A stretch of 64,000 nucleotides of DNA from Caenorhabditis elegans (taxonomy: Eukaryota > Nematoda > Chromadorea > Rhabditida > Rhabditidae), in NCBI RefSeq assembly GCF_000002985.6, contig NC_003279.8:11594001-11658000 (forward strand), read 5' to 3'. The notes under the pieces were generated by a model. That model had not been told where the DNA came from and made no database searches. It was given only the letters and a program-made list of their open reading frames with translations. The translations under genes were made by a program, and so were the position numbers. Below are positions 1 to 64,000 of this stretch, one piece after another. Each line of letters opens with the position of its first letter. The first letter of the stretch is position 1.

Positions 1-3000
1 TCTTAAGGACAAATATACAGGTAAGCAGAAAAATTAAACTTTTGTTTTTTTTTCAACAAAAAATGTTTTTGAAAAAAAAAATCCAAAAAAAAAAAATTTT
101 TTTGCTAGATAAAATTTCCCCACAAAATTTTCTTACTACTACCAGAAGCCTGACAGGGTGTGGTTAGAGTACCGGAATCACGGTTCATTAGAAATTGAAA
201 TGCATTCAGGTATGCACAAAGGCTGCGCATTTCTCACCTACTGCCATCGAGACAGCGCCGTCCGCTGTCAGGCGACACTTCACGATCAGAAAACGCTGCC
301 TGGAGTGAGTATTCGTTTGCCTTTTGGAAAAATGAAATGTTTGTTTTGAAAATATAGAAAATGCTCTGAATATTTGTTTTTAAAACTTTGAAAAATCTTG
401 ATTTGAATTAAAGTTATGGCCAATTGAAGTTGGTGGCCTAGAAACCCAAATTGATGGCCTAGAATTTTTTTCAATCTAAAATTTGAGTTGTTAGTATAGT
501 AGATAAACATTCATACTGTATATCTAGTTTTTTAATTTCTGAAAAATCACGATTTTACGCAAAATTATGGTCAGATGAAGTAGGTGGCCTAGAAAATCAA
601 ATGGGTGGCTTAGAAAATTTAAAAATGTATATTTTATAAGTTCACTAGTTGAGTTTTCGCTAAGTTTTGTGGTTTTGAAGTTCGTGGCCTAGAATTTTCA
701 AAATTGATAATTTTTAAAAAATTTTAAATTGAAAACACATTTAAAAATTCACTAGACTTTTCAAAAACATCAAAATATATTCAATTTTAACAAAGGTATG
801 ATATTTTAAAGTTGGTGGCCTAGAAATCCAAAAATCGGCCACGACCTCTTATTTTGCGTGGAACGTCGTATCGTGTTGGCAGCGTTTTTTAGAATTCAAA
901 AACAACAATAAAGTTACAGAAGCTTTTATGTGATGGCCTAGAATTTTAACTGAAATTTCTAGGTCACCAATTTAAAATTTTTTGCCATAACTTGGTTCAA
1001 AATAATATTTTCAAAATCTGAAAAATGAAAAAAAAAAAGCTTGCCGACGATGACTCCATCGAATAGATCAAAAACTGAACTCAGCAAAAAAACGTGGCCT
1101 AACTTTCACTTTTCTAGGCCACCAAGGCCCAAAAAGTGAAACGCTTCAAACGGTGGCCTAGAAACTCAAAAAGCTAGACGAAAAGAAAAATTTGAGCAAA
1201 TTGACCGCAGTTCCGTTGCGAAAAACGAATTTTTGCGCGGCGGCTTGTGCCGGAAATTTCTGATTGAATTTAGTATGCGCGCGCACAGGGGGGCTCAGGA
1301 GGGTACGCCCCACGGACCCCTGGAATTGGATTAGGTACACATCTGTGTGTGTGTGTGTGTGTGTGTGTCCCCCGCCACTTTTCGACACTATTTCAACACC
1401 ATTTTGTGCGCTCGCCAAAACTTTTTGTGTGTGTGTTTTGGAGGAACAACTTTATTTAGTACTAGTTTTTGTATAATTTTGTGAGTTTATTGATGGAATT
1501 TTTAGTAACAAAATAATTTTAGGTTATAGAAAAACATTTTTTCAGCACATTGGTTTTTGAAATTCAAAAAAATGTTAACTTTGAGCCAAGTTACAGCGGT
1601 TTAAAGTAGGTGGCCTAGAAAACCAAATTGCTCCAAAAAAATTAGGCCATTATTACTTGAACTTGAAGAATAGATATATTAATATATTGTTAAGTTTAAT
1701 ACATTTTTCAAAATTTAAAAATATTAACTTTCAGTCAAGTTATGACCGTTTCAAGTTGGTGGCCTAGGATTTTTCTATGCCACCAATTTAAAACCGCTAT
1801 AACTTGGCTTAAAATCATAATTTCTGAATTTTGAAAAGTGTTACAAAATGTGCTCAGTTAACACTATTATAGCAATTTTAAAAACAATCCATGGCCTAAC
1901 TTTGCATTTCTAGGTCATCAACTTAAAACCGCTCTAACTTGGCTCTAAATCAATATTTTTTGAGCGCAAAAAAGTTTAATACGATACAAAATAATAGTAA
2001 TTATTATTTTTTTTTTAAATCACAACATTTTTCAGACTTTAAAATGTTGACTTCGAGCCGAGTTCAAGTGAGTTTAAGTTGGTGGCCTAGAAAAATCCTA
2101 GGCCACCACCTTCAGATTTCTCTAGCTTGCCTGAAAATCGATATTTTTTCAAATTTCAAAATATAAGTTATAGCTGAAAAATGTAACTAGCGTGATTAGT
2201 AGTTTTCAAATTCTAGGCCACTAACTTCAAATCGCCATAACTTGACTCAAAATCGATATTTTTAAGTTCTGTAAAAACTACTGAGTAGCTAATAATTTTA
2301 GTTTCTAGATTTTCATAGAATATAATTATAAATTCTATGAGAAACGTTTCCCTTCTACTCATATTCCCTTAATCCAATATTCCCTAATATGCTCCGAACC
2401 GCCTGTGTCCCCCCGGGTTTCTGGGTGCTCATATCGATTTTATAGCTAAAAAATGTAACTAGCGTGATTAGTAGTTTTCAAATTCTAGGCCACCATTTGG
2501 ATTTCTAGGCCACTAACTTCAAATCGCCATAACTTGACTCAAAATCGATATTTAGGCCATTATTACTTGAACTTGAAGAATAGATATATTAATATATTGT
2601 TAAGTTTAATACATTTTTCAAAATTTAAATTTAAAAATATTGATTTTCAGTCAAGTTAGGACCGATTCAAGTTGGTGGCCTAGAATTTTTCTAGGCCACC
2701 AACTTAAAACCGCTATAACTTGGCTTAAAATCAAAATTTCTGAATTTTGAAAATTGTTTCAAAACGTTCTCAGTTAACACTATTATAATAATTACAAAAA
2801 AAATCCATGGCCTAACTTTGGATTTCTAGGCCACCAGCTTAAATACGCTGTAACTTGGCTCTGAATCAATATTTTTGGAAAATTCAAAAACTGATGAGTT
2901 ACCCCTTCAGAAAAAAACTTCAAAATCTAAGATTGTGCATTTTCAGATGAACCGAGCCATGCAGGTGAAACCAGCAGACACAGACAGCCGTCCGGCGAGT

Positions 3001-6000
3001 CCAAAAGACAAAATGGACGACAAGAAGCTTTTCATCGGAATGCTCTCAAAACAACAGTCTGAAGATGAAGTTCGTGCTCTTTTCGCCACGTTTGGAGAGC
3101 TTGATGAGGTACGTGCTCGGTGAGCCCTTGTGTCTTCCGGAAAGCCGTGTGCTACGAGAAAAATGATGAATGAGGGGTAGTTTGGGCGAAAAGCTTGACA
3201 TATCCGGCTCAAGAAAAACTGGGGGGAATTTTTTACCAAAACCATTTGTTCCCCATATTCTCCAAATAAAGAATTATAATTTTCAGGTAACTGTGCTCCG
3301 TGGAGCCGATGGAGCATCCAAAGGGTGTGCATTTGTGAAATACAAGCACGGCCTGGACGCTCACATGGCAATATCAGCTCTTCATGGCTCACAAACTATG
3401 CCCGGAGCCAGCTCAAGTCTTGTGGTCAAATACGCGGACACTGAGAAGGAGCGTCAAAATCGGCGAATGCAACAGATGGCTGCACAAATGGGAATGTTAA
3501 ATCCGATGCTTGTGAATCAAGTTGGCATGCAATATAATGCATATCAGCAGGTTCTACAGCAACAATCACTTGCTGCACAGACCAATGCGATGGCTAGTGC
3601 GGCTTACTTGCCACTTTTACAGCAGCAGACTACGGTAGGTTGAGATTCAGGAGTTGAAAATTGGATAGTTGGATTCAGTTCGCCGAGAGCTTTCAAATAA
3701 GTATAATCATGCCTAGGTTTTGGAAAATTTGTCAAGTGACAATTTGACAACTTGACAATTGACAATTGACAATTTTCCAAAAAATTACCATTTAAAAACA
3801 AGAGAGTTCAGCTCACCAAAAGCTTTCAAAAAAGTATAATCATGGCTAGGTTTTGGAAAATTGACAATGTGGCAAATGACAATTGACAATTGACAATTTG
3901 TTCTGAAAATGACAATTTTAAAACAATAGCGTTCAGCTCACCAAGGGCTGTTTGAAAAGTATAATCATGTCTTATTTTGGAAAAAATTTCAAGTGACAAT
4001 TGACATTTTGACAACTTGACAATTGACAATTTTTCCAAACCTAGGCATGATTATACTTAAATTGAAGCTGGAAACTTGGTAAATTCAAATTTGTGTACTA
4101 GAACCTGCTCAGATTGATTGTTTTCAGGATCCCCTCCACGTTCTGCAACTTCAGGCTGCCGCCGCAGCAGCCCAGGCAGCAGCAAACCCAGTTTTATCCC
4201 AACAAACTCAACAGCAACAACAACAGCAACAACAACTGGCCGCACAGCTTCAACTTCAATCCGCAGCAGCTCAGAATCCACATTACGCCCTAGCAGCTCA
4301 AGCTCTGGCTCAACAACAGGCTGCTCAGCAGGCTCAGGCAGTGGTGGCTCATTCTCATGCACAAGTACATCAGCACCAGACTGCTCAGGTGACATCGACG
4401 GCTTCACATGCTCAGACTGAGAATCCTGCCGCGAGTAGCTATGGAAGCTTGGCGGCTGCGGCTGCTGCAGCAAACTATAGCAGTTTGTTAAGTGGGATGG
4501 AAAGCCAGCACAGTGAGTTGTTGAAATTTGAATTCAGCTCCGTGAGAGCTTTCATTTAAGTATAATCATGACTAGGTTCTGAGAAAATGGTCATTTGTCA
4601 TGACAAGTTGACAATTGATATGTGGCAATTTGACAAACGTATGAATTGCGGACTTTTATGAGTGGGGTTTGAACCATCTTTGGCGATCAGGTTCAGTGAG
4701 CATTTTATGAAAAATTATGTGAAAATTGTCATTTGTCACTTGTCAATTGTCAAATTGTCATCTGACAAATTTCCCCAAACCTAGGCATGATTATACTTAA
4801 ATGAAAGCTCTCAATGAGCCAAATCTCGTAAAATGGATAAAATTTCTCCCAACTCAGAAAATGAGAATTTTAGACGCCGCCGCCGCCCTGCAACTCGCCC
4901 AAATCCAGCAACAAGCCGCTGCAGCACTGCCAATGGTGACACCCAGAGAAGGTGAGACTTTCAGACAATTTACTTACAGAATTTACTTATAGGCCAGTTT
5001 TCTTTGTTTTGCAAATCATTATTTTTTCGTGAAAAACCTGTGAAATTTTATCTGTGCCGAAAATATATTCGATCGATTGTTGTGCGGTCATCACATATCT
5101 TTTTTCATATTTTTTATTTTATTTTTCCATATTCTGATTTCTCTCAATATTTTTTCTCACTCCCTTCTCAATTTGACGCTTGTGATGGTAGTTGTACAGG
5201 TGGAATATTTGAGAGATTGTGGTTGAAGAAGTCGTGAAATTTCAAGAACTATTGTAGAGAAAACGTAAAAAAAAGAAGATATTTTATGAAATTTGAATTA
5301 AGTGAAATGAGAGCTTCAAGATAAGTATAATCATGGCTAGGTTTTCAGAGAATTGTCATTTATCCATTTGTCATGACAATTGACAAATGACAATTTGACA
5401 AATACTAACAATTTTGAATTTTTAAGTGTTATTTTTAAGTTCAGCTTGATGAGACCTTTCGAATAAGTATAGTCATGACTAGGTTTTGTGACAATTGCCA
5501 TTTGTCATGACAATTGACAATTTGGCAAGTGACAATCCGACAAAAATATAATTTGAAGAGTTTAAAATAAGAATTTTGAAATCATCTCGTTGAGACCTCT
5601 CATTTAAGTATAATCATGACAAGGTTTTGAGAGAATTGTCATTTGTCATGACAATTGACAAATGACAATTTGTCGAATATTGAAAATATTGAACTTTCGA
5701 GTGTTATTTTCAAGTTCAGCTTGATGAGACCTTTCAAATAAGTATAGTCATGACTAGGTTTTGTGACAATTGTCATTTGTCATGACATTTGACAAAGTGA
5801 CAATATGACAATTGACAAATATTCGAATTTTGAATTTTTTAAATATTATATTTGAATCCAGCTTGATGAGACCTTTCACATAAGTATAGTCATGCATAGG
5901 TTTTTGAGAGAATTGTCATTTGTCATGACAATTGACAAAGTGACAATGTAACAAATGACAATTGGCACACAATTTTTCAAAAGTGGAAATTATTAGTTTT

Positions 6001-7323
6001 TCTCAAGGTAAACCGTTCCAAAAGTTGCTAGCCACCTAAAAATGTGAAATTGTTAATTGTCAGTTGTCAGTTGTCAAATTGTCAAATTGTCACTTGACAA
6101 TTTTCTTCAAACCTAGTCATGATTATACTTAAATGAAAGCTCTCGACGTGCTGAATTTGAAAATAACGCTTTTAAAAAGTTTAGACTAAAAATGAAAAAA
6201 AAAAGTAGGAAATATATATTGGAGTATTGTGATTGTTCTCTTGTTTTCTTTTAGTGCTTGGTCCCGATGGCTGCAACCTTTTCATCTATCACCTGCCGCA
6301 AGAGTTTGGCGACGCGGAGCTCATTCAAATGTTCGCCCCGTTCGGCCACATCGTGTCCGCCAAAGTGTTTGTCGACCGTGCCACTAATCAGAGCAAGTGC
6401 TTCGGTTCGTGTTTTTTATTGATATTTTTTATTGGATATTTATATATATATATATATTACATGTCTCAATATGTTTCTTTTTTTCTATATTATCACTATA
6501 TACCCCTTTTTCGTGAAGTCATGGTTTTTAGGAAATTTTTTTTTTCGAATTTTGAAGTCAAATTCTGAAAATTTGAAGCATTTTCTGGGCTCCCGGAGCT
6601 CCAAACCGTTATTTTGAACATTTCTGAACGTTTTCTCAAAATTTGCTCCAAAATTCTAGTTTGGAGCATTTTCAAAGCTCACGGAGCTCTAAGATGGAAG
6701 TTTGAATTCCTTGTAAAATTTTGGCCTATCTTTTTTATTTTTACATTTGGAGCATTTTTCGGAGCTCCCCGAGCCAAAAAATGCCCGAAAAAAAAATTCT
6801 GGGCTCTGCCAGTTCTGAAAATGCTTTCATTAGGATTTTCAAACTCTCCATAAGATTTCCGAAATTTTGACACATATATCGACTAATTTTCAAAAATTGG
6901 GTCGAATTTTGGAGCATTTGAATGCTCTTAGAGGCCAGAAAAGCTCAAAATTTGATTTTTCAGAGTTTTTAGCATTTTCACTAGAATTTCCTGCAAAATC
7001 ACACCCATGTTACCTAGATTTGCTGAAAATTGAAAAATGGAGCATTCTTGGGCTCCGCGAGCCCCGAAAATGCTCCAAATCTCAATTTCCACCAAACCTA
7101 GTCAATATGGGGGTCAAATTTTCCCAATTTTTACGTAGAATCCAAATTCAACAATAATTTTTCACGAAAATGGGTTTTATGCCACCAACGTTTAGGTTTC
7201 GTGTCGTACGACAACATCCATTCGTCACAAGCTGCTATCACCGCCATGAATGGCTTCCAGATTGGCATGAAGCGTCTGAAAGTGCAGCTGAAACGTCCGA
7301 GAAATGAGAGCCGTCCTTATTGA
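1..7323 (+). CDS. etr-1: ETR-1, CELF/Bruno-like RNA-binding protein (5' end outside window)
   Basis: This gene encodes a three-RRM RNA-binding protein of the CELF/ETR family, which regulates splicing and mRNA stability. Exons seen are 1-20, 210-304, 2947-3108, 3287-3634, 4128-4512, 4874-4951, 6255-6404 and 7196-7323 (TGA), and all phases agree. The first two carry the end of RRM1, including the RNP-1-like GCAFLTY. Exons 3-4 hold RRM2 (RNP-2-like KLFIGML, RNP-1-like GCAFVKY). Exon 5 and part of exon 6 encode a long Gln/Ala-rich linker. Exons 7-8 encode RRM3 (NLFIYHLP, then GFVSY across the junction) and end in RPRNESRPY. The start and the first part of RRM1 lie upstream of the window. Introns 1, 4, 5 and 6 are filled with inverted repeats, and some intron junctions sit close to repeat ends. 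Confidence 0.96.
1344..1368. repeat. (GT)n microsatellite in etr-1 intron 1
   Basis: An uninterrupted GT dinucleotide run lies inside a short GC-richer island (about 1200-1420) that also holds GCGCGCGC and several G runs. The island differs strongly from the surrounding A/T-rich intron. Confidence 0.85.
1643..2877. repeat. Duplicated repeat block in etr-1 intron 1
   Basis: About 300 bp at 1643-1960 recurs at 2552-2877 with small indels. A shorter stretch at about 2160-2270 recurs at 2443-2552. The units contain inverted pairs of TGGTGGCCTAG and CTAGGCCACCA (for example near 1760-1790, 2080-2110 and 2675-2700). The word GGCCTAGAA recurs through most of the intron from about 435. Confidence 0.8.
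4544..4812. mobile_element. MITE-like inverted-repeat element in etr-1 intron 5
   Basis: The element begins GAGAGCTTTCATTTAAGTAT and ends with the inverse. That gives terminal inverted repeats of about 37 bp around an interior built from GACAATT/AATTGTC words. Related copies fill 3650-4075 and 5309-6144. No coding capacity is visible. Confidence 0.75.
5309..6144. repeat. Composite array of the same inverted-repeat family in etr-1 intron 6
   Basis: At least four internal copies of the left end (TAAGTATAGTCATG followed by CTAGGTTTTG, near 5465, 5605, 5740 and 5885) precede a single right end at 6105-6144. This suggests serial or nested insertion. The interior is mostly TGACAATT/AATTGTCA words. 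Confidence 0.65.
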
Positions 7324-10300
7324 TTTTTTTTGAATATTAATTGAAATTTTTTTCGAAAAAAAATTTAAAAATTTTTTTCAAGCAAAAAAAATTTTTTTCG
7401 GAAAAAATTTCAAAAAATGTTTTTTTTTAAAATTTTTTTTCGTGAATTCTATTTGATCCAGTGCCATTATTGATTGATTATATATGTATTTTTGTATTAT
7501 TTTTTCTGTACTTTGTACCCTAACACCTGTAGCATGTACCCCCGCACACACACAAACACTTTTCACTATATTTTTCCTCATTGTGTCTCTAGTCTATTGC
7601 AGCTCCCCCCGGCGTTTTTTCCTACCGTACCTCTAGTCACTATTGATTGATTTTTGTGTGTTTTGTAATTTTGAAATGCTAAAATGATAAAAAAAAAATT
7701 TTGAAAAAATTTTTTTGGACCAAAATTTTTTTTTTGGACTAAAACTTGTTTTTGGACCAAAAAATTTTTTTTGCAAAAACCTAAATTTTCCCCAGTTTTC
7801 TAAAAAAAAACTCTGGCTAAACTAAAGTTGTCTGAAATTTGCAGCCCTCCGCCGCCATCCGATCCCATCAATGAGCCATAGGCACCAGATGCACAACACG
7901 AAAAGCCCATATTTCCTGATAAGGCCATCATTTTTATGATAGATAAGTTCTCTGATTTTTGAAACCGACGTGAAATTCGAGTTCTACGCGTGATTTGGAG
8001 CATTTTAAGCTCTTTTTTGACCCATTTTAAGTGAGTTTGAGATTAGGAGCATTTTCAGAGCTCCCCGAGCACAGGTAAATGCTCCGAAACTCGAAATTTT
8101 AGTTTCTTACCCAGAAATTTGAATTCCCCATGACATTTCCTTTAAGATAACACCCATATTGCAATAGTTCCAATTTTTGCGATTTGGAGCATTTTTAAGC
8201 TCCCTGGGCTCCTAGAGTGCTCTGAAAATGCTCCAAATTTCCATTATTTTGGATTTTAACTCAGAAATCTGAGTTTCCCATCAAATTTTCGTAAAAATAA
8301 CACCCATATTGCCCTATTTTCAAAAATTCATTTTTTGGAGCATTTTCGAGCTCCGAGAGCCTGTGAAATGCTCCAAATTTAAAAATTTCAGAATTAAACC
8401 TAGAAATTTGAATTCTCCGTTGAATTCCCTAAAAAATGACCCCCATATTGCCCTATTTTGAAATTTTCATATTTGGAGCATTTCGAGAGCCCCGAAAATG
8501 CTCCAAATGTCCACTTCCACCAAAATATGCCGATATGGGGCTTAAAACTTCGGAATTTTGACGGAGAATCCGAATTTCCAAGTCTCCAAGCTCAAAAATG
8601 CTCCAAACTCTCGCTAGGTCTCTTGAATTTCTGTTCAAAAATCCAGTGTAAAAGTGGTGTTCGCCTTATTTTTAACGTGTTGTGCTACTGTAGCTTGTTG
8701 TTTTTTTCTTCAGATGTTTAGCCATTTTTCTAGATTAATAGACTTTAATAGCACGTTCTTGTTGGCCAAAAGTTTCAGATTTGGATTTTCAATTTTTTTT
8801 TTTAAGCATTTCATTTTCTTGTTCAAAACCCACACAAACTCTGAATTCTTTTCACAATTTTCCACGTGGAGTCCAAAATAGTCACGTCTTATTTTTTTGA
8901 TACTCAAAAACCCCCCCCCCCCCCCCAATTCTTGCTCTTCGCGCCCTGATTGTGATCTCTACTTTTCCTTTTTTTTTTGAATTTTTCCGGAAAAACTTGG
9001 AATTCTGAATGTGAAACCTTTTTTTCGAATTCTCCGTGAAATTTCCGGAATTTCAAGCTCCATATCGACCTAAATCGGTGAAACTCGAATTTGGAGCATT
9101 TCAGGGCTCGCGGAGCCCGAAAATCCGATTTTCACCGAAGTAGACCGATATGGGGCTTAAAATTCCGGATTTTTTGCGTAGAATTCGAATTTTCGGGTTT
9201 TAAAACTCAGTAAATCAAGAGAGATTTTTGTATTTTGCCTCTTTTTTCATTTTTTTTGTACGTTTTTTCTCGAGTATCTCATTTGTCCCCGATTTTTGAG
9301 TTTTGAGACCAAAAAATTCGAATTTCCCGCTGAAACACCGAAATTTTAAGCCCCATATTGGCCTAGTTTGGTGGGAGTCGAGTTTTCGGGCTCCGCGAGC
9401 CCTGAAAACGCTGCGAATTCGTTTTTCACCAAAATAGGCCGATATGGGGCTTAAAATTCCGGATTTTTCGCGGAGAATTCAAATTTTTCAGTTTAAAAAC
9501 TTGAAATCTGCGAGTTTTTCTGTTTTACCCCTCCCCCTTCCATTATTTTTGATTTTTTTGTATTTTTCCTGCGAAAATTCAATTTCCCCTCTATTTTTGA
9601 TGACTGGCACTTAAAAATTCGAATTCCCCGCCAAAAATCCGGAATTTTAAGCCCCATATTGACCTATTTCTATGAAAATCGATTTTCGGGCTCCGCGAGC
9701 CCTGAAAATGCTCAAAAATCCGATCTTTACCAAAATAGGCCGCTATGGGGCTTAAAATTCCGGATATTCGGCAAGAAATTCGAATTTTTGGGTCCCAATG
9801 CCCCATTTTCCACTTTTACTGGCTTTCAGCTGTACACGATGATCTCATGGACAGGTAATGATCCTGGTTCCGCTCCCCCAATTTTTTTCATTTTTTTCCA
9901 ATTTTCTTATCACTTTAATCAGTTAAAATTATGACCAAAATCTTGAGTTTTTGCCCATTTTTCAACGAATTTTTTTTGTATTTTTCTCTCTCTCTCCATA
10001 GATTAGTTTTTCAAATAAATAAAGTTAATTTTGTACACTTTTTCAGAGCCAAAAAAATCGATAAATAAATTGGTTAGACCAGCAATAAAATTACAATTAA
10101 AATTGGCGTTTTGAACGAGTAAAAATCAATAAAAAATCGATTAAATGTGGGGGGTAAAATAGACCAATCTTGAGCAAAAATCACAAAAATTTGCAATTTT
10201 TCTCAAAAAAAAAACAGCTAGAAATTTGAATTTTTCCTACGCTAAAACCAATTTTTCAATAAATTTTTGTAGAAAAGTCAAAAAAGTTGACGTTTTCGAG

Positions 10301-10610
10301 ATTGGAAACGGATAAATTCGAATTCTCTGTAAAATTTCCAAAGTTTTGAGCTCCATATCGGCCTATTTCGGAGCAATTTGAGTTTTCGGGCTCCGCGAGC
10401 CCTGAAAATGCTCCAAATTCGTTTTTCACCAAAATAGGCCGATATGGGGCTTAAAATTTCGGAAATTTCACGGAGAATTCGAAAATTAAGGTTTCAAGTC
10501 TTGAAATCTTAATTTTTCGGGTGGTTTTTCCAAAAAAAAAATTACGTTAAAAAGAAGTTAAAAAGAAAAAAGTGCTTTTGCTCAAAATTTGGCGCGATTT
10601 TTCGCGAAAA
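7324..10610. other. Convergent intergenic region: etr-1 3' UTR and hairpin repeats
   Basis: Non-repeat sequence follows the etr-1 stop to about 7650 and is probably 3' UTR. A further non-repeat block sits at about 7842-7945. From 8030 on, the DNA is mostly copies of a hairpin family with the core GGGCTCCGCGAGCCC, flanked by ATATGGGGCTTAAAA words and their inverse (about 8040-8590, 9050-9200, 9330-9480, 9640-9800, 10330-10480). AATAAA at 10014-10019 could serve a long etr-1 3' UTR. I see no convincing gene here. Confidence 0.6.
8909..8926. repeat. Poly-C tract
   Basis: This is a homopolymer run of about 17-18 C. Similar tracts occur near 22236-22252, at 26941-26951 and near 63965-63980. Confidence 0.9.
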
Positions 10611-13600
10611 TTAGTCTTTAAAAAGTGCATTATGAATAATTTTAATTTGTTGAATTCTCGACACATGTCCTCCGTCATTTGTGAGATCCGCGAGCCTATC
10701 GAGCACACGATTCAGCGTCGAAATCCGCCCAAAATGCTCCAAGTGAGCATCAGCAGCTTCAGCTTCCACAGATAGATTTCCACGAAATTTCCGTTCCAAA
10801 TGATCTTTTTCCGCCAAAACTTGATATTTGAACAAAAGAGTGACGTCATCACGTGGCAGAGCATTATTCAGTAGTCGACGGAGCATATCAAGCCAATCCG
10901 GATGCAAAAGTTTAACTGTTCCCATGAGTTGCTGGGTTACTGTAGCCAAGGAATGGGCGGAGCCATCTGATGACGTGGCACTACAGTATGGTGGCCGGCG
11001 CGGTTGAAAATTTGAAATATTTGAAAAATTTGAACTTTTCACTGGAAAATCGTCCAATTTCAGAGTTTTTTCCGCAATTTTCCGAGAAATTTCCAATTTT
11101 TGAGGAATTTCCACCGGAATTTCAGGTTTTTCCACAATTTTCGCCGTTGAAGCAGTTGTCGGACGATCGGAGCCAGTTTTTGAAGCTTTTGGTACTGTGG
11201 GACGTCGCTGAACGGGTTTTGAGCCATGAATTTGTGCAGATATCGTTTTTCCGCCGAAATGACGAAGATTGCTGAAAACAATTGCGGGGTTTTTATCGAT
11301 TTTTCGAGAGAATTTTAGCAAATTTTCGTATTTTTCTTGCCAAAAAATGCAATTTTTCCCCGATTTTCGCTGATTGGGACTAAAAAATCCGAAAATTTGT
11401 GCTCAAAATTTCAAAAAATTGTCAAAAAGTTCAAATTTTGGAAAATACGTTATTTTTTACCCGAAAAATTGATTTTCAAGCATTTTTTCGCTTTAAAAAC
11501 ATGAAAAGTGCGTTTTTTTGCGAGAAAAATCGAAAAATTGCCATTTTTGCCTTTTTCAGACTGAAAAATCAAAAAATTGGCTCAAAAATTCGGAAATTTC
11601 AACAAAACTATCAAAAAATCCGCTAAGAAATTGATAATTGGCTCAAAAATAGCAAAAAAATGGAGAAAATGTCTCAAAATATTCGATTTCCACAATTTTG
11701 CACTAAAAATTTGAAAATTTAATAAAACTCGGTGATGGGCTCCAAAATTCACAGCTCAAAGCCAAAAAATTGTAAAAATGGGGTGTTGGGACCCAAAAAT
11801 TCGAATTTTCCGCCAAAAATCCGGAATTTTAAGCCCCATATCGGCCTGTTTCGGTGTAAATCGAATTTCGAGCATTTTCAGGGCTCACGGAGCTCGAAAA
11901 ATCGATTTTCACCAATAGGGCTTAAAAATATGGAGCTTAAAATTACGGATTTTTGGCGGAAAATTCGAATTTTTGGGTCCAAGCACCCCATTTTTTGGCT
12001 TTGAGCTGTGAATTTTTGAGCCAATCACCGAGTTTTAGTAAATTTTCGAATTTTCAGTGCAAAATTGTGGAAATCGAATATTTTCAGACATTTTCTCCAT
12101 TTTTTTTTTGCGATTTTTGAGCCAATTATCGCTTTTTAGTGGATTTTTTTTGTAGTTTTGTCGAAATTCCCAAATTTGTGACCCAATTTTTAGATTTTTC
12201 AGTCTAAAAAGCCAACAATGACTTTTTTACGGCAATTTATCGATTTTTCTCGCATAAAACGCACTTTTCAAGTTTTTAAAGCGAAAAAATGCTTGAAAAT
12301 CAATTTTTTGGGTAAAAATAACGTATTTTTCCAAATTTGAATTTTTTTTTGACTATTTTTCGAAATTTTGAGCACAAATTTCCGGATTTTAAGCCAAAAA
12401 CTCCAATTTTTGTCGATTTTCAGCACGAATTTCGCACCTTTCCGCATCTTTTCTCAGTCCTTTTCCACAAATCTCATCAATATCGAGTGGTGGCGAAAAA
12501 ATCGGCCGCAGTGACGTTTTGATGACAAATCTTGGCAAAATGCCAGGTTCTTGGTGCTCAATTCGAAATTCGTCGAATTTTTTTTTGGTTGGGCTCATTT
12601 GTACGGTGGATATCGAGTGACGGAGGGCTCCGGGAGCTGGAAAAATGGAATTTTGGGGAATTTTTAGCATTTTCAGCTGAAAAAATTATTTTATATCTAA
12701 ATATAAAAAATTATATCTATTTTCAGTTTTTTCTGCAAAAAAAAAATTAATTTTTTTAAATGAAAAATATCGAAATTTTTACATTTTTCGATTAAAAACT
12801 TATTTTTTCCACAAAAAATATCAATTTTCCAGCATTTCCATCTGAAAAATGAATTTTTTAATGAAAAATCTCAATTTTCCAGCATTTTCAGCTCCAAAAA
12901 ACCTACCAAATCCATCAAAAACCGTCAAATTCGTACGATTTCCACTATTCGAAATCAGATTGCTCATCGAAGCCGACCGTCCGTCACGATTTCGTTCAAT
13001 ATGTAGAGATCCTGGAAAAAAAACCGAGCATTTAATTGCTCCGAGAGCCTATAATTATGGGGGTAGGACGGTGTAAAAGGAGGGGATTAGTGTAATTAGC
13101 CACATTTATTCGAAAAAATGAAAATTTGGGCAGAGGTTCCCCGTCTCCGGTGACAAATGTGCATTTTTACCCATGAAGAGTATGAAAAATGCGATTTTCA
13201 CGAAAAACTCAACATTTATTCATACTTTTCATTGAGCAAAGCTACACAGATGCCACAAGTCGTTATTTTGAAATTTTTGCAAACTTTCGCGACAAGACCC
13301 TTGGGTTACTGTAGTTCCTACCTAATTTTTATTTGAAAATATTTCAGGATTACTTTTTTATTAAAAAAAAATGTGAAAAACATGAAAAATCTTTTTTCAA
13401 TCGATTATTTTTCAAAAAAACCTTGAATATCAATGTTTCTTAATTTTTTTTTCTCCATTTTTTCCAGATTTTCGTGCCAAGACCCATGGATTACTGTAGT
13501 TCCTGCCTAATTTTTATTTAAGATTTGTTCTGGATAAAAAAAAACGATTATTCTAAAAACTTGAAAATAAACGTTTTCTAGTTGTTTTTCTCCATTTTTT

Positions 13601-16600
13601 CCAGATTTTCGTGCCAAGACCCATGGATTACTGTAGTTCCTCTCCCTACCCGATGTATCCGTCGCCGAATTTCTCATAATCGGAGTTTCCTTCTCCAAAC
13701 TCCTGTGATAATCCTTGAAAACCTGCTCGACAATCGTTTTATCAGCGTCATCCTCCTCGTCGAAAAATTGTCGAATTGTGATGTCAGATTTCGAATTTCG
13801 CGGCTCTCGATTCGAGTAGAGCTCCACGAGCTGTGATTCGGAGAGACGAACTGAAAATAAATGAAAATTTGGGCAGCGGTTCCCCGTCTCCGGTGACAAA
13901 TGTGCTCTTTTGCACATGAAAAGTATGAAAAATGCGATTTTCACGTGGAACTCAACATTTATTCATAATTTTCATTGGGCAAAGCTACACAGATGCCACA
14001 AGTCGCGAATTTTTTTTTAGATATCGTTTTTCAGCCGAAATGACGGAGATTGCTGGAAAATTTGGGTTTTTATCAATTTTTCGAGAGAATCTTAAATTTT
14101 TGTAATTTTCTTGCGAAAAATGCAATTTTCCTACCGATTTTTGCTGATTGGGACTAAAAAATTTGAATTCCCCGCAAAAATCCGAAATCTTAAGCCATAT
14201 CGGCCTGTTTCGGTGAAAATCAAATTTCGAGCATTTTCAGGGCTCGCGGAGCTCAAAAAACCGATTTTCATCAAAATAGATCAATATGGGGCTTAAATTT
14301 TCGCTTTTTTGATTGGGACTAAAAAACTTGAAAGCTGATTCCCTGTAATTTCGAAAAAAAAAACTAGCAGTTTCTAAAAAATATACATGAATTTTTAAAA
14401 TTATCAAAATTTTACAGCATTAGCAAAAAAAAAAACGCTAATTCGTGAAATTTGCTAGTTTTGAACCAAAGTTTCAGCACTTTTCTGCCAATTTATCAAA
14501 ATTTGATACAAAAAATGAAAATTTGGGCAGCGGTTCCCCGTCTCCGGTGACAAATGAGCACTTTTGCACATGAAAAGTATGAAAAACGCGATTTTCACAG
14601 AATAACTCAACATTTATTCATACTCTTCATTGGGCAAAGCAACACAGATGTCACAAGTCGTTTTTCTGATTTTTTTTTTCCGATTTTCGTGTCAAGACCC
14701 ACGGATTGCTGTAGTAAGATACACAGATGCCACATAGCAGTGCAATTTCCGAAAACTCGATTTTCCGAGCAAAAATAGTTGCATTTTTCTTTAAAAAAAA
14801 TGCTCACAATTCCGCAAAAATTCTAACCAAAAACGCTAATTCGTGAAATTTGCCAGTTTTGGACCAAATTTTTATCACTCTTCAGATAATTTCACAAAAA
14901 TCTCACTAAATTAACTATTAAAATGAAAATTTGGGCAGAGGTTCCCCGTCTCCGGTGACAAATGTGCTCTTTTGCACATGAAAAGTATGAAAAATGCGAT
15001 TTTCACGCGGAACTCAACATTTATTCATACTTTTCATTGGGCAAAGCTACACAGATGCCACAATTCGTTACTTTGATTTTTTTGGGAAAAAAAAATCGAT
15101 TTCCGTGTCGAGACCATTGAAAAAGACACACTGAGGTCACACAAGTCGCTACTCAGTGAATTCCCCCATTACACTCTGTCAACCCTTTCCATCTAACACA
15201 TAAACCTGCATAGCATGTACCTAGAGACCCCCTACACCGTGGCCTAGTGGCTAGTAACACAGGCATCAAGACCTCACCGCCTGTGTTCAGTTTCCTTCCA
15301 CACCGCCCGTCTCGTGGCTAATGATGTTCTCTGCGAAATACACAACTTACTACAAACTGATCTTATTTGAATTGAGGGTTACTGTAGCTACTACTGTAGC
15401 TACCGTAATCCTCACAGTGTGAACTTAAATTAAAGACTGAAGCTTAGACGGGACCCACGAAATAAAGGGATTTTTGAAATGCGCTCTACTGATAAAATAC
15501 TGAAAATCCAAAGTTTTTAGGGTTTTTTTTTTCGTTGGAAGCAAGTGCGCTCCGTTGAGAATCTCGTAAAACATATTTATATCCAAGTTTCGGCTCGAAA
15601 TTCAAGTTTTCTATGGGTTTTTCGGCGATTTTCTATAGATTTTGCCTTTTTTCTACGATTTTAGGGTAATTTCAAGGTAAAAAGGTCAAATTTCCAGGTT
15701 TTAGCTTTAAAATGCTCCTTTTTTCAGAATTTTTTGGAGAAAACTCAAAATTTTCACTGTTTTCCGGAACTTTCCGGGTAAAAAGGTCAAAATTTCCACA
15801 TTTTGGCTTGAAAATTTTTAGATTTGCCAAAATTTTATCTGAAAATTCAAGTTTTATTTTTTATTTTTCGGATATTTCAAGGCAAAAACATTAAATTTGC
15901 TTTTTTCAACGATTTTTCGGAAATTTCCGGATAAAAATGCCAAAATTTCCAGATGATTTTCACGGATTTTGGCTTCAAAATTGTAATTTTAAGCTTAAAA
16001 ATTCGAGTTTTCTCCGATTTTTCGGCAATTTCTGAGCAAAAAGCCCAATTTTCAGAATTTTCGGCCGAAAATATTACTGGAATCGCTGTTCGTTCCAGTT
16101 GTTCGTCGTTCTTTGCGCGGTGTCGATGAGCTCAGAGGCTTCGGAATTTTAGCCGATGACATCATCATATTTCGAGCTTGTTCCACTTCGAAGGCCAGTG
16201 AAGCTTGACTTGAAGGCCTGGAAAAATACATTTTCAGCAGCGATTTTCACGTTTTCTAAAGCAATTTTGCAAAAAAATAGCTTTTTATCGATTTTTTTAA
16301 AGGTTTTTAGCGATTTTAAACTGAAAATTTAATTTTTCTGGAGCTTTTCCGGTGAAAATACGAAAAAATTCAGATTTTGAGTGGAAAATTAATCAATTTT
16401 CACATTTTTTGGGTTCAAAAACTCGGATTTCAACTTTTTTGTATGGAAAATCGATAAATTTTCGCATTTTTCAATAGTTTCTCGTGTAAAATTCGATTTT
16501 TCTTCACTTACGGCCTCGTATCATCACTGTCCGAGTCATTTTGGCTGCTCAAACGGAAGGTACTATCCGAAAACGTGCAATTTTTCGATTTTTCGCCAGT

Positions 16601-17301
16601 TTTTTCGGGTTTTTTCGAGTAACTCGCGGAGAGCTTCTTGGCAAGGTTGATCTGAAGAGAAAAATCTTTTTTTTTTATGAAAAAAAAAAGGGGTTTTTAG
16701 GCAAAAAATACGATTTTTAAGTGAATTTTCAACAAAAAAACACATATTTTACCTCTTTAAACAGAGATTTTTGTGAAGAAGCCGATGAGCTTATGATCGA
16801 TGAAGCTTCATCTCTTAAACTGTTGCTGAGAGCGGCATTTTTCTGAAAAATCGAAATTTTTGGGTTGAAAAACGCCATTTTTCTCCCCGTACACTGAAAT
16901 TTTCGAGTAATTCTTTAAAATTCTTCTCCATTGCGTCCAAATCCGCACTTTTACACTTATTTTTGTGTTTTTCCGAGCGAATTTCCGATTTTTCGCTTAA
17001 TATTGACAATTTAGTGTCATTCGTCTTCTTAATCGGGCTCGGAATCTTCTTCTTTTTCGACTTTTTTTCGCTCTTTTTCGGCGAAATCTGACATAAATCC
17101 AGTCTTTGTGGGAATATTGGCAGGAATTCCTGTCTTACGGACATTTGCGAGCAATTCTAAATGATATAATTGAGAGTTTTTGCTGGAAAATAAGGAAAAT
17201 CAATATACCGATTCCATAAAAGTCGGATAATCCCGCTGGAGGGAGGCGGGATTATTCTTCAGCGAACTGGAGTCGAATCCCTCGTCGTATTCCACCTCCA
17301 T
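10611..17301 (-). CDS. Unrecognised 630-aa protein, nine exons
   Basis: I do not recognise this family. Exons, in coding order on the minus strand, are 17301-17209, 17156-16893, 16842-16753, 16651-16512, 16217-16078, 13850-13650, 13011-12907, 12636-12438 and 11271-10611. All junctions are GT-AG and in phase, and the total is 1893 nt. The start MEVEYDEGF follows a TTTTCAG acceptor 13 nt upstream, which could be a trans-splice site. The N-terminal half is polar and Ser/Lys-rich, with a run of lysines in exon 2 and an acidic FFDEEDDAD in exon 6. It is probably disordered. The last ~110 residues look helical and charged (for example HPDWLDMLRRLL) and are the best candidate for a folded domain. 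No signal peptide or membrane segment is apparent. Introns carry large hairpins. Confidence 0.85.
11396..12380. repeat. 1-kb fold-back (long hairpin) inside an intron
   Basis: The sequence from 11396 inward reads as the imperfect reverse complement of the sequence from 12380 inward, centred near 11888. It lies wholly in the intron between the last two exons of the minus-strand gene. The centre is a copy of the GGGCTC/GAGCCC hairpin family also found in the 8-10.5 kb region. Confidence 0.8.
13117..15068. repeat. Four dispersed copies of a ~145-bp repeat
   Basis: Copies lie at about 13117-13262, 13868-14008, 14517-14660 and 14922-15068. Each contains TTCCCCGTCTCCGGTGACAA and ends near ACACAGATGCCACAAGTCG. 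The second copy begins just before exon 6 of the minus-strand gene, and the others are intronic. Confidence 0.8.
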
Positions 17302-17705
17302 AGTGGATTTTTTGCTGAAAATATTGATTTTAAGTGTCGAAATTTTATTTAAAATCATTTTTGAATAGAAAAATCGAAGAAAATCAAAGAAAATCCACGA
17401 AAAACCACAAAAAACGGAAATTAAAATCAAAAAACCGCCGTTTGGCGGCACTTGGCAACGTGCCAAGGGGTCGTCGTTGCGAGACCCACCACTCGTATAA
17501 ATCCATGCGCCTTTAATTTATCAATCATTTCCACGGATTTTCATCGTTGTTTATTGATTTTTATCAGTAACCCAACGAATTTTGTGATAAAAATCAATAA
17601 AATGAATTTCAAATTATCGATTTTTCAACATTTAATAACATTTTCCCCCAACTAATCTGGAAATTTTGCAGAAATGCCACATTAAACCGAGAATAGAGCC
17701 GGAAA

Positions 17706-20700
17706 ATGTTCAAATGGGATCCGTGCGGGCTCGTTTGTGTGTGCATGATCTATCTACTGATTGCATATGCGGATTATGTGATTCTTATTTGGCTTTTGCT
17801 GCCAACTTTCGGGCACTCGTAGGTTTTTGTGGAGAAAAATTGACGAATTTTCGGATTTTCACCAATATTTCCCCCCATTTTTTTCTGGGTTTGAGCATCA
17901 TGGCACAATTAAATTGAAATAAAAATGCGAAATTCACCCCAAAAGTCACTGATTTTTGGCTAAAAACGCTAATTTTCCACAAAAAATCGCTATTTTTTCC
18001 AGAATTTGGACAGTTTTCCACGGAGCCGTCTTCAATTGCCTGCTGGCAACGACGATTGTAGCTCACACACGAGCAATGTTGTCCGACCCGGGAACTGTGC
18101 CGATTTCCTCGTCAAAGTGAGGGTCTTACCACGAAAAGAGGGAATTTTGACGGAAAACTGGGAAAAAAATGGGAAATTTCGATTTTCCGAAGGTTTTTGT
18201 CCTGAAAATGATCAAAATCTCGGGTTTTCTGGCTCAGAAATGGAAATTTTAAGGGATATTGTGTCCCGACACAGCTGAAACAAGTGCTACAGTACCCTCG
18301 GGTTACTGTAGCCCTAGTTTCCACTGTGTAATTGCATTTTTTCTCGAAAATTTTTGGTTTTTAACTCAAAAAAAAATCTATTTTTCAGCTGAAATAGCCG
18401 AAAATGGATAAACACAGCTGAAACAAGTGCTACAGTACCTACAATCGTGGCGAGACCCACCCCGGGTTACTGTAGCCCCAGTTTCAGCTGTGTTTATCGA
18501 TTTTTCACTAAAATCGATGACATTAGTGGAATTTTCAAGAAAAAAAAACAAAACTTTTACTAAAAATAGACATAAAAGCAAATTTTTTTCGAAATTAAAA
18601 AAAAAAGGTTTTCATTAAAATAACGTGCCAACTGGTAACTTTTTGTTAAAAAGAAGTGTAAAAATTGCTATTTTCTAGCTCTGACACAGCTGAAACAAGT
18701 GCTACAGTACCCCTAATCGTGGTGAGACCCACCGCGGGTTACTGTAACTCCGGTTTGAGCTGTGTAATCGCATTTTTCTCCGAATTCTTAAAAAAAATGT
18801 TTCAACTCAAAATAAATCTAATATTCTGCTAAAATAGCCGAAAAATCGATAAACACAGCTGAAACAAGTGCTACAGTACCCCCAATCGTGGCGAGACCCA
18901 CCCCGGGTTACTGTAGCCCCAGTTTCAGCTGTGTTTATCGATTTTCGCGCGTTATTTTTAACCGTTTTCCACCGAATTTTCCGCATTTCCAGAGGCCAAA
19001 ACACTCCGAATCCGGTATTTTCATCAGATGAGGAAGATGAATCCGATGAAGAAGCCGTTTTTCGTCACGATCACCTGAATCGTTCATCTGCAACTGAGTG
19101 GACAATGTGTACACGTTGTGATTCTCTAAGGCCACCGAGAGCTCATCATTGCAGAGTTTGCAAGCGTTGTGTCAGGAAAATGGACCATCATTGTTCGTTT
19201 TTCGGCGCTAAAAATGAAAAAAACAGCCCGAATCGGCTGAAAATCGAAACTTTCACTAATTTTCACCAAAAAAACCACCTAAAATAGACATTTTTGCCTT
19301 CAAAATGACTGAAATCTGTGAAAATTAGAGATTTTCACCGCTGACACAGCTGAAGCTAAAGCTACAGTAACCCTGTTGGGTCCCGCCACGACATAGCAGT
19401 GAAAAGGGGATTTTAGAGATTTTTTTGAATTTTTTAGCGATAAAAATGCGCTAAAAATCGAGAATTTTTCGGGCAAATCGTGGCGAGACCCACCGCGCGG
19501 GTTACTGTAGCATTGATTTCAACTGTGCCAAAACGCTAAAATAATTTTTCGATTTTTAGGCCCCTGGGTGAACAATTGCGTCGGCGAATACAATCAAAAA
19601 TGGTTTCTCCAATTCATTTTCTACGTGGGAGCCTCAAGTGCATACTCTTTACTGTAAGTTTTCAGATTTCGTGGCGAGACCCACCGGCGGGGTTACTGTA
19701 GCACCAGTTTCAGCTGTATAATTGTGTTTTTTCCTCAGAATTCGAGAAAAATTCTAATTGTTTAGGATTTTAAGTGGAAAAAAAAATATGTGAAATTGCC
19801 AATTTTTGAGCTTAAAATTCCAAATTTCCAGCTAAAATAGCCGAAAAATCGATAAACACAGCCCAAACTAGTGCTACAGTACCCCGCTTCGTGGCAAAAC
19901 CCACCGCGGGTTACTGTAGCACCAGTTTCAGCTGTGCCGCTGAATTTTGGCACAAAAATGATGGGTTTTGCGTAAAAATTAATGAAATTTCGGGAATTTT
20001 CCGAGAAAATTCACATAAAAGAAAAGTTTTAGACAAAAAATTGCTTTTTTATGAATAATTTTGACCAGAGATCGGGATTTTCGAGCAAAACCCCCAATAT
20101 TTCAGAGAAAGTCGATTTTCATATAGCATTTTGGACGAAAAATTGAATTTTTAGCTTAAAAATCGACCATTGTACGTTAAAATTGTGTGAAAACCCGCTA
20201 TTTTCTAGCACTGACACAGCTCTACACCATTGCTACAGTACCACCCCCCAATCGTGACGAGACCCACCGCGGGTTACTGTAGCACCAGTTTTAGCTGTGT
20301 AATATCAATTTTTCCAGAGTCCTATGCCTCTGCTGGGTATGGCACGATGCTTACGGTATGACGGGTATCAAAGGACCGCTCGGAGAGAATTTATATCACG
20401 CAAAAGTGTTAGTTGCTCAGGCGATTTTAAGCCCGAAAAATCCTGAAACAGCCTAATTTTCTTGTTGCAGAATCCACTCAATTATGCTTGCAATGGAGAG
20501 CGCTCTGTTCGGGCTGTTTGTACTTGCTGTTTCCTGTGATCAGGTGCGATTTTGCACGGAAAAACGCCAAAAAATCGCATTTTTCGGCCTAAAAACTGGA
20601 ATTTTTAGCCCAAAAACTGGAAATTTTATGCTTAAAATGTGCGAAAAGCGCTATCTTTTAGCTCTGACACAGCTGAAACTAGTGCTACAGTTCCCATACG

Positions 20701-22139
20701 TCGTGGCGAGACCCGCCGCGGGTTACTGTAGCTTTCAGCTGAGCTGTGCTCTTTTTTTCTGATGAAAAATGGGGACTTATTTTACCGATTTTCACGCATT
20801 TTTCCGGCGAGAAAATTCCCCATTTTCCATGCAAAAACTGAATTTTTAAGGCCAAATTCTTCTGAAAATTTACGCATTTTTGTGCAAAAAACCCCCAAAA
20901 TTACCCCATTTTTTTAACGAAAAAAGACATAAAAATTTCATTTTTATACTAAAAATTCCCTAAAAATCCGATTTTTAATGTAAAATCCTAGAAATTTCAA
21001 ATTTTAACTGAAAAATTCCAAATTTTTTGCCAATTTCCCCCAATTTTCCAGCTCGGCGCAATTTTCACCGATGAGACAGCAATTGAATCGGTTCAACGAC
21101 GCGGTCGAAATTATTTGGCTTCTTCGAGAAGGCCGCGAAATAGCAAAGTTGCAATGATGAAACAAGTTTGCGGACCGGGTAAGTGTCGTGAAAATTCGGT
21201 TAAAATCCGCGAAAAGTGAGCAAAAATCATCTGACACAGTTGAAACCGGAGCTACAGTAACCCCCCAGGGGTGGGTCTCACCACGATGCGGGGTACTGTA
21301 GCACTAGTTTCAGCTGTGTCTATCGATTTTTGGTTATTTCAGCGGAAATTTGGATTTTTTTTTGAATTTTCAGCACAAAATTGCCAATTTCACTTTTTTC
21401 AGCTTAAAATCTTTGAAAATCTGAAAAAAAATTTCTAAAATTCTCAAAAAAATCACTTGACACAGCTGAAACCCGGGCTACAGTAACCCGCGGTGGGTCT
21501 CGCCACGATGCGGGGGTACTGTAGCAATAGTTTCAGCTGTGTCTATCGATTTTCGGCTATTTTAGCGGAAATTTGGATTTTTTTTTGAATTTTTAGCTCA
21601 AAAATTGCCAATTTCACTGAAAATCTGGAAAAAAAACTTAAAATTGGATTTTTTTCAAGAAAACTCTGAAAAATCACAATTACACAACTGAAACCGGAGC
21701 TACAGTAACCCCCCAGGGGTGGGTCTCACCACGAAACCACGGGTTACTGTAGCACTTGTTTCAGCTGTGTCGGACCAAAAAAAAATCAAATTTTAACTGA
21801 AAAAAGCTCATTTTTCAACTAAAAGCACCAACTTTTAGTCCAAAATTCGACTGAAAATCGATTTTTCCACCAATTTTTCCTCGAAAATTCAAATTTTTAG
21901 CTAGTTTTTTGGTCTCCTCACGATTGTACTTACAGAGTACGGTAGCATCAGAAAAATTGATTTTTCGCCGATTTTTGAGCTAAAATTCGTCTAAAAATCG
22001 ATTTTTGGATCAGTTTTCACTTCAAAATCCAATTTTTTCAGGTCCCAAGCTCCTATGGCTTATTCCGTGTGCAAATCCACAAAAATCGACGCCTCGATAC
22101 CTCCGAACACACAATCAATTGGCTCATTTTGACGTGTAG
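17706..22139 (+). CDS. DHHC palmitoyltransferase, ZDHHC3/7-like (302 aa)
   Basis: This gene encodes a protein S-acyltransferase, a multi-pass membrane enzyme that transfers palmitate to cysteines of substrate proteins. Exons are 17706-17818, 18003-18116, 18993-19192, 19560-19653, 20318-20407, 20471-20543, 21052-21178 and 22042-22139 (TAG), totalling 909 nt. The first two exons encode two membrane segments and the conserved SDPGTVP. The third carries an acidic insert and the Cys-rich domain with PPRAHHC and MDHHC. The catalytic DHHC-PW motif is split across the junction of exons 3 and 4, followed by NNCVGE. Further membrane segments follow, then a short tail. The overall order matches ZDHHC3/7 (GODZ). 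The last exon lies inside the left arm of the giant palindrome, so a second copy of it exists at 33239-33336. Introns carry many ~85-bp palindromes. Confidence 0.93.
18268..21770. repeat. Family of ~85-bp palindromic elements in DHHC introns
   Basis: More than ten copies are present (for example 18411-18495, 18683-18767, 18853-18938, 19855-19938, 20213-20300, 21232-21322, 21457-21543 and 21682-21770). Each is bounded by ACACAGCTGAAAC and GTTTCAGCTGTGT and contains GCTACAGTA, CGTGGCGAGACCCACC and GGTTACTGTAGC. The copy at 21682-21770 forms the outer edge of the giant palindrome and is repeated at 33607-33696. Confidence 0.85.
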
Positions 22140-22815
22140 CTGGACTTCTACTACAACTATTTTTTGGCACAAAATGCTCCAATTTCCAACGAAAAATCTC
22201 AATTTTACTGCTCAAAATTCACCAATTTTCTCTCCTCCCCCCCCCCCCCCCCGCCCACGCAGTGTCTTAAATCAAAATCATATAGATAATCACCTTTTTT
22301 TTTTAATTTTTCTGTACATTTTACATGTAATAATCTCCGGAGATTTTCAAATTTTACCTCCTCGCCAGAATCTTCCAGAAAAAGCTCCTTCCGTGTCGAT
22401 TTACGCGGCACCTCTCGTGAACTCTGCGAGGAGAAGATTTCAATTTTTTGTCCTCGGGGAGTACACACGAGCCTGGAAGCTTCTTCTTCTTCTTCTTCTT
22501 TTTCCCAGCTCCCCCTCTCCAAGTGATAAATATCAATACACAAATAATTGGTGCCTACAGATTTCTATCCCCAAATTTCATGTAATTTTATTGATTTCTT
22601 ATAATATATTAGCCAATTTTTTTTGTATTAAGAATTTTTTTTTCGTTCTTTTTTTTCAGCTTGTCTCATACGAAAATCGAAAATTGTCGATTAAAAAAAA
22701 CAAATTTATTCAGGGCCTTATTTTTCAAAAAATTCTTGAGAAATTTTTCGGCGAATAGATAATATGCATTTTTTAATTAAAAAAAATTATGAAAAACCAA
22801 ATGAGCAGGATAATC

Positions 22816-25800
22816 CTAGCTGGGCTCTGAAAAATTAAGAAAATGTTGTATCACTACAGTACTCCTACAGTATCCCTACAGTACTCCTACATAACCGCTA
22901 TAGTACGCTACAGTAGTCCTAAAGTTTAGTGCCAACAGTAGCCCTACAGTAACCCTACAGCACCCCTACATTACCACCTCAGTTCTCCTACAGTACCCAA
23001 ACACTTCCCCTATCGTACTTCTACAGTACCCAACAGTAGCCCCGCAGTAATCCTAAAGCTTAGTGCTGACAGTACCCCTACAGTAACCCTACAGTACCCA
23101 ATACACTCACTCCAGTAGACTTCAACAGAAACATTCTCCACACTGCTCTCATCGTCGAGTTTGGTCTTAAAAATTTGTATATCCTCGTCCAGCTCTATCT
23201 GAAATTGTATGGCTAGGATTGGGCAAAAATCAATAAATATGTACTTACATCCAAAAACAAACGATCGAGAGGGTAATTAGTAAAAGTGAAAGTTCCGTTA
23301 ATCGGAATATCGGCGCATTTCTGGAAAAATTGACAAAATTTTTAGGCCTCTTGGTCTCGCAACGACAATTTTTAGACCCCTGGTACCATTACCCCTACTA
23401 CAGTACCACTACAGTAACCTACAGTACCCCAACGGTTCTTCTACAGTATCCCTACAGTGCTCCTACAGCACCCCCTACACTACCACAACAGTACCCCTGT
23501 ACTACCACTACAGTAACCTACAGTACCCCAACGGCCCTCCTAAAGTATCCCCACAGTACCCCTACAGTACCCCTACAGTATCCAATACTATACCCCTACA
23601 GTATCCCTACAGTACCCCTATAGTCAAATTTCCCCACTTACCGGGTAGATCGTAGGATAATGTCCACAAGCTCTGGCCGTTCCTCCACCATTGGCAATTT
23701 CCTCAATTCCAATCATTCGGATCACCACTTTTTCCACTGATTTTCCATCGATTTTTAAATCCAGCGCCCATCCAATCTAGATTTTATCAAGTTACGTATA
23801 TTGTATTATTATAATTTAAAAACGACATACGTTTCCCTTTTTCTCTGGAATTTCTCTGCGTAGAAATACATCACTCTCCGTATAATCCTCCACTCGTTCC
23901 ATTCCATTAAAATTGAATAATCTGATTGGTGATCCGTCTGGCTGGGTGTGTGAATACGAATTATTGATGAAATTGTATTTAAATTTTGCTGAATTTTCTC
24001 CAGTCTTAGGGGTCAGTGCAAAAGCCGGGCCACTGCCTTGATGGTATGTGGTGGAAATGTTGAGAAGGTGAGTTTGCGCTAAAACTACGGAAGTTGAAAG
24101 TAGAGTACCGAAATTTTGGTTTTTTATACCTAAAATTGCCCTAACCTACCGAATTCGTTGTGAGACTTTCTATACAGTACTCCTGCAGTACCCCTACAGT
24201 ACCCCTTCAGTTCACATATAGTACTACTACAGTACCCCAAATAGTGCACCTACAGTACCTCTACAGTTCTCCTGCAGTGCCCCTACATTACCCCTACAGT
24301 ACACCTACATTACCCATACAGTACTTCTACAGTCCCACTACAGTAACCCTGCAGTACCCCTATAGCACCCCTACAGTACCGCTACAGTACACATATAGTA
24401 CACCTACAGTACTCCGACATCATCCCCACAGGACCCCTACAGTACCCCTACAGTAGCCCTACAATACGTCTATTGTACTCATACAGTACTCCTACAGTAC
24501 CACTAAACTACCCCATACTGTACTCCTACAGTACCACTACAGTACCCCTACAGTACCCTACTCCTTACAGTACTTCTACAGTATCCCTGCAGTACCCCTA
24601 CAGAACCCCTACATTACCCCTACATTACCCCTACAGTACTCCTACAGTACTCCTACAGTACCCCTACAGTACCCCTACAATACCGCTACCGTACACATAT
24701 AGTACCCCATATAGTACTCCTACAGTACACCTACAGTACACATATAGTACCCCTACAGTACACCTACTTTACCCATACAGTAACCCTACAGTACCACTAC
24801 AGTAACACTACAGTAACCCTAACTTTTTCAAAGCTGCGGATTTTTTATGAGGCTTGCACCGCTTTGGACCACTTGATACTCAGTTTTTAATGCTTCAAAC
24901 TCACCCCAGTAGGCTTTAACCAAAAAACCGCTCTCAAGCTCCCTACATTCCATACACTTTTCAGCATGCCCAAATACTTTCATATTCTTGTACATCTTGA
25001 TCTGAAATTGATGTTTACTAGCTATGTAGTAGCTATAAGAATCACCAACTCCTAAGAAAAGGGTGTCAGCTTGTGGCTTATCAATGATCAAATCCTGGTT
25101 TACCGGAATTTCCATGCAATTCTGAAAATTTATTGGTGACTGTAGCACTTCAAAAGATTCTTCATAACAACCTCAAAAGTGTCCAGACAAGCCTCGGCTT
25201 TTCCTCCTCCGTTGAGTGTCTGATTTATTCCTACCATTCGAATTACCAGCGTCTCCAATACTTTACCAGTAGACGTCAAGTTGAACTTCCAGTAGATCTA
25301 AAACGAATACTATAGGGGTAATGTAGCGGTACTGTAGTGGTACTTTAGGTTACAGTAGTGATACTGTAGTGGTACTTTATTGGTACTATAGAGGTATTGT
25401 AAGGGATTCTGCAGGAGAACTGTTGGAATACTATAGGGATACTGTAGGAGGGCCGTTGGGGTACTGTAGGGTACTGTAGAGCTACTGGAGTGATAGTTTA
25501 GAAGTAGTTTAGAGGTAATGTAAGGGATACTGTATGAGTACTGTAGGAGTACTGTTGTAATACTGTAGGGGTACTGTAGGGGTACTGTAGGGGTACTGTA
25601 GGGGTACTGTAGGAGTATTGTAGGAGTATTGTAGGAGTGTCGTTGGGGTACTGTAGGTTAAGTAGTGGTACTGTAGTTGTAATTTCCAGTAGAACTAAAA
25701 CCCAATAAGTCTACGTTTGTGAAACTCAAACATACCATTCCTTCCTCATTACGTTTTTTCTTTTGCAAGTATACATCGTATGGTTCTTCATCAGAATGCC

Positions 25801-26263
25801 GTTCAACATTTTTCACGATAAATGGTTTAACCGCTGATCCATCTTTGTTAGTGTGCGAATACTTTCCGCGCACAATTTCGTACTTGAACGCAAAGTATCT
25901 ATGATTTCCCAATTGGATAGGTTCGTTCTGTGTTGTTAATGTCTGATGGTCAGGCTCTAGATCTGAAAATCGGGAGTTATCATAGGATTTTAGAGGGTAA
26001 AACTAAAACTCTTACCAGAATCAGTTGAAGAGCCCCCGAAAAGTGCAACCGCTAAAAAAAAAGAAAATAAAAAAAAGAGAGTTCCAACGAGGACCAAAGC
26101 TACGATCTTTTTAGAAGGATGCGATCTTGCTTCCGCTTGCGATCTTAAATTTGCTAAATTTCTTACGGAGAAGTGCTAAACTTAGTTTAAATTATTATAA
26201 AAAAACTTACATGTTTGTTCCGCTCAGCGGCAGTGGAGAGTATACAGGATTTTGCGATGACAT
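22816..26263 (-). CDS. Membrane protein with two PAW domains, left-arm copy (418 aa)
   Basis: This is the mirror copy of the gene at 29115-32562. It has the same 11 exons in reverse orientation (subtract the other copy's coordinates from 55378), and I saw no coding difference. The start codon at 26263-26261 opens MSSQNPVYSP, and the last exon ends in KPS. It lies head-to-head with the right-arm copy, about 2.85 kb apart. The identical sequence and shared intron repeats point to a very recent duplication or continuing gene conversion. Either copy, or both, could be expressed. Confidence 0.82.
24170..24820. repeat. CTACAGTAC tandem array (intron of left PAW copy)
   Basis: This is an irregular tandem array of ~10-11 bp units of the type CCTACAGTACC. 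It is mirrored at about 30560-31210, and shorter arrays sit at 22860-23100, 23380-23620 and 25310-25680 with their mirrors. Long open frames in these tracts are by-products of the repeat. Confidence 0.9.
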
Positions 26264-26339
26264 TAGTTTTTTGAAATGTGTCTCTAAAAATAGTCAGGTT
26301 TGGTTTGTAAAAACTTTGAAGTGACCCAAGGTCAAGAAG

Positions 26340-26780
26340 GAGATAATTAGTTTAAATCGATAAATTGCCGGAATTGAAAATTTCCGAAAGTGAAAATTTC
26401 CGGCAAACCGGCAAATCCGCAAATCGGCAAATTGCTGGAGTTTAAAATTTCCGGCAAATTGCCGATTTGCCGAATTTGCCGGAAAAACAGCAAGTGCCAA
26501 AAATTTCGGCAAATTGTGGCTTGCACATTTTTTTTGTTGGAAATTTCAGAATATCAATCCAATCGGTAAAATTGTTCGCGGCAATATCTAAAGAAAACGG
26601 GATAAAATTTTCAAAAAGGCACAGTTTTAAGTGTTTCCGTCTTATAAAAAACTCATCTAAAAGTTTCCGGAAAATTGATATCCGGCAAACGGCAAATCGG
26701 CAAGTCGGCAAACTGCCGGTTTACCGATTTGCCAGAAATTTGAATTTTCTCGTTCGGCAAATGACAAATCGGCAATTTGC
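26340..26780. repeat. CGGCAAATTGCCG inverted-repeat cluster (left arm)
   Basis: Dense GGCAAAT and ATTTGCC words form many overlapping small hairpins just upstream of the left PAW gene. The mirror is at about 28598-29038. Similar words form the ends of the U2-bearing elements near 34.06 and 55.3 kb. Confidence 0.8.
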
Positions 26781-27144
26781 CGAACGAGATAGTAGCTCAA
26801 AACTAAACACGTTAAAAACATTGATATAGTATGTAGAATTGTACCAATCTTAACTCCTACCGTTATTTTCTAAATTGGGTATTGGAGGTAGAGTGAAGTG
26901 AACTTAATCACAGAATGTGTTGCCCAATTTTTCACCTTCGCCCCCCCCCCCTCTCTGTCACATGGTATGTTGTTGTCGGTTCACTGGTTTTACATGGTGG
27001 GCGATAATTATGTTGACAAACACTTGACCAACACAAAAAAAAACAGAACCTAGGTATGTCAGAGATCTACAAACAATGTTACTTACAAGGTAGTATTTGC
27101 TATGTGAGAGAAAACTCTGACACACTCATAGTAAACGAAGCGAA

Positions 27145-27290
27145 TCCCCAAATCAGCCTAAAGCTTAGCCTAAGCCTAAGCCTGAGCCTGCGCCTAAGCT
27201 TTAGCCTAAACCAACGCCTAAGCCTAAGCCTATGCCAAAGTTTAAGCCTAGGCCTAAGGTTAAGCCTAATCCTAAGCCTAAGCCAGCCAC
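27145..27290. repeat. Degenerate telomere-type hexamer tract (left arm)
   Basis: This tract consists of irregular AAGCCT/TAAGCC units, the complement of TTAGGC, the nematode telomere hexamer. Its mirror is at 28086-28232. Confidence 0.85.
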
Positions 27291-27385
27291 TATCGAAAAC
27301 AAAAAGGGGTTTGTTCAACTTTGTGCATTGTGTTTTGAAAAACGTGCACCTTCAAAATCGCAAAAAATCAAAACCCCAAAATCGC

Positions 27386-27990
27386 ACAACATATACAAAT
27401 CGCATACACATTTTGCCTGCGTGGCTTGGGCGGCGGCCTGGGTGGCCCTGACGGTGGCCTGCTTGATACACACTCACGCAGGTCACTGTCCAAGCCACGC
27501 AGGGCAATTTTGTAGCACGCAAGCCACAGTAGGCCGGCGCACTTCTCCTTAAAGGCAACAAGCCAAATATCCCTACTAACTCACTTTAAAGGCTACATAC
27601 TCATTGCTAGACCTATCCAGAAGCTGCACAGACATGTTACCAAAGTCCAAAAGATAACACCCAGTCGAGTTGAAATACGAAATCTAGAAAAGCTTGAGAT
27701 TCACGAAACCTTTCAAAAAAGTGAAACTTACTGCGCAATCCTCAGTGTAATAGCACTCATCATAGCAATCGGAAGGTTCCGAAAATTGGTGGGGGATGCC
27801 TGAAACGCCTACGGTAGGTTTTCCAAAATATGCTATCATTTTCATCGTCGGTGGTGAATCGGCAAACGTTTTAGGGAAAAGGAACAGGAGAAGAAGCATT
27901 TTTTAAAGGAATGATTTCAAAAATTTGACTAGGAAAGTGGAACTAAATAATAAAAGTATTAAAATTGGTCAAAGTAGTGAAACGGGACGC
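27386..27990. other. Unique 605-bp spacer at the palindrome centre
   Basis: The spacer is single-copy and asymmetric. Its left part contains a small inverted repeat (CTGCGTGGCTTGG near 27417 and CCAAGCCACGCAG near 27490). Its right part contains the small secreted PAN_3/CW-like gene. Confidence 0.85.
27576..27899 (-). CDS. Short secreted PAN_3/CW-like protein (87 aa)
   Basis: Two exons (27899-27732 and 27683-27576) join in phase. Residues 1-14 form a signal peptide (MLLLLFLFPKTFA). The rest contains YFGKPTVGVSG, a C-YDEC-YYTEDCA cysteine pattern, YFNSTGCYLLDFG and EYVAF, which resembles the nematode CW/PAN_3 secreted module. Family members are usually longer, and the last codons overlap a plausible donor (GTGAGT) just before the TAG. 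This may therefore be the surviving 5' end of a larger gene cut off when the palindrome formed. The intron of this gene contains the symmetry centre (about 27689). Confidence 0.6.
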
Positions 27991-28085
27991 GCGATTTTGG
28001 GGTTTTGATTTTTTGCGATTTTGAAGGTGCACGTTTTTCAAAACACAATGCACAAAGTTGAACAAACCCCTTTTTGTTTTCGATA

Positions 28086-28232
28086 GTGGCTGGCTTAGGC
28101 TTAGGATTAGGCTTAACCTTAGGCCTAGGCTTAAACTTTGGCATAGGCTTAGGCTTAGGCGTTGGTTTAGGCTAAAGCTTAGGCGCAGGCTCAGGCTTAG
28201 GCTTAGGCTAAGCTTTAGGCTGATTTGGGGAT
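28086..28232. repeat. Degenerate TTAGGC tract (right arm)
   Basis: This is the mirror of 27145-27290, with GGCTTAGGCTTAGG-type units in telomere polarity on the plus strand. Confidence 0.85.
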
Positions 28233-29114
28233 TCGCTTCGTTTACTATGAGTGTGTCAGAGTTTTCTCTCACATAGCAAATACTACCTTGTAAGTAACAT
28301 TGTTTGTAGATCTCTGACATACCTAGGTTCTGTTTTTTTTTGTGTTGGTCAAGTGTTTGTCAACATAATTATCGCCCACCATGTAAAACCAGTGAACCGA
28401 CAACAACATACCATGTGACAGAGAGGGGGGGGGGGGGCGAAGGTGAAAAATTGGGCAACACATTCTGTGATTAAGTTCACTTCACTCTACCTCCAATACC
28501 CAATTTAGAAAATAACGGTAGGAGTTAAGATTGGTACAATTCTACATACTATATCAATGTTTTTAACGTGTTTAGTTTTGAGCTACTATCTCGTTCGGCA
28601 AATTGCCGATTTGTCATTTGCCGAACGAGAAAATTCAAATTTCTGGCAAATCGGTAAACCGGCAGTTTGCCGACTTGCCGATTTGCCGTTTGCCGGATAT
28701 CAATTTTCCGGAAACTTTTAGATGAGTTTTTTATAAGACGGAAACACTTAAAACTGTGCCTTTTTGAAAATTTTATCCCGTTTTCTTTAGATATTGCCGC
28801 GAACAATTTTACCGATTGGATTGATATTCTGAAATTTCCAACAAAAAAAATGTGCAAGCCACAATTTGCCGAAATTTTTGGCACTTGCTGTTTTTCCGGC
28901 AAATTCGGCAAATCGGCAATTTGCCGGAAATTTTAAACTCCAGCAATTTGCCGATTTGCGGATTTGCCGGTTTGCCGGAAATTTTCACTTTCGGAAATTT
29001 TCAATTCCGGCAATTTATCGATTTAAACTAATTATCTCCTTCTTGACCTTGGGTCACTTCAAAGTTTTTACAAACCAAACCTGACTATTTTTAGAGACAC
29101 ATTTCAAAAAACTA

Positions 29115-32100
29115 ATGTCATCGCAAAATCCTGTATACTCTCCACTGCCGCTGAGCGGAACAAACATGTAAGTTTTTTTATAATAATTTAAACTAAGTTT
29201 AGCACTTCTCCGTAAGAAATTTAGCAAATTTAAGATCGCAAGCGGAAGCAAGATCGCATCCTTCTAAAAAGATCGTAGCTTTGGTCCTCGTTGGAACTCT
29301 CTTTTTTTTATTTTCTTTTTTTTTAGCGGTTGCACTTTTCGGGGGCTCTTCAACTGATTCTGGTAAGAGTTTTAGTTTTACCCTCTAAAATCCTATGATA
29401 ACTCCCGATTTTCAGATCTAGAGCCTGACCATCAGACATTAACAACACAGAACGAACCTATCCAATTGGGAAATCATAGATACTTTGCGTTCAAGTACGA
29501 AATTGTGCGCGGAAAGTATTCGCACACTAACAAAGATGGATCAGCGGTTAAACCATTTATCGTGAAAAATGTTGAACGGCATTCTGATGAAGAACCATAC
29601 GATGTATACTTGCAAAAGAAAAAACGTAATGAGGAAGGAATGGTATGTTTGAGTTTCACAAACGTAGACTTATTGGGTTTTAGTTCTACTGGAAATTACA
29701 ACTACAGTACCACTACTTAACCTACAGTACCCCAACGACACTCCTACAATACTCCTACAATACTCCTACAGTACCCCTACAGTACCCCTACAGTACCCCT
29801 ACAGTACCCCTACAGTATTACAACAGTACTCCTACAGTACTCATACAGTATCCCTTACATTACCTCTAAACTACTTCTAAACTATCACTCCAGTAGCTCT
29901 ACAGTACCCTACAGTACCCCAACGGCCCTCCTACAGTATCCCTATAGTATTCCAACAGTTCTCCTGCAGAATCCCTTACAATACCTCTATAGTACCAATA
30001 AAGTACCACTACAGTATCACTACTGTAACCTAAAGTACCACTACAGTACCGCTACATTACCCCTATAGTATTCGTTTTAGATCTACTGGAAGTTCAACTT
30101 GACGTCTACTGGTAAAGTATTGGAGACGCTGGTAATTCGAATGGTAGGAATAAATCAGACACTCAACGGAGGAGGAAAAGCCGAGGCTTGTCTGGACACT
30201 TTTGAGGTTGTTATGAAGAATCTTTTGAAGTGCTACAGTCACCAATAAATTTTCAGAATTGCATGGAAATTCCGGTAAACCAGGATTTGATCATTGATAA
30301 GCCACAAGCTGACACCCTTTTCTTAGGAGTTGGTGATTCTTATAGCTACTACATAGCTAGTAAACATCAATTTCAGATCAAGATGTACAAGAATATGAAA
30401 GTATTTGGGCATGCTGAAAAGTGTATGGAATGTAGGGAGCTTGAGAGCGGTTTTTTGGTTAAAGCCTACTGGGGTGAGTTTGAAGCATTAAAAACTGAGT
30501 ATCAAGTGGTCCAAAGCGGTGCAAGCCTCATAAAAAATCCGCAGCTTTGAAAAAGTTAGGGTTACTGTAGTGTTACTGTAGTGGTACTGTAGGGTTACTG
30601 TATGGGTAAAGTAGGTGTACTGTAGGGGTACTATATGTGTACTGTAGGTGTACTGTAGGAGTACTATATGGGGTACTATATGTGTACGGTAGCGGTATTG
30701 TAGGGGTACTGTAGGGGTACTGTAGGAGTACTGTAGGAGTACTGTAGGGGTAATGTAGGGGTAATGTAGGGGTTCTGTAGGGGTACTGCAGGGATACTGT
30801 AGAAGTACTGTAAGGAGTAGGGTACTGTAGGGGTACTGTAGTGGTACTGTAGGAGTACAGTATGGGGTAGTTTAGTGGTACTGTAGGAGTACTGTATGAG
30901 TACAATAGACGTATTGTAGGGCTACTGTAGGGGTACTGTAGGGGTCCTGTGGGGATGATGTCGGAGTACTGTAGGTGTACTATATGTGTACTGTAGCGGT
31001 ACTGTAGGGGTGCTATAGGGGTACTGCAGGGTTACTGTAGTGGGACTGTAGAAGTACTGTATGGGTAATGTAGGTGTACTGTAGGGGTAATGTAGGGGCA
31101 CTGCAGGAGAACTGTAGAGGTACTGTAGGTGCACTATTTGGGGTACTGTAGTAGTACTATATGTGAACTGAAGGGGTACTGTAGGGGTACTGCAGGAGTA
31201 CTGTATAGAAAGTCTCACAACGAATTCGGTAGGTTAGGGCAATTTTAGGTATAAAAAACCAAAATTTCGGTACTCTACTTTCAACTTCCGTAGTTTTAGC
31301 GCAAACTCACCTTCTCAACATTTCCACCACATACCATCAAGGCAGTGGCCCGGCTTTTGCACTGACCCCTAAGACTGGAGAAAATTCAGCAAAATTTAAA
31401 TACAATTTCATCAATAATTCGTATTCACACACCCAGCCAGACGGATCACCAATCAGATTATTCAATTTTAATGGAATGGAACGAGTGGAGGATTATACGG
31501 AGAGTGATGTATTTCTACGCAGAGAAATTCCAGAGAAAAAGGGAAACGTATGTCGTTTTTAAATTATAATAATACAATATACGTAACTTGATAAAATCTA
31601 GATTGGATGGGCGCTGGATTTAAAAATCGATGGAAAATCAGTGGAAAAAGTGGTGATCCGAATGATTGGAATTGAGGAAATTGCCAATGGTGGAGGAACG
31701 GCCAGAGCTTGTGGACATTATCCTACGATCTACCCGGTAAGTGGGGAAATTTGACTATAGGGGTACTGTAGGGATACTGTAGGGGTATAGTATTGGATAC
31801 TGTAGGGGTACTGTAGGGGTACTGTGGGGATACTTTAGGAGGGCCGTTGGGGTACTGTAGGTTACTGTAGTGGTAGTACAGGGGTACTGTTGTGGTAGTG
31901 TAGGGGGTGCTGTAGGAGCACTGTAGGGATACTGTAGAAGAACCGTTGGGGTACTGTAGGTTACTGTAGTGGTACTGTAGTAGGGGTAATGGTACCAGGG
32001 GTCTAAAAATTGTCGTTGCGAGACCAAGAGGCCTAAAAATTTTGTCAATTTTTCCAGAAATGCGCCGATATTCCGATTAACGGAACTTTCACTTTTACTA

Positions 32101-32562
32101 ATTACCCTCTCGATCGTTTGTTTTTGGATGTAAGTACATATTTATTGATTTTTGCCCAATCCTAGCCATACAATTTCAGATAGAGCTGGACGAGGATATA
32201 CAAATTTTTAAGACCAAACTCGACGATGAGAGCAGTGTGGAGAATGTTTCTGTTGAAGTCTACTGGAGTGAGTGTATTGGGTACTGTAGGGTTACTGTAG
32301 GGGTACTGTCAGCACTAAGCTTTAGGATTACTGCGGGGCTACTGTTGGGTACTGTAGAAGTACGATAGGGGAAGTGTTTGGGTACTGTAGGAGAACTGAG
32401 GTGGTAATGTAGGGGTGCTGTAGGGTTACTGTAGGGCTACTGTTGGCACTAAACTTTAGGACTACTGTAGCGTACTATAGCGGTTATGTAGGAGTACTGT
32501 AGGGATACTGTAGGAGTACTGTAGTGATACAACATTTTCTTAATTTTTCAGAGCCCAGCTAG
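29115..32562 (+). CDS. Membrane protein with two PAW domains, right-arm copy (418 aa)
   Basis: Exons are 29115-29167, 29235-29362, 29416-29642, 30081-30206, 30257-30328, 30377-30473, 31300-31547, 31602-31736, 32058-32129, 32180-32267 and 32552-32562 (TAG). The total is 1257 nt, all in phase. The protein starts with a ~30-residue cytoplasmic-type tail and one membrane segment (VALVLVGTLFFLFSFFL), then two PAW-like domains. Each domain is built from the same four-exon module (long, ~126-135, 72 and 88-97 nt) with motifs such as KFKYNFI..YSH, I-W-x-L/F and YW at the end. PAW is the glycan-binding C-terminal domain of peptide:N-glycanase, so an extracellular or lumenal sugar-binding role is inferred. 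Exon 2 uses an unusual TTTAAG acceptor, and the 48-nt intron at 30329-30376 has a weak GTTGGT donor, so these two joints are less sure. Confidence 0.83.
30560..31210. repeat. GTACTGTAG tandem array (intron of right PAW copy)
   Basis: This is the mirror of the array at 24170-24820. It separates the exons of the two PAW domains within one intron of about 0.8 kb. Confidence 0.9.
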
Positions 32563-33238
32563 GATTATCCTGCTCATTTGGTTTTTCATAATTTTTTTTA
32601 ATTAAAAAATGCATATTATCTATTCGCCGAAAAATTTCTCAAGAATTTTTTGAAAAATAAGGCCCTGAATAAATTTGTTTTTTTTAATCGACAATTTTCG
32701 ATTTTCGTATGAGACAAGCTGAAAAAAAAGAACGAAAAAAAAATTCTTAATACAAAAAAAATTGGCTAATATATTATAAGAAATCAATAAAATTACATGA
32801 AATTTGGGGATAGAAATCTGTAGGCACCAATTATTTGTGTATTGATATTTATCACTTGGAGAGGGGGAGCTGGGAAAAAGAAGAAGAAGAAGAAGAAGCT
32901 TCCAGGCTCGTGTGTACTCCCCGAGGACAAAAAATTGAAATCTTCTCCTCGCAGAGTTCACGAGAGGTGCCGCGTAAATCGACACGGAAGGAGCTTTTTC
33001 TGGAAGATTCTGGCGAGGAGGTAAAATTTGAAAATCTCCGGAGATTATTACATGTAAAATGTACAGAAAAATTAAAAAAAAAAGGTGATTATCTATATGA
33101 TTTTGATTTAAGACACTGCGTGGGCGGGGGGGGGGGGGGGGAGGAGAGAAAATTGGTGAATTTTGAGCAGTAAAATTGAGATTTTTCGTTGGAAATTGGA
33201 GCATTTTGTGCCAAAAAATAGTTGTAGTAGAAGTCCAG
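32563..33238. other. Palindrome-arm DNA without a gene
   Basis: This stretch mirrors 22140-22815. It holds a poly-G run of 16 and a GAAGAA tract (about 32878-32900). The open frames on both strands are low complexity, and I see no gene. Confidence 0.7.
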
Positions 33239-33336
33239 CTACACGTCAAAATGAGCCAATTGATTGTGTGTTCGGAGGTATCGAGGCGTCGATTTTTGTG
33301 GATTTGCACACGGAATAAGCCATAGGAGCTTGGGAC
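33239..33336 (-). pseudogene. Stranded duplicate of the DHHC gene's last exon
   Basis: This is the exact mirror of the exon at 22042-22139, including its TTTTTTCAG acceptor and TAG stop. No other DHHC exons are present next to it, so it cannot make an enzyme by itself. It marks how far the duplicated segment reached into the neighbouring gene. Confidence 0.9.
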
Positions 33337-34053
33337 CTGAAAAAATTGGATTTTGAAGTGAAAACTGATCCAAAAATCGATTTTTAGACGAATTTTAGCT
33401 CAAAAATCGGCGAAAAATCAATTTTTCTGATGCTACCGTACTCTGTAAGTACAATCGTGAGGAGACCAAAAAACTAGCTAAAAATTTGAATTTTCGAGGA
33501 AAAATTGGTGGAAAAATCGATTTTCAGTCGAATTTTGGACTAAAAGTTGGTGCTTTTAGTTGAAAAATGAGCTTTTTTCAGTTAAAATTTGATTTTTTTT
33601 TGGTCCGACACAGCTGAAACAAGTGCTACAGTAACCCGTGGTTTCGTGGTGAGATCCACCCCTGGGGGGTTACTGTAGCTCCGGTTTCAGTTGTGTCCGG
33701 TACTTTCTTATATACGGATCAATACATACACAAACATGCCACCATAGTTTCCTATTAATTGTGTCACATTTGACATTTGCAACCTCAAGCCAATAAATAT
33801 TCCATTTTAAACATTTACTTATTCATACTCTTGATTACATAGTAATAGTCTATAAAGTTTAGAAAAAAACACGTTTACTTTGTTTTCTGGTTCCTGCTTC
33901 GTTCTTGCCAGACTCTATTCGCATCCAGTGCGCATACTATGCGCGCCTTTTGCGCTTTAGGTGCGCGCGCCGGGCGGATTCTCTTTTTATCGCGCGCCAG
34001 GCGCAAAACGTGCGCGCCCCAGGAGAAGCGAACTGCCGAGTATATATATATAT

Positions 34054-34566
34054 CAGGGGTGTGCGGCAAATCTCAAAATGTGCCGAGCTCAGCAAATCTG
34101 TTTTTTTTTCAATATTCTAATCTTTTCAATATTCACTTTAAATTTTTTTTTGTTTGTCCCCTTGGGGACTGGGCCGAGCCCGGCAGCAGTGCAACGCCAG
34201 GACGACCCTTGGGAAGTCGGAGCAAGCCCCGAGTCTTCCCTAGGTTCCAAAAATCATATAACCTCTATTACACTCATTCGAGTGTATACCGTAGGTTAAT
34301 ACGATAAGAACAGATACTACACTTTGATCTTAGCTAATAAGCCGAAGAAGCGATACTGAACGATCGACGTGACAAGGGTAGTGGGGAGTGGTGTACAGAC
34401 AAATCAGGGGCGCGCGTGTGCTACTATGAAATGACGGAGTGTAGTGGGGAGAGGGTGGAGGCGCAGACAGATGTTGGTTGCAAGACGTGCATGGGTTCGA
34501 TTCGAAAGAAATTCGGTTTTACAAAAGGCATTCGGCAAATTCGGCAAATTTTGCCGCACGCCACTG
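34054..34566 (-). mobile_element. Small TIR-like element carrying the U2 gene
   Basis: One end reads CAGGGGTGTGCGGCAAAT and the other ends ATTTTGCCGCACGCCACTG. The ends are imperfect inverted repeats, and both are flanked by TA-rich runs. U2 with its flanks lies in between. A second U2 at 55.5 kb is packaged the same way. Confidence 0.6.
34164..34354 (-). ncRNA. U2 spliceosomal snRNA
   Basis: The sequence begins ATCGCTTCTTCGGCTTATTA and contains GTAGTA, the branch-point pairing sequence. An Sm-type site follows (ATTTTTGG), then the 3' stem-loops ending near CGGCCCAGTCCCC. The length of about 188-191 nt fits U2. The gene crosses the edge of the second palindrome, so its 5' half is single-copy in the loop and its 3' end is repeated in the right arm. 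About 190 bp of 5' flank is shared with the copy at 55.5 kb, suggesting that promoter elements were kept. Confidence 0.95.
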
Positions 34567-34597
34567 ATGTATATGTACATATATATATATATATAAT

Positions 34598-34665
34598 TCG
34601 GGGCTTGCTCCGACTTCCCAAGGGTCGTCCTGGCGTTGCACTGCTGCCGGGCTCGGCCCAGTCCC
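34598..34665 (+). pseudogene. U2 snRNA 3' fragment
   Basis: This is the palindrome-arm copy of the U2 3' stem-loop region (CGGGGCTTGCTCC to CAGTCCCC). It lacks the 5' half, branch-point sequence and Sm site, so it is a fragment. Confidence 0.92.
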
Positions 34666-35132
34666 CAAGGGACAAACAAAAAAAAATTTAAAGTGAATAT
34701 TGAAAAGATTAGAATATTGAAAAAAAAACAGATTTGCTGAGCTCGGCACATTTTGAGATTTGCCGCACACCCCTGATATATATATATACTCGGCAGTTCG
34801 CTTCTCCTGGGGCGCGCACGTTTTGCGCCTGGCGCGCGATAAAAAGAGAATCCGCCCGGCGCGCGCACCTAAAGCGCAAAAGGCGCGCATAGTATGCGCA
34901 CTGGATGCGAATAGAGTCTGGCAAGAACGAAGCAGGAACCAGAAAACAAAGTAAACGTGTTTTTTTCTAAACTTTATAGACTATTACTATGTAATCAAGA
35001 GTATGAATAAGTAAATGTTTAAAATGGAATATTTATTGGCTTGAGGTTGCAAATGTCAAATGTGACACAATTAATAGGAAACTATGGTGGCATGTTTGTG
35101 TATGTATTGATCCGTATATAAGAAAGTACCGG

Positions 35133-36213
35133 TATATAGGCACTTTATAGTTGTTTTGACTTCCCATCCTCAAATTCACGTAGAAAAAACATAATCCCCA
35201 CATCGTCGACGCTCTGTGCGCGGATCGTCCACGCTCTGTACGCGCCCCGTGCGCGCGCCCTCCGCAGATCGCGGCCGCGGCCTAGATTTCAACTCTGCCA
35301 AATGTTTCAAGCTTTTTCAAGCGTGTTTTTTTTCAGTTTTTTTCGACTTTGCACATTTTCTATATTTTTATATTTTTTTCTATTAAATATTAATGAAAAA
35401 ATTTGCAGAAATTGCATAAATGCCTGGTCGAAACAAATAATCGGAGGACCAGAGTGACATAGTTCATCGGTAAGATAGTAAAAACGATTTCTTCGAAATT
35501 AGTAATATTTTGATAACGACCCGGTCTTCAATATCTTCTATGCATCGCAATTATTTAAAAAACAGAATTTAATATTTTCAGAAAAGCAGCAAAATATTGA
35601 GACGATTTAAATTCCCACCTTCACACGGCCTACAGCTTATATGCACGAGAGACCTTCGGGAAGAAGATTTTTGGAGTTGTTTATTCTCCCTGATTCCTGT
35701 AAGTTTTTTTTCTTCTTCAAATGAACATGAAAAATGTTTCAATGAATGAAATTAACTTGTTTATTTTTCAGGTCCATCGAAAAAACTTGAGGAGCTCCAA
35801 CAGAAAAAGAAGGTAACTTGCTGGACAAAGGAACAATTTTTAATTTTGAAGTTTTTAATTTTTTTAAACCTTTCCAATTTAATAAAATTTAATTTAAATA
35901 TACCCAGTATTCTACGTTTACAATGTATTTGATAAAATAATGAAGTGATGGGGAACGAGCCGTGGCCAAATTCGTGTGAAATGCGCTGGGCGCGCGCAAA
36001 GAGTGCGCCGGGCGCTCGCGACATTATTACTAGCGCGCTCCGTCCGCGCGCTCGGTGCGAAACATGCGCGCGCCAGGAGTAACAAACTGCCGAGTGGGTA
36101 TTCCGATTAAAAAAATTCTGAATATCCAAAATCCAAATATCGATACTTTGTATATTTATGTACGTGAGCTTGAAATTTACTATATGTATAGTCTCAAATA
36201 ATACCAATTTCAG
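35133..36213. other. GC-rich repeats and exon-like relics
   Basis: Two GC-rich blocks full of CGCGCG words lie at about 35190-35290 and 35970-36095. The second ends in GCGCGCGCCAGGAGTAACAA, related to the arms of the second palindrome. Exon-like pieces with splice signals occur at about 35582-35699 and 35772-35812, but they have no recognisable product and no clear start. I treat them as relics. Confidence 0.35.
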
Positions 36214-36282
36214 ATATATTTGAACAAGGACATAAACATTTTTAAAACAGAAATGAAAGATGGAGGCCGTGTGAAGAGTTGA
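36214..36282 (+). pseudogene. Orphan PAW exon fragment
   Basis: After a TTTCAG acceptor the frame reads IYLNKDINIFKTEMKDGG and stops at TGA. It matches the start of the 88-nt fourth exon of PAW modules (compare MYLHEDIKIFKTEMKNGS in the next gene) but ends early. No upstream PAW exons are nearby, so it is a broken copy. Confidence 0.75.
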
Positions 36283-36664
36283 CTTTTTGACTTTTTTCTT
36301 GCTTGAGAGTGGTTTGAAGCCAAAAAAAACTGTGAATAGGAAAATACAGCACTAGAAAATGAGAGAACAAGTGACCCAAAGAATGTGCAAAATAATAAAT
36401 ATAATGAACGTTTCCACGCATTAAATACTCAGTCAACGCTCGGTAAATCGGCTGCTACTCAAAAACTATTAAAAAAAACTCAATATGTTTTATGGCATAA
36501 ATTCTCTGCAGACAATTATCTATCTGCTGAAATCAATAACATTTGACGGCAAAAAAAATACTAGTACCCGCCTGATCGGTAAAGCACACATTCCTTTGCG
36601 TAGTGCATTTAGCGAGCCATAGAAGGCCCAGCTTAAGCTGTAGTTATAATTCACGTCTATTCAG
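36283..36664. other. Non-coding stretch before the truncated PAW gene
   Basis: I see no exon ending in the phase needed to start the next gene. No repeat structure stands out. Confidence 0.5.
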
Positions 36665-37420
36665 AGCCGGAACCTGATCTCCGCTTATTTTTTCCAATTT
36701 CTTCCTATCTGAAACCAATTGAATTGGAGCCTAACATAGAAGAGAACTATTTAAAGTTTACGTATAACATTATTGAAAACACTTATTCACACAAAAATCG
36801 AGATGGATCACTAGCTGAACCATGTGTCGCTTCTGCAGTGGAACGAGTAGTGAACAGAAAGTTGAATGAAGCCTACTTACAAAAAATCCGAGGAGAAGAT
36901 TATGGACTGGTAAGTTTGTTCAAAAATAAAAAATTCGCGAATTTCAATTTCCAGATTTATTGGGATTTCAACTTGCAGTTTTTTGGAAAATCGTTTGAGA
37001 AAATTGAAATTAAAATGACTGAAATTGAAGAAATTCCTAGTGGAGATGCGGAAGCCTGTTTATCTAAAATACCAGTATGAGAAAAGAAAACGATTATTCT
37101 AAAAATGATTTTTTAGGAGGTTTTTTATGAAAAAAACTATTCTTGCGGAAGAATTCCGAAAAATGGAACATTAAACTTTGAAAAGCCAAACTTTGAACGT
37201 TTGAAGTTAAGCGTGAGTTATAACTGTGTTTTTTAAAACACTAAAATGAGTTTCAGATGTATTTGCACGAGGATATAAAAATATTCAAAACGGAAATGAA
37301 AAATGGTAGCAATGTTGAAAGTTTTTCCGTGGAATTCTATTGGAGTGAGTCTTGCATTTTAAAGCTTATATTCAGAAGAATAAGTTAACGATCGGAAAGT
37401 TTTCAGAGCCCACACCGTGA
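36665..37420 (+). CDS. Single-PAW protein gene, 5' end missing or not found
   Basis: Exons are 36665-36909, 36955-37074, 37117-37212, 37257-37344 and 37407-37420 (TGA). They are in phase and give about 187 residues of one PAW module (KFTYNIIENTYSH, IYWDFNLQF, SFSVEFYW, ending KPTP). The first listed exon needs a preceding exon ending in phase 1 and has no ATG before the domain. I could not identify a tail or membrane exon like those of the neighbouring paralogues. It is either a gene with a distant first exon or a 5'-truncated pseudogene next to the rearrangement. Confidence 0.65.
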
Positions 37421-37667
37421 AACAACGCGTAATATAGGAGCATCGTTGTAATGTTCTTCTTTGAGAAAAATGCACAGTGCCAAACCCCCTTTTCGCAGAT
37501 CCCATTCTTACAGATCCTCTTTCTCATCAGCCTCATTTTGATTTTGTTTATATCCCAAAATATTTGAGAGATTGGTTTGCGATGAAAGTGTTTATAAAAC
37601 TTTTTTTTCAAAAAGTTTATGAGAACAACTCCCGTGTGCTACCATTCGCACTCCCAAATCCTTTAGA

Positions 37668-38947
37668 ATGCCACCTTTTTCAAATTATGAGCCAAAATTT
37701 AATGTACCTTCAAGACTTGCCTCTTGTCTCTTGCCTCTTGCCAAGTCTCTTGCCAAGATTTCACTAATATCCATTGGATTTTTAATCATATTTACACCAC
37801 TTACCAATGCCATTTTCAGAATAAGACGTGATAGCAACGAAGCTGGTAAGTAAAAAATGAATAGCTGCTGCTCAACTATAGTGGGGAAACTTCAGGTCCA
37901 TATTCCACCAAAGTTCCGTCTATGGATCATGAAACTGCTATCAAGAAAATTGTGGCTGTGACGGCTCCTAACAATGGTGAGTTTATAATAAATGAGAGAT
38001 AGAGTACGGTCAGTAATTTGGAAAAAAAAATTGGAAAAACTTATATTCTTATTTCCCTTCAAAAAATGTTGTTTGAAATTTCAAAACTTCCAGAACCCGA
38101 TCGAAACCATGCTGGTATAACATCGACATCCTTTACGTATCAAAACAAGCCAATCAAATTGAGTCCTCCAAGCTCAGGAGATAACTACGTAAAATTTACG
38201 TATAACGTTATCAGCAATACCTACTCACAGACACATGAAGATGGTTCGAAAATTGATTCATTTTACGTTTTTAATATTGAACGAGTTGAGGACAGGAGTT
38301 TGAATCAAGTATATTTACGCAAAAGAAACACACTTTTTATGGGATCGGTACGATTTTCAGAGCATTAGTTTCAACAAAAAAAAAATTATTTTCCAGATTA
38401 CTTGGCAGTTCATCTGGGAGCTCGTTGGAAAATCAATCGAGAAAATAGTCATTAAAATTGCCGGAATAGAAGAATATCTCAAATATGTGGATGGAGGAAA
38501 TGCCAATGCGTGTCTGACATTTTTAGCTGCCAGAACACAGGTAATTATTCGCCTATTCCTCCCAAGAGCAAACAACCCCCGCCCCCCTTGCAAGCTAACA
38601 TAAATTTTCAGAATTGCAGTATAGTTCCAACGAATAAAAGTTTGACCATCGAAAGACCGGAATATGATTCATTGTCTCTTCAGGTGAGCTTCTTTCGTTA
38701 AATTTTCTGTAAGAAACACTCGACTTACAGCTGGATATGTTCCGCGATATAAAACTTCTGAAAACCAATCTGAACGGTACAAGAAATGTGGAGAGCTTTT
38801 CAGTTGAGATGCACTGGCGTGAGTCAAGTCTTCAATCATCTCACTAGTAGAGAGGAATTAATGAAAACATTTGAATTATCGCAAAAGGAAACGTCATTTC
38901 ATAAACAATTTGGCCCCAAATTGCTGGCATTCTTTTCGAGAGCCTAA
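37668..38947 (+). CDS. Membrane protein with one PAW domain (273 aa)
   Basis: Exons are 37668-37845, 37896-37976, 38094-38347, 38397-38540, 38612-38683, 38731-38818 and probably 38943-38947 (TAA). The total is 822 nt. The N-terminus MPPFSNYEPKFNVPSR is followed by one membrane segment (ISLISIGFLIIFTPL), a ~40-residue stalk and one PAW module (KFTYNVISNTYSQ, ITWQF, NCSIVP, SFSVEMHW). The final five-nucleotide exon relies on a poor acceptor (CGAGAG) and overlaps AATAAA, so the exact C-terminus is uncertain. Its layout matches the double-PAW genes minus one domain. Confidence 0.78.
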
Positions 38948-39001
38948 TAAAATTCTTACTGCTTTCCCCAAAAACCAGTTCAAATCTGTCGAAAAATTTA
39001 T

Positions 39002-39732
39002 TTATGGAAAGCAACACTGGTTCTTTGGTGTATTGGACGCTGTCGAAGGAATGATCGTACCACTGTGATCTTTATATTTTTCCGATACTAGTTTGTAGAT
39101 CTCCGTTACGATATTTGTGAAAGCTGCTTCAACGTTGGTGTTGTCGAGGGCAGATGTTTCTGGAAAGTGGCTCATTGGCTCACAAAATATGTACACTCCT
39201 TTAACTCACCAATAAACGATATGTGATTCCTTTCAGCGTAGATTTTGGCCTCGTCTGTTGGAACTGCATGACTCAAGTCGCTCTTATTACCAACCAGCGT
39301 AATCACAATATCCTCGTTAGCGTGATCACGAAGCACCTTCAACCATTGCTCAACACTTTCATATGTCTTATGCTTAGAGATGTCATAGACTAGGAGAGCT
39401 CCGAGAGCTCCACGATAGTAAGAAGAAGCACCACAACGAAAACGTTCCATTCCAGCCGTATCCCAAATTTGCACCTTCACTGCCTTGCCTTCTACCTATA
39501 AAATAAACTATTCAATGAATTTGTGAGTTTGACTCACCGAGATGATTTTCGTTGCGAATTCTACTCCGATTGTCGGTTTTGATTTCAAGTTGAATTCATT
39601 TCGTGTGAAACGAGACAGAAGATTCGACTTTCCGACGCCTGGGTTTCCAATCAGAACAACTGAAATTATTTGACGTTTGAAATTTTGAAAAATGAAGTTA
39701 CTCTTGAACAAGTAGTAGTATTCGTTGCCCAT
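39002..39732 (-). CDS. rab-11.2: Rab11-type small GTPase (198 aa), RAB-11.2-like
   Basis: Exons are 39732-39702, 39659-39538, 39495-39210 and 39159-39002, totalling 597 nt. It is a vesicle-traffic GTPase with all G motifs: P-loop GNPGVGKS, the effector-loop threonine in [22 protein letters not shown] and ETSAL. The C-terminus is NQCCFP, with the cysteines placed for prenylation. Two positions differ from typical Rab11. The P-loop has NP where DS is usual, and the catalytic glutamine of WDTAGQE is methionine. Both lie where substitutions in Rab proteins lower GTP hydrolysis. The symbol rests on memory of the C. elegans paralogue and its length, so treat it as probable. A TATATAA box (minus strand) lies about 50 bp upstream. 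Confidence 0.88.
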
Positions 39733-40612
39733 TTTTCGGCTGACAATGAGGTGTAAAATGATAAAGCCTATTTGAAAATTGTTTATATACTGGGACAGTT
39801 GAAAAAATGTACATATATGTACATAGTGTTATGAAATAGTATTTCAGACTTATCATACCAGAAAAAGGGAAGGTGAGCGGCAGAACTTTATTTGTCAATG
39901 CAATTTCGAAATAGTTGAACAGGATATTTTTACTACAATTTGCGATAAAAATTGCTTTACGTACGATACGATACGTTGGTGTCCAAATAGTTCTAGTTGC
40001 AAAATTACAGTCACCTTGTGCGATGTTTTCAGAGCGAGAATTTCCGGTTTGTCCTGGTAAATGCATATGAAAACTTGAAGTTCTTTTCAATTCAATTTTG
40101 AAGATTCCGAAAAATGCCAAAAATGTTTCGGAATTCCCCAGTCCTTTGAGAAGTTTTTTTGGCAAATGGCGTTCGCCTTCACTTAAGCTACCTCAACATG
40201 AACTCCCGGAAGACCGTAAAACACCATTTGACAAACATTGCCAGATGTTTTCAGATTATTTATACACTTTATTCTGTCCGGTCACCTGGCCTGGTTTTTT
40301 CTCATCGACCAGAAAGTGTAGCATCGCTATAAAAACAGTATGAAAAACTAATTTTTATGAGACTATCAAAGAATGTCATCCGAAAACCCAGTGCAATCAA
40401 AAAAAGAAAATGTATTGTCATTTAAGTGAACCTCGTTTTCGTATTGGACGTCATAAATAATTAGCTTCATGTAAGAAAATATATGTCCACGTTTCTCATT
40501 ATTCTGTGATATTTCGGTGGTTCTCATCTCGAGATTAGTGATATCCGCCGACAATGCATGCTAGGATCTATTTTGAACCATAATGATCAAATCGTTCTTA
40601 TAACTCGCAGAG
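39733..40612. other. Divergent intergenic region
   Basis: This lies between the Rab gene and the next PAW gene, which point away from each other. It contains TATATAA near 39783 and a TTATCA (GATA-type) word near 39850. The short open frames on both strands lack family resemblance, so I call no gene. Confidence 0.6.
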
Positions 40613-42910
40613 ATGTCCGCAATTAATACACGAAACTCGCAAATTGAATCACTGTTAAGTTCAAATCGGTAAGATTTTTTCGGAAAACTTTTTTTTGGAA
40701 ACCAGTTATGTTTTACAGTAACTTTTCTACTCACTTACATAAATCAATAATGATGTTTAACCGTAGTTGTTGTTGTCAAAAAACACACTAAATTGATTCT
40801 GATTTTCAGATCGCATCCGGAGTTATCAAATTTATGGAGGCTGTGCATAAAGGGAATATTTATTTTTATTGTACTTGTATTCATTGTGTTTCTACCAGTG
40901 CCAATTGCTTTAGGACTAACGGAACTGCTTTTCGATGGTATGTTTTATGCTTAGGTTTAGGCTTATGTTTAGGTTTGGGCTGAAGCTGAGGCTAAGGCTG
41001 AGGCCTAAGCTCCTAGGCCTAGACCTAGGCCCCCCGGCTGATGTACATGATTAGGCTTAGGCTTAGGTTTAGGCTCAGGCTTAGTCTTTGACTATGGCAT
41101 AAGCTTAGTCTTACCTGTGCGGAGGACGAAAAAAGAAACTCTTTACCGAAAACTATAGCCTAAAAATTGCATGTTTCAGATTAATGTTGCATTAAAATCT
41201 TCAGTGGAGTAAATGAATATGCCTGATCAATTGCATTCAACACTTTTTTCATTCGCAAAACTTCATGCTTACAGAACGCCTCCAAGAATCACCGCCACAC
41301 AATTTTTCGGGCAAATCAATCGAATTAACATTAAATCCAGGAGAAGAATATATAAAGTTTACATACGATGTCATCAATGATGTATATTCACATTCACCAA
41401 AAAAAGGATTCATGGCCCAAGCTTATTATATGGAAAATATGAAACGTTGCGAAGAACCGGATCACATCATGGTTCATTTATGCAAGATATCCATTGATGA
41501 TGAAGCAACTGTATTAGAAAACACCACTATTAAACATAATTTATTAATTGTGTTCAGATTTCCTGGCACTTTGATTTAAAATCCATAGAACGACCTATTA
41601 AAAAAGTTGAAGTTCGCATGGGTGGATTTGCTGAATTCAGTGGTTCCAGTTTAGCGAGAGCGAAAGCCTGTATTGGAAACGTGAGAAGTGTAGTAGTTAT
41701 GCTGATCACATGAAGTTGTTGTTTAAGGTATGTAGGGTACTGGCCAATAACAATATTGAAAGGATCGATAACCCAGATATAAGCATTTTTACAGTTACTG
41801 TGGGTTTGAATTCAATCTCACTAATACTTAAAATAATTTATTTAAGGTAATGTTGCTTGGCAATTCTCAAATTTTCCGAACCAATTGGAATAAAGGAACC
41901 GAAATTGAAAGTTTCTTAGTTAGAATTTATCCTGGTGAGTGCACATCACATTTTTGTCAAACCGAAAAATTTGCCGAATTTGCCAAATTAAAAATTTGCC
42001 GCACACATTTATGTAGTTTGACCCACCAGCCGTCCGCGGGTTTTTAACTGCCGTTGCGTCAATTTTGGGACTTCTGTCAACCTGTTCTTTAGCATTTAAG
42101 GAATTCAATTTCGTTAGCATTTCAGAACTGTCAGATTTTCAGATACTCCCGAAGATTCCATTTCAAACAAAACGTTGGGCAAACTAATCGAACTTCCTTT
42201 CAACTCTGGAGAAGAGTATTCAAAGTTTACGTACGACATCATTAATGATGTATACTCACATTCGCCAAAAGAAGGGTTCATGTCTCAAGCTTATTATATG
42301 GACAATATTCAACGTTGCGAAGAACCAGATCATATCACGGTTCATTTATGCAAGATATTCATGGAAAAAACCGCAACTGTATTAGAAAGCAGCTTTAAAA
42401 ATTAAATATCACATATAATTTACAGATTTCCTGGCACTTTGATTTGCAATCTTTTGGACAACCAATTAGAAAAGTGGAAATTCGTATAAGTGGATTTGCT
42501 GAATTTAGTCCTGATGACAGTTATGCAATGGCAAAGTCATGCATAGGGAATGTAAGGAATCTTGTGGTGTATCTTTTAAAAAATCGTTGTTTAAGGAATG
42601 CATTAAAATTATCAATGACAATATTGCAACATTCGAGAATCCAATAACAGATGTTTTAAAAATTACCGTGAGTTTTTGTTCTAGTTATGCAGTTCCAAAA
42701 AGAGAATAACCAAATTAAGGTAATACTGAGTGGCAATGCTCAAGTTTTCCGAACCAATTGGAATAAAGGAACTGAGATTGAAAGTTTTTCAGTCAGAATT
42801 TATCCTGGTGAGTTCGCAACATATATACATATATACATATAAACATACATATATTCATATATACATATAACAACACCCCAATTTTCTAATTTTCAGAGCT
42901 ACCAAATTGA
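40613..42910 (+). CDS. Membrane protein with two PAW domains (412 aa)
   Basis: Exons are 40613-40668, 40810-40937, 41275-41510, 41558-41680, 41728-41799, 41847-41934, 42143-42378, 42426-42551, 42596-42667, 42720-42807 and 42897-42910 (TGA). The total is 1239 nt. The N-terminal tail (MSAINTRNSQIESLLSS) leads into one membrane segment (GIFIFIVLVFIVFLPVPIAL), then two PAW modules. Each module has exons of 236, 123-126, 72 and 88 nt. The two modules are close to each other (both have PGEEY/SGEEY, KFTYD, YSHSPK, CEEPDHI, ISWHFDL and FRTNWNKGTEIES), so they arose by tandem duplication. Intron 2 carries a degenerate TTAGGC tract (40955-41110). The intron between modules carries GCCGAATTTGCC words. 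Confidence 0.85.
40955..41110. repeat. Degenerate TTAGGC tract in a PAW-gene intron
   Basis: Irregular TTAGGC/TTAGGT units fill the intron between 40938 and 41274. Related tracts lie at 27145-27290, 28086-28232 and 45220-45430. Confidence 0.8.
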
Positions 42911-43145
42911 AAGGCATTCAAATTATCATTGCAAACGGAACTTAAGCGGGATTCACGTACAATATCTAATTGCAGCAGAACTTTTAGAAAGATGATTCTC
43001 AAAAGGAAGGATCGACATTTATTTGAACTACAAAGTTTTGCAACGAAAGGGTGTTTTTCTGAATTTCCAAACCTCTTAGCACTTTGAATAAAAAATTACC
43101 GATCAGACATCCAAGCCTGTCAGATTTCCAGGTTGTAAGACAGTA

Positions 43146-44427
43146 CAGGGTGAGTCAAAATTATGGTAAGTCGAGGCGCGCGCGCGAAAGTTCTGTGGTT
43201 CGGGTCTCCCCGCCAAAATTAATTGATTATGTTATTTCGTGTTTTGTTCATTTATTTTTCCATCGTTTTTCCTAAAAAATAATTTTTTTTTCGCAGGTAT
43301 GAGAGCGTCACCCATGCGTGAACCCATCGTTCGTTTTCATAGGAATGGTGTCGCGGCGAAGAGCATTGCTCGACGGCTCAAAGTGTCTGAAAAACTTGTT
43401 TCTACCACCATTGCACGGTTCAAGGAGCTCGGCAACTTTTCCGATAGATCCGGACGCGGAAGACCCCCCACAGTCACTACACCAGCGATGATAAAAAAAG
43501 TTCGTGGACGCTTCCGTCACAACTCCGGGCGGTCGGTCCGTGCGATGGCCCGAGAATTGAAAATTTCGCAAAGTTCTCTGTGCCGAATGGTAAAAAACAA
43601 CTTGAAATTGAAGGCTTACAAAAAATCTACTTGTCAATTTCTGTCTGAAGCTGCTAAAATCAAGAGAAAAGACCGTGCCATGAATCTACTCCGAAGATTC
43701 AGAAATGGAACTCACAGGAAGGTACTTTTCACCGACGAAAAGATATTTTGCATTGAGCAGTCTTTTAATACGCAAAATGATCGAGTTTATGCAAAAACTC
43801 AGCCAAACTCCCGCGTTCAGCGTACTGGTTACCCGAAAGGAATCATGGTCTTTGCCGGAATCACTGCTAATGGAAAGACTCCACTCATTTTTGTTCCACA
43901 AGGGATAAAAGTTAACGGAAACAACTATTTAGATATGTTGAAGACGGAACTCATGCCCTGGGTCAAGAAGCATTTCAAAAAAACAAAATGGACTTTTCAG
44001 CAGGATGGGGCGCCTGCTCATAAGCACAAGAACGTTCAGGCATGGTATGAAAGCAACTTCCCGGACTTCATCGCTTTCAATCAATGGCCACCGTCATCCC
44101 CGGATCTCAATCCGATGGATTACTCAGTATGGAGTGTCCTCGAAGCAAAAGCTTGTTCAAAACCGCATAGGAATATCGATTCGTTGAAAGATTCACTGAA
44201 GAAGGCATGGGACGAGCTGGATATCAACTACTTGCGCGCCACAGTCGACTCGTTCCCTAGGCGTCTGGAGGCCTGTGCTGCTGCTAATGGAGATATTTTC
44301 GAACTTTAAAATGTTTTTCTATAGTGTTTTTTACGGTGAATAAAATGTGTATAGTTAGAAGTTGTTTGTGTTTCTGGAAAAATGTATGGAGCACGGGAAC
44401 TACTTACCATAATTTTGACTCACCCTG
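43146..44427 (+). mobile_element. maT-family DNA transposon (1282 bp), apparently intact
   Basis: Terminal inverted repeats start CAGGGTGAGTCAAAATTATG at 43146 and end with the inverse at 44427. They are flanked on both sides by TA, the target duplication of Tc1/mariner elements. A complete transposase frame lies inside. The layout and DD37D signature match maT elements such as CemaT1. The element sits between a PAW gene and the 3' end of a kinase gene. Confidence 0.93.
43299..44309 (+). CDS. maT transposase, DD37D (336 aa)
   Basis: The frame is uninterrupted. The N-terminal ~110 residues are helix-turn-helix DNA-binding in character (RFHRNGVAAKSIARRLKVS, then an RGRPP hinge). The catalytic triad is D in FTDEK, D in QQDGAPAH, and D in SPDLNPMDY. 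I count 37 residues between the second and third, which is the maT signature rather than Tc1 (DD34E) or mariner (DD34D). I chose the ATG just after a TTCGCAG acceptor-like sequence. An upstream in-frame ATG exists at 43239, but its leader is a hydrophobic low-complexity stretch. Confidence 0.93.
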   Translation: MRASPMREPIVRFHRNGVAAKSIARRLKVSEKLVSTTIARFKELGNFSDRSGRGRPPTVTTPAMIKKVRGRFRHNSGRSVRAMARELKISQSSLCRMVKNNLKLKAYKKSTCQFLSEAAKIKRKDRAMNLLRRFRNGTHRKVLFTDEKIFCIEQSFNTQNDRVYAKTQPNSRVQRTGYPKGIMVFAGITANGKTPLIFVPQGIKVNGNNYLDMLKTELMPWVKKHFKKTKWTFQQDGAPAHKHKNVQAWYESNFPDFIAFNQWPPSSPDLNPMDYSVWSVLEAKACSKPHRNIDSLKDSLKKAWDELDINYLRATVDSFPRRLEACAAANGDIFEL

Positions 44428-44481
44428 TATAATAAAGAAATTTTATTTTTACAAAAAATCTCACAGTACCAAAGAGTATTT

Positions 44482-46414
44482 TCAGGTCCATCTCCCCAAG
44501 CAACGTTGTTCGTTTGCTTCATTATCAATTTTTCCGATTGTCTCCATGCAAAACTGAAACAATGTTAACATTATTCAATAGGCTCGAAGAGTTGTACCTC
44601 GTTAGACAACTGATTAAGCTGGGTACGAGAGAAGTTAGTGCAGGCGGTGAAAGATGGCCGTTCTTCCGGAATCAGATTCCAGCAAGACTTCATAAAGTAG
44701 TACCTCAATTTTGAAAATATTAAACATTGAGGATAGAGAGTTATTATTCTTACATCTTAGGAGCGCAATGCTCCGGTTCGGAAAGCGTATTTCCCTTTCG
44801 AAGGAAATCAGCCAAAACTTGCAAAAATGCAAAATTGTTGGAATCCAATTCGTTGTACGGACTTTCTCCCAGGGAGAATATTTCATAAAGGCAGACACCA
44901 TAAGACCAAACATCCGATTTCGAATCAAATCTTATTTTTTCTTCTTCTTCTTCGAAACACTCGGGGGCCAACCACTTTATTGGAAGAGCGGTGTCCGTTG
45001 TTTTTGTTCTGCAAAAATGTTGATAAGCATCACTGAAATATGGGATGAAAAATACCTATAATAATCTTTTTTATCATGACGTCTGGCCAATCCAAAATCT
45101 GCTATTTTTAGAACTCCATTGTTTTTAATAAGAACATTTCGCAAAGCCAAATCGCGATGGACACACTTGAATAAATAACACGCACGTGAATATACAACAC
45201 TGATAGCTCATTGTTTTTGTTAGGCTTAAGCTTACTTTTAGGCTTAGGATTTGGCTTAGGCTCAGGCTTAGGCTTAGGCTCATGATTGGACTTTAGCTTA
45301 GGTTTAGGCATAGACTTGGGCTTAGGCTTATGCTCAGGTTTAAGCTTATGTTTAGGCATAGGCTTAAACTTAGTCGTGGACTTAAGTTTAGGCTTGGACG
45401 TAGGCTTAGGCTTTGGCTTAAGCTAAGGCTGGACGGAGGAAGAGAGAAAAATAAATTTCAGGAATTTCAAGAATTGTAAATAAGATAAATGAAAAATCAA
45501 AAAGTGAGCAATTAGTGTTGCATATTTACGATCGGCAAAAAACCTTCATTATGGTTACATCTTACCGGCACTCGTTCCAAATATTGCATTCCATTGGCAA
45601 TTTGAAATGTGAAAGAAAACAAATCAGCTTTACAAAGTGATTTTTCATCCAGTTTCACTGAATCTTTATCGAATTTACATTTTCTCAAAAACTTCAAAAG
45701 ATCGCCATCCTCCACGTACTCCGTTACTATCATCACACTGAAATAGAACATTATAGGATCATATTGTAGTTTAAAAAAACTCACTTTCTCTGTGTTACTA
45801 CTCCGACCAGAGACAAAATGTTTGGATGTTTTTCCATGCTGCACATTACGTTCAACTCCTCATGAAGTATTTTCTTCTGTCTAATATTATGTATGTTTGA
45901 TGGTTCTAGAAATTGAAAAATTTCAGATAAGACTATAGCTTTCAAAAGTAACCTTTAACAGCCACAATCATGAAGTTAGAATTCCTTCTCTCTCTTCTGA
46001 GCTCTGCACGATAAACTGTACCAAAAAATCCTGACCCAATATAGTTTTCCGTAGAAATTTTCAAATTTTCAGGATCAATTTCCAGATGGTTGTCACCGAT
46101 AAGAGATTTGATTGTTTCACTGATTAGTTCAGATTCAGTCTGAATTCTCGTCCTATCTAAATCGTACTTGTTCGAAATGGGAAGAGATGTCGTAAGAAGT
46201 GAACGTTCAACATCTTCTTCACTTCCTCTGCAATTTGATTTAAAGTATTTTAGCTTGAGAAGTCAAGGTAAAAAAAAAAAACGTACCCCAAGTCTGAATT
46301 GCTCGAGTTCGTCAAAATGCGTCTCCAAATGTATAAAAGGAATAATGAAAGTGCTAAAAATAAAAGAACAAAAATGATATAAATGAATATTGGAAACAAA
46401 TTTCTTAACATCAT
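44482..46414 (-). CDS. Membrane-anchored tyrosine kinase without ectodomain (412 aa)
   Basis: Exons, in coding order, are 46414-46287, 46227-45953, 45905-45785, 45737-45566, 45165-45056, 45008-44754, 44703-44598 and 44553-44482, totalling 1239 nt. The protein starts directly with a membrane segment ([20 protein letters not shown]) followed by basic residues, a ~60-residue juxtamembrane part and a full kinase domain. Visible motifs are [10 protein letters not shown] (glycine loop), IVAVK (ATP lysine), HRDLALRN (catalytic loop), DFGLAR, paired activation-loop tyrosines (KKDYYR), WLAPE and [20 protein letters not shown] marks the tyrosine-kinase group. It resembles the nematode KIN-15/16-type receptor kinases with very short or absent extracellular parts. 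The 45166-45565 intron carries a TTAGGC-type tract. Confidence 0.88.
45220..45430. repeat. Degenerate TTAGGC tract in a kinase intron
   Basis: Irregular GGCTTA/GGTTTA/GGCTCA units run through the intron between exons 4 and 5 of the kinase gene. Confidence 0.8.
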
Positions 46415-46686
46415 CTCTGAAATCAACTAGTCATTTTTTGGACTTTGTGCAATCGGCATCAAGAAGATTATATCTGTCACATCTGACACCGATTCCTAAT
46501 TTTGGTGTTTTGATGTTCTTATCATATTAACTAGATAGCTACGGAATTCTCTATCTTCTTCTACATGACTTTCTTATTGTTATACGATAGATCTAAAGAG
46601 TGAATAGCATAGTTAAGAGAAAAGCAGTGTACGGGCTGAATTATTTATAAGCCAAGTACCCGCCAGTAAAAAATCTAATCCTATTT

Positions 46687-48206
46687 TCAAATCCATTTTT
46701 TATAACATCGTTGTTCATTCGCTTCACTCTCGATTGTTTCAATTGTCTTTATGAAGAACTGAAAATATTTTCAATGTTAAAAAGTTACTTCAATTAAACA
46801 TACCTCTTCCGATAACTTGTTAAGTCGGATCTGAAAAAATCTAGTGCAGGCCGAGAACGATGGACGTGCTTCAGGAATCAGATTCCAACAGGCTTTCATG
46901 AAAGTATATCTGAATATAAATATTGTTACTAGTTCATCAGAGTGGGACTTTTCATACATTTCCAGAGTGCAATGCTCAGGCTGGGAGAGCTGATTTCCCT
47001 TTCTCAGAAAGTCTGCCAAAAGTAGATCATACGCAATATTGTTGGATTCTAATTCCTTGTACGGTGGTTCTCCGAGGGAGAATAATTCGAAAAGGCAAAC
47101 ACCGAAAGACCAAACATCCGATTTTGAATCAAATTTGTTAATACTTCCTTCAAAACACTCTGGTGCCAGCCAGTTCAGTGGGATAGCAGTGCCTACTGAT
47201 CTTGTTCTAGCGAAAGTTTAATAAATCGATTATAGGATTGTTAAGGCTCACCTATAATAGTCCTTATTCTCATGCCGTCTTGCCAATCCAAAATCCGCAA
47301 TTCTTATTACACCATTTCTTTTGATCAGAACATTCCGGAGAGCCAAATCACGGTGAACACACTATAACAAGGTAGTTATTCTTGAAAAACATTATAAGAA
47401 CCTACGGGGACCCGTTCCAAATACTGCATCCCATGTGCAATTTGAAATGCAAACGAAAGCAAGTCAGCCATGCAGAGTGCATCGCCATCGGGTTCCAACT
47501 GATATCTCACATAACTTTTGCGTTTCAAAAACTTCAAAAGATCTCCACCTTCCACGTACTCCATAATTAACATGACACTGAAATTAAATATTGAGTGATG
47601 ATTTTACAAGGAAAAATATATTAAACTTGCTTTCTTTCAATAACCACTCCTACCAGCGACAATATATTTGGATGCTTCTTCATTCCGCACATCACTTTTA
47701 ATTCTTCGTAGACTAACTTCTTTTGCGAAATATCATGATTGTTTGAAGATTCTACAAAAATTCGGGTTACTTCTTAATTGGACACATTTTACCTTTTACA
47801 GCTACATCGAAATAAATTGAATGGCTTGAAACTTCTTGCGTCGGCTTCCTTCTGAGCTTTGCTCGATACACCACGCCAAAAAAACCCGACCCGATTGATT
47901 GTTCATTGGAAATTGTTAAATTCTTAGGATCAATTTCTAAGTGATTTTCATTGACGAGGGATTCGATTTTTGCTTTAACCTGATCAAATGGAGTCAGAGA
48001 AGAAGATGGTTCTTCCAGATCAATAAGATTAACTAGATTCGACGTTGGAACTGGTAATGTGCTCGGAGGGTGAGAAATCGGGAGAAGTGACGTTTCCAGA
48101 TCTAGTTAGTTTTTTCTGTAAATTGAACTTTTATTATATTAAAAAATAATGGCCAAAACATTATCTTACCTTTTAATCTTATGTTTTGTTGATTTAGTGG
48201 AGCCAT
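46687..48206 (-). CDS. Tyrosine kinase paralogue, membrane anchor uncertain (391 aa)
   Basis: Exons, in coding order, are 48206-48170, 48101-47793, 47751-47631, 47577-47406, 47361-47252, 47206-46958, 46909-46804 and 46758-46687, totalling 1176 nt. Kinase motifs [29 protein letters not shown] and [12 protein letters not shown] are intact. The exon layout matches the neighbouring kinase exon for exon. Intron 3 has a GC donor (GCAAGT) in place of GT. The in-phase start gives a protein without a membrane segment. A hydrophobic stretch starting MDQQKFLIIIYC at 48291 precedes it but is in another frame. Either a frameshift removed the anchor, or an unseen exon supplies it. Confidence 0.8.
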
Positions 48207-48624
48207 AACCTATGCAGAGACAATATAATATAATTGTAAAGGTAGACATAATTGAACAGTAAATAATTATAAGAAACTTTTGTTGATCCATCAAAAATGT
48301 TGAACAACGAATCACATTAAGTGACCCTCAAAGAGAATTAATTCTAGTCATGGAAATATGAGGAATCTTGTTAGAAATCATTCATTTATTATTTATTTTA
48401 TTGGCATTTGGAAAGATTACTACTACTACTTATTGCTTATAATACTGAACAACAAATTTGTCATCGCAGTTAATTTGTCAATCGCAGTTAATTTGTCAAT
48501 CGCAGTTAATCGCAGTAATTTGTCATCGCAGTTAATATGATTGCTGATTACCAAAAATGCAAATCCTCGATATAAATAATCGTATTAAAAGTGGAAAACA
48601 AAGGAAAAACAAGCATTACCAATA
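48207..48624. other. Divergent region between kinase and PAW gene
   Basis: It contains the out-of-frame hydrophobic ATG frame (48291 leftward) and a short tandem array of ~17-bp units ATCGCAGTTAATTTGTC at about 48462-48540. No other gene is seen. Confidence 0.6.
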
Positions 48625-51600
48625 ATGCCACCGAGTGTGCCGGGCTACTCACAAAGAGATCCACTGCTTACCATCTCGGATTCGTAAGTTTTCGTTTATT
48701 ATACAATGGAAAATTAATAATGGCATCGGTTTCCACATACCAAAATACCTATGTAGCTTCAATTTTATACTGATGTAATAAGAAAAATTGAGCTGTCATG
48801 GGACCCTGTGAGACTCCTTTTATAACGAGCATTTTTTCAAACCAGAATGTTCAGATACAGTTTTTAGTAGACTTGTTAGTAAGTTAAAGTTTGGCATAAA
48901 AAACTCCAAAACCACAGACTTATGTGTTTGACAGGGTGCTCATAATCCAAACGGGGAAAAATTCAACAATTAATTTTCCAGTTCACTCGAAGATAGTCCT
49001 GCTTCACGGATCAAATCGCTATGCGTGTATCTTCTAGTATTTGCAGCATTTTGATTATTTCTGCCCCAATCGCTCTTTTTCTGACTGATGTATTCTATGG
49101 AGACCCTAAAGCACGTGATTCAAGTAGGAAGCGATATATAAGTATTCCACAAGTCTCTAATATTGTTTCAGATCTGATAACACGCTATATAACAATCTTA
49201 GCAAATACTACATCAATTTTGTTCGCCCGTGATTCGACATTTTTAGCTTCAGAAACCACTAGTGAGTTAACTAGTCCCGTTACACGTCAAAAAATTAATT
49301 TTTCAGCAAACCCAGCGCCTATGAGTGCCGGGATTCAAACGCGAGGATCGTATGCGAATACAAAAAGTTTACCAGTTCCAGGCGAGTTGTTGATAAAATA
49401 CCATAATTAGTGTAAAACGTTTCAATTTCAAAGCAAAAATATTTTTAGATTTACCACCATCTACTCTGAAAACTACAACTAAACCTGTTATCACCGCTAC
49501 GAGATCAACTGCTAGAATCACTACCACTAGTAAGTCATGGTGTTTCAAAGTTTTTGATACATGGTACACTTTAATTATTGTCGGTTTTTTTCCGGAATCC
49601 GACATAATTTTGGGTATCCTATAATTCAATTTTAAGCAAAACCGGCTACAGCCAGCACTACCAAAGCAACTACGAGTGAGGTGGTGTCTTATTACTTTGA
49701 AATTAGTTTGTGTTTTCAGAAGCTTCGACTTTAGAACCACCAGAGGCTCCTACTAAAGCATCAACTGCTAGAACTATCTCCACAACTGGTGAGTTATTTC
49801 AGTTTTGCTGAATCAATTTTCAATTTCACCTAATGAGTTTGTTATATATCGAATTTGTAATGATAAGAAGAGCTTTATTAGAAAGCGATGAGCAGTAAGA
49901 TGTAGAATAGTAGAATAGTGAGGAATGATCGAATATGAGAGATTCGATCAAGGAATAAACATGTGGATAATACGTGGAATAATAATAAGAGAGTTCGAGA
50001 GCTTCTTATTGTCGAGTTGTCATCGCCAAGTAGTGCGAACACGTTCACGTCTCGCCGTAACAGAGTTTTTTTCAACAAACTAGGCTTACCACCAGCTACT
50101 ACAAGAACTACGACAAAACCACTTACTTCCACTGTGAGAACAACTCCTACCACAAGGTCTACTAGTAAGACACATTATTTTGAAGTAACTGGTTAACTAA
50201 AAAATCAAAACAACCCAGAGGAACTATAATGCGTCTGTAAATGTGAGCTTTCAGAGACTACCACTTCTCCGCCAACGACAACTGTCACTCCTCGCACAAC
50301 AAGATCATCGACTGCTAGAACTGTAGCCACAACTAGTGAGTCATTAATGTTTTCTTAAAATTTTATTTTCATAAAAACGGCTTTGTACGAATAATGATAT
50401 TATGTAGAAACCTCACCATCTACTCTGAGAACTACAACAAAACCACCTACTACCACAACGATTGCTACAACAAGAATCACTACTAGTAAGTTATGCTGAA
50501 GGTTTGAATTTTTACCAAAAAAAAAGAAACATTAGGTCGATTTAACAACAAAGTCAGTTCCGAAATCTACCACAAATTTGAATTTTTAGAGACAACAACT
50601 TCTCCGCCGCCATTTACAACAACAGTCACTACTACTACATCAGCTGCTAGAACTATTGCCACAACAAGTAAGTTCAGCTTGCTAGTGCGAATTTTAGTGC
50701 GTATCCTTTAAGAATATAGCTTTTTGCGCATAGGTTATCAATAATAATGAATTTCAGCACCTATAAAAACTGTTCCACCGGTTAAAGTGTTCGGCAAAGC
50801 AATCAAACCGATACCAACACCTGGAGAAAACATCCTCGATTTTGAGTATGATATTGTTAAAGACAAGTACTCCCAAAGTCCGGAAAATGGATTATTTTCT
50901 CAAGTTTATGATGTGAAGAACATCCGACGTATCAGAGATACTAATACAAATGAGGTTTATTTTGGCTTGGTCGATGGAGCTGATCATGGAACTGTGAGTG
51001 GGTGTGAATTTAACAGTGTATAATGGTACGACTTTCAGATTTCGTGGCGCTTTGATAAAGATTTAAATAACAACAAGATTGGAAGAGTAGATATCGAAGT
51101 TCGAGATGATGAAGAATATAGTTACAATGGCAAAGCAATAGCGACTTTTTGCATAGCTGATGTAAGAAACATGTTACCGTTTTGATATCAGTTGTTTAAT
51201 TTTAGGAATGCTGGATCATTCGTAGAAACTCGGTTACAAGTATTTACGATACAAAACACGGCCAAATCAACGTCATAGTAAGGTTGTATGTAGTTAATTC
51301 TGATAGCAGTTATAATTTCAGTTCATTTTGACTGGTGGCGACGCACAAATATTTAGGAGAAGTTTGGGAGAGGAAGCACATTTTCCCAGTTGGAAGTTGA
51401 CAGTTCACACAAGTGAGTAAAAACACCGTAGGTCTTATTCTCGGGTAGTGGACAATTTAAAAGACACAGACATATCGAGATCAAATGGGGCGTGTAGATT
51501 TACGAAGCGGTTTTTTATAAACGTTTTGTAATTCACAGTCTTCCCGTGCCATGTCCCCCATTTTTTTTATACACTTTGAGGCTGGTTAGTGGAAAAAATA

Positions 51601-54428
51601 ATTGTATAGTTGCAGAAAAATAAAATTCTCTCGGTTTTCCCCTCCCCCCCACCCCTTCTGAATAGTCAATAAAAACTTGGAAACTTATATTTACCAAAAA
51701 CTATTTCTAACTATTTTTTATTAATACTCAGGTGGACTGGACCAAGCAAAAAAGCTTACAAACCAGGGGTGGGCGGCTAACCGTTTTTTTCGGCTAACGG
51801 CTAATTCGGCTTAAGCCGATTTTCAAAATTTTCGGCTAACGGCTAATTCGGCTGAAGCCGTGTTTCAAAATTTTCGGCTAACGGCTAATTCGGCTAATTG
51901 GGGAAAAAGTCGGCTATCGGCTAATTCGGCTAAAATTAGCCGGGTTAGCCGGTCGGCTGAAATTCGGCTAATTCGGCTAACTTTATCAGTTTCAGATTTT
52001 TTTTGTTGATTCAGCAAGTTTTTCACTAATTTTGTGGGTTATCAAGTAAGTAACAATAATTCAATTGGTAACAGAAACAAAAACACACTGAAAGAAATTA
52101 AACAATAATAATTTGTTGTTAGCCGAATTAGCCGAATTAGCCGAACGAATATTTCGGCTAATTCGGCTAATGTCTGCTAATATCGAAACTCGGCTAACGG
52201 CTAATTCGGCTAATCGGTAAAAAGGTCGGCTAACGGCTGATTCGGCTATTAGCCGCCCACCCCTGTTACAAACCGCGTAGGAGCTAGCAGGTTCCTGCGC
52301 GGTTTGTAGGCGTTTCGTGTGTGGTTCAGTTCATCTGGGTTTGCGGCTGTGTAGTGAAAAACGTTATATTATAGTTACAAAAATAACTAAACTCGGAACA
52401 GTTCTGAATTGGGCTCTTCGAATATGGCGTCCTCATCGTCCTCCCAATTTTTATAGTTCTTGAACTTGATACATTAACGAAAATGTAATATTTTACCAAA
52501 AACTATTTCTAACTATTTTTTAAGTGCTTGGCAAACCTATCAGACTGACCCCAACGCCGGATCAAGGCGAAATAGACTTCTCTTATGACATTGTCAGTGA
52601 CAGGTATTCACAGATTCCGACTCGCGGATTCATTTCTCAAGCTTCGGAGTTCAACTTACTGGAACGAGTGGAAGATACCGACGAAAACACGGTTTATTTG
52701 ACACCAATAGAAGGAGAGAATCAAGGAAATGTGAGTAGAAGCTTAAGCTGACGAAATTAATTTTAAATTTTTAAAAATCAACATTTTGAAGATATCCTGG
52801 TTTTTCAATTTCGAATTAATTGATAAACCCGTTAAATTGGTGATCGTTAAAATAAGAGGAGTCTGTAAAAAGAGTGCTGCGAAGGCGGAAATATGCTTGA
52901 CAAAAGTGAGACGTTTTCAATTTAAAAGTGTGCAATTTTTCATTTCAGAAATGCTGGAAGATTTCTCAGAGCACAACGATTTTTCATAAACCCACTGGTA
53001 GAATAATGAGGATAACTGTAAGTTTCCGATTAACGCGAAGCTATGAATAATTTTTTATATCTTTGGATATCTTTACCCGGCAACTCAACAATTTTTGCAC
53101 AGCGATTGGGAGTCAACACGGAAGTTCCCAGTTTATTTGTGAAAATTGTTACTGGTAAGTAAAATGTTTGCATTAGGGGCTTTTATGATGGACAAAGGGG
53201 GCATCCCCTTCGGTTTTAAGAGCTCTTTTTGGCGCCCTTTTTGTTGGAAACTGGTGCCCTAAAACCATATTTTAACTCCACATTCATCCGCTTAAATTCT
53301 GTGACTCCAGTTTCAAATAAAAGTGACGCCGAGTTCCCCTAGGTCTTTTATTTGAAAACCAGCCGTGGACCGCACTTTTTTGAGAAAACACATTAGATAT
53401 ACGGTGTCTATCGCGGACCTCGATCGATGTCTGCTGCGCATTTAGCATAAGGTTTCCCAAAATTTCGTTGCTCTGTTTAGAGATCAAACTACATAGTGAC
53501 GGAAGGACACGCGCTTTATATGTAGTAAATTGATTATTACTAGAGAGTTACGATTTCCGAAAAAAATACATGTAAACTTACAAAATAACTTAGAACTACA
53601 ATAGGCAAAAGCTCGCAATTCCGCAAATTGGCGCCGCCGTGCGGGTAGAAAATGTGAAAATCGGGATGAAAAAATACCATTTTCTCTTGAATCAAAGACC
53701 TACGTCTCCCATAAAATCCCTAATTTAAATAGCAGGACGAACAATCTTTTAGGACTTGGTGAAGCAATCAAGCTGACACTAAAGCCAGGAGAAAGCGAAC
53801 TTCACTTCACGTATGACATCATCAATGACAAATATTCTCAAAGTCCAGAAAAGGGATTCATATCCCAGGCTTCCGAATATAACCTGCTGACACGAGTTGT
53901 GGACACCGACAAAAATATAGTTTATTTGACTCCTATGAAAGGAGAGTGCCAAGGAAATGTAAGTGGCCTGAATTTATGAAACTAGGACCTAGTTACTAGG
54001 TAACACATTTTCTGCAGATTTCGTGGCTCTTGGACCTGGAATCCATCGGGAAACCAGTGGAAGCAGTCATCATAAAAGTTGAAGACTTTTCAGAGTTCAA
54101 TAACCAAACCTCGGCAAAAGCACAATGTTGCACTACAGATGTGAGTTAGTGATAAGCGCGTTTTAAGGAAAATTCTGTGGTCCCTGAAATAGAGAAAAAA
54201 GTACAGTAATTTTCAGAAATGTTGGAATCTTTCTATGAACACGCCTTTACAAATCTTAGAGCCAAACAGTAAGACATTGAAAATTTCGGTTGGTTTTGAA
54301 TTTCACTTTAGTTACTGTATTCATGATTTCAGATTGAATTGGTTGCCGGCACACAATTGTTCAAGCGGGATTTTGTTAAAGGGATGAATGCCGACAGTTT
54401 ATCAGTAATAGTTCTCACCTATAAGTGA
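48625..54428 (+). CDS. Membrane protein with Thr-rich stalk and three PAW domains (755 aa)
   Basis: Twenty-three exons total 2268 nt in phase: 48625-48683, 49047-49123, 49172-49261, 49307-49381, 49449-49529, 49637-49675, 49720-49788, 50084-50164, 50255-50335, 50408-50485, 50590-50667, then PAW1 50758-50993, 51039-51161, 51206-51277, 51322-51412; PAW2 52525-52730, 52792-52905, 52949-53017, 53103-53154; PAW3 53753-53958, 54018-54140, 54217-54288, 54333-54428. A short tail and a membrane segment (LIISAPIALFLTDVF) lead into seven small phase-1 exons encoding TTTKP/ARTT-rich repeats. These form a likely O-glycosylated stalk. Then come three PAW modules. Intron 4 uses a GC donor. Exon 2 uses an acceptor inside the membrane segment, because the acceptor at 48981 would frameshift. 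The last PAW2 exon is shortened by loss of its normal acceptor. Confidence 0.8.
51765..52265. mobile_element. Non-autonomous element with 9-bp target duplication
   Basis: The element starts AGGGGTGGGCGGCTAA and ends TTAGCCGCCCACCCCT. TTACAAACC lies on both sides (51756-51764 and 52266-52274). The interior is made almost entirely of CGGCTAATT/AATTAGCCG words. A 9-bp duplication fits Mutator-like elements rather than Tc1/mariner (TA). It lies in the intron between PAW1 and PAW2 of the 755-aa gene. Confidence 0.75.
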
Positions 54429-55248
54429 GAATGTGATTCGTTTTGTGCACGAAATTGTGAATTAACAACCGTTGGTAAAGTATCATAGGCATTACTTTAA
54501 CAAAGTTAAACTTTCAATTACTTGTACAATAATTTTATTACCAAGCCTTGCGGATTATTAAAAAATTGGTCCGAGCCTTTACAGAATTTATGTTGAACTA
54601 GCTTCTCAAAAACTTTTGGTTATATTTTTGAACCTCTCAGAATCTTTTCTGCTATATATTTTGATGCTCAGTTGACACTGAAATGTGAACCGGCTTTTCA
54701 GCCATGGTTAAAGCGTTTGATTTGTGATCATATTTATATTTATTCATAGATGGTAAGAGAAACAGTTGACATGAAACAAACGTTAGACAGATGTATTATT
54801 TGTTCAGCATAACCATTTGAAAAACTGCTCCAAAATTGCCAGTTCCCGTGAAAATTCCATTTTCCAAAATAGTGAGATCACTGCCACTCATTTGAAAATT
54901 TGTGTTTTTCAATTTATCACTCAGCTGGGATCTGTAACATCCATTTTCAGACTATTTCAGGTGGTAGCAAAAAACCATACCGTTTATTTCTGAATAACTG
55001 TCGAAGGAATTGCATTTTTAGTGGTTAATATTAGATATTAACACATTTCTGTTTATATACACACAAGTAAGGATTAGCAAACATCTTTTATCAAATTAAA
55101 ACATTTTCTCAGTTGTTGTCTGAGGAAAAGCGGCAATTCTGATGAGTGACCTTCATGATTGATACACAAGAAAAGACACATTTTAATTTGTGACTAGACG
55201 CCTGTAGAGGCATACCTTGCTAATTTTTATTTTGGAAACTATATATAC

Positions 55249-55279
<31 letters not shown>
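54429..55279. other. Intergenic region
   Basis: Apart from the kinase relic (54796-54951) and a TA-dinucleotide run (about 55243-55280), nothing recognisable is seen. Confidence 0.6.
54796..54951 (-). pseudogene. Tyrosine-kinase N-lobe relic
   Basis: On the minus strand a short frame reads SDLTILENG followed by IFTGTGNFGAVFQM and stops. The glycine-loop pattern G-T-G-N-F-G-A-V-F and the preceding L-I context resemble kinase exon 2 of the nearby genes ([18 protein letters not shown]). No ATP lysine or catalytic exons follow, so this is a decayed fragment. Confidence 0.55.
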
Positions 55280-55280
55280 T

Positions 55281-55783
55281 GATGCGGCATGATGCGGCAA
55301 ATTTGCCAAATTTGCCGTTTGCCGAATGACGTTTGTAAAACCGAATTTCTTTCGAATCGAATGCATGCACGTCTTGCAACCATCCTCTGTCTGCGCCTCC
55401 ACCCTCTTCCCACTACACTCCGTTATTTCATAGTAGCACACGCGCGCCCCTGATTTGTCTGTACACCACTCCCCACTAGCCCTGGCACCTCGGTCGTTCA
55501 GTATCGCTTCTTCGGCTTATTAGCTAAGATCAAAGTGTAGTATCTGTTCTTATCGTATTAACCTACGGTATACACTCGAATGAGTGTAATAAAGGTTATA
55601 TGATTTTTGGAACCCAGGGAAGACTCGGGGCTTGCTCCGACTTCCCAAGGGTCGTCCTGGCGTTGCACTGCTGCCGGGCTCGGCCCAGTCCCCAAGGGGA
55701 CAAACAAAAAAAAATTGAAAGTGAATATTGAAAAAACAGATTTGCTGAGCTCGGCAAATTTTGAGATTTGCCGCACACCCCTG
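55281..55783 (+). mobile_element. Second TIR-like element carrying a U2 gene
   Basis: This element is organised like that at 34054-34566. GCGGCAAATTTGCC words lie at the left end, then ~190 bp of shared 5' flank, U2 and shared 3' flank. TTTGCCGCACACCCCTG closes the right end. Both ends abut TA-rich sequence. The left terminus is less exact than in the first copy. Confidence 0.55.
55503..55693 (+). ncRNA. U2 spliceosomal snRNA
   Basis: This is a complete copy starting ATCGCTTCTTCGGCTTATTA, with GTAGTA (branch-point pairing), the Sm-type ATTTTTGG and the 3' stem-loops to CAGTCCCC. It is nearly identical to the copy at 34164-34354. The conserved 5' flank includes TGTCTGTACACCACTCCCCA and suggests an intact promoter. 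Confidence 0.96.
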
Positions 55784-55925
55784 ATATTTATATATATGAG
55801 CTAACTGAAAAAATAATTAATCATCAATGTACTATGAGGAATATATGTAGGTAGTCAAGAAATAACAAAGATCATTCCTTATTCCAATGACTCATAGCAA
55901 AATGACTGGATATAAACAACAACGG

Positions 55926-55933
55926 TATAAAAA
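55926..55933 (+). promoter_or_regulatory. TATA box
   Basis: TATAAAAA lies 56 bp upstream of the start codon at 55982. The same octamer precedes the two downstream secreted or unknown genes. Confidence 0.6.
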
Positions 55934-55981
55934 GACACTGCGTGAAATTTCCTTTCATTGTATTTTCTTTGATACAACAAA

Positions 55982-57825
55982 ATGGCCGGTAAGATTTTTT
56001 TCCTAAATTCCTAAAAAAGTTTTTTAACATTCTGCGTTTTTTCCAGAAGTCCTCCCCGAAATCATTGGTATAATAGACGATGGTCTGGCTATTGGCTCAT
56101 TTTCCTTCTCAAAAATTGCCGATAAGCTGCTCGAAATCGCAGCGTGGGGCTCTTTCATCAAGGATATGATTGGAGTTCTCAACCCAGATAAGCCCGATCC
56201 GGTTATGCTCAAGCTTATCGAGCTTGACAAGAAAATCACGCAACTTTCCGACAAGATGTCATGGGAGTTCGATAGCCTAAAGGCCTTCATAGTAGAACAC
56301 GAGTTTTACGCGGATCTGGTGCAAACCGCCTCGACGTTAATGAAGTTCATGCAGGATACAGTCAAGGATCCTTGTAAGGATAGTTATGCAATTTTCAGAG
56401 ATGTGTCGCAGAAATCTCCACCATTGCAGTACGCTTATGTAAGTGGGTGGACTAATGACTTTTGGTATATTTTTGCTGCAGAAAATGATAAGTCTTTTGG
56501 AGCAAGAGTCGACGAATCCATTAAAAATGGCAATGAAAGCCGACCCATTGAGAACTTCGGAAACTTTCGATAAGTGGAGAAATATCATTGACGGCGTGAT
56601 TACCCAATTTGTAAGGTTTTACTCAGTTTTTTAGGCTTTTAAAATTTTGTTAGTGTAAGAAAAAGCGTGCTCCGCCATAGTGCTGCTCAAAACCACCTAT
56701 TCCAGCTGTTCCTCGAGACTTATATCAATGGTATATTCTGGGATAAGAATATGTATGGCCCGAAGCTTCTGACAGAACGCATCACCCACCTGAATGAGCA
56801 GATGGATGCATGGAGGGAAGACTATGAAGTAAGTTCAATGTCAACCTTTCCAGATTTACCGTAGATATTCTTCAGGACTCTTATTGGGATACTGTTGTCG
56901 AGCGTATGGTTCATGATATTCAAGATAGGTATGAGAATTCGAATGCTAGCAACGAAGAGAAATCAAAGATGATCGCTGACAATCTTGTAGCAGGGATTAG
57001 CAAGTAAGTCAACATCCTGTAATACTAAATGTAGGGCTTCCATCACTGTGCCGGTTTGTCGCCTCCGCCGGCCGGCGAGGCGCCTCTAACAGTCTCACGC
57101 CGCCGCTAACGCCGCAGTGTATCCGCATGTATGTATAGTGCGGCGCGGAAGCCCGAATGTGTCGGCCGCTTTCAAATTACCGCCTTTCGCACTTCTTTGC
57201 GCAAAACAGCGTTGATCAACTACGGTGTGCAGCCGTAAATCCTCACTACGCAAACACCGGAGTTTACGCCAAAATGCACATCGCGGCGGCCAGCGAAGTA
57301 CGGCTGGCGTGAGCGCCGCTCTCACATGGAAGCCCTAATTACATGTCTATTAAATCCATATTTCAGTGAGTGCTACTACGTGATGGTATATGATGACTGC
57401 GGTGGATACGCTCATCACGCGTATTACGGTGTCCGCAGCCGATACATAGTCTCGTTCCGCCGTGGGAAATGCAATGCCGCGGTTTATCGAAGCAAAAGTT
57501 TCAACTTCGTGAGCCAAGAGCTTCGGAACAATTTTCAGCACGACCTGGAGTCTCGCATAAATGAAGTAAATTGGTGAGTAAGCTTCTGACATTATGGATA
57601 TCCTTTCGAATTTGTAGGACATCATCAATTAAAGATAATAGCAAATGGATGATGGAAAGAATTCCGAATTGCGGACTTGTGGCCATGATTCAAATGGGTG
57701 AGGATTTGGCCGTTTATTTCGTTTATGGAAGTGCCACTCCTGCTCCACGAGGACCAGGATGGATGATTGATGTAGACTTCGCAGTTTGGGGTGTATCAGT
57801 GATTGCAGGGTTTGAGAAATTCTAA
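55982..57825 (+). CDS. Unrecognised 397-aa protein, tandem paralogue 1
   Basis: Exons are 55982-55988, 56047-56438, 56482-56610, 56706-56828, 56876-57003, 57367-57573 and 57618-57825 (TAA), totalling 1194 nt. I do not recognise the family. The N-terminal ~260 residues look all-helical and amphipathic (for example KLIELDKKITQLSDKMSWEF), with a hydrophobic stretch near residues 8-45. The C-terminal ~135 residues look beta-rich, with YYVMVYDDCGGY, YIVSFRRG and PGW. No classical signal peptide is seen. A TATA box lies upstream. Intron 5 carries a ~300-bp GC-rich inverted-repeat element with TA at both ends. Confidence 0.85.
57033..57336. mobile_element. GC-rich MITE in intron 5
   Basis: The ends AGGGCTTCCAT and ATGGAAGCCCT are inverted repeats, with TA flanking the GGGCTTCCAT core. 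The interior holds GCCGGCCGGCG and CGCGGCGGCC blocks. A related element lies in opposite orientation at about 57950-58515. Confidence 0.75.
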
Positions 57826-57949
57826 ATTGGTGTTAATATTGTTGTACTACATATATTTGATGTATGTTATATTTATATTTATATAAAGTGTCAATGAAGA
57901 AAAATTGGAACTTACTGCATGTTTTTTATGCTGTAGATCACTATCTATT

Positions 57950-58515
57950 AGTGCTTCCATGTGAGAACAGCGCGGGGTCGGCGCGACGGCGGCGCCTAAC
58001 GCCGGCCGGCTTTTGCCTTCGCCGGTCGCCGTGTTGTGCACACGGCCCGAGAAGTGATATCTGTACGTAATTTGTCTACCGTATACTTGGGCGATTAGGC
58101 GCGTTAATCTCAAAAACGGGTGGCCCAACATTTTTGTGATGCATATAAAAAATTTACGAAAATAAACTCTACATTTTTTTGAATAAGCTTTTTTTATAAA
58201 AAAGCGCACTGGCTAAACTCAAATTATCAGTAGAGCGCGGTTGAACTGATGTACCTTTGCCGGAGCCGCGTCATATTCATTTAGGCGTGAACTCCGGTGT
58301 TTGCATAGTGAGGATTTACGGCTGCACACCGTAGTTTATGCAATGCTATTGTGCGCAACGAAGTGCGAAAAACAGTTATTTGAAAGCGGCCGACACATCC
58401 GGGGTTCCGCGCCGCACTATACATGCAGATGCATTGCGGCGTTAGTGGCGGCGTGACACCGTTTGAGGCGTCTCACCGGCCGGCGAAGGCGACGAGCCGG
58501 CGCCGAGATGGAAGT
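57950..58515. mobile_element. Related GC-rich MITE, composite or nested
   Basis: The 58280-58450 part is the near reverse complement of about 57115-57285 in the intronic element. The left end is GTGCTTCCATGTGAG and the right end is GAGATGGAAG. It lies between the two tandem paralogues, and no gene is seen around it (57826-58722). Confidence 0.65.
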
Positions 58516-58722
58516 TTTGGGCTGTTTCTGATTGTTCCCGCCTCTGTTTTTACACAAATGAGTGATGAGAACTTGTTACGAAATGATTACGAAAAATAAA
58601 CACAGGCTCTAAAGTGAGCAAGAGAAGGAAAAAAATTTGGGAGGGTAATCCATTGCTATGTCTTACTAGGCCCTTCCTTATAACTCGCGGAAGACTGTAT
58701 ATCTTGTCAAAAACAACATAGG

Positions 58723-58730
58723 TATAAAAA
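58723..58730 (+). promoter_or_regulatory. TATA box
   Basis: TATAAAAA lies 66 bp upstream of the start at 58789. A TGATAA (GATA-factor type) word follows at about 58777. Confidence 0.6.
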
Positions 58731-58788
58731 CCCCCCATAGACTTTTCTGTTTTATTTTTTTTGACTATTCCTTTTTGATAAAGACAAG

Positions 58789-60254
58789 ATGGCCGGTAAG
58801 ATTTTGATTCTTCAAGACTTTTTTTTAAAAACGTCATGTGTTTTTCCAGACGTGCTTCCCGAAATCATTGGTATAATAGACGATGGTCTGACTATTGGCT
58901 CATTTTCCTACCCAAAAATTGCTGAAAAGCTTCTTAAAATTGCTGCTTGGGGATCCTTCGTGAAGGATATGATTGGAATTCTCAACCCAGATAAGCCCGA
59001 TCCGGTTATGCTTAAACTTATTGAAATCGACAAAAAACTCACTCAACTTTCCGACAAAATGTCATGGGAGTTTGATAATCTAAAAGCTTTTATAGTCGAG
59101 AATGAATTTTACGCGGATCTGGCGCAAACCGCCTCGACGTTAATGAAATTCATGCAGGATACAGTCAAGTATCCATGTAAGGATAGTTATGGGATTTTCA
59201 GAGACGTGTCGCAGAAATCTCCACCATTGCAGTATGCTTATGTAAGTGGGTGGACTAATGAGTGTTGGTATATTTTAGTTGCAGAAAATGATAAGTCTTT
59301 TGGAGCAAGAGTCAACGAATCCGTTGAAAATGGCAATGAAAGCCGACCCATTGAGAACTTCGGAAACTTTCGATAAGTGGAGAGGTATTATTGAAGCAGT
59401 GATGGCACAATTTGTAAGTTGCTCTCATTGTTAACCAAAATTTGACTAGCACCACCTATGCCAGCTATTCCTCGAGACCTATATCAATGGATTATTCTGG
59501 AATAAGAACATGTATGGCCCGAATCGTCTGAAGGACCGTATCACGCACCTGAACCATTTGATGGATTCATGGAGGAGAGAATATGAAGTAGGTGTCATTT
59601 CAACCTTTGCAGATTCACCGTAGATATTCTTCAGGATTCATATTGGGATACTGTTGTCGAGCGTATGGTTCATGATATTCAAGATAGATATGAGAATTCT
59701 AGTAATGGAGAGAAATCAAAGATGATCTGCGACCATCTTTTTGCAGGGCTGAATAGGCAAGTCTACATTTTGAATAACTAAACGTTTATAGAATTCTATT
59801 TCAGGAACTGCTACTATGTTATTGTCTATGATCCCTGCGCTGGATACGATCATCACGCGTTTTACGGTCGCGACTATATAGTTTCCTTCCGCCGTGGAGG
59901 TTGTAATGTCGGAGTTTTTCAAAGTAAAACTTACGATTGCGTGAGCCAAGCGGTACGAAACAAGTTTCAACATGACGCTCTAGCGCGTGTAAACGAAGTA
60001 AATTGGTGAGTCAGCGAAATATATGATGAAATTTTTTCAGAATTTTTAGGAATTGGTCATATGCAGATGTTACTAAATGGCTGTGGCAGAATATTACAAA
60101 TTGTGACCTTACCGTAGTGATTGCTTTGTATGAGCATATTTGGATTAGCTACGTTTACTACCCTAGCGTTCCAAGTGAACCAGGATGGAGTTGTAATATA
60201 TGCTTTGACGATGGGGAGAAGTATTTCTTTTTTGCGGGGTTCAATCTGGATTGA
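58789..60254 (+). CDS. Unrecognised 392-aa protein, tandem paralogue 2
   Basis: Exons are 58789-58795, 58850-59241, 59285-59413, 59465-59587, 59635-59756, 59805-60005 and 60050-60254 (TGA), totalling 1179 nt. The exon plan is identical to that of the upstream paralogue. The first exon (ATGGCCG) and the helical N-terminal exons are very similar, but the last exon has diverged strongly and ends AGFNLD. Intron 5 has a GC donor (AG|GCAAGT), since the nearby GT would break the frame. AATAAA lies at 60302-60307. Function is unknown. Confidence 0.85.
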
Positions 60255-60957
60255 TGTTAATTTTGTTGCATTAAATGTTCACCAGCACGCTAAATTGTTT
60301 TAATAAATTGTAAAGTGCTAATGTAAGCTTTTTGTACAGTTACCCAATTTCCTGGAGTTTTGCAGACTTTCAAGAAAGTTCTAAAAGTTTTAAGATACTC
60401 CTAGAAATTTCTTAATCTTTTTTCTGCAGAAATTTTAAATTTCCCGTCAAAACTTAGGCCACGACGGGTCACAAACCCAGAACCTATATCTCTTCAAAAA
60501 AGATAAACTCCTTTATTCCTTAACTACAGTACTCTTACAGTACTCCTACAGTAATCCTACATAACTACGAATTGTCGATTGAGAAGCATTGAGGTACTTG
60601 TGTATTACATGCCCTCATTTTCAAATTAAATTAAATGTTAATTAATTTCTCCAGTTAAATTAAACGTGATATACATTTTTCCATTTTAGGCTTAGAAAAT
60701 GTTATTTCCTAAGCCTAAAAATACAAACTGTGGTTCACGTTTTTATTTTTCATAACTTAGAAATTACTTTTAAAATAATAATAGTAATACACAAGTACCA
60801 GCATTGAACCTTCCTGCAATTTTTGTATGTTTCAGATCTTTCTTTCCGTTTTCCGTTTTATCGATGCTGTCCTATGATCGCGAAAACTGTTTGCACCTAT
60901 AAAAGTTTTACATCGATTCCATAAACCTACAACGTTTTTAATCACCAAGTTCGCTAG
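60255..60957. other. Intergenic region
   Basis: This holds the 3' end of the preceding gene (AATAAA at 60302), a few CTACAGTA words near 60530-60560, and otherwise A/T-rich sequence without a gene. Confidence 0.6.
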
Positions 60958-60965
60958 TATAAAAA
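60958..60965 (+). promoter_or_regulatory. TATA box of the small peptide gene
   Basis: TATAAAAA lies 46 bp upstream of the ATG at 61004. A TTTCCAG between them (to 60988) could be a trans-splice acceptor. Confidence 0.6.
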
Positions 60966-61003
60966 CGACTTTCTTCGAGAATTTCCAGATTCAAGTCCTC
61001 ACT

Positions 61004-61123
61004 ATGAACTTTTATTCCGTACTTGTGTTCGCTGTCTTTGCAGTTATGTTGGCTTCAGGAAAACGTGGACTTAGAAGAGAGATTTTGTTGAAGAATCGTA
61101 TCCAGGTCGACTCGTCGTCGTAG
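61004..61123 (+). CDS. Small secreted peptide (39 aa)
   Basis: A single-exon frame opens MNFYSVLVFAVFAVMLASG, a textbook signal peptide. It is followed by KRGLRREILLKNRIQVDSSS and a stop. After cleavage the product would be a basic ~20-residue peptide, with KR and RR that could also be processing sites. Support is a TATA box 46 bp upstream, an acceptor-like TTTCCAG 15 bp upstream, and AATAAA at 61169-61174. Role unknown; a neuropeptide-like or antimicrobial-type peptide is possible but unproven. Confidence 0.65.
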   Translation: MNFYSVLVFAVFAVMLASGKRGLRREILLKNRIQVDSSS

Positions 61124-61687
61124 GTGGGGTTGGAAAGCACCCGAACGTCTAAATTTCATGATTTTATGAATAAATTTGTTAACAGAAAAAACTATAATGT
61201 ACATATTAAAGAATTGTTAAAGATTTCAGGTACATGAAGCAGAGAAGCAGAACTTTTCAGTGAATTTTTCATGTAGGCATGTAGGCTTGTAGGTCCAAAT
61301 CTAGACTAAAGCTATTGTTGCATTTCTCTTCTTTTTCTCCAATTTCCTAATTTCCTGAATCCTGAAAAATCCTGCAAAAATTGTGTGTACTGCTTTTGAC
61401 GTTTTGTGTCCCCGCCGCCGCCTCCGAAGACGGATGACATGGAAGAAACGAAATGAAATAAATTGAATTTCGTAGAATGGAAGGAGCAGAGAGACTCACA
61501 CACAAAACGACGTTGACAGATTCTAGATTCAATATGCATGTGAATTTGAAATGAAATCTGTGCGCGCGCGCGAGCTGTACACTTTTCACACATTTTCAAT
61601 TTCATTCATTTCAAATTTTGACCTTTTCTTGGCGGTGCTCGGTAGCTGAGGAGCTTTGAAATTTGTTGTTTTGTCTGAGAACGGTAG
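61124..61687. other. Intergenic, with a possible minus-strand first exon
   Basis: On the minus strand an ATG near 61441 opens MSSVFGGGGGDTKRQKQYTQ after a pyrimidine-rich stretch, and the frame closes within ~42 codons. It could be a first exon, but I find no convincing donor or partner exon. A CGCGCGCG run lies near 61562. Confidence 0.3.
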
Positions 61688-62456
<769 letters not shown>

Positions 62457-62903
62457 TTAAGTTTGAGATATTTTATCAGGCGTTTTCTTCCCTAATTGTT
62501 CCTTTTTCGAGCATCCTCCTACCCTTAATTTGTATCCTCGTGGCTCCGAAAATTGCCCATCTCCTCCCCTCCACTTACCATAAGCACCAGCACAATAACA
62601 ACAAAGCAAGAAAGAGAGAGAGATTATCAAATTATTCCATCCTCCTCGTCTAATTTCTGAGAATTTATGTGTTTATTCTATGAAAGTCGCGGCGGAGACA
62701 CAACAATTTACAGCCGTCTTCCCGTCTCAGATGTCTTAGGGAGATAACTGCATGCTCATTTCGACACTCGTTTGCAACATTGGGAGCTTTGAGCACAAAT
62801 TGAGCATTTTTTGGTTTAATAAATATTTTTAAATGTCTGGAATTTTTAAGAAATCAGTTGAGGCTAGTTTATCCTCAAAATCGGAGCAAAAACTGTTGTC
62901 ATT
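62457..62903. other. Spacer between two satellites
   Basis: This is non-repetitive sequence with a short GA-rich run near 62610. No gene is seen. Confidence 0.6.
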
Positions 62904-63803
62904 AGGCATGTAGACATGCAGGCATGTAGGCATGTAGGCATGTAGGCATGTGGCATGTAGGCATGTAGGCATGTAGGCATGTAGGCATGTAGGCATGTAG
63001 GCTTGTAGGCATGTAGGCATGTAGGCATGTAGGCATGTAGGCATGTAGGCATGTAAGCATGTAGGCATGTAGGCATGTAGGCATGTAGGCATGTAGGCAT
63101 GTAGGCATGTAAGCATGTAGGCATGTAGGCATGTAGGCATGTAGGCATGTAGGCATGTAGGCTTGTAGGCATGTAGGCATGTAGGCATGTAGGCATGTAG
63201 GCATGTAGGCATGTAAGCATGTAGGCATGTAGGCATGTAGGCATGTAGGCATGTAGGCATGTAGGCATGTAGGCATGTAGGCATGTAGGCTTGTAGGCAT
63301 GTAGGCATGTAGGCATGTAGGCATGTAGGCATGTAGGCATGTAGGCATCTAGGCATGTGGGCATGTGGGCATGTAGGCATGTAGGCATGTAGGCATGTAG
63401 GCATGTAGGCATGTAGGCATGTAGGCATGTAGGCATGTAGGCATGTAGGCATGTAGGCTTGTAGGCATGTAGGCATGTAGGCATGTAGGCATGTAGGCAT
63501 GTAGGCATGTAGGCATGTAGGCATGTAGGCATGTAGGCATGTAGGCATGTAAGCATGTAGGCATGTAGGCATGTAGGCATGTAGGCATGTAGGCATGTAG
63601 GCATGTAGGCATGTAGGCATGTAGGCATGTAGGCATGTAGGCATGTAGGCATCTAGGCATGTGGGCATGTAGGCATGTGGGCATGTAGGTATGTAGGCAT
63701 GCCGGCATGTAGGCATGTAGGCATGTAGGCATGTAGGCATGTAGGCATGTAGGCATGTAGGCATGTAGGTATGTAGGCATGTAGGCATGTAGGCATGTAG
63801 GCA
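62904..63803. repeat. (GGCATGTA)n satellite, ~900 bp
   Basis: This is a tandem array of the octamer TAGGCATG with about 110 units and scattered single-base variants (AGCATGTA, GGCTTGTA, GGCATCTA, GGCATGTG). Long Met-Pro-Thr-Cys-type frames on the minus strand are by-products of the 8-bp unit. Confidence 0.95.
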
Positions 63804-63964
63804 CCCAAAAAATCCGAAAAATCTGCGAGCAAAAAATTATGGTCATTTTCCATTAAACTTTCAAACTTTTATAACTTGTCTGTTTCAATTTTTTTTCAAA
63901 TTTTAATTTTTTCCGGTACTTTTTAATATCAATCTTATCCCCTAGGTTCTCAATTTCCAATTGT

Positions 63965-63980
63965 CCCCCCCCCCCCCCCC
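63965..63980. repeat. Poly-C tract near window end
   Basis: This is a homopolymer C run. Confidence 0.85.
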
Positions 63981-64000
63981 TTAATTCAAATTGACACACT

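Follow-up and report, generated by a model that had tools for sequence, protein, structure and literature searches.

Predicted type II membrane proteins with PNGase-type PAW modules in a chromosome I cluster of Caenorhabditis elegans, and their suggested origin from png-1 exons

The PAW domain takes its name from PNGases and other worm proteins (accessible part of PMC9102325). In a 64,000-nucleotide stretch of C. elegans N2 chromosome I (the window), PAW modules occur in a cluster of genes that also encode a membrane anchor, which raises the question of where such proteins came from and what they might recognize. In our best reading, to which we assign a probability of about 0.6, they are type II PAW proteins derived from exons of png-1, the cytosolic PNGase gene; they would carry a sorting tail, cycle between plasma membrane and endolysosomes, and bind a ligand unlike that of PNGase.

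Six loci were rebuilt in the window. All those listed in the original prediction (two identical doubles, a truncated single, a single, a double, and a triple with a stalk) were reproduced, and the outermost bases of the models are the coordinates of that earlier reader. The final models were built manually, with exon phases and splice sites as guides; they have consensus sites and open frames and are sequence-based. The following features were obtained:

21682..27385, plus strand: left arm of an inverted repeat, carrying gene A1 (5.7 kb; 99.947% over 5706 aligned positions)
27991..33696, minus strand: right arm of the repeat, carrying gene A2 (partner of the left arm, 99.947%)
22816..26263, minus strand: gene A1, tail, membrane anchor, and two PAW modules, 418 aa, 11 exons; mirror-coordinate translation identical to A2
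29115..32562, plus strand: gene A2, tail MSSQNPVYSPLPL, anchor, and two PAW modules, 418 aa, 11 exons; Pfam PAW 2.3e-12
36100..36273, plus strand: degenerate remnant of PAW exons 3 and 4 (E3 5.3e-6, E4 3.5e-8)
36667..37420, plus strand: locus B, one PAW module; Pfam 3.6e-5, below the Pfam cut-off
37668..38847, plus strand: gene C, tail, anchor, and one PAW module, 281 aa; Pfam 7.1e-7, below the Pfam cut-off
40613..42910, plus strand: gene D, tail NSQIESLL, anchor, and two PAW modules, 410 aa; Pfam 1.1e-26
44465..48206, minus strand: two tyrosine-kinase-type genes, neighbors outside the PAW family
48625..54428, plus strand: gene E (W04G5.9), tail YSQRDPLL, short anchor, Thr-rich stalk, and three PAW modules, 746 aa modeled; Pfam 6.2e-34

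In the exon scan, all 11 modules of the window gave four exon matches, and the outer module borders are in phase 1 in the gene models. The proposed fixed four-exon unit was thus borne out, as was the variable copy number of one to three modules per locus. The further claim of a short tail with one membrane segment holds for the models of A1, A2, C, D, and E but not for B, where a start exon and an anchor were looked for during gene modeling and neither was found. A plasmid search gave no match. Two ectodomain-less tyrosine kinases had also been noted inside the cluster. Two kinase genes do lie on the minus strand at about 44.4–48.2 kb, and the frames shown for both contain a hydrophobic stretch near a possible start and leave little room for an ectodomain. 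One of the two is probably kin-23 (W04G5.6). We do not claim them as partners of the PAW proteins: the tie is nearness alone, and in the accessible account of a kinome RNAi screen kin-23 figures among many kinases.

The assignment of the modules to the PAW domain was upheld by Pfam and by a match to solved PNGase structures. With PF04721 (cut-off 31.4 bits), A2, D, and E scored above the cut-off (47.6, 94.4, and 118 bits, respectively) and B and C below it (24.1 and 29.7 bits). A profile built from nine window modules matched 2i74, a solved PNGase PAW structure whose PNGase chains we take to be from mouse, with an E value of 1e-10 over profile positions 13–89 of 161 only. Neither a transglutaminase-type catalytic core nor a C-type lectin domain was matched by Pfam in the five proteins at E values up to 1, and an NCBIfam search with gene D gave no match.

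Gene E was identified as W04G5.9 by a SAGE tag and the reverse primer given in PMC2216036, the accessible text of which terms it a predicted N-glycanase and reports adult transcripts that include some of its stalk and module exons. The transcript evidence in that text stops short of the tail and anchor exons; among the cluster models, transcript support covers part of E only. The published forward primer (PMC2216036) has no unbroken match in the window; it starts at an ATG among the stalk sequences and would require a splice junction differing from the modeled one. The parts of the gene are as follows:

48646..48668, plus strand: codons of the tail motif YSQRDPLL (I:11642646-11642668), common to chromosome V relatives
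49449..50667, plus strand: Thr/Ser/Pro-rich stalk exons, from the gene model and composition
50758..51412, plus strand: module 1; exon 51039-51161 is left out in a published isoform
52525..53154, plus strand: module 2; full-length fourth-exon frame open at 53067-53153, modeled exon starting at 53103
53753..54428, plus strand: module 3, from the gene model

The stalk comprises 173 residues, of which 43% are Thr and 64% Thr, Ser, or Pro. The fourth exon of module 2 was modeled from 53103 because no AG precedes the full-length frame at 53067; a frame break in this exon was considered and rejected, since the frame is fully open and it is the preceding AG that is absent. W04G5.8 was likewise rejected as a PAW gene, its primer lying at 56402 and its protein being a DUF684 protein.

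A1, A2, C, D, and E are predicted from their sequences to be type II single-pass membrane proteins. A charge bias that places the N terminus inside was found in nine of the ten anchors compared, the exception being E, whose modeled anchor is short. N-glycosylation sequons numbered 73 in 41 modules versus a shuffled mean of 48.8 (sd 6.6; 0 of 500 shuffles as high), a count from paralogous modules that include the identical A1/A2 copies and are hence not independent. A conserved cysteine pair is missing from only three of 42 rows (PNG-1 and both A copies included), one miss being due to a fragmentary exon 3. The pair was rejected as proof of an extracellular site because cytosolic PNG-1 carries it as well, so that it does not discriminate location.

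Sorting signals recognized by AP complexes follow the consensus YxxO or [DE]xxxL[LI] in the cytosolic tail. Nine of 16 tails in the family read YSQx[DE][PS]LL, with Gln rather than an acidic residue at position -4 before the two leucines; five A-type tails carry YS[PTA]L (YSPL, YSTL, or YSAL) and fit YxxO. The tail of D has the former motif without the Tyr, and that of C has neither. A search of the whole genome for the codon pattern of YSQxDPLL yielded nine matches (reversed control: 0). Eight lie at family loci including E, one of these being an anchor without PAW, and the ninth is a near miss that encodes Phe at the first Leu. A dN/dS of 0.20 was determined for 15 pairs of six chromosome V tails, themselves found by similarity. 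For the modules, 13 of 15 pairs gave values of ≤0.43 and the other two 0.79 and 1.01.

The cluster is one corner of a larger anchored PAW family, which comprises at least 45 modules; chromosome V carries 33 of these. Relatives were sought in the C. elegans genome, and the exon scan covered 17 stretches of it, namely the window and 16 fetched loci (two pairs overlapping). The 45 ectodomain modules, three of which have matches to exons 2 and 3 only, are what was left of 50 groups after removal of PNG-1, a chromosome IV copy, the window remnant, and two split-module fragments; the number of approximately 20 loci reflects grouping by position. At one chromosome V locus, a tail and anchor were present without a convincing PAW exon.

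The png-1 gene lies approximately 0.2 Mb from the cluster, and its exon borders match those of the PAW modules. In a tree drawn with a midpoint root, PNG-1 grouped with the chromosome IV copy (98/92) and D with E (99/80); these seven rows stood together (100/99), as did the remaining 35 (100/99). An early place of C had values of 88/80 (unstarred), B had no settled place, and the modules of E sat on long branches. From the shared exon borders, the tree, and the nearness of the genes, we infer that the family arose by copying of the last four png-1 exons behind an anchor exon. More tentatively, at somewhat under even odds, the window may hold the earliest branches of a worm receptor class built on the carbohydrate-binding end of an intracellular enzyme: once joined to a signal-anchor exon some 0.2 Mb from png-1, the copied exons would have turned a cytosolic domain into an ectodomain. 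This domain would then have lost part of its PNGase-specific residues but retained the sorting tail, and its multiplication into at least 45 modules at about 20 loci would have brought new ligand specificities. The weaker points of this tentative reading are the order in which C and B branch off and the loss of residues.

Residues common to two PNGases were compared in 40 modules, a set from which both identical A1 copies were left out, along with modules lacking a match to exon 1 or exon 2; the residues were chosen by this agreement and not by known mannose contact. The PAW core is retained. Trp at chain position 62 occurs in none of the 40 modules (7 gaps), and Met64 is kept in 1 (4 gaps), Glu52 in 2, Asp61 in 5 (4 gaps), and Arg69 in 6 (5 gaps). 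The loss is partial: 23 modules retain Asn63 and 11 retain Lys70. In the alignment, the mouse sequence is incomplete, a large number of the chromosome V rows stop short, and column Gly72, with 29 gaps, is unusable. Although the PNGase-type core is kept, the idea of high-mannose binding is weakened by the loss of several residues common to the two PNGases, above all Trp62. The lost residues may also mean that glycan binding is gone altogether.

High-mannose lectin receptors for recognition or immunity, as the earlier reader proposed, with PNGase-type mannose binding kept and microbes or damaged self as targets, are an unlikely explanation, even though PNGase PAW is reported to bind high-mannose glycans (PMC9102325). 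Tandem copies and recent duplication match recognition families, and the type II layout with tail motifs resembles DC-SIGN; set against this, several residues common to the two PNGases are lost, the module pairs are mainly under purifying selection, with one pair near 1.0, and the open-licence literature yielded no infection data on a PAW gene. Less likely again is residence in the ER or elsewhere in the secretory pathway, where the type II proteins would act on glycoproteins as a luminal equivalent of the cytosolic enzyme. The ER lumen is rich in high-mannose glycans, and some tails carry RSR or KKR close to the membrane, but RxR-like residues are not found in all ten anchors, 14 of 16 tails have one of the two sorting-type motifs, and surface proteins are the more usual bearers of mucin-like stalks.

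That the loci are degenerating or seldom expressed duplicates without a common function appears very improbable. B is truncated, a PAW remnant is present, module 2 of E has no clear acceptor for a full fourth exon, and one anchor stands without PAW; yet both the tails and 13 of 15 module pairs have dN/dS values far below 1, A, C, D, and E have long open frames, and part of W04G5.9 is transcribed in adults according to the accessible part of PMC2216036.

For the type II reading that we prefer, a short cytosolic tail and an uncleaved signal anchor are predicted, with the PAW modules (one to three per protein) facing the lumen of the ER or endosome or the outside of the cell, and duplication of the copied png-1 exons would have led to the large C. 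elegans family. The tail would act as a sorting signal, judged by the AP-complex consensus, with C as a member without the motif. The proteins would most likely cycle through plasma membrane and endolysosomes. As ligand of the PAW modules, a glycan or glycoprotein on the outer or luminal side, other than the PNGase ligand, appears likely. If true, this would be a clean case of a domain changing compartment, from the tail of a cytosolic enzyme to a luminal or outer ectodomain, by copying of a fixed exon set, and a single genome would hold the donor gene, the near branches, and the expanded branch. In the accessible open-licence literature, we found no study of this worm family, which has about 20 loci and a conserved tail resembling a trafficking signal, and no description of its topology, tail motif, size, or png-1 origin. 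Caution is advisable where database names of PAW family genes contain "N-glycanase" or "mannose-binding".

C. elegans receptor kinases of the KIN-15/KIN-16 type have tiny ectodomains, a description that fits both cluster kinases, which are not PAW proteins. DC-SIGN is a type II C-type lectin receptor in which a short tail with a Tyr or Leu-Leu motif is followed by an anchor, a neck or stalk, and a terminal sugar-binding domain. The window proteins share this layout of motif tail, one anchor, stalk, and terminal sugar-binding-type domain, whereas their ectodomain is PAW, the five proteins have no C-type lectin domain, and glycan binding is putative. In comparison with NGLY1/PNG-1, they differ in the lack of the transglutaminase core, in the membrane anchor, tandem copies, and S/T-rich linkers, and in the disappearance of several PNGase-common residues from the anchored modules, but share the same profile domain, exon borders matching those of C. 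elegans png-1, and the same core residues.

The six PAW loci originally predicted in the window were all reproduced by exon models built from splice sites and reading phases, and the outermost bases of the models (22816 and 54428) coincide with the predicted ends of the cluster. The original observation was thereby confirmed, and its scope widened beyond the cluster to a membrane-anchored PAW family that is likely real. The window spans positions 11594001-11658000 of what we take to be C. elegans N2 chromosome I, and two published primers for W04G5 genes have exact matches in it. The loci and neighboring features are as follows:

26263-22816, minus: A1, two-module PAW gene
29115-32562, plus: A2, two-module PAW gene
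36667-37420: B, one module; start exon and anchor not found
37668-38847: C, one PAW module
40613-42910: D, two PAW modules
48625-54428: E (W04G5.9), three PAW modules behind a Thr-rich stalk of 173 residues
21682-27385 and 27991-33696: arms of the inverted repeat carrying A1/A2 (5.7 kb, 99.947% identity, spacer of approximately 0.6 kb)
34164-34354, minus: U2 snRNA gene
55503-55693, plus: U2 snRNA gene
39061-39659, minus: Ras-family GTPase exons between C and D
43227-44306: Tc1/mariner-like element directly after D, whose open frame matches DDE transposase and paired-type helix-turn-helix domains
56047-59781: two similar tandem genes, the first being W04G5.8 (primer match), with DUF684

The Ras-family GTPase is presumably the expected rab-11.2 (W04G5.2). 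The U2 snRNA genes lie in stretches 92% alike (34041-34554 versus 55305-55796) that flank loci B to E. In PMC9924947, W04G5.8 was picked for correlation with stress resistance.

The protein sequences modeled for A1 and A2 are identical, and the near-perfect inverted repeat points to a very recent duplication or gene conversion. Introns of both genes, including 24173-24821 and 30557-31205, contain long arrays of an 11-bp repeat of the TACAGTACCCC type. The spacer between the arms holds a possible start exon (27732-27899, minus) that encodes three Cys and an N terminus resembling a signal peptide (MLLLLFLFPKTFADSP...).

The predicted fixed four-exon PAW module was recovered by exon profiles in 11 of 11 window modules, and its outer borders are phase 1 in the gene models, so that whole modules can be gained or lost without a break of the frame. 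PAW identity held as well, with Pfam PAW matches in all five distinct window proteins (B and C scored below the curated threshold). When nine modules were combined into a profile, its first half matched three solved chains of mouse PNGase (2i74, 2g9f, and 2g9g) at 1e-10 to 1.5e-10; beyond these, just two chains matched, at 0.65 and 0.97.

Single modules used as queries against the C. elegans genome identified many further PAW exons on chromosome V (1.08-1.10 Mb and 3.29-3.42 Mb), one locus each at I:13.24 Mb and IV:1.227 Mb, and a gene at I:11.387 Mb, in which the PNGase core is visible and which we assume to be png-1. Exon profiles, run on the fetched stretches alone, gave 50 module groups; all four exons were present in 36, PNG-1 among them. 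Modules of the anchored type number at least 45 in the fetched stretches scanned (11 in the window, one at I:13.24 Mb, and 33 on chromosome V; PNG-1, the chromosome IV copy, a window remnant, and two fragments left out), spread over about 20 loci grouped by position, likewise a lower bound. The stretch L060 on chromosome V contains an orphan anchor with open family tail and anchor exons (V:3262571-3262812); the 5 kb retrieved there yielded no convincing PAW exon. At V:1088474-1088596 there is a further anchor-like match, a weak one (E 0.0026).

A tree built from 42 modules placed PNG-1 with the chromosome IV copy (support 98/92) and the D with the E modules (99/80); these seven rows clustered together (100/99), and the remaining 35 formed a single group (100/99), with C the first to branch (88/80, not starred) and the position of B amid the A and chromosome V branches unsettled. 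Midpoint rooting and the long branches of E, B, C, and the chromosome IV copy make the basal branch order tentative. An automatic model of png-1, which lies some 0.2 Mb away from the cluster, divides the PAW part at the three inner borders seen in the modules. We propose that a copy of the last four png-1 exons came to lie behind an anchor exon on chromosome I; most chromosome V copies would have arisen after this event.

The first exon encodes a tail of about 20 residues before the anchor. YSQx[DE][PS]LL occurs in nine of 16 tails (E, the I:13.24 locus, and seven from chromosome V); D carries NSQIESLL, five A-type tails carry YSPL, YSTL, or YSAL, and the C tail is of neither type. In all likelihood, the E tail and the chromosome V tails are truly homologous across the deep split in the anchored family, because the YSQxDPLL codon pattern sits at family loci in eight of its nine places genome-wide, including E and one anchor without PAW (ninth place: Phe encoded instead of the first Leu; reversed control: 0). 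Tail dN/dS was 0.20 (six chromosome V tails, 15 pairs), the tails themselves having been found by similarity.

In line with the proposed N-terminal membrane segment, a single hydrophobic segment is encoded by exon 2, and positive charge is greater on its N-terminal side in nine of ten anchors, E showing no bias. On general reasoning, the long conserved region preceding this segment argues for a signal anchor over a cleaved signal peptide, and type II membrane placement is predicted. N-glycosylation sequons number 73 in 41 modules versus 48.8 (SD 6.6) after shuffling (0 of 500 shuffles as high), the paralogues not being independent. A Cys pair close to the border of exons 2 and 3, present in 39 of 42 module groups, is uninformative on the compartment because PNG-1 carries it too. 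For the E anchor (48982-49047), the acceptor before 49047 was taken since the upstream one would lead into a stop, resulting in a short anchor; by eye, the omitted segment resembles the first half of the D anchor. Several chromosome V models have S/T-rich linkers between their modules, which are shorter than the Thr-rich E stalk.

According to PMC2216036, a 123-nt exon of W04G5.9, described as a 'predicted N-glycanase', is left out in adult worms, which RT-PCR and sequencing confirmed. The SAGE tag published there and the reverse primer fit exactly the E junction of exon 50758-50993 to the exon at 51206, with 51039-51161 skipped. The W04G5.9 primers have no contiguous match in the window; the forward primer starts at an ATG within the stalk region and links bases near 50500 to others near 50591, unlike the modeled splice (50485/50590). 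Thus, this transcript evidence stops short of tail and anchor, and one stalk junction is in question. PMC3651406 names W09G12.8 ('Peptide N-glycanase/PAW domain') among RNA-seq targets tested with mab-5. According to PMC5913292, kin-23 RNAi, among many kinases, gave 90.48% (SD 16.50) survival on Aeromonas versus 28.39% (p<0.05), which is no evidence on PAW proteins. The open-licence literature, searched by PAW terms and gene names, yielded no study of the anchored PAW proteins as membrane receptors.

Binding of high-mannose glycans has been reported for the mammalian PNGase PAW domain (PMC9102325, PMC2791212), and a lectin-like role, perhaps in recognition or immunity, had been suggested for the anchored proteins. 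Forty anchored-type modules were compared with a mouse PNGase fragment and PNG-1 at the 23 columns where these two PNGases share a residue (chain numbering). Kept were Tyr24 (39 of 40), Tyr31 (39), Arg56 (38), Ile78 (33), Trp80 (40), Phe82 (36), and Ile96 (32); intermediate were Tyr66 (26), Asp25 (25), Leu67 (25), Asn63 (23), Asp29 (12), Ser86 (12), Lys70 (11), and Arg97 (11). Mostly lost were Trp62 (0, seven gaps), Met64 (1, four gaps), Glu52 (2), Glu59 (5, Asp in 26), Asp61 (5, four gaps), Arg69 (6, five gaps), and Ser79 (7); the Gly72 column was unusable (29 gaps). The fold core is retained and part of a PNGase-shared patch lost. Residue conservation lends no support to high-mannose recognition, and an unchanged PNGase specificity seems unlikely, though the proteins may still be lectins. 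The original interpretation is thus supported in part, its immune role being conjectural.

What the sequences themselves reveal is PAW modules, a common exon unit, a shared tail, a family, and mostly purifying selection. Most module pairs have dN/dS values of 0.2 to 0.4; the pair V:1093019/V:1095884 (stretch L055) has about 1.0, possibly reflecting relaxed or diversifying selection. In the mechanism we propose, the tail would act in sorting, the proteins would reside at the surface or an endolysosomal site, and the PAW modules would bind a ligand with changed specificity. The layout works like that of a type II endocytic receptor, whereas by membership the anchored PAW proteins are neither C-type lectins nor glycanases.
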